Below are positions 1 to 32,715 of a stretch of DNA of 32,715 bases, in pieces. The notes beneath the pieces were generated by a model. That model saw nothing but the letters and a program-made list of their open reading frames with translations. It had not been told where the DNA came from and did no database searches. The stretch comes from Deltaproteobacteria bacterium. Lineage in GTDB: Bacteria; Desulfobacterota; Desulfuromonadia; Geobacterales; Pseudopelobacteraceae. How positions within the stretch are numbered: position 1 is the first letter of the stretch; each line of letters begins with the position of its first letter. Location: assembly GCA_019162745.1 (NCBI GenBank), contig JAFLLC010000184.1, forward strand, positions 1-32,715, in the 5' to 3' direction. The position numbers and the translations under genes were made by a program.

Positions 1-2240
1 CGTTCAAAGTAATGTCGCTGGAGCCTCCGGAGACAAGAAGGATGTTGCCGGTCGCGGCAGCTCCCAATGTTGCTGCCGTACCGGGATTAACTGTTATCGC
101 GCCGTTCGTGGTTTGCAGCAGTATCGCACCGTTCGTAGCCGACAGATCTTCTTGAGTATCCGCCGTCATAGCTGCGGCTGCTCCAGTCGTATCGACCCGA
201 TTGACAGTTAGGGAAATAGTATCAACTGTAATCGCAGAGGCTTCGTCGATAAAGATTCCACCATTCAGAGCTTTAGCCGTTATATTTACCACCGAAGTTT
301 CAAGGTGGTCGCCGGAGGCCGCAATTACCGTACCGGCAGTCATGAGCAGGTCGCTGGCCGTTATATCAACCGAGATGTCGCCAGTAAGATCAAGGATGCT
401 TCCTGCAGTGGCGATGATGGCCGCTTTGCCGGAACCGGCGTTAATTTCTCCCAAGGTGATGTTGCCGACTGTTGACTCATAGCGGATATTGCCGCCACTG
501 CTACCGGTCAAAGCGCCGTCCACCATGCTGATGCCGGTGCCGGCCTTTAGGTCGATAGTGCCATTAACCGTAGAGAGGTCAGATATGGTGGCACTTTGAG
601 AGATGGTTGTGCTCGCAATAACCGAAATACTACCCGTGTCTGAATTCACACCGGCCTGAATATCTATGGCCCCGGTTGCACTCAGCAGGATGTTGCCGCT
701 GCCATCTGCGTCAATTGCGCCGCTGACAGTCATGGCGCCGCCGGACACCAGAACTATTGGACCGTAACTGCCTGCTGTGGTGCTGATCCCGGATTGAGAC
801 AGTGCATCAGTAATATCGCCACTTCCAGCGGTCCCGGCGACTGCCACGCGGTTGACTGGCACCGCCGTAACCGTGCCGTATGTGATGTCGGTTGAATCTA
901 TTATACCGATTCCGCCGACTCCTGAACTGGCGGTCAATGTCTTAACTTCTGTTTCAAGAGCATACGCAACCGGGGTACCAATTGCGTTTTTGGCATCCAG
1001 GCGCAGCTTGTTGGCATAAACATCAACCGTAGCTTCACCACTGTTATCCAGAATCGATCCGTTGCCGGATACAATGCTGACAGAGCCCCAAGGTGTACCG
1101 CTACTCTGATTGGTCAAAGCAGCTGGAATAGCATCTCTGTCACTGGACTTACGTGCATCCAGCAAACCTACCGTGATGTTATCTGACGTAGCTGTTGCCG
1201 TGGTGTAGCGGATGTTGCCGGCATTAGTCTGGGAGACAGCGCCGTCAACCATGGTGATGGCGACATCGGCAAGAAGATCAATGGTTTTGCCGGCAAAAAC
1301 AGTCGTTATGTCGGCATTTATGCTGTTCTGGAAAATGCTGTCTTTGGAGATCAGACTAATGTTGCCGCCGCTACTGGTAACAGAGGCGTTCAAGGTGATA
1401 TCGGCTCCGGTTCCTTCGCCTGTTTCGCCGGATGACAGGAGTATGTTGCCGGCGGCAGCAATGCCGGTAGCTGCGGTTGAAGTACCGCCATTAACGGTGA
1501 TGAAACCGTCGGTGGTAACAAGCACCAGATCGCCGCCACTCGTCAAATCTTCCTGCTCATCGGCCGGATTGGTAGTCATGTCTGAGCCATTAGCCTGAAC
1601 ACGCTGGACGGCGATGCTCAACCTGGTGATCGTGACGCTGTCACTCTCGTCAATGAATGTCGAGCCGGTGGTTGATTTGGCACTCAGGTTGGCAACGGTA
1701 GTTTCAAGGTGATTTGCGCTCTGGCCAATTGCCGCTCCGGCGGTCAGGATAAGATCACGGGCGATGATATCGACAGGGCTTGTGTCAACAGCAAGATCAA
1801 GGATACTGCCAGCGGTGGCTATGACTGCTGCAACGGCTGTGGTAACACCGGCTGTCCCGGTTTTTACCTCACTAAGGGTAATGTTACCGGTTGTGGCTTC
1901 GTAACGAATGTTGCCGTTGTTGGATAATGTCAGAGAGCCGTCAGACATGATTATAGCGTCATCTGCTTTAAGATCGATAGTTTTGTCGGCCGTCAGAGCG
2001 CTGATATTGCCGGCAATACCGGTAACTGCTGACTGGATGATACTGTCTTTGGAAATAAGGCTGATATTGCCGCTGCCGCTAATGCCGGATTGCAGGGTAA
2101 TATTGGCGGTGGTGTCTTCGACTGTTTCCCCGGAAGAAAGCATTATATTTCCGGTACCAAGCGACGTGATTCTGTTAGCAACTACCGTTGCAGTAATTGC
2201 AGCGCCTGTGGAAACTGAAGTTACAACTGTTGGTAACGTG
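1..2240 (-). repeat. Higher-order ~700-bp repeat in the beta-helix, about three copies
   Basis: The landmark 'GNIRYE.T.GNITL' occurs near 480, 1,205 and 1,900. The landmark 'HLET.V.N..AK...G..FIDE' or 'ALETEVKTLTA' occurs near 240, 930 and 1,650, and 'GNILLSSGE' near 40, 690, 1,435 and 2,140. The spacing is about 650-740 bp (about 235 residues). The unit also has 'NRV' and 'QEDL' phrases. The L-E-T-x-V-x-x-L-x-A phrase is common in giant bacterial adhesins. Confidence 0.75.
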
Positions 2241-5200
2241 CCATTGTCATAGATATTTATCTTGTTTGAATCAAGATAATCGATTTTTGCGGAATAGCTT
2301 TTAAGCCCGCCGTTAATTAAATCCTTAATCTTGGATACGATTGTAGCGCTGGTATCACCGGCAACAGCGGTATAGGTGTAAGCAGCATCTGCATTAACAG
2401 TTATGGTATAGATAGTGCCAGCTGTAATTGTCACACCGGTAAAGTCGAGTGTTTTAAGCGCCGCAGCGGTAATGCTCCCGTTCGTAGTTGTAAGCACGAT
2501 ACTGCCGGTGCCGCTCTGATTCAGGGCATCTGCCCTCACAGCCCCTGTTATCCGCAAGGCTGGGGTGGTACTCGGAAAATGGAGCGTAGAGCGTTCCGTC
2601 AAAACATTAACAAAGATATTGCCAGTAGCAACAAAGGCGCCATCAGGCGCATTTGTTGCGGAAAGAGTGTTTATTTCCGTCCACTGCAGATTTATGCCAT
2701 CATTGGCATGTACCGTCAGATCAAGAGTTCGCAGCGCCTCATTGAGAGTTCCATCAAAATCGCTCACCGGGTTTACTTGCGAAATTGAGCCTGATTTGGA
2801 GTAAAGCGATATAGCCTGCGCTTCAAACTCGTTGCTGAACGTCATGTTCGCAAGGCTATCCAACTTCAGATTCCCGTCTATCTGGAACCGGTAATTAGGG
2901 TTATCATAATCTTCAATTGAAATCTGGCCGCCATAAATTTCGGTATCGGTCAGGAATGAATACCGGCCAGACTCGTTGATAGCGCCTATTCTCACGCTGC
3001 CGGTTCCGGCGGCAGCGTGCGTATCGCCCCCCTGCTGTCCGATCACGATCTTCTCAAAGGTTGCTGCATTGATCCTGCTGATCAAGGAATTACTGATGTT
3101 AAGGACTGCCGTTTCGTTGCTGATAGGAGATGCTATCTCAATCGTTCTGGCGTCATCAGTGGGACGAAGTGTAATGGTGCCTGCACCGGATATCGAGTTA
3201 GCACTACCCTCAAAATTAATTGTGTTTGCTTCAATCAGAATGTCCCCGTACCCGGTGCCAAGAATTGAGCCGTTCATAGTTATGCCGGCATCAAACTGAA
3301 CACTGGCTGCACCATTGATAATAAGATTGCCGCCGCTATTTATCGTGACCCCACGTAGAAAATGAACAACACCGGTTGCATTAATTACAAGATCGCCGTC
3401 CACCACCACTGTTCCGCTAAAAGTAACATCATTAGCGTTCGCTATCGTTATCCCTTCAAGCGGATCCGTATTACCGACGGCGCCATTGATATAAATATTG
3501 TTACTGCTGGATAATAAGAGTTTGTCTGGCAGTCCGTCATTATTTCCATTTAAGGCATAAATCGAAGTTCCAAGAGATATGTCCCCTGCAGTTGCCGTGA
3601 GGCTTACGGTATTTGCCGGAGATAAAGAGCCACTGATGCCGTTTATAATTACTGCATCATTTACGTCTATAATGGAGGCATCCGTCTCCGCCGCTATGTG
3701 CGTAGTATGTCCGGAACCAAAGATGTAAAGCGCAGAATCGCCATAGAGATGAAGCTCCTGATTAATATAGATCTCTCCACCCTGCATCGGGTTCTTAAGA
3801 ACAAGTGTGTCATACAGGGTGATCGGGGTGTCAGCGCCCGTCGTATCTCCCAAATAAATTACAGAGCCGCTGGTATCACCACCAATGACTATCTGGCTGA
3901 ATCCGTCACGTATATTTGCCATTTCATCTTTGCTAAGGTAGAGAGTGTCAGTATTTGAGATTCCATCTGTCGCATCTAAACCCAGGAATATAGGTCGTGA
4001 CGTGTCAGTCGGTGCAATCGTCAGAGTGGCTCCCGCGCTGCGGAGGTCGTTGTTTATATTCAGATCATTTGAAAGGATGGTAATATTTTCGCCTGCCGCA
4101 TCTATTGAATTAGATATTGTCTGGGTGGTTCCCAGAGTCAACACATCAGTGGATCCGCCTTTTGATCCTGCGGCGTCAACAGATACGTCGCTGCTTACGC
4201 TGACATCGCCTGCGGAAATAATTTTTACCGTCTCGCGGTCTGAACTCGATACCGCCAGCTCCACGGCATCAATAACCAGGGCAAGAGGGCTGTAGCGGAA
4301 CCCGGTGAGAGAATCGCCGATTTTACCCTTGGCCCTGACAATGATCGAGCCACCGGTCTGAATGAACGGTCCTTCGGCGGTGCGCAGCGTCATCCCGGCA
4401 ATGAGATGATGAGTAGATCTTTCCAGCGCCGTGGTAGCATCAAGATATATCCTGCCCGTTGCTACATCGGTCTTGAATCTGCCGTTGGTCATAACCCATT
4501 CAAGTTCGGGGTTGAAATTAGTGCCAGTGTATGATCCATCTGTCTGCAGCCAGCCGGTCGAAGCCTGGTCATTCAGCACCGAACCCTGCGGTGCCTGCAG
4601 AGTTATGTTGCCGGGACCCGTTACCTCTATCCCCTGTTTCAGAGTTATATCACCACTGTCTGTGGTTATGGTGACGCTGCCTCCAGCCGTTCTGATGTAG
4701 GCATTGAGGTCGAACCTGCTGCCACTCTGTCCGCCCGCATAGAGTGTTACCGCTCCGCTCCCGGTTGAAGATATCCCGTCCGTTTTAACCACCAGAGGCC
4801 CATTTACGGTACGGATGGAGATCTCACCTGTTCCGTTCTGGACAATCTTTTCAATATCAAGCGCATTGACATCTTCAATCGCCACTGCCCCGTTAGAAGC
4901 GGCATTGCTGTTGGTTATCTGTAGAGAAGCAACCTCGGTCTCAATTGCGCCATAGATATGGCTACCGGAATATGAACCGACTCCATTTGCGGCATTTATC
5001 ACCAGACGTGCGCCTGGAGCAGTTATGTCGTTATATCCCTCACCGCCGTCATAAACCGCGCCGCCACTGCTTGTTATAACCAGATTACTATTACTGGTGG
5101 TGCGCAGTTTGCCAACCGTAATATCTCCACTTGCATCAACCTTTATGACACCACTGCCAGAGTTAATGATCGTTTCACCGGTCATTTCCAGAACGCCCGC

Positions 5201-8200
5201 AGTCGCCTTCAGGGTAATATTACCGCTCGTGGTTGTAAGATCCGCCTGCGTTGAGAAAACCATTTTACCGGCAGCAGTGATGATGATGTCGTCGCTGACA
5301 GTAGTTATGAACTGATTAAGGTTGATGTCCCCCACATTAGTGGTGAGAGTGACTCCGCTGCCTGACGCGGTAGTAATCGCGCCGTTGATAGTCATTGTGC
5401 CATTGGATATAATTTTTATCTCTGCGTTGGAGATGCTTTCAATGCTGTTGATTACGACGTCATCGGTTGCAGTCATATTAACAGTTATGTCAATCTTGCC
5501 GCCTGCGGTAATGTCCAGCGTGTCGGCTTCAATGTTTCCGGTAACCGTTGTTGCCGCATTCAGGGTCACAGCGCCGGCCAGGGCGGTATTTTCTGTGAAT
5601 AAAATTTTGCCGGTTTTAGAGGTAATCGAAACGGTGCCGACTGTACCGGTAAATTTACCAATGGTTATATCGCCGTCCGCCACAATGGTCAGATCACCGC
5701 CGCTCATTTTGAGCTCGCCCAGATTGAGCGTACCCGACTGACTCACGGTAAAGTCGCCGCCCCCGGTCATGTTGACCACAAGACTATCAACCGCAGTTGT
5801 TATTCTGACATCATTTTTGGCGGTCAGATTGAGCGAAGCCGCCGTAATCATGTCGCCAAGCGTAAGCCCCTCACCGGCGGTTAAAGTAACATCTCCACAC
5901 TTCACAATTGGGATTGCGGTGTAGTCACCGATGGGGGTAACAACCACCAGATCCTTGGTCGCAGAGAGGGTGATGGTGTCTCCGGCAAATGTCGGCAGGT
6001 TCACCACAGTCAGCGTGCCGTCGGCGCTCGCATTCAGGACACCTGCCACTCGATCCGGAAGTATCAGAACTTTATCATCAAGGAAGTTAAGCGCACTTGC
6101 AGCGCTTCTATTGACGCTCATGACACTGTAGAAGAACGGTGTATTGGCATTAACCGCCGTCAAAGTAAAGCCGCCATTCGCGGTGTCCAGCGCTGAAACA
6201 GTAACAACGCCGACTAGATTAATCTGGGTTTGCAGCGAAGTAAGCACATCAGACCATGTGCTCCCGGTCGCCGTTTTGGTAGTACCGTTAATATTCACCT
6301 TGTAATCGAAACCGGAATTTACCGTACCACCGAAGGAGACGGTGTTGCTCTGTTTGACAGAAGAACCGATAGTCTGCGTTGTAGACGCAGCTGCTCCGCC
6401 CGAAACCGTAGTGGTTATCGCCTGTGTTACAGTAACGGCATCTATCGTAAATGGGGTATTATCCGAATCTGCTGTCAATGTAAGCTTGAAGTTTGCTTCA
6501 TCAATCTCGGCGTGGGTCGCACCCGCATTAATCAGACCTTGCAGTGTGGTAAGTACCGACAGCTTAGTGGCAAGCACCGCCGTGCCATCAACCGTTGCCG
6601 AACAAGAAATATTATTGACCTTTACTGTATATGTGTACCCAACGGCTACCGGCACCGAGGCATCAAAGGCAACCTCACTCATCTGTGGCAACGAGACCCC
6701 AGGAGCTGTTGTCGGTGTGGATCCTGATTTGGTGATAGACCCCAATGGCGTCACGGATACGTTGTCAATGCTGAAAGGTGTATTGGTGGCCTTTGAGGTG
6801 AGTGTCAGCGTCTTATTGACCGCGTCTGCGACAACTGTGACCTTGCCGACGGTATGGCTGGCGGTAAAACCGGTGGCAGCCGCCTTGGCAGTCAGAGTCA
6901 GCTTGAAATGTGCAGTATCGGCAACAGCCGTAACCACGGCCGAACCATCAGCGGTTATCAAACTGGCTAATTTGTTAATAACGGATGGCCAATCTGCCGT
7001 AACACCAGACTGACCAACAGTGGCAACGTAAGTGGATGAATTAACGGTCACTGAGTAGCTGTAATTTGTAGCAATCAAACTGTTATCAAAAGTCAGCTCC
7101 GTAACCAGCGTGGTAGGCGCGGCGGGAAGAGTAAACTGTTCGCTTGTTCCGGCCGGGATGTTCTCAAGAGCTGCTTTCAGTTCATTCAAAACCACAGGCC
7201 AGGTTTTGGCCACATCAGGCGCTGCGGCGTCATAACTGCTGACGCTTACAGGCACACCGTCAATTACTATGCCAAAGGTAGCTCCAACCGGCATTACAAA
7301 ATCAGCATAATCAATTGCGGACTGCTGGGCAACTCCGCTTGCCGCCTTGACGGTTGGGATGGAACCGTTGCCGGTTAAGGCGGTCGCTGAACTTATCCCA
7401 ACCTGACCGACTGTGAACGACGTGTTGGCAACATTAGCCTCTAACGACAGATTGGTGGTTCCTGCGGTATGCGAGCAGGTCACAGCCTCACCCGCTTCTA
7501 TCCTGGCGTCCAGCTCACTCAGTAACGAATCCCAGGTTTGAGCAACCGTTGTGCTTCTAACACTGGCCGTGCCTCCAATGGCATTCTTGAGACCGGTGGC
7601 GATATCGGCAAGGTTCGCAGTTACAGCGGTGAATTGCTTCGCCGCCCCATTGATGTAGATTGTATAAATTCCGCCGTTGACCGCAGCCAGGCCTGACAGA
7701 TTGATCGTGCGCCCCGCCTCCGTCGTGTTGCCCACCACAACCTGATCCAGCCCGCTGATCGGAGCCTGATATTGACCCGTAACAGAGATAGTCTTGAGGC
7801 CCGCGCCGACGGTGATTATAACAGTGTCACCGACAGCAGAAGCAGTATAGCCCGAGACGGCTCCCTTGATATTTATGGCGTTTGCCAGTCCGGTAGCAAT
7901 GTTCGCAATAGTAGTATCACCTGGCAGAGCGGTGTAGTCGCAGACCATGCTGCCAATGGTAGCTTTATAAACGCCACCGTTCTTCACCTCTACTCCGGTG
8001 AGATCTATGGTTTTGCTAAAGTCAGCGGGGTTAATTCCGGCACTACTGGTAACTGCTAATCCATCAGTATGAGTCACCACTATGTCCAGTTGGCCCGCAC
8101 CAGCGGTTATGTTTATCTGTTGTCCAGTAGACGAAGCAGCATATAAGGCATCAGCGTTAATCTTGCCGGCAAGTTCCGTGGCAATGATTGCCATGGTATC

Positions 8201-11200
8201 TCCGGCCACAGCAAGATGTGTAAATGGCGTTGTTGCTCCTACCTTTACCGAATAAGTCGCACCCTGAACAACCGTTATTGGGGAAAGATCAACCGTTCGC
8301 AGATCGTCTACGTTAGGTCCCTTGTTATTAATTCCGGGAATGCCGGTAACCACGCTACTGGTTGTGAAGGTAATGTCCAGAAGTCCGGCGCCGTCGGTTA
8401 TGTTGATCTGTTGGCCGCTTTTAGAAGCTACATATAGACTGTCTGAGTTAATCTTGTTAGCAAGGTCAGTTACAATAGCATCCATGCTCTCCCCAGGCGC
8501 AACTGTATGGGTAAACGCTGGAGATGTCCCTATTGTTACAGTGTAGGTCGCACCTTGGACAACAGTCACCAGGACAAGATCTACAGTACGAAGATCAGTA
8601 GACGCAGTACCAACAACACTAATTCCAGCACTGCCGGTAACTGCAGCTCCGTTAGTTTTTGTCACCGTTATGTCCAGTTGCCCAGCACCGGCTGTTATGT
8701 TGATCTGTTGTCCAGTAGACGAAGCAGCATATAAGGCATCAGCGTTAATCTTGCCGGCAAGTTCCGTGGCAATGATTGCCATGGTATCTCCGGCCACAGC
8801 AAGATGTGTAAATGGCGTTGTTGCTCCTACCTTTACCGAATAAGTCGCACCCTGAACAACCGTTATTGGGGAAAGATCAACCGTTCGCAGATCGTCTACG
8901 TTAGGTCCCTTGTTATTAATTCCGGGAATGCCGGTAACCACGCTACTGGTTGTGAAGGTAATGTCCAGAAGTCCGGCGCCGTCGGTTATGTTGATCTGTT
9001 GGCCGCTTTTAGAAGCTACATATAGACTGTCTGAGTTAATCTTGTTAGCAAGGTCAGTTACAATAGCATCCATGCTCTCCCCAGGCGCAACTGTATGGGT
9101 AAATGCTGGAGATGTCCCTATTGTTATAGTGTATGTCGCACCTTCTACAACAGACATTGAGGAAAAATTCACTGTCCGGTCAAACGCCGGATCGGCTATG
9201 TTGACAGGATTTGGATTCACGCCCGCAATGCCGGGTATCGTCAGCCATTGCTGGGCATTGACGGTAATTGGTGTATTCGCCGCAAGGCCGGTGACAGAGA
9301 TCAGCTCATTGTCCCCTACCCTTACTGCATAATTGTGGCCATTGACAACAGCACTGACCACTGAATCAGCAGCCAACACTGCGCTATTGAAGGTTATATC
9401 CGACACCTGCTTTATCGAAGAACCTGGCTGCTGGGTAACCATGCCGGGCAAGGCAACTGCATTGGCTACATCTCCGGAAGTAAATTGCACTATTTTTACA
9501 TCGCCAACCGTAAAACTGGTATTGACCGTAGCGCTCTCCAGGATCAACTTCCGTTGGGCGGCAACTACACTTACGTTTACTTTATTTGGTGCAACACCTG
9601 CAGCTTCTATCTTGGTCTTTAAAGCCCCAAGGACTGATCCCCAGTTGTTATCGACGCCGTCAACACCTGCCTCAACCACATGTGCGATCCCATTTACCGT
9701 CACGGTATATTTATATGTAGGGCTGCTGGCCAGATCGGCATCCATTATATTGGCAAAGACAACCTCGCTGATCTGGTCTGCATCGGTTCCGGCCGGCGTA
9801 GTGGCAGTAACAGTGGCAGAGACAATGCCGCCGCCGGCAGCAGCGCCTCCACTCATATCATTCTGGGTAACACCGACGGTGACACCGACTGTCCCCGCCT
9901 TGGTGAATGCCACATCCAGCCGATTGATACCGGTATCAAGCGGACTTTTAATCACTTCATAGGATGGTATACCGGTTGAATCACGCAGGGTGATTTCGTA
10001 TGCAAAGATATCCACACTATTTAACGCGCTATCACCGGCAAGCTCACTAAGTAGACCGGCGGCGTCGGCAGTAACGGTTGCATATTGCTTATGCGCCCCG
10101 ACCGCGACAGCCGCTTCTACCATACCGATCTCTATATTCTTTCCGGCATTGAGAGTGATGTTGGTGGTGGCGCCATCCAGAATCGTTTCAACATGGCGGG
10201 CAATCATAGTGCCGCCCGTGCTGATAGAGACCCCGCCATTGTTTGCCCTGATGGTATTCACGATCAGGTCATCGGCCTCATTTACTGTAACATCCCCCGT
10301 ACCGGTTGAAACCGCATCAATGGTTCCAACCAGGGTATTCAGCAAAATCCCTTTTGTGGCAAGTGCATCCAGGTCCGCAGCGATAAAGACCGAGCTGCTG
10401 TTGCTGGCAATTTCACCTGCCTGCAACACCATATTAGCTGTGGCTGCCACAATGCCGCCGGTAACGGTAAGCGTATGGTTAATGACGTCATACTTGTAGT
10501 CGGTTTCTATTGCAGGCGTTGCCAGGTTGTCGCCGTTTTCATTAGCAGCCGTTGCCGGATTGTCCAATGATTTATCCACAAGCTGGATGGTAATATCCCG
10601 CGCCCTTTCAAATCCAACCACACCACCGATATAACCGGATACTGTGAAGTCGGACTGGAGATTGATATTGATGTCCCGGCTCGCGCGGATTTCAAAATTA
10701 TTGGAGTCTATTCCCAATGCCTGGATATTGATAAAGCCGGTGTCAGTTGTTGTTACTTTCTTGTACACACCGTCTTCGACCCGGTATATTTCTGAAAAGC
10801 CGGCCAATTCACCTCTGGCGATAATAACAACCTTATCGATATTTCCGTCACCGGCGGCGATATCGCCAGTAACAGTGACATTACGGGCAGAGTTCAGCTC
10901 CAGATAATCAGATGCTGTCAAAGTTCCGGTAATGGAGATAACGTCGCCTGTCTCGATGATGATGCTCTTTGATGAGAGGTTTGCAGGGATCAGCTTGCTG
11001 GTCGCACCGGCAGCGCCAAACTGGAAGTAGTCTCCAGTCCTGTATTCAATCAGGTCGGGCGCATCACCGAAGAATTTGTACAGGTCAATAACATGAGCAG
11101 CTTTAAAGGATATCCCGTTTGAATAATCGAGGCTGTTTACGCTAACGCCACCGGTGGGCGTAACGACCTGCACGTTATCCAGATCGCTGATCAGTTTGAC

Positions 11201-14200
11201 GGTGCCGCCGCGCACAACGGAATCCGCCCCCACCATAAGGTTATTCTGCGCTTCTATAGTCACCGTGGTTGTGATGTTTTTTGCGGTAGTGACCGTACCA
11301 ACGTTCAGACTCTGGTTTAACTCTTTATAGCCGTCAATATCCCGCAGCCAGATATCGCCACCGGTCGTGTTAATCGCTTGCGCGAGTGTGTTGACCGACA
11401 TCTCAATACCAAGAATGCCGGACTTGGCGGAAAGCGTGAGCGTATCGGCCACCAGATCAACAGCTGCATCAACGGAGGTTTCTTCGATTACGCCACCTTT
11501 TGATGTCAGGGAGATATCGCCAAGTGAACTGGTCAAACGCATCGGAGTCTGAACGGCATAGTATTCTTCCAGAAGCCGCCGGTTCAGAAGGGCAAGATCA
11601 TCCGCCTTCGTAGCCGGGTTATGAGCCGGATCATCATAATTGGCTTTCAGCAGGGAGAGAGTTGCTGAAGGCGCCTGACCACCGTATTTTGTCGTGACTT
11701 GTGAATAAAGGCTCGTAACAGACAAAACAGAATTCAGCCAGACAACGGTGTTTGCTGAAGCAGGCAGACCGGTATAGTCCTCTGCCAGAAGCTTTGTGCA
11801 GAGGGTGATTATCCCTGACTCATTCATGAAATTTGAAGCGGTAAAGGATGCGGTTCCGAAAACGAACGGCATCACCAGGTCATAATCTGCCTGGGTCGCA
11901 TAATATACGCCCGCAAGGATGTGACGCACACCGATATTGCCGAATGAGGTAACCTCGATGTCGTTTGTATTCGAGTTGCTGGAGAGAACAACATCGACCA
12001 GTTCAACCGTACCACCGGATATCAGAACACCGCCAGCATCCTTTGTGCCTGCGGTCAGAATGAAACTGCCGTTCATCACATTGACGTTCTCGACTGTCAG
12101 GTTCTTGGCGGTTGTCTGCGTAACCTCCACATTTCCACTCGCGCTGGTTTCTATAACAAGTGATGATACATTCGTTCTGAGGGTAAGCCCGCCAGTAACC
12201 TTTACCGTCAGGACATCGGCGGTCAAAACCCCGGCAGCTTGTGAGATAATGCCTTGCGCTGTAAGCGTGATATCACCGAGTCCTGCAGTTGCAACGTTGA
12301 CTAAGGTAATGCCAACGGCCGGAGAAACGGTTGTTGGCTTGATCGCTGAAAGCGAAATGTCGTTACGGTCAGTTACCCCGAACGTATTAACTTTGGTGGC
12401 GGTGATGTCGCCCAGAGCCTTGACGTTTATCGAACCGTCAGCTGTCGAAAGATCAAGCAGATTTACCGCTTTGCTGCTGGCAATATCAATATTGCCAACA
12501 TCACTGACCGCTATATCCAGATTATCAACGGCGGTAACGGCAGTGAAGCCTTCCGCAGAGTCAGCCGTCAGGGTCGTGGCAGTAATGAAACCATTGGCAT
12601 GATAGATTTTTCCGGCGGCGGACATAGAGACTGCATGTCCCGTGGCGGTAATAAGCGCATTGTTGGTGAGAGAGATATCACCGCCAACTGTGCCGGCAGA
12701 GATACTGATGTTGCCGGTTGTCACTTTCAGGTCAAGATAACTGCCTGATGTAATGGCGCCGTCTTTAACCGTCCCCTGAACCGCATCGCCAGCGCTTACC
12801 GTTACATTAGTGACGGCAGCAATGGAGCCGCCCAAGACAATATTACGGGCTGCGGCAATATTGACCGTATCCTTGGCTTCAACAAAACCTGCCAGTGTCA
12901 TCCCCTGTTTTGAAGTAAGAATTATGTCGCTGGCAGCGGTCGTGGTTTTGACCTGCGAACTTTCGCTCAAATTCATATTGCCGCCGGCGTTAAGGGTGAC
13001 ACTGTTTTTCGCCTCAACGTACGAAAGCATGGTGGTGCTGGTACTGACACCAGCCACTTCTGTAAAACGGACAGAGCCCTTCACCGTCAGGGTATCCAGA
13101 GCATTGGCCGACAACGCGTCGTTGGAGATTATCCTGCCACTTATGGTGACATTTTTACCCGCATTAATGGTAACCGTACCGGCGTTGATGGAATCTTTTC
13201 CGTACGCCCCCAGACTGGATGTGCTGTCTTCGCCGGTTTCCGTCCAGGTCTGCATTTCGGTTTTAATAATCGCAACCGTCTTCCAGTCAATGACATCCCT
13301 CGGTGTCAGTGTCACAAAGGTTTGTTCCGTTGTCGCGTAGACCGCACGGTAGTCGTAAATATCGCTTGACTGGGTCACCATCTGGTAGCCAAGCTTTATC
13401 CTGGTGTCATAGATATCGTGCCAGTCTGAGGTCCAGGCGTACGTGTAGTCATGCTGGGTTTCATCAATGGTGGTCTTATAGTTATCCTGCCAGTTCCAGT
13501 AGATCATATGGTAATCGTCACCGGTCCAGTCAGTTTCATTCGAGCCACTGATATTCATCTTGTGATCAGCGGTTATATCCCCTGTAGGAGCGGTTGAGCC
13601 GCTACCGAAATGTCTGTGCCAGCTGACGGTATCATCCCATGAGCTACTGTAGATCTGCCCTCCACCGGTTTTGAGATCACCCTCGTCCGGATCATCATTC
13701 CAGCCGTCATTGTCAAAACTGTCAGAACCATCACCATACGTATCGCCCCAATAATTGAATGACCCGACGGCTGACGCCGTTTTGGTAGCCTCGGAAAGCA
13801 GGCGAAGACTTGCGGTATTGTTGCTAAGATCCGATTTTAAAACGCCATCAACTTTGACATTATCGGTGTATCTGGTTTTAGCGCCCTGCGGATCATCCAC
13901 TTCGACCAATCCGGATGTTGTCCATTGCCAGTTGGGGTCACGGTTACGATCAGTGGTTCTGTCCGTATCCTGGCCAATGGCCAAAAGATCATTCGAAACT
14001 TCGTAAACCCTATAGCCGGTGCCATCCACGTCATCTATAGAACGGGGACCTATCCCCTGAACTGCATTGGAATATGCGGCGGTGCTGTTAAAATTATCCT
14101 TATTGTAGGTTACTTCCCACCCGGCGGGCTTGCCGTCTACATCAACTTTATTGCTGCCGCTGGCCCACTTTCCTTCCAGAGTAGCGTCGACAGTTACTGT

Positions 14201-17200
14201 GCCGCCGCTATAAAGATTTCTGGCGGTCAGATCGGTTTCATTTGTCAGGGTTGTAGACGTATTGTCGTAGCGTGACAGGTACTGGGTGTAGTCGATATTG
14301 GCACTGTCCTTATATCTACCGATGTATTCGCCAGTGGCGGAGTTGTATGTTGTTACGTAACCGAGATTCATTGCCACGGCGTTCCGCTGTACCTCGCTAA
14401 GGGTCGCCCATGTCGCATTCGAAGCAGGTGTTACGGCTCCATAAGTTGCCCAGAACGTGTCGGTATTGTTATAATCCGTCACAACGGTGAATTCTGTCCT
14501 GTCCGGGCTTCCTGACTTTACATATTTAACCCCTGCCGCTGTGGCAAGACTCCAGTTGCCGTTGTTCCCATCTGTATTCTTATCGTCGCCGGTGAGATAC
14601 CGCGCCTCTCCCTGGCTGATCACATTCAGAACATCCTGATTAGCCCCTTGCGGCATTTTGATATATTTATATTTCCAACCGGCAACATCAATGCGGTAAA
14701 CAGCCTCAGGGTTACTCTTCCAGAGCGGGTCAACATGAGTCGTGGTAGCAACCCCGTCAAGGGTCTTTTCCAGCGAAACCTGCTTGTCATAATAAGTCCC
14801 GCCAACTGTTGTTCCGTAAGCAAACTGGAACAGCGGCATATAACCGGTGTTGTTCAGTACCGCCTGTTTTTCGGCATCATTGAGCGCCTGAAACTCCCTG
14901 TAAGTAGCGTCCTTGTACCCTTCATAAGCTGCGCTTTTGTATCTGGTGGTCGTGGCATTAACCGCAGTGCGACTCGGCAGAGCTTCGTTACCAGCCTTGC
15001 TCCAGTCTATCTTATCGTTAAAGTAATCAATCCCCTCTATCAACACCTCGCGGAACTTGGCGCCATCAGAGGCATTTGGATTAAAATAGCCGATCTGCTC
15101 AAGTGTTACATCCATCCGGTAATTAGTATGACCAACAACAACATTCGCTGTCCCGACCTGTTCAGTGCTGGTAGTTGTCGTTACTGTTATGTCATTTTCC
15201 GTGTGCGTGCCCGCATACTCCTGGGTATAGCCGGTAATAATCTGCACTTCCCGTGTCCCTGAATTGATCACCGGGATAACAACCGGGGCTATGCCTGTTC
15301 CGGATGTATCAGCATTGATGTTGATGTCGGCGCCCGCTTTCAGATTAACGTGACCTTTAGCGGTGAGGGCGCCCATCTGGCTGATCGTGATTGAACCGGA
15401 GCCAAGCTTCGTCCAGTCAAGGTCTGGGTCGGTCAGTGTGGTAATCTCCCAGTTACGTGAAACACCTGAGTTGATATCGATGTCTCCTTCGGATACAACC
15501 GCGCCGGTCAAGGTCGTAGAAGCAACCGAATTGAGCAGAATACGACCTGCATCAAGGGTAACGTTTTCAACGACACCGTCAATACGGATATTGGATGCCA
15601 GAATATGCAGAAGAGAGTTGGCTCTCAAAATAGCTGCATACGGAGGGGGCGGGTTTGAACCGGGCGCAAGGTAAACCGTCCCGGAGGCGTTCAGGAACAT
15701 GGTGGAAGCTGCGTCGCGCACAAGAATCCTGCCATTTTCAAATATGCTGATATCTTTGGCTGCCATGGTAACATTGCCGCCGATATCGACCATGCCGGGA
15801 ATAGAAATGGATCTACTGGTTGAAGTGGCGTCAAGTGATGCGACATTCGCGACATAATTTCCGGGCGTCCCGGTCAGCTGGCCGATAACCCCTTGAAGGT
15901 ATATCGAATCTATAGCGGTGAGATGAATCTTCCCGCCTGCCTCGGTATCGAGCGTGCCGCCGGATTTTCGTGTTGTACCATCAACGTCGAAGAGCACCGG
16001 CGTAACCATAATGCCAGTTGTAGTCGTATCTGTGCCGCCACTAATAGTCAGCTCATCGGTTGCTTTTATGAAATTGTCTACAAAAACCAGCGAGTTTGAG
16101 GTGATTGAGATATCCGAACCAGCGCCCTTCGATTCGACGATACCAAACAGCAGAATGTCACCATCGGCTACCAGTTTCAGGTTCCCGACCGCACCGGTTG
16201 CGTCCACTGTTATACTGCTATTCCCGGAAAGAGTTATTCCTGTGCCTGCTGCGTTCTTGGTGGCAGAAATCGTAACAGTCCCGCTTGAAGCAACGTTTCC
16301 GCCCACCGGAGCTTCGGCATAGCCATGTGCAGGATCGAGGCCGATACCGCCGATGGTGACGATGCTGCTGCTTGTGATTGAAACGGTGCCATTAGCGCCG
16401 CTCCAGAGATACCCTTTAGTTGCATCATACCTGGCGCCCGCACGCAACTCTCCCATAACGGTAACTTTGCCGGAAAGTATATTGATGCTGCTGTTCGCCG
16501 CTTCGCTGAAAACAAGCGCATCGGCAGCTACAATCGTTTGACCGCCAACGTTAAACTCAACCAAGCGATCAGCAGAAATGGTAACCGCCATCGGGTTTGT
16601 TGCGGATGCTTCAAGCGCTGTATCCCCGAGCAGCAGATCACCCGATGTGTTGACAGTAATCCGCTGTCCTGCCCCGGCAAGAAGCTGGGTATTATGAATA
16701 CTGACATCATCACCGGCAGAGACAAGCAGTGACCCCGCCAGACTGAAATCGCCATGGATGACAGCTGTGCCGGTTGTGCTCACTATCACTTCGTAGTCGT
16801 AAGCCGCTGCAGTTGCGCGGGTACTTTCCACGACACCTTCAATATTTACATTCCTTCCGGCCAGAAGCAGCTCTCCACCTGTTTGCAGGTGTCCTGCTCC
16901 TCCTATCGGATTACCATCTACATCGGTAATAAGAGGGTATTCCTTACCAACTATCCAGAGGGTTCCTTCAGTAGATATTATCTGGAGGCGACTCAGGTTG
17001 TTGCTCTCAAGACCGATGGCACTGTTGATATCAACATTGTTCAGGCCGGTGATGCTGATAACACCATCAGGGTCAATGGTGTTAAAGTGGCTGGTGCCGT
17101 GGGTATAGATGCTTCTCTCACCAGCTTTGACCGTTGTTCCTGCAGTTATGATGATATCATCCTGAGCGAGAAGATCGCCCCGCAGTTCAAGGGTATTCTT

Positions 17201-20200
17201 TGCGGTTATAACGATATCGGCTCCGACACCACGGGCGATCAGATCACCCAATACAACGGCATTGTCACCTGGATTGAGGGCAATGCCACCTTCAAGCGTT
17301 TCAAGTGTGCCGGTAACACCAAGATTAAAGTCCTGGCTGCCGTCTTTTTTTATACCGCTGTACAGATTTATCGCCTTGGCGCCGCGTACCCACCCCTCAA
17401 TGGAGATATTGCCGTTGTACGCGCCGTTCTTCCCTATGTTCACAACGGAACCGGCTGCGCCTGCATCCACAGCCATCATGCGCGCCGATGAAGCATCCGC
17501 AATGGCAAGCTGGTTGAAGCCCAACAGAGAAGCATTTACTGTTCCTGTTTTTAGAAGTCTGAAATTGTACCAACTGGTGAGCATAAGGCGACCGTCAGTA
17601 AGACGAGCCTTCAGATAGGATTCGCCTGTGTCCGGATCCATGCCGAGTTTTGCGTCTATGGCTGCCTGTAAATCATCCCGAAGTCCGGCCAAACCGGTAT
17701 TGTTGGTTGTAGAGGCCGCTGTCACAACGATATCGTACGAATCAAAACCGTTGCCATCATCAAACTCAAGCTTCAGTGTCACATCACTGGTGATATGACC
17801 ATCAGCAAACTGGGCAAAGCCATCGGCGATCAGCTCTTGCGTCCAGGTTGGAGCAAGAATGGAGAGATTGCCTGCCGCACTCATATTGATCGTACTGTTC
17901 TCCTGCCAGGTAGCCAGATGCGTGGTGCCTCCAAGCAGAATACCCTGCCCGGAGAAGGTTTCCCCCGGATTTATCGGATCGACACCACCTCGCAGATCAA
18001 TGAGCTTCCCGGCATAAAGGTCACGTCCAAGGCGGATCTGCTGCCCCGACAAGATCGTGATGGTCGAGTCACCGCCGTAAGTTTCAACAGTGCTTCCGAG
18101 GTATTTGCCAAGGCTGTCGCGGTGATTGATAACATCACCACCGGCCACGAGTACCCCGTATATTTCAGCATCTTCAACCGAAGAAAGATAAATACTGCCG
18201 TTGGCGTTATGAACCGCCACTTTTGCAGAACCGGGCATCCTGATGCCACGATCATCGGTAGATAGCCCTACCCCGCCAACCAGACGGATCTCTTCGCTGG
18301 CTCTGATAACACCACCGATTTCAACCATATCGCCATCGATAGTACGGCTCATGCCGCCCAACCAGAGCTGACCATCTGTTGTTATGTCCACCCTGGAATT
18401 TTCAGGAGACCAGGAGAAAGTCTCCGTCTGCAGATTTTGATCAGCGTCGAATGTCTGCGTAACAGAGCCGCCGGAAAGAATCATCCCCATGGCGCTGATA
18501 TCGCCAACCGTATCAATCATGATCAGGCCGCCGCTATTATCACTGGTAAGACCTGCCGTCGTAAGACCTGACGCAGCCGTAAGGAGGAGGGCTATGCCGT
18601 CGTCACCCGCTCCGGTTACAGCGGTTGTCGTTATCCTGACTTCTTTGGCCGCAGCAACCGCTGTATCAATCGTCACCTGCTGCCCGGCTGAAATTACTAC
18701 CTTTGAATCCGGTCCGGCCCAGGTTACGCCGTTGGCTCCGATACTGCCACCCGCCACAACCCTGCCATGTATATCGACATCCTTGCCACCCATGACCGTA
18801 ATTACGGTTCCAGCCTCCTGCGTGTTCAGCGTGGCGGTGGCGTGAACATAGACGCTGGTCTCCTTTGCACCTGCCGTTATTTCACCACCAAGGGAGACGC
18901 CACCCAGAAGGGTGAGATCTCCGGTGACATTGGCTACACCTTCAAAGTAACTCCAGCTATCCGACTGAATGGTCAGATCAGAATTAACACCGAGCAGATT
19001 GATGTTGCCACGGATGATGGTGTCATCTGCACTGGCGATCACCATGCTATTGTTGTCTTTTAGAGAGGTGATGGTTCCATTCAGCAGGAAGCCAAAACCG
19101 CGTTGCCCAAGAAGTTCATACGATTTCTGAATCTGGATTTCATCAACCGTGCCGTCGTTGTTCGCATCCATCGCATAGACAACATATTTATTGGTTCCAT
19201 CAGTCACAACCCAGCGGTTTGTGTTTTCAGCCTTGGCTGTGCCCCAGCTCATTGCTGCATTAGTGTAGTCAATTCCTTCAGTGAAACCGGTTACCAGAAC
19301 TTTGTCAGGCGCAGCGGCAGCTTTGTAATAGACGGTCTCAGTGTACTTCTCATATCCAAGAGAGTTGATGATCGCGTTCTGCTGCGCAGCGGTCATCTCG
19401 CCAAATAGAGCGCCGCTCTTTGGAACGTCAACATCACTCCATATAACATCATCGTTCTGATAGTCAGTCCCCTCTATCAGTGTTGTTACATACTTGTTGG
19501 CAGTAGCATTGTAATAAACGGGGCCGGTGTAGAGGCGGTTATGGGTAGCTGCCAGGACTATTTCCTGCTGAAGCGGCGACAATTTTTCAAATGGGGTATC
19601 AGCTGCAGGCTGGTAATTTTTAGTCACCGTTACCTGCGTATTAGATACGACATCGAGGGTTGTAGTCGTCTTATCCCAGTCAACAAGATCAACATCGTAG
19701 TCAACCGTAGGCGAGAAGGTCTTGTCTACCGTATTGTAGTAAAGAATCCCTTCAAATTTGGAGTAGCCGGTTTTAGCAAGAACGATATTTTTCTGCGCGA
19801 TGGTCAGATCTTCGAAGGTGGCTGTATCGGCAGGCGCGGCAACGCCACCCCAATCGATGTCCTCCAGCTGATAATCCGGTGACGTACCCTGAGCTGCAAC
19901 TTCTGTGATTACGTTTTTACCATTTGCGGCATTGGGGTTTATATAAGCATCAGTATAGATATCAAACCCAAGCGCATGGGCAAGAATCGTCATATCACCG
20001 GTATGTGCCGGATCGCCCCAATAGATGTCACTGCTCTTGTAATCCGCCCATTGACCTTGTGTAAATGTGGTAACCGATTTTTTACCGAGCATGGCATTGT
20101 AATTAAAATAGGTTCCAGTGTTTACCGGCATCATCGGCGTATATTTCGGTAAAAATTCGCCGAGGGCCGCCCGGTTAAAATTCTGCAGGTCACTCTCGCT

Positions 20201-23200
20201 GTCTGATGCATCGTATCGTGCCTTAAGAGCCGTCAGGTTTGCTGAATCAGTATGCCCCGGCATATTTGTAGTCAACAGGGTGTAAAGATTTGTTTGTGTC
20301 AGCAATGCGTTGACTTCTTTAACCAATGTTCCAAACTCTGCGTCCGTCAACGCAACATAAAGCGGATCGTTCTCTTTTATAGCCGTGCTTGTGTTGACAC
20401 TGAAGGTTGCTCCAACGGCATCAACAAGAGCATTGCAGAAGTTTTTAAGAGACGTATCTGCAAAATCAGCCACGACAAATTCAGGTGACGGAGCATCCTT
20501 GGTATATCCAAGGCTGGCGGCAACAACCGCTTTCTGCGCATCAGTCAAACTGTCAAATCCGGTTCCGGCAGCAGGGGCGCCGGCGCTACCCCAATTAATC
20601 ATATTATTGTCATAATCAACCGGCGTGCCTTCAAAAAAGGACGTCCTGACGCTGTTTGTATTCTGATTATAGTATACCGTTCCGGCGTAGTAGGTGTAAC
20701 CGGCCAAGCTCCCGGTATATCCGCCTTCGGCAAAACCGGTTACCAAATCGCTGGTAGTTGGGTTGTAGTAATAAGCGGAAACCCCGTCCTCACTTATCGT
20801 CTTGACCTGATAGCCAAGTGACTGCACTACGACCAGTTTTTGTGCGGCGGTAAGCGAAGAAAACGGTGTGTAATTTAATACTGAACTTGCAGACGAGCCA
20901 CTCCCCAGGGTGTATTTGCTTGCTGTCAGCGCGGTGATAATTGCCTGATTTACAATGCCGCTGTTGAGATTGGCAATAACCGTAGATATCGAGTTGGCAT
21001 CGGTAATTTTCGTAATAGTCTGGCCGTTGATCGTATCGAAATAATCTGCATAACCACCCGATGAGCCACCACCAACCAACTCCATTGCACCTGATGAAGT
21101 GATTGCACCGGACAATCTCATCTCACCGGCTGAAGTTATCCAGATTCCGGCGTTCTCACCGGTTTTGACCGCAACCGGCGTTGTACCTTCCCAAACAAAT
21201 TCCGCGCCGGCGGTTACTGCACCGCCGGAATTGATGTGTGCATAGGTTCCGGCGGTCATATTAATGTCTGAGTTATTTCCCCTGACCGCGACAACAGCGC
21301 CTTCAAGAATCGTCAAACCTTTACCAGCGTTGACGATAACCGACGAGCCGGTGCCTTTGGCTTCCAGTCCGGCGGCAATGATGACTGAATGGGATGTGGC
21401 CAGCTTGACAACGCTGTTGTCAGCAGTAGTGTAGATGGCGCTCCCCTGGTCGGCGGTGATGCTGTTCGGCTCTGCGCCGTAACCAACGATCACATTAACA
21501 CCGGTACTACCATTTACATTCAGATCGATCCTGTCGGTAGCTTTTATCCAGCCGGTAACGACAAGCTGTTCTGTCAGGTTAAAGGTGACCGTCCGACCGG
21601 TAACTCCTGAATCAGGAGCACCAAGCTGGTCGTGAAGGTTGGCCTTGCTGACTTCAGAAAGCCTTGCATTAAAGATGATGTCGTCGCTTGATTGAACATC
21701 GCCGACAATATTAATTGTATCAGCGGTAAAGGTTGCCAGATCGGTCAGTTTCGCATTAAAAAACGGCACGTCATTGCCCATATCACGGTCTTCGATATCA
21801 CCGACATACATGACAACATTGTTGGCAGGATTTTCATGACCGATCTGGATATGAGAGAAACCATCTGCCAAGGCATCAAAATCCCGCATCGATAAGTTCA
21901 GGTAACCGTTATCTTTGCCCTTGGATAAATCCTGGCCATATTTTGACCCGCCAGCTGCGCCAACCCTGTACATCTGGTTAAGGTCTTTCGTTTTGATGAT
22001 CAACTCACCAGTCGCGCCAACCTTGTTCGAGCCTGATGAGAAATCAACATCATCGGCAGTTATGGCGATATTACCACCGGCCTTGTTACTTTTTATGATG
22101 CCGGAGGCAAGATCAAGCAGTGATTCACGCGCTGCCAACTGGACATCAATGTTTCCTTGAGCCGCATACAAACCGCCGTTAGCTCTGGCATCATCAACAA
22201 TTGTCAAGTCATTAGCTTCTCTGACGACTATATCGCCAGCGCCGCTGTTGATAACGGTCAACTCGGCCATATCACCGGTGATAGTTCCGCTGATACCGTT
22301 GGATACGAGGGTCAGGTGGGCATCAGGTAGCTGGAACGAAGCTGCCGAAACATCGACCAAGCCGCTTGAAACGACCGTCAGATCGGTAGAGCCCCAATTG
22401 CCGCCGCCGGTGAGCGTGCCGCCACCTGCGAGATCGGAAGTGATGGTCGTTTTTACCGCCGTATCCGTAACAAACAGCCCTTCCAGAGTATCGTCGAAGT
22501 TGATGCTGCGCTTGTCATAGATGAACTGATGTTCGTTCATTTTCAGCGCTGAAGTTGATAGGATCGGATCAAGAATAGCCCTGTCGTTGCCGGAACCGCC
22601 GATAAGATCAAGCTTGCCACCCAACGCTGTTGTGCTGGCATAAATCGTATCGTCACCTGCGCCGCCATCAACCTTGTTCTTGCCTGTTCCCACGTAAATG
22701 ATATCGTTGCCGCCGGCTCCGACTACAGAGTTGTCACCAGCCCCCATATCTATTATTTCATTCGTATCGCCACCAATGAATCTGTCGTCACCCGCTTCAC
22801 CATAATAGTGGATTCCACTGGCGCCGCCTCCTGACAACAGATCATTATCCGCGCCACCATGTATCACGCTTGTGGAAGCTCCGCCGCCAACCATGAACAC
22901 GTCGTTGCCGGTTCCGCCATCAAACTGAAGCTCGGAAGTTACGCCCGGATCGGTAATAATACAGTCATTACCTTCACCACCACTGGCAACGATTTTCTTG
23001 ACACCGGTATAGGTACTGGTAACGCCAAGAGCACGCACCGTGGTAACGCCATTTTCTTCCGAAATGTTATAGGTTTCGTTCTTGATCTTCTGGTAATTAA
23101 CGTCGGTATCACGATAGTTGCCGTCACCCTGCGCCCTCTCTCCCATATTCAGATAGAGGGTATCTTCAACTTGCGTTGCAATAACCGGCGGTCTGCCCCA

Positions 23201-26200
23201 ACTCCAGACGATGTCACCGGAAACGGTCATACCCATGAGAGTAACGCTCGCCGAAAGCTGTGCGCTTGAGGCGTTGATGCGTATCAACCCGCTGAATCCG
23301 GCCAGCGTTTCGTTAATCTCAAACAACCCGAAATCAATATGGACGCTCAACCGCCCATACACGGAAAACTCAAACAGCGGGTCACTGCTGATGGTCAAGG
23401 AAGCGCCAATTTGAAGTCTGATAATGGCCAGGTCGATATCCAGATCTACCCCGGCATGAAGGTAGAAATAACCGTCGGAATTGACCTTGAATGCCATGTC
23501 AAGGTTGAGAAGTGAGCCGATTTTGAGATTCGCTTCGATTTCCAGCTTAAAAAGACCGGCAACGACGCTTATCTCCCCTTTGAAGGTTCCCCTTAGCGCC
23601 AGTACCGTTACGTTTCCATACCCTGCAGTATCAGGTGTACCATCATCATTAACACCGTGCAGCGCCAGCTTGAAGGAGGTTCCTTTAGGAACGCCAACAT
23701 AGTCGTGCGTATTGCTGGTATTTATTTCCAGCGTCGCCCCGGCCTCCAGGCCGATGATATCGATACCAAGCTTTACGTTTAGACTGGCTTTCAGGGCAAA
23801 CACCGGCCCCTCATCCGTATCAAGTATCGCAGCAGCACCCGTTACGCTAACCTTGCCGATAAAACCAAGATCAAGGGAGACATCCAGAGATGCCTGGAAG
23901 CCCTCTTTATTGATAAGTATGTCTACTGAACCTTCCAGATTTATGACACTGCCAATTGTCACAAGAACACTGCCCGCAATATGGAAGCTCTCCTTGGGCA
24001 GGTTGGCCGGCTGACTGGATGTCGGTGTAACCATTTTACCGGTGTACACGCCGTTGATTTTTTCCAGCTCCAACACCCTTTCATCATTGGCAGTCGTATT
24101 GATCTGAAGCAGGAAAGAGCCACCGATTGAAAATACTCCCGGCACGCCGATAATTTCTTCATCAGGGCCAAGTCCGGTCACATTAAGGCTGCCATAGAAA
24201 CCATTATTGGAGAATGCGAGGGTGCCGACCGCCCCCAGCTTTAACACGGGCGAAACAACTGTTGCACCGACGCTCAACTCGGCCAGGAACTGATTACCGG
24301 TTACACTGAAGAGCACACCGATATGCCCCTGGAAAGAAAGTATATCCAGCAACCTGAACTCACCATCTGCCGTCAAAGATATATAGAAATCAGCTGGCGA
24401 GGACTTACTTGGCGGTGTAGCTGAAATGGTGACTGTCTTGTAATCAAGTACGCCATCCTTCTTGCCGCCGATTGCGGTAGACCAGAAATCTTCCGGGACA
24501 TCATAAACAACGTCCTTGCCGAAGGAGTTCATGGCAAACTTCAGCTTGATATCAGAGGCGATAATCGGTTTATCAACCGGGCCGACGTTAAATCCGGTCG
24601 TCAAATCAAGTTTGACGGCAATGCCGCTGGTAATCACATGATTAGAATCCTCATACTGACCGACAACCAACAGACCAAGCGCGTGAGCGTCTATAACAAA
24701 CACGCCCTCTTTACCGATTTTAGCTTCTACATCGACGAAAATCGACAATCCGGTTGTCGAAGCCTTAATTTCAAACGCACCGGTAATATCGATAATTTTA
24801 TCGTCATCAACAAGAACGGCCAGTTCCGCCTGCCCGGCGACACGCAGATACAGGTTATTGTACATAAATACAATCGGCTTGGCCGAATTGCCCGTTTCAA
24901 TGGCATAACCAAGGTTGATAATGTCGTTGGCAGGATTATCGTCCAGATTTACCGGCAACTTACTATCCATCCAGGTGCTCTTGGAGAAATCGATAGTAGT
25001 AGGCAGGAGTGATATTCCTGCGTTATCCCTTTCAAAAGAGACAGCGCCCGTTTCTTCATCCTTGGTATAGCCGGTTGACAGCTTGAAACGGACTCCGACG
25101 TTCAGGTCCAGCATCAGAGTCTTGGCTTCCAGAACCACACTGTCAATACCGACCAACCCTATTTTATCAATACTGGCCTGCGCCGCAATATAGGTGCCGA
25201 TGGTAAGACCCTGCGCACCTATGCCTATCTCTACGCCAACGAACAGTCCAATATTAAGATTTTCAATCGCCAGACCGACTGCACCGGCATTTCTCTGATC
25301 ACCAAGATCGAATATTCCGTTGTAATTAGTATCCTCACCAAGATCCATGTAGCCGTTTCTATTAACGTCCTCGCCAAAATCAAGTACACCGTTATAATTC
25401 ACGTCCTCACCAGCATCCAATATACCGTTCTTATTGGTATCCTCGCTCGGATCCAGCTTGCCGTTATTATTAACATCCTCACTCAGATCAATTACACCAT
25501 CTTTGTCCCTGTCCTCACTCGAAGTGATGCGTCCGTCTTTGTTACTGTCATAAAAATACCCTTGTTTAGCACTGTAACCGGCCACGCTCGAAGGCACGCC
25601 AATGAAGCCATTGGCATCGCTGATGCCGATGGCAAGGGATGTTACCGTTGTTGTTTCACCATTTGAAAGTGTAACCGGGTCACCGTTACGCATGGTGAAA
25701 GCCATAGAGGCAGAAAGCTGTACGAATCCGGCAAGGTTTATTTCGGCGTAGGCGACCTTGGCCTGAATAAGTCCGCCGGTAAAGTCAAGAATCACCGACG
25801 TATTGCCGCCGGTCCAGAGGGCGTAGCCGTTCTTGGCCAGCCTGCCGTTTCTGTCGAGATCTTCAGTCAGATCCAGTAGTTCGTTACTGTTTGTATCTTC
25901 ACCCGGATCAAGTACTCCGTTAAAGTTTTTGTCCTCGTCAAATGTATCAAGGACACCGTTGCCGTTCTTGTCTTCCGGTGAAGTCGGGAAGCTGGTCTGA
26001 TAATTGATCGTCGGCGGCCCAAAAAGCTGCAGGGCAAGGTTAACAGCAACTTCTACCGTCGGATCGGGCAAAGGCCAGTAGAAGGTGTTGATATTGACTG
26101 ATATTTCCTCTGCCTTGACCGTAAGAAGTTCTGGGTCAACCCCCACCAGGCCGGCATATTTCACATCAGCTTTTACCGAAATAAACTTGGGAGTGTACTG

Positions 26201-29200
26201 TTTCAGACTTTCCGGGAGGAAGCTGAGCGCTGTAGGGGTCATGAGGGCAAAACCGAAGTCAACATCGTCGATGACCAGACCGACCGCGCCTTCGTTAATC
26301 AGGTCCGGCAGACCGTCATTATCGGCATCAGCGCCGTAGCGATACGGACCACCAACGCCGACAAAGCCGGTCAGGTTTGATCCGCCAATGGTAAGAGCTT
26401 CAACCTGAATCGGAATGGACTGCACATCAAGTTCGTTTCCGCTTATCGCCCCGCCAATAGTATTAATAATCTGCTTGAAGCCGCCCAGATCCATCTGCAC
26501 CGTCATCCGTACGCCCTTACTGAAGGCAAACGAACCACGCAGATGGAGGAACTGAGATACCTGAATTTCGGCCAGTCCAATACCGACCGCCATGATCGGA
26601 CTGTCCATATCGAGATAAATCGGATCACCGCCGGTTGCAATGGCAAGACCCGCCGGTTTTCCGGCAGCAGCGGCATAACTCTTTTTAAAATCGATCCACG
26701 TTTCAAAAAGTTGCGTTTTATCCTTGGCGGTCGTGTTGTACAGGATATCGATATTTTTAAAGCTCGCCGTGAAAACATCGCCAAAACCGACGATACCGAT
26801 TTCAGCAACATGTGCCTTCAGCGTTGTATATTTTCTTTTCGCTGTCGCACCGGTTTGGACTTCTTTTTCAGTGAACATGGCAAAAGCGATATCGATATTA
26901 TCGGCGAACACCCCCACCGGTGAAGCGCTGTTACGAGCGTCTCCGACGCCAAAGTACGGCCCTTTGACCCCCGCAAAAAGATCCACATCGCTTGCTGCAA
27001 CGGAGAAGTAATCAAAGGCGGCAACATCCTCGGTAAACAGTCCGCCTACTAATGGTATTGCTGCCAATGGGTTGTCAGTGCCGATGTGCACGCCGCTAAT
27101 GGAGCCTTTCTTGAAGGCAAAATTACCGGATATATACAGAAAGCCATCAAGAGCAATCAGTGCATTATTGAGCTCAACCTGAATAGTCTCACCATTTTTG
27201 CCATCAAGATTCATGATGAACGGATCGCCAGGCAGAGTTATTGTAACGGCACCGCTGAAATCCAGTCCCTGTGGAATGGAAAGATTTTTAGCCTTGTAGT
27301 CGATGACCCGACCCTTGCTGTCTGCCGTGTTGACCGCAAAAGCAAGATGATCCGCCTTCAGCTCGAAAACCGGCATGCCGACAAAGCCGAAGTAGTCGCT
27401 GCTCCCCTGAAGAGTAAAATATGTGTCGCCGGTGGCACTGACAGCCAGCACAGCTCCGATGCTCAGGTCTTCAATTTTGAACCCGATCTCGTCAGCAGTC
27501 CCCTCGTTGGCTCCGGCAAACACATCAAGATCAACGATGGCGGCTGAAAAGTACATGACGTTGGTACTGCTGCCGTCACTTAAAAGAAGGCTCTTCATCT
27601 TGATTGTAAAATCGAAATCCGATTCATACTTGATGTAATCAAATGCGGTAAAATTAAACGTTCCTCCAAGATTGATGAAACTGCCGGCTGCTCCTTTGAT
27701 TTTTGTGAAGTCGACTGTCAACTCCTGGCCGGCTACCGTAAAACCGGTCATTGCAGCAAAATCTACTGTCAAATCATCGTAAGAAGAAAAATTGACATTC
27801 AGCCTGATATCATTACCAGCGATTTCGATACCCGGCAGTCCGGTAAAAGAAACCGAATCCGCAGTCGCTGCCATGGAAGTCCATTGACGCCTGGTATCCC
27901 CCTTATCAGTCATAGCAAGGAAAGCAAAATCCAGATTCACAATATTGAACCCAAAATCACCAACCCCGGCAAAAGCGTTTACATTGGTGCCGGTAAGGGC
28001 AAGCATATCCACAGAAGCAGATGTCTTATCAGACAAGGATATTGTTCGTGCCGACTTTTCAAAGGCAAAAGCACCATTCAATTTGACAAAGTCGAACAGG
28101 TTTATATCAAGCGTTCCGGAGGCCCGCAGCATCTCACCCTTCATATCAAGTGTCACGACCGTCGCGCCGCCGCCAACCTCAATAACGCCGCCAATCCCCT
28201 CTTTTACCGGGAAACCGGTCGTAAGGTTATCACCCTGCAGGTATTGCGAGAAATCGATACTTGAACCGTCTTTAGATGCCGTATTTAACGCTACATCCAG
28301 ATGAGAAGCACTGATATTGAAAATATCCGGCCCGACAAAACCGACAGTATCGGCTGTGGCCTTGGCTGCAATCCAGTACTGCCCTGCGTGGACTATGTCG
28401 GCGCTGTAGACAATAGCCAGACCGACATTGGCGTTATCAATTTTAAAACCGAATTCGTCATCAGTGCCGCCGTTAATGCCGGCAAAGGCGTTGATGTCAC
28501 CTTTACCAAAAGTAAGCATACCAACCATGACACGATCTTCTTTTCCGGAAGCGTCAACGACCGTGACCGTTTCAAACGTCTGTTCGATGGAGATCGACTT
28601 GGTAAAATCGAAGAAACCGGAGATGCCAAAGGTAAACGTGCCGCTGATGGCCGCATAACTTTTCGTGGTTTTCTTTAGATCGAAGGTGATGCTTGCCGTT
28701 GAACCGGAAGGAGTTATAGTCAGCGGGTCAGCGGTAAAATCGACGATCGAGTTATCTTTCGCGATACGATTGATGGCAACATACAGGTCACTACCGCTGA
28801 GCTCCATGAAGTCCATACCGACGAACCCGACTGAATCGGCAGTAGCTTTCAAGGCGGACCAGGTGCGGGCAGTGGCGGGTGTAACACCGGTACCAGTTTC
28901 CACCATGGTTAACATGGCGAAATCGACATTATCAATCTTGAAGCCCATCTCATCCGCACTGCCGCCATTAACGCCGACAAAGGCGGTGACATCCAGCGCC
29001 CCGATTGTTAGAGTATCAACATTGACCACATCAGGAGCGGTTCCTTCATCCGGTCCATCCACATTAAGCGTAACGGTCTCACTTCCCCGTTCAAAGACCA
29101 GCGTGGCATCTGCGTAAAAGAATTCAAATGCTTTAAGCTTTACCTGGCCGGATGCCGCGATGGAGCCACCGGTAATGCCTTTCATATCAAGGATAGCCGT

Positions 29201-32200
29201 ATCTGACCGACCGATAGTGACGTTAAGGTCCGTCCTGGTTTTCACAAAATCGACTGACGAATTGTCGCTGGCCGCAATATTAATGGCAACATCAAGGTTA
29301 TTTCCCTCGATGGTTATGCCCGGCAGGCCAACGACAGCCAATTGGTCGCCACTGCCTTTAAGGGCGGTCCAACTTCGGGGAACTCCGGTCGCGCCGACAG
29401 CCAGTTTCTCCTTAAAGAGCGCCAGTTGAAAATCAACATTCTTGATACTGAGGCCAACACCGCTAACACCGACAAAGGCATCCAGATCTCCCGCACCAAA
29501 GGCGAACATATCGACGTTAACAGTTCCGCCGCTGCTTAACACGACCCTGCGGGTCGCCATTTCCAGAGTGAAGAGGCCGCTTACATCAAAGAATCCGCCA
29601 ACCTTCAGGTCAAAGACAGCACTCGCCTTGAGGTAATCGCCGTCACTCCCCTTCATGTCCAGGACAACGCCGGAGGTCGAACCAAAGGTTGTGCCCAGCA
29701 CGGTTGTCGTCTTGGCAAAATCAACCACGCTGCCATCTGTGGCGGCACGGTTTAAATCGATATCAATCTCATTCGCCGATATGGTCAGTGAGTCGCCTAA
29801 ACCAACGACTTCAACCGCTCCGGCATGTGCCTTGAGTGCAGACCAGCTCAGCAGGCCCGCCTTGTCATTCAGCAGCGCCAGACTGAAATCCACATCAGTA
29901 AGTTTCAGACCGGCTTCCGACCCATCTGTTGCGCCGCCATTAACTCCGACAAAAGCGTTAAGGTTCGCGCCATACAGGGAGATGACATTAAGGTTTTTCT
30001 TGGTGGAAACAGCGCCTTTGGTAACAAACACATCCGATGTTGACTTTTCAAAACCGATTATGCCGTCCAGCATAACGAAATCACCAAGGCGGATGGTTAC
30101 ATCGGCCTCAACTTTGAGCAGTTCGCCGCGAGAACCTGCCAAGTCAAATATAACGTGTTTGGTAACGCCAAGATCGTCCACACCGGTGATAATATCAACG
30201 GCATTTCCAGCAGTTTTCATCTTGCCAAAATCAACGACAGTACCGTCAGCTGCAGCCTTACTGACGAGGATTTTTGCCTCATTGATACCGAGTGTTATCC
30301 CGGGGAGGCCAAGCACTTCGGCAGAGCCGATGTTTGATTCCACCGCCGTCCAGCGACGACCACCCAGTTCGGAAAAAGTTACCAGCGCCAGGTCAACATC
30401 TTTGAAACGCAGGCCAAAATCTTCGCTGCCATCTGCTGCGTCACCGGCATAGCCAAGCATGGCATCGACATCGGTCATGCCAAAAGCAATAACAGCGGTA
30501 TTGACCGTGGTGTCGTTTGAGAGGGTGATGCTGCGTGATGAACGTTCAAAGGCAAAACCGCCGCGCAGCGTTACCAAACCGAACAAGTCGATGTCTGTGT
30601 GGCCGTACACCTGCAGCATATCGCCTTTTTTGCCATCAATACCGAAGGCAACCGTTTGCACCTCGCCGGCACTATTTACTCCGGTTGTGGCCACATAGGC
30701 ATTACCGGCTGTCTGCATCGCCTTGAAATCGATGACAGTATTGTCGGACGCCTTTTTGTTCATCACGATGTGAGTATTATCAACCGCCAGGGTCACATCT
30801 GGAATACCCTCAAAAGCGGCGTAGCCGATGGTTGAGTCAACGGCGGTCCATTTGCGGCTGCCAGTGGTCTCTTTAAAGGTTGCCAGGGCAAAGTCAACAT
30901 CGGTAAATTTGAGGCCGATATCATCAGTCGGATCAGCAACGTCACCGGAGTATCCGGCAAAGGCGTTGACATCGGCCATGCCGAACATGGTCATGTTGGT
31001 ATTCACCGTGGTGCCATCGGAAAGCTTCACTGATTTGGTTGATTTTTCGAAACCAAAGCCGCCTTCAATCATTACAAAATCAAACAGGTTAATGGTTGCG
31101 TGTCCGTAGACCTGCAGCAGATCACCTTTTTTCCCATCGATGGCAAAAGTTACCGTTTTGGTAACGCCTGCAGCATTGACCCCGGTGGTCGCCACATAGG
31201 CATTTCCAGCTGTCTGCATCGCCTTGAAGTCGATAACCGTGTTATCAGCAGCCTTCTTGTTCATGATGATGTGCGTGTTATCAACAGCCAGAGTCACACC
31301 GGGGATACCGACAAAACCGGCATAACCGATGGTCGAATCAACGGCGGTCCACTTGCGACTGCCACCGGTTTCCTTAAAGGTTGCCAAGGCAAAATCGACA
31401 TTAGTAAATTTAAGACCAATATCATCGCTACCATCCGCCGCACCACCCTTGACACCGGCAAAAGCGTTAACATCAGCCATACCGAACATGGTCATGCTCG
31501 TGTTAACCGTAGCGCCACTGGAGAGGGTCACTGTTCGCGTTGACTTTTCAAAGCCGAAGCCACCTTCAACCATTACAAAATCAAACAGGTTGATGGTTGC
31601 GTGTCCGTAGACCTGCAACAGATCGCCTTTTTTCCCATCAATAGCAAAGGTAACCGTCTGTACTTCTGCAGCGGCATTGACACCGGTCGTAGCGACGAAA
31701 GCGTTGCCAGCGGTCTGCATCGCCTTGAAGTCAACAACAGTCATGTCCGTTGCCGAGGCTTTCTTGTTCATAATGATGTGGGTATTATCAACCGCCAACG
31801 TCACATCAGGTATTCCCACAAACCCGGCGCTACCAATGGTGGAATCAATAGCAGTCCATTTGCGCTTGCTGCCGGCAATCTCGGTAAACGTTACCAGAGC
31901 GAAATCAACATCAGTGAAGCGAAGGCCGATGTCGTCAGCAGAAGTTGCCCCCTTGACTCCGGCAAAAGCATTAACATCAGCCATACCAAAGACCAGCACA
32001 TTGGTATCAACCTTTGTCGCATCAGACAACGTTACCTGACGGCTTGACTTCTCAAAGCCAAAACCCCCCTCAACCATGACAAAATCGGCGATGCTGATTG
32101 CAGTATGTCCATACACCTGGAGCAGATCGCCTTTATTGCCGTCAATTCCAAAGGTGACCGTCTTTGTCTCGCCAGCGCTGTTAACTCCGGCGATAAAAGA

Positions 32201-32715
32201 GAGTGCCGTACCGGCTGTTTCCATGGCTTTAAAATCGACCACCGTATTGTCGGCGGCTTTTTTATTCATGATGATATGGGTGTTGTCTACCGCCAGCGTG
32301 ATATCTGAAGAAATCCCGACAAAAGCAGCTCCGCCGATGGTGGAATCAACTGCGGTCCACTTGCGCTTTGCGCCGCCGGTCTCGGTAAGCAGAGCCATAC
32401 CGAAATCCACATTGGTAAACTTCAGCCCGATATCATCATTCGGATCAGCAAGATCACCAGGAGAACCGGCAAAAGCGTTGATACCGGTCATACCAAGCAG
32501 CAGCGCGTCGGTAGCAACCTGAGTGTGAGCGACATCATTCAAGGTTACCGTTTTGGTTGACTTTTCAAAGCCAAAGCCACCTTCAACCGTTACAAAACCG
32601 AACAGGCTGAGATTAAGATGTCCGTAAGCGCGGATCATCTCGCCTTTACTGCCGTCAAGGTCAAGCGTGATCGTTTTACCGCTCGTGCCGGCAAGGACGC
32701 TGACGTTGGCGTCGC
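1..32715 (-). CDS. Giant multi-repeat surface/secreted protein, partial at both ends (>10,900 residues)
   Basis: One minus-strand frame is open from edge to edge, with no start or stop in the window, so the gene is longer than 32.7 kb. The protein is built of beta-rich repeats: an array of about 167-residue modules at the N-terminal side, EF-hand-like loops, an amphipathic beta region, an RTX block, then a long FHA-like beta-helix broken by other module families. Cysteine is almost absent: I saw seven (near 22,968, 20,437, 11,795, 7,942, 7,480, 6,610 and 5,897), as is usual for exported giant adhesins. No transmembrane segment, signal peptide or enzyme active site was recognised, but both termini lie outside. 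Known families with these parts are adhesins, biofilm-matrix proteins and S-layer-like proteins; the exact job is unknown. The single frame, in-frame repeats and largely synonymous differences between duplicated units argue that it is a translated gene and not a decayed one. Confidence 0.95.
2250..2490 (-). other. Isolated 98-residue-type module
   Basis: 'LKTLDFTGVTITAGTIYTIT', then 'AYTYTAVAGDTSATIVSKI' and 'DLINGG' follow the pattern of the type 1 modules at 7.6-9.2 kb, about 5 kb away. It is a single copy, lodged between beta-helix turns. The last part ('YLDSNKINIYDNG') is shorter than in the array copies. Confidence 0.7.
2990..3105 (-). repeat. Dispersed 'L...DGFxxIxIG' motif, copy 3 (degenerate)
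   Basis: 'ISNSLISRINAATFEKIVIG' followed by 'GTGSVRIGA'. The DG of the core is replaced by Ala-Thr, but the helix-like lead, the F-x-x-I-x-I-G core and the following strand are kept. Confidence 0.5.
3845..3955 (-). repeat. Dispersed 'L...DGFxxIxIG' motif, copy 2
   Basis: 'LSKDEMANIRDGFSQIVIG' followed by 'SGSVIYLGDTTG'. It aligns with the copy at 21.8 kb over the start, the DGF core, the I-x-I-G strand and the later strand ending in Leu/Val-Gly-Asp. Confidence 0.6.
8115..8556 (-). repeat. Near-identical direct repeat, C-terminal copy
   Basis: This 442-bp stretch matches 8,703-9,144 at an offset of exactly 588 bp (196 codons, two modules). I found three mismatches, at 8,516, 8,539 and 8,546. 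Those at 8,516 and 8,546 are synonymous (Ala, Thr) and that at 8,539 exchanges Val and Ile. The first 401 bp are identical. Confidence 0.93.
8703..9144 (-). repeat. Near-identical direct repeat, N-terminal copy
   Basis: Partner of 8,115-8,556. Together the copies form an ABAB order of two slightly different 98-residue modules ('TYTVTIGTSPAFTH' and 'TYSVKVGATTPFTH' types). The low divergence compared with all other modules here points to a recent tandem duplication or gene conversion. Confidence 0.93.
10010..13230 (-). other. FHA-like beta-helix, segment 3
   Basis: About 1,070 residues with regular turns such as 'GSVRFTEVAGVS', 'GGNMNLSESSQVKTTTAAS', 'GNIDIASSKAVNLLDLS', 'GDITATKVNTFG' and 'GGVSISTGGTMIARHVET'. 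A helical insert lies at about 11,540-11,930. The phrase style (D-I-x-L-T/S-x-x-G-x-I) is that of bacterial filamentous adhesins. The left boundary is where the 98-residue modules begin. Confidence 0.75.
11540..11745 (-). repeat. Helical insert, copy 2 of a dispersed ~70-residue unit
   Basis: The unit reads 'WLNSVLSVTSLYSQVTT', then 'SATLSLLKANYDD', 'DDLALLNRRLLEEYY' and 'TPM'. It shares the order L-N-x-x-L, L-Y, T-T, S-A-x-L, L-K-A-x-Y-D, D-L, N-R-x-x-L-x-E and T-P-M with a unit near 20.1-20.3 kb. It lies inside beta-helix segment 3 and is predicted helical from its Leu/Ala/Glu spacing. Function unknown. Confidence 0.7.
13230..15330 (-). other. Second block of tyrosine-rich modules with Trp/Asp-rich end
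   Basis: At the N-terminal side, copies related to the 19.2-21.0 kb modules are seen: 'EGIDYFNDKIDW', 'LNDAEKQAVLNNTGY' and 'LSEVQRNAVAMNLGY'. After 'YTQYLSRYDNTS' the sequence changes to a charged, aromatic region with 'DVDGTGYRVYEVSNDLLA' and 'NRDPNWQW', then the Trp-rich stretch listed separately. Beta-helix turns resume at 'GTVTINAGKNVTISGR'. The block interrupts the helix and is unlike it in composition. Function unknown. Confidence 0.75.
13235..13770 (-). other. Trp/Tyr/Asp/His-rich stretch (~178 residues)
   Basis: The stretch opens with 'SFNYWGDTYGDG' and an acidic run 'DGSDSFDNDGWNDDPDEGD'. It continues through 'SSSWDDTVSWHRHF', 'DYHMIYWNWQDNY', 'DYTYAWTSDWHDIYDTR' and ends near 'TEMQTWTETG'. 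I count about eleven Trp and six His, in a protein where Trp is otherwise rare. It has no resemblance to beta-helix turns. A carbohydrate-, metal- or protein-binding role is possible but not shown by any motif I know. Confidence 0.8.
15330..19170 (-). other. FHA-like beta-helix, segment 2 (longest helix run)
   Basis: About 1,280 residues of beta-helix turns with the FHA style: 'GDLTLLGGVSLGGEITAG', 'KDVDIHGRVVAGGSIG', 'GNISIEGWVRGAKAINLY', 'RNVNIEGVVESTRA' and 'KTVTVMG'-like strands. One stretch (about 17,600-17,800) reads 'VTLKLEFDDGNGFDSYDIV' followed by 'ITSWYNFRLL'-like strands, and may be a small inserted domain. Nothing in the segment suggests an enzyme. Confidence 0.75.
19170..20990 (-). 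repeat. 'LGY-YYN-EGxDY-W' modules, about six copies, inserted in the beta-helix
   Basis: A module of about 60-90 residues recurs. It has a helix-like start (L-T/S-x-A-Q-K/Q-x-x-V/I-x-x-x-L-G-Y), then 'YTGPVYYN', then 'VTTLIEGTDYQNDD' and a closing I-x-W. Good examples are 'LTAAQKLVVVQSLGY', 'LTDAQKAVVAASLGY', 'LTIAQKNIVLAKTGY', 'LSPLQQEIVLAATHN' and 'MTAAQQNAIINSLGY'. Aromatic residues are far denser than in the flanking helix. I do not recognise a named family. The modules could be folded knobs projecting from the fibre. Confidence 0.8.
20130..20335 (-). repeat. Helical insert, copy 1 of a dispersed ~70-residue unit
   Basis: The unit reads 'VKEVNALLTQTNLYTLLTT', then 'DSANLTALKARYDASD', 'SDLQNFNRAALGEFL' and 'YTPM'. 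It aligns with the unit at about 11.6 kb, although about 8.6 kb lies between them. Here it sits among the tyrosine-rich modules. It is unlike the surrounding beta sequence and probably folds as helices. Confidence 0.7.
21000..22560 (-). other. FHA-like beta-helix, segment 1
   Basis: About 520 residues of short beta-strand turns typical of filamentous-haemagglutinin-like helices: 'GDIVVREANDLTIVDDA', 'GGNIAITADDVDFSS', 'DTINIVGDVQSSDDIIF' and 'GAITSSGAMELVGGGS'. It begins right after the RTX block and ends where the tyrosine-rich modules start. It contains one 'DGFSHIQIG' motif. The fold is inferred from the pattern. Confidence 0.75.
21790..21900 (-). repeat. Dispersed 'L...DGFxxIxIG' motif, copy 1
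   Basis: 'LSMRDFDALADGFSHIQIG' followed by a Gly-closing strand 'VVMYVGDIED'. The same layout occurs near 3.9 kb and, weaker, near 3.0 kb, always between beta-helix turns. It may be a capping or connector element of the helix; this is inference. Confidence 0.6.
22575..22930 (-). repeat. RTX (haemolysin-type) calcium-binding nonapeptide repeats
   Basis: A run of GGxGxDxxx-like motifs is visible: 'FDGGTGNDVFMVGGG', 'IHGGADNDLLSGGG', 'YYGEAGDDRFIGGD', 'VVGAGGNDIIYVGTG', 'VDGGAGDDTIYAS' and 'LIGGSGNDRAILD'. These match the parallel beta-roll of RTX proteins, where the Asp side chains bind calcium after export. In most RTX proteins the block is near the C-terminus; here about 7,500 residues follow it within the window. 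It separates the amphipathic beta region from the FHA-like beta-helix. Confidence 0.92.
22930..25070 (-). other. Long amphipathic beta-strand domain without clear repeats
   Basis: About 710 residues in which strands alternate apolar and polar residues, for example 'FQASLDVSLDLGFIGKVSV', 'GIDIIGLEAGATLEINTS', 'FKLEIEANLKIG' and 'IIRLQIGASLTI'. It follows the 167-residue array and leads straight into the RTX block. Such a pattern fits an extended beta-sheet or groove with one hydrophobic face. It is reminiscent of bridge-like or AsmA/TamB-like beta-groove proteins, but I see no signature that proves homology, and no catalytic motif. The boundaries are approximate. Confidence 0.6.
25298..25549 (-). 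repeat. Seven contiguous 12-residue EF-hand-like calcium loops
   Basis: Seven back-to-back 36-bp units encode 12-residue loops of the form D-x-N/D-x-N/D-G-x-I/L/M/F-D/T-x-x-E/D, for example 'DSNKDGRITSSE', 'DTNKNGILDAGE' and 'DVNRNGYMDLGE'. Positions 1, 3, 5, 9 and 12 match the liganding positions of a canonical EF-hand loop, and Gly is at position 6 in all seven. There are no flanking helices and no linkers, unlike a calmodulin EF-hand or a dockerin. The block sits inside one beta module, just before 'AGAVGLAIENLNIGL'. Calcium binding is inferred from the loop pattern. Confidence 0.9.
25826..25972 (-). repeat. Second cluster of EF-hand-like loops, partly degenerate
   Basis: Four 12-residue loops follow one another: 'DKNGNGVLDTFD', one extra Glu, 'DKNFNGVLDPGE', 'DTNSNELLDLTE' and 'DLDRNGRLAKNG'. 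The first two are intact. The third has Glu in place of the Gly at position 6, and the fourth lacks Asp at position 9 and an acid at position 12. The cluster lies about 280 bp upstream, in the reading direction, of the seven-loop block, in the same beta-module array. It probably binds calcium with fewer sites. Confidence 0.8.

Follow-up and report, generated by a model that had tools for sequence, protein, structure and literature searches.

The closest described relatives of the protein reported here are the LEPR-XLL giants (NF012209, LEPR-8K), with which it shares an N-terminal LEPR-XLL signal scoring over the profile cut-off and an enormous, repetitive body; the name LEPR-8K suggests a length of about 8,000 residues. 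Other systems resemble the locus in part. Giant RTX adhesins of type I systems (LapA-like) also combine TolC and HlyD with a giant cargo bearing calcium-type motifs. The accessory Sec system (SecA2/SecY2) of Gram-positive bacteria likewise dedicates a second SecA to a large surface protein made of repeats. Peptide (RiPP) systems contain RRE domains as well as M50 proteins, and a protein of the present locus, here called M50-HlyD, resembles the RRE protein TbiB1 (PDB 5v1u/5v1v) in the predicted fold of its N-terminal domain and in its match to the PqqD profile.

In the literature searched, LEPR-XLL is mentioned in two papers, in passing in both. A Vibrio giant that combines LEPR-XLL with RTX has been published. 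According to a survey of huge proteins, these are abundant in Planctomycetota and related phyla; the word LEPR is absent from its text. How single chains of 10,000 to 15,000 residues are exported is, as far as we could find, unanswered for the LEPR-XLL class.

The window lies within one giant gene

The window, that is, the whole stretch of 32,715 b analysed here, is an entire contig (C38) of a 4.5 Mb assembly in 237 contigs. A six-frame stop count revealed no stop among the 10,904 codons of the minus frame at offset 2 (window 2-32713), against 192, 281, 563, 818 and 856 stops in the remaining five frames. If bases are taken as independent and at the composition of the window, a frame of this length would stay open by chance with a probability of about 10^-232. 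The minus frame of about 10,904 codons running off both edges, proposed in the first-pass annotation, was thereby borne out. This open frame, together with an in-frame overlap with a second contig, C129 (Table 1), supports the proposal that the whole window lies inside a single gene exceeding 32.7 kb. The upstream edge of the window matches the end of C129 over exactly 55 identical bases, probably reflecting a link in an assembly graph with k = 55. The C129 frame comprises 2,385 codons from an ATG (C129:3-7157, minus strand) and carries close to its start the motif LFRLESLEPRVLLSADPL, the LEPR-XLL signal, which matched NF012209 with 33.6 bits and 26.1 bits in two scans (cut-off 17). The anticipated LEPR-XLL-like start was therefore located on the overlapping contig, and C129 and C38 together encode at least 13,272 residues, with the 17 shared codons counted once. 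Just upstream of the giant, C129 carries a SapC-family gene (L029:7293-8048; PF07277, E 4e-70).

At the downstream edge, no overlapping contig was detected by direct testing of contig C26 or by a similarity search of the genome (E 0.001). C26 opens inside an 1,800-codon frame (C26:1-5403) whose repeats are of the kind seen at the end of the window and which is closed by a stop at 5,403; pieces of this ORF are 36-54% identical to the window's end. Judged from this sequence resemblance, C26 probably holds the C-terminus of the giant; its likely join to C38, at which the contigs do not overlap, would bring the total to about 15,070 residues plus a gap. The C26 ORF was matched in 5 of 39 genus genomes, its own included; the matches in the other four fell in open frames of 46 (G041), 674 (G019), 1,205 (G043) and 1,247 (G042) codons, and the sequences L066 and L067, which resemble the contigs of G042 and G043, start within the frame.

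GC by codon position was 0.54/0.45/0.52 over the whole frame, and position-2 GC was lower than position-1 GC along most of it, with the gap fading or reversing past codon 9000. Selection was measured in the initial repeats of the window as well as in the flanking contigs. Four adjacent internal repeats of the window gave pN/pS values of 0.14-0.41 in all six pairs; they differ mostly synonymously, which argues for selection on translation in that part of the window only. In the flanking contigs, pN/pS against relatives was 0.35 to 0.48 in four of four comparisons, with synonymous sites near saturation. Internal repeats keep phase and account for 41% of the codons at the threshold used, so that the earlier statement that phase-keeping repeats show the frame to be under selection holds for this share of the codons as regards phase, and for the first repeats as regards selection. 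When codons 4000-6999 were searched against 10 genomes, without a positive control, no relative emerged. We conclude that this is a genuine gene, which adds a new member to the LEPR-XLL giants.

Anatomy of the giant protein

The features located in the window are listed in Table 1.

Table 1. Features of the giant gene in the window, with positions in window coordinates.
Feature	Position	Strand	Remark
Giant LEPR-XLL-type gene, internal 10,904 codons	2..32713	-	Open at both contig edges
Overlap with end of contig C129	32661..32715	-	55 identical bases
~165-residue beta-rich repeat array	25214..32713	-	14 anchor matches, last ones irregular
Eight EF-hand/calcium-loop-like motifs, DxNxNGxLDxxE type	25298..25972	-	Motif match only
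RTX-like stretch, four GGxGND-type motifs	22580..22993	-	Weak PF00353 match
Second internal repeat array	6311..9673	-	Holds near-identical tandem copy
C-terminal repeat array	2..2473	-	Continues in kind on C26:1-5403

The ~165-residue repeat extends into C129, which carries 8 further anchor matches. A two-unit model of this repeat, based on 15 aligned copies, had a mean pLDDT of 89 and long beta strands, and the repeats are accordingly predicted to be all-beta. A Foldseek search with the two-repeat model returned no convincing fold (best E 0.0099, TM 0.18), so the repeats were given no fold name. The PF00353 match in the RTX-like stretch (E 5e-4, 20.3 bits) fell under the cut-off of 23 and was the only match in Pfam and NCBIfam scans of the window; a PDB sequence search with three pieces of the window yielded three weak RTX-type matches, all from the first piece. 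Long Thr/Ser/Asn/Gly-rich stretches follow the RTX-like part and by eye look like filamentous-haemagglutinin-like beta helices. No TPS/haemagglutination activity domain (FhaB-like) was detected with Pfam in the N-terminal part (E 0.1), the C38 pieces or the C26 ORF (both E 0.01), and no Pfam family was matched by the N-terminal 2,385 residues on C129 at E 0.1 or by the C26 ORF at E 0.01. The LEPR-XLL N-terminus itself has no marked hydrophobic stretch.

The tandem copy in the second array (window 8051-9088, minus strand) is 97% identical over 150 residues, which suggests that it arose by a recent duplication in frame or else reflects the assembly.

Giants in related genomes and on finished plasmids

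LEPR was detected at E 0.001 in 6 of 76 family genomes, including the genome studied here. Intact LEPR frames on a single contig reached 15,577 codons in G023 and 15,071 codons in G006, and LEPR frames elsewhere in the phylum comprised 10,549 (G392), 9,783 (G290), 5,651 (G366) and 1,842 (G152) codons, the last specifying a small cargo of only 1,842 residues. Among 62 plasmid records with an M50-HlyD match, four were inspected in detail. On the finished plasmids of the cultured isolates Pseudosulfitobacter sp. DSM 107133 and Pontibrevibacter nitratireducens, a gene annotated as LEPR-XLL lies beside the cassette of membrane genes described below and measures 38,757 b and 31,812 b, respectively; on a Mesorhizobium ciceri plasmid, the cassette adjoins a giant of 31,557 b with an Ig-like annotation. 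The gene table of the Rhodobacteraceae M382 plasmid, itself incomplete, lists no LEPR gene or giant; a peptide-type ABC transporter lies 8-13 kb from the cassette region in this strain. The Pseudosulfitobacter cassette also contains an annotated SapC gene. The single-contig LEPR giants and the LEPR-XLL genes on finished plasmids make an assembly artefact unlikely for the class.

The body of the giant is unlike those of the G023, G006 and G011 giants, apart from one local match of 29% identity. Two types were distinguished, type A being the C26-type giant of the genome studied here and type B the G023 and G006 giants. The idea of one giant common to the whole genus was rejected, since the two types are alike only in the LEPR motif and in the local 29% match.

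The cassette of membrane genes

The C26 ORF is followed by genes for TolC, HlyD, a GAF-HlyD protein, M50-HlyD and a SecA-like protein. The G023 and G006 giants are flanked by the same kinds of genes despite their dissimilar bodies. Identity between the type A and type B cassettes was 31-32% for M50-HlyD, 39% for the SecA-like protein, 27% for GAF-HlyD and 24-25% for HlyD, and TolC of type A (C26) had no BLASTP match to TolC of type B at E 1e-4.

The distribution of the cassette was surveyed at the best 80 of 415 M50-HlyD relatives in named genomes. Among these 80 loci, GAF-HlyD was present in 70, the SecA-like gene in 66, HlyD in 53 and TolC in 43, and M50-HlyD, GAF-HlyD and the SecA-like gene occurred together in 59 loci from about 12 phyla, counted as phylum labels (three Myxococcota-labelled rows are titled only Deltaproteobacteria, and three rows are unlabelled). 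The three closest M50-HlyD relatives within this set came from Geobacteraceae MAGs (85, 80 and 72% identity), which makes the uncultured bacterium that carries the window probably a member of that family. A large ORF or a LEPR motif accompanied the cassette in 21 of the 80 loci, many of whose contigs end nearby, and in 13 of the 28 loci having at least 7 kb on either side; some of the large ORFs beside cassettes may be spurious antisense frames. In literature other than preprints and most subscription papers, we found no description of a SecA/HlyD/M50/TolC system for giants and none of a link between RRE/PqqD, HlyD and M50, an account of which may exist elsewhere. The cassette is thus an undescribed partner system, as far as the literature could be searched.

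In C26 the cassette is followed by clustered genes of MiaB-like, radical SAM and methyltransferase types (L008:14984-19776 and L009:52-5717), whose products might act on the giant or serve to make something separate. Five genes of this cluster are 51-60% identical to their G023/G006 counterparts, compared with 24-39% for the cassette genes. A search of the 80 cassette loci for four of the cluster genes located them in one, a Geobacteraceae contig. Further along (L009:6347-16703) lies a locus that by eye resembles polysaccharide/exosortase-associated loci and contains genes for a TPR protein, a sugar transferase, polysaccharide export, chain length and a kinase. The genome also encodes a second, more distant M50-HlyD (G000:C49:6494-8497; 314 bits).

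Co-occurrence of LEPR and M50-HlyD

Of 394 genomes of the phylum, 13 had LEPR at E 0.001 and 10 had M50-HlyD above 670 bits; nine genomes carried both (Fisher p 1e-14, relatedness ignored). A strong M50-HlyD was present in all nine genomes with LEPR of at least 30 bits, versus 10 of 394 overall (Fisher p 1.7e-17, relatedness ignored), the 30- and 670-bit thresholds having been picked after the scores were known; with looser E-value limits the association had a p value of 6e-11. The nine genomes represent seven families, with two genomes in one genus and two more in one family. In seven of the nine, the LEPR gene and the cassette are neighbours on a single contig, and in the genome studied here (G000) and in G252 they lie on separate contigs.

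Two discordant genomes of one genus, G247 and G440, each hold part of the locus at a contig end: an open frame of 4,853 codons followed by the cassette in G247, and TolC followed by a LEPR giant in G440. Discordance remains for G148, G163 and G192. G148 has a LEPR ORF of 4,641 codons (24.6 bits) and no strong M50-HlyD in its 610 contigs, and G163 has weaker M50-HlyD matches of 338 and 313 bits.

A further LEPR profile was built on 17 of 20 N-termini, 6 of which came from the 84 loci (80 cassette loci and four plasmid loci) later searched with it. It matched 11 of the 84 loci at E 0.001, five of them outside the training set, and LEPR adjoins M50-HlyD in several phyla.

The SecA-like protein, the RRE-like domain and the LEPR leader

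All 15 SecA-like proteins contained SecA_DEAD, PP_bind and P-loop_SecA, and none of the 15 contained SecA_SW (the wing and scaffold with the two-helix finger) at E 0.001, a threshold at which the set matched six families in all. As the SecA-like profile aligns to residues 8-608 of the solved SecA 1tf2_A (844 residues), the SecA-like protein reads as a SecA lacking the C-terminal quarter. The part so missing includes the two-helix finger, which is credited with pushing the substrate in SecA. In a tree, 19 full-length SecAs from several phyla lay on one side of a branch separating them from the SecA-like proteins (support 99); two further short SecA-like proteins (L200 and L202) were included, of which L202 was nearest to the full-length SecAs. 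L202 is a Kiritimatiellota protein of 620 residues (G463:C1:2607980-2609779). Full-length SecA and the short SecA-like protein were both present in all nine genomes searched (eight of the nine LEPR genomes and G023).

The motifs HExxH and NPxxxxD were invariant in 20 of 20 M50-HlyD proteins. The PqqD profile matched the N-termini of M50-HlyD (residues 12-137 and their counterparts) in 29 of 46 proteins at E 0.05, with a best E of 2e-9; the M50-HlyD of the genome studied here gave E 0.004, under the cut-off. Four of the 15 plasmid matches listed carry a PqqD family annotation. In a Foldseek search with the model of the M50-HlyD N-terminus, the four best PDB matches were TbiB1 with leader peptide (prob 0.99-1.00, E 0.025-0.071, none below 0.001); the oxygenase NO66 made up most of ranks 5-23, and a RiPP heterocyclase was at rank ten. 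This model and the profile matches suggest that M50-HlyD may carry a RiPP leader-binding (RRE/PqqD-like) domain at its N-terminus.

The LEPR N-termini are mostly basic and then continue into FExLExRxLLSAD, with no marked hydrophobic core: the highest 12-residue hydropathy mean ranged from 0.48 to 1.54 among 20 LEPR N-termini from 21 loci, hydropathy being the only measure applied. These N-terminal features, together with the PqqD/RRE-like match, led us to propose the RRE-like domain as the reader of the LEPR leader.

Proposed export route and alternative explanations

We consider it fairly probable that the gene encodes a giant LEPR-XLL surface or secreted protein exported by the adjoining M50-HlyD/SecA-like/HlyD/TolC cassette, a route that we infer from sequence and gene neighbourhood. 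The RRE/PqqD-like N-terminal domain of M50-HlyD, in the inner membrane, would bind the LEPR leader, and the shortened SecA-type ATPase, without wing, scaffold and two-helix finger, would push the giant from the cytosol. M50-HlyD, GAF-HlyD and HlyD with TolC would form the conduit to the outside; for the pore in the inner membrane, M50-HlyD would have to form it, or else the housekeeping SecY would serve. Cleavage of the leader, or release of the protein, may take place later at the HExxH site, although this role of the M50 part is a guess. At the surface, the product would be a very long calcium-stabilised adhesin or filament. Several observations weigh against the proposed route: the SecA-like protein has no two-helix finger; TolC of type A and TolC of type B did not match; a large ORF or LEPR motif accompanied only 21 of the 80 cassettes; G148 has a LEPR ORF and no strong M50-HlyD; the G152 cargo is small; the TbiB1 matches have high E values and are followed mostly by NO66; and the M382 plasmid has an ABC transporter and no listed LEPR gene.

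The RTX-like stretch, the EF-hand-like loops and the TolC and HlyD neighbours are also consistent with an RTX-type adhesin leaving through an ordinary type I system, with TolC and HlyD part of that system and its ABC transporter encoded elsewhere, and the published Vibrio giant with LEPR-XLL plus RTX points the same way. We nevertheless consider this unlikely. A motif screen detected ABC-ATPase-like ORFs in 2 of the 80 cassette loci and none in the other 78, while 66 of the 80 have a dedicated SecA-like gene instead; moreover, the RTX stretch lies mid-protein, and what the two giant types share is the N-terminal LEPR, not the body or the C-terminus.

Less likely again is that the giant uses general Sec to cross the inner membrane, with the cassette only modifying, anchoring or processing it. 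The 20 LEPR N-termini lack a marked hydrophobic core by hydropathy, and translocation is the most sensible task for a SecA-like ATPase of its own, even though a full-length SecA is available in each of the nine genomes searched and the M50 metalloprotease motifs and RRE-like domain do suggest processing.

It is distinctly improbable that the true cargo of the cassette is another product, for instance a modified peptide or a polysaccharide, and that the giants adjoin it for another reason. This reading draws on the RRE domains and M50 proteins known from RiPP systems, on a match to the daptide protease NF041824 (156 bits, under the cut-off of 300), and on the radical SAM cluster and polysaccharide-like locus after the cassette in C26, but the radical SAM genes recur in only one of the 80 loci, and LEPR accompanies a strong M50-HlyD in nine of nine genomes and is adjacent to it in several phyla.

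An assembly artefact or a decaying gene, to which the position of both contig edges within repeats might point, is strongly disfavoured by the absence of stops in 10,904 codons, by low pN/pS between internal repeats and in the flanking contigs, and by intact LEPR genes of similar size elsewhere and long LEPR-XLL genes in finished plasmids.

Export of the giant through its adjoining cassette, the reading preferred here, can be carried one step further. Tentatively, and with somewhat less than an even chance in our estimate, the cassette may represent a new secretion system spanning about 12 phyla, in which an RRE-like domain reads the LEPR-XLL leader and a finger-less SecA feeds an M50-HlyD/HlyD/TolC conduit with no ABC transporter. 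If true, a RiPP leader-binding domain and a shortened SecA would each be put to a new use here. As the cassette tracks the LEPR signal across phyla, the proposal is open to a direct genetic test in cultured plasmid-bearing isolates.

Comparison with known systems

Compared with LEPR-8K giants, the protein described here is longer than the name implies, at about 13,300 to more than 15,000 residues, and has its own repeat types. It is set apart from type I RTX adhesins by the SecA-like ATPase and the N-terminal signal, and by the 78 of 80 loci without an adjoining ABC transporter. Unlike SecA2/SecY2, the locus is of Gram-negative type, and its SecA, without the C-terminal quarter, is partnered by HlyD and TolC, with the proposed docking of the leader on an RRE-like domain. 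Finally, in contrast to TbiB1, the RRE-like domain is here fused to an M50 protease and an HlyD arm, and the putative leader heads a giant protein rather than a small peptide.
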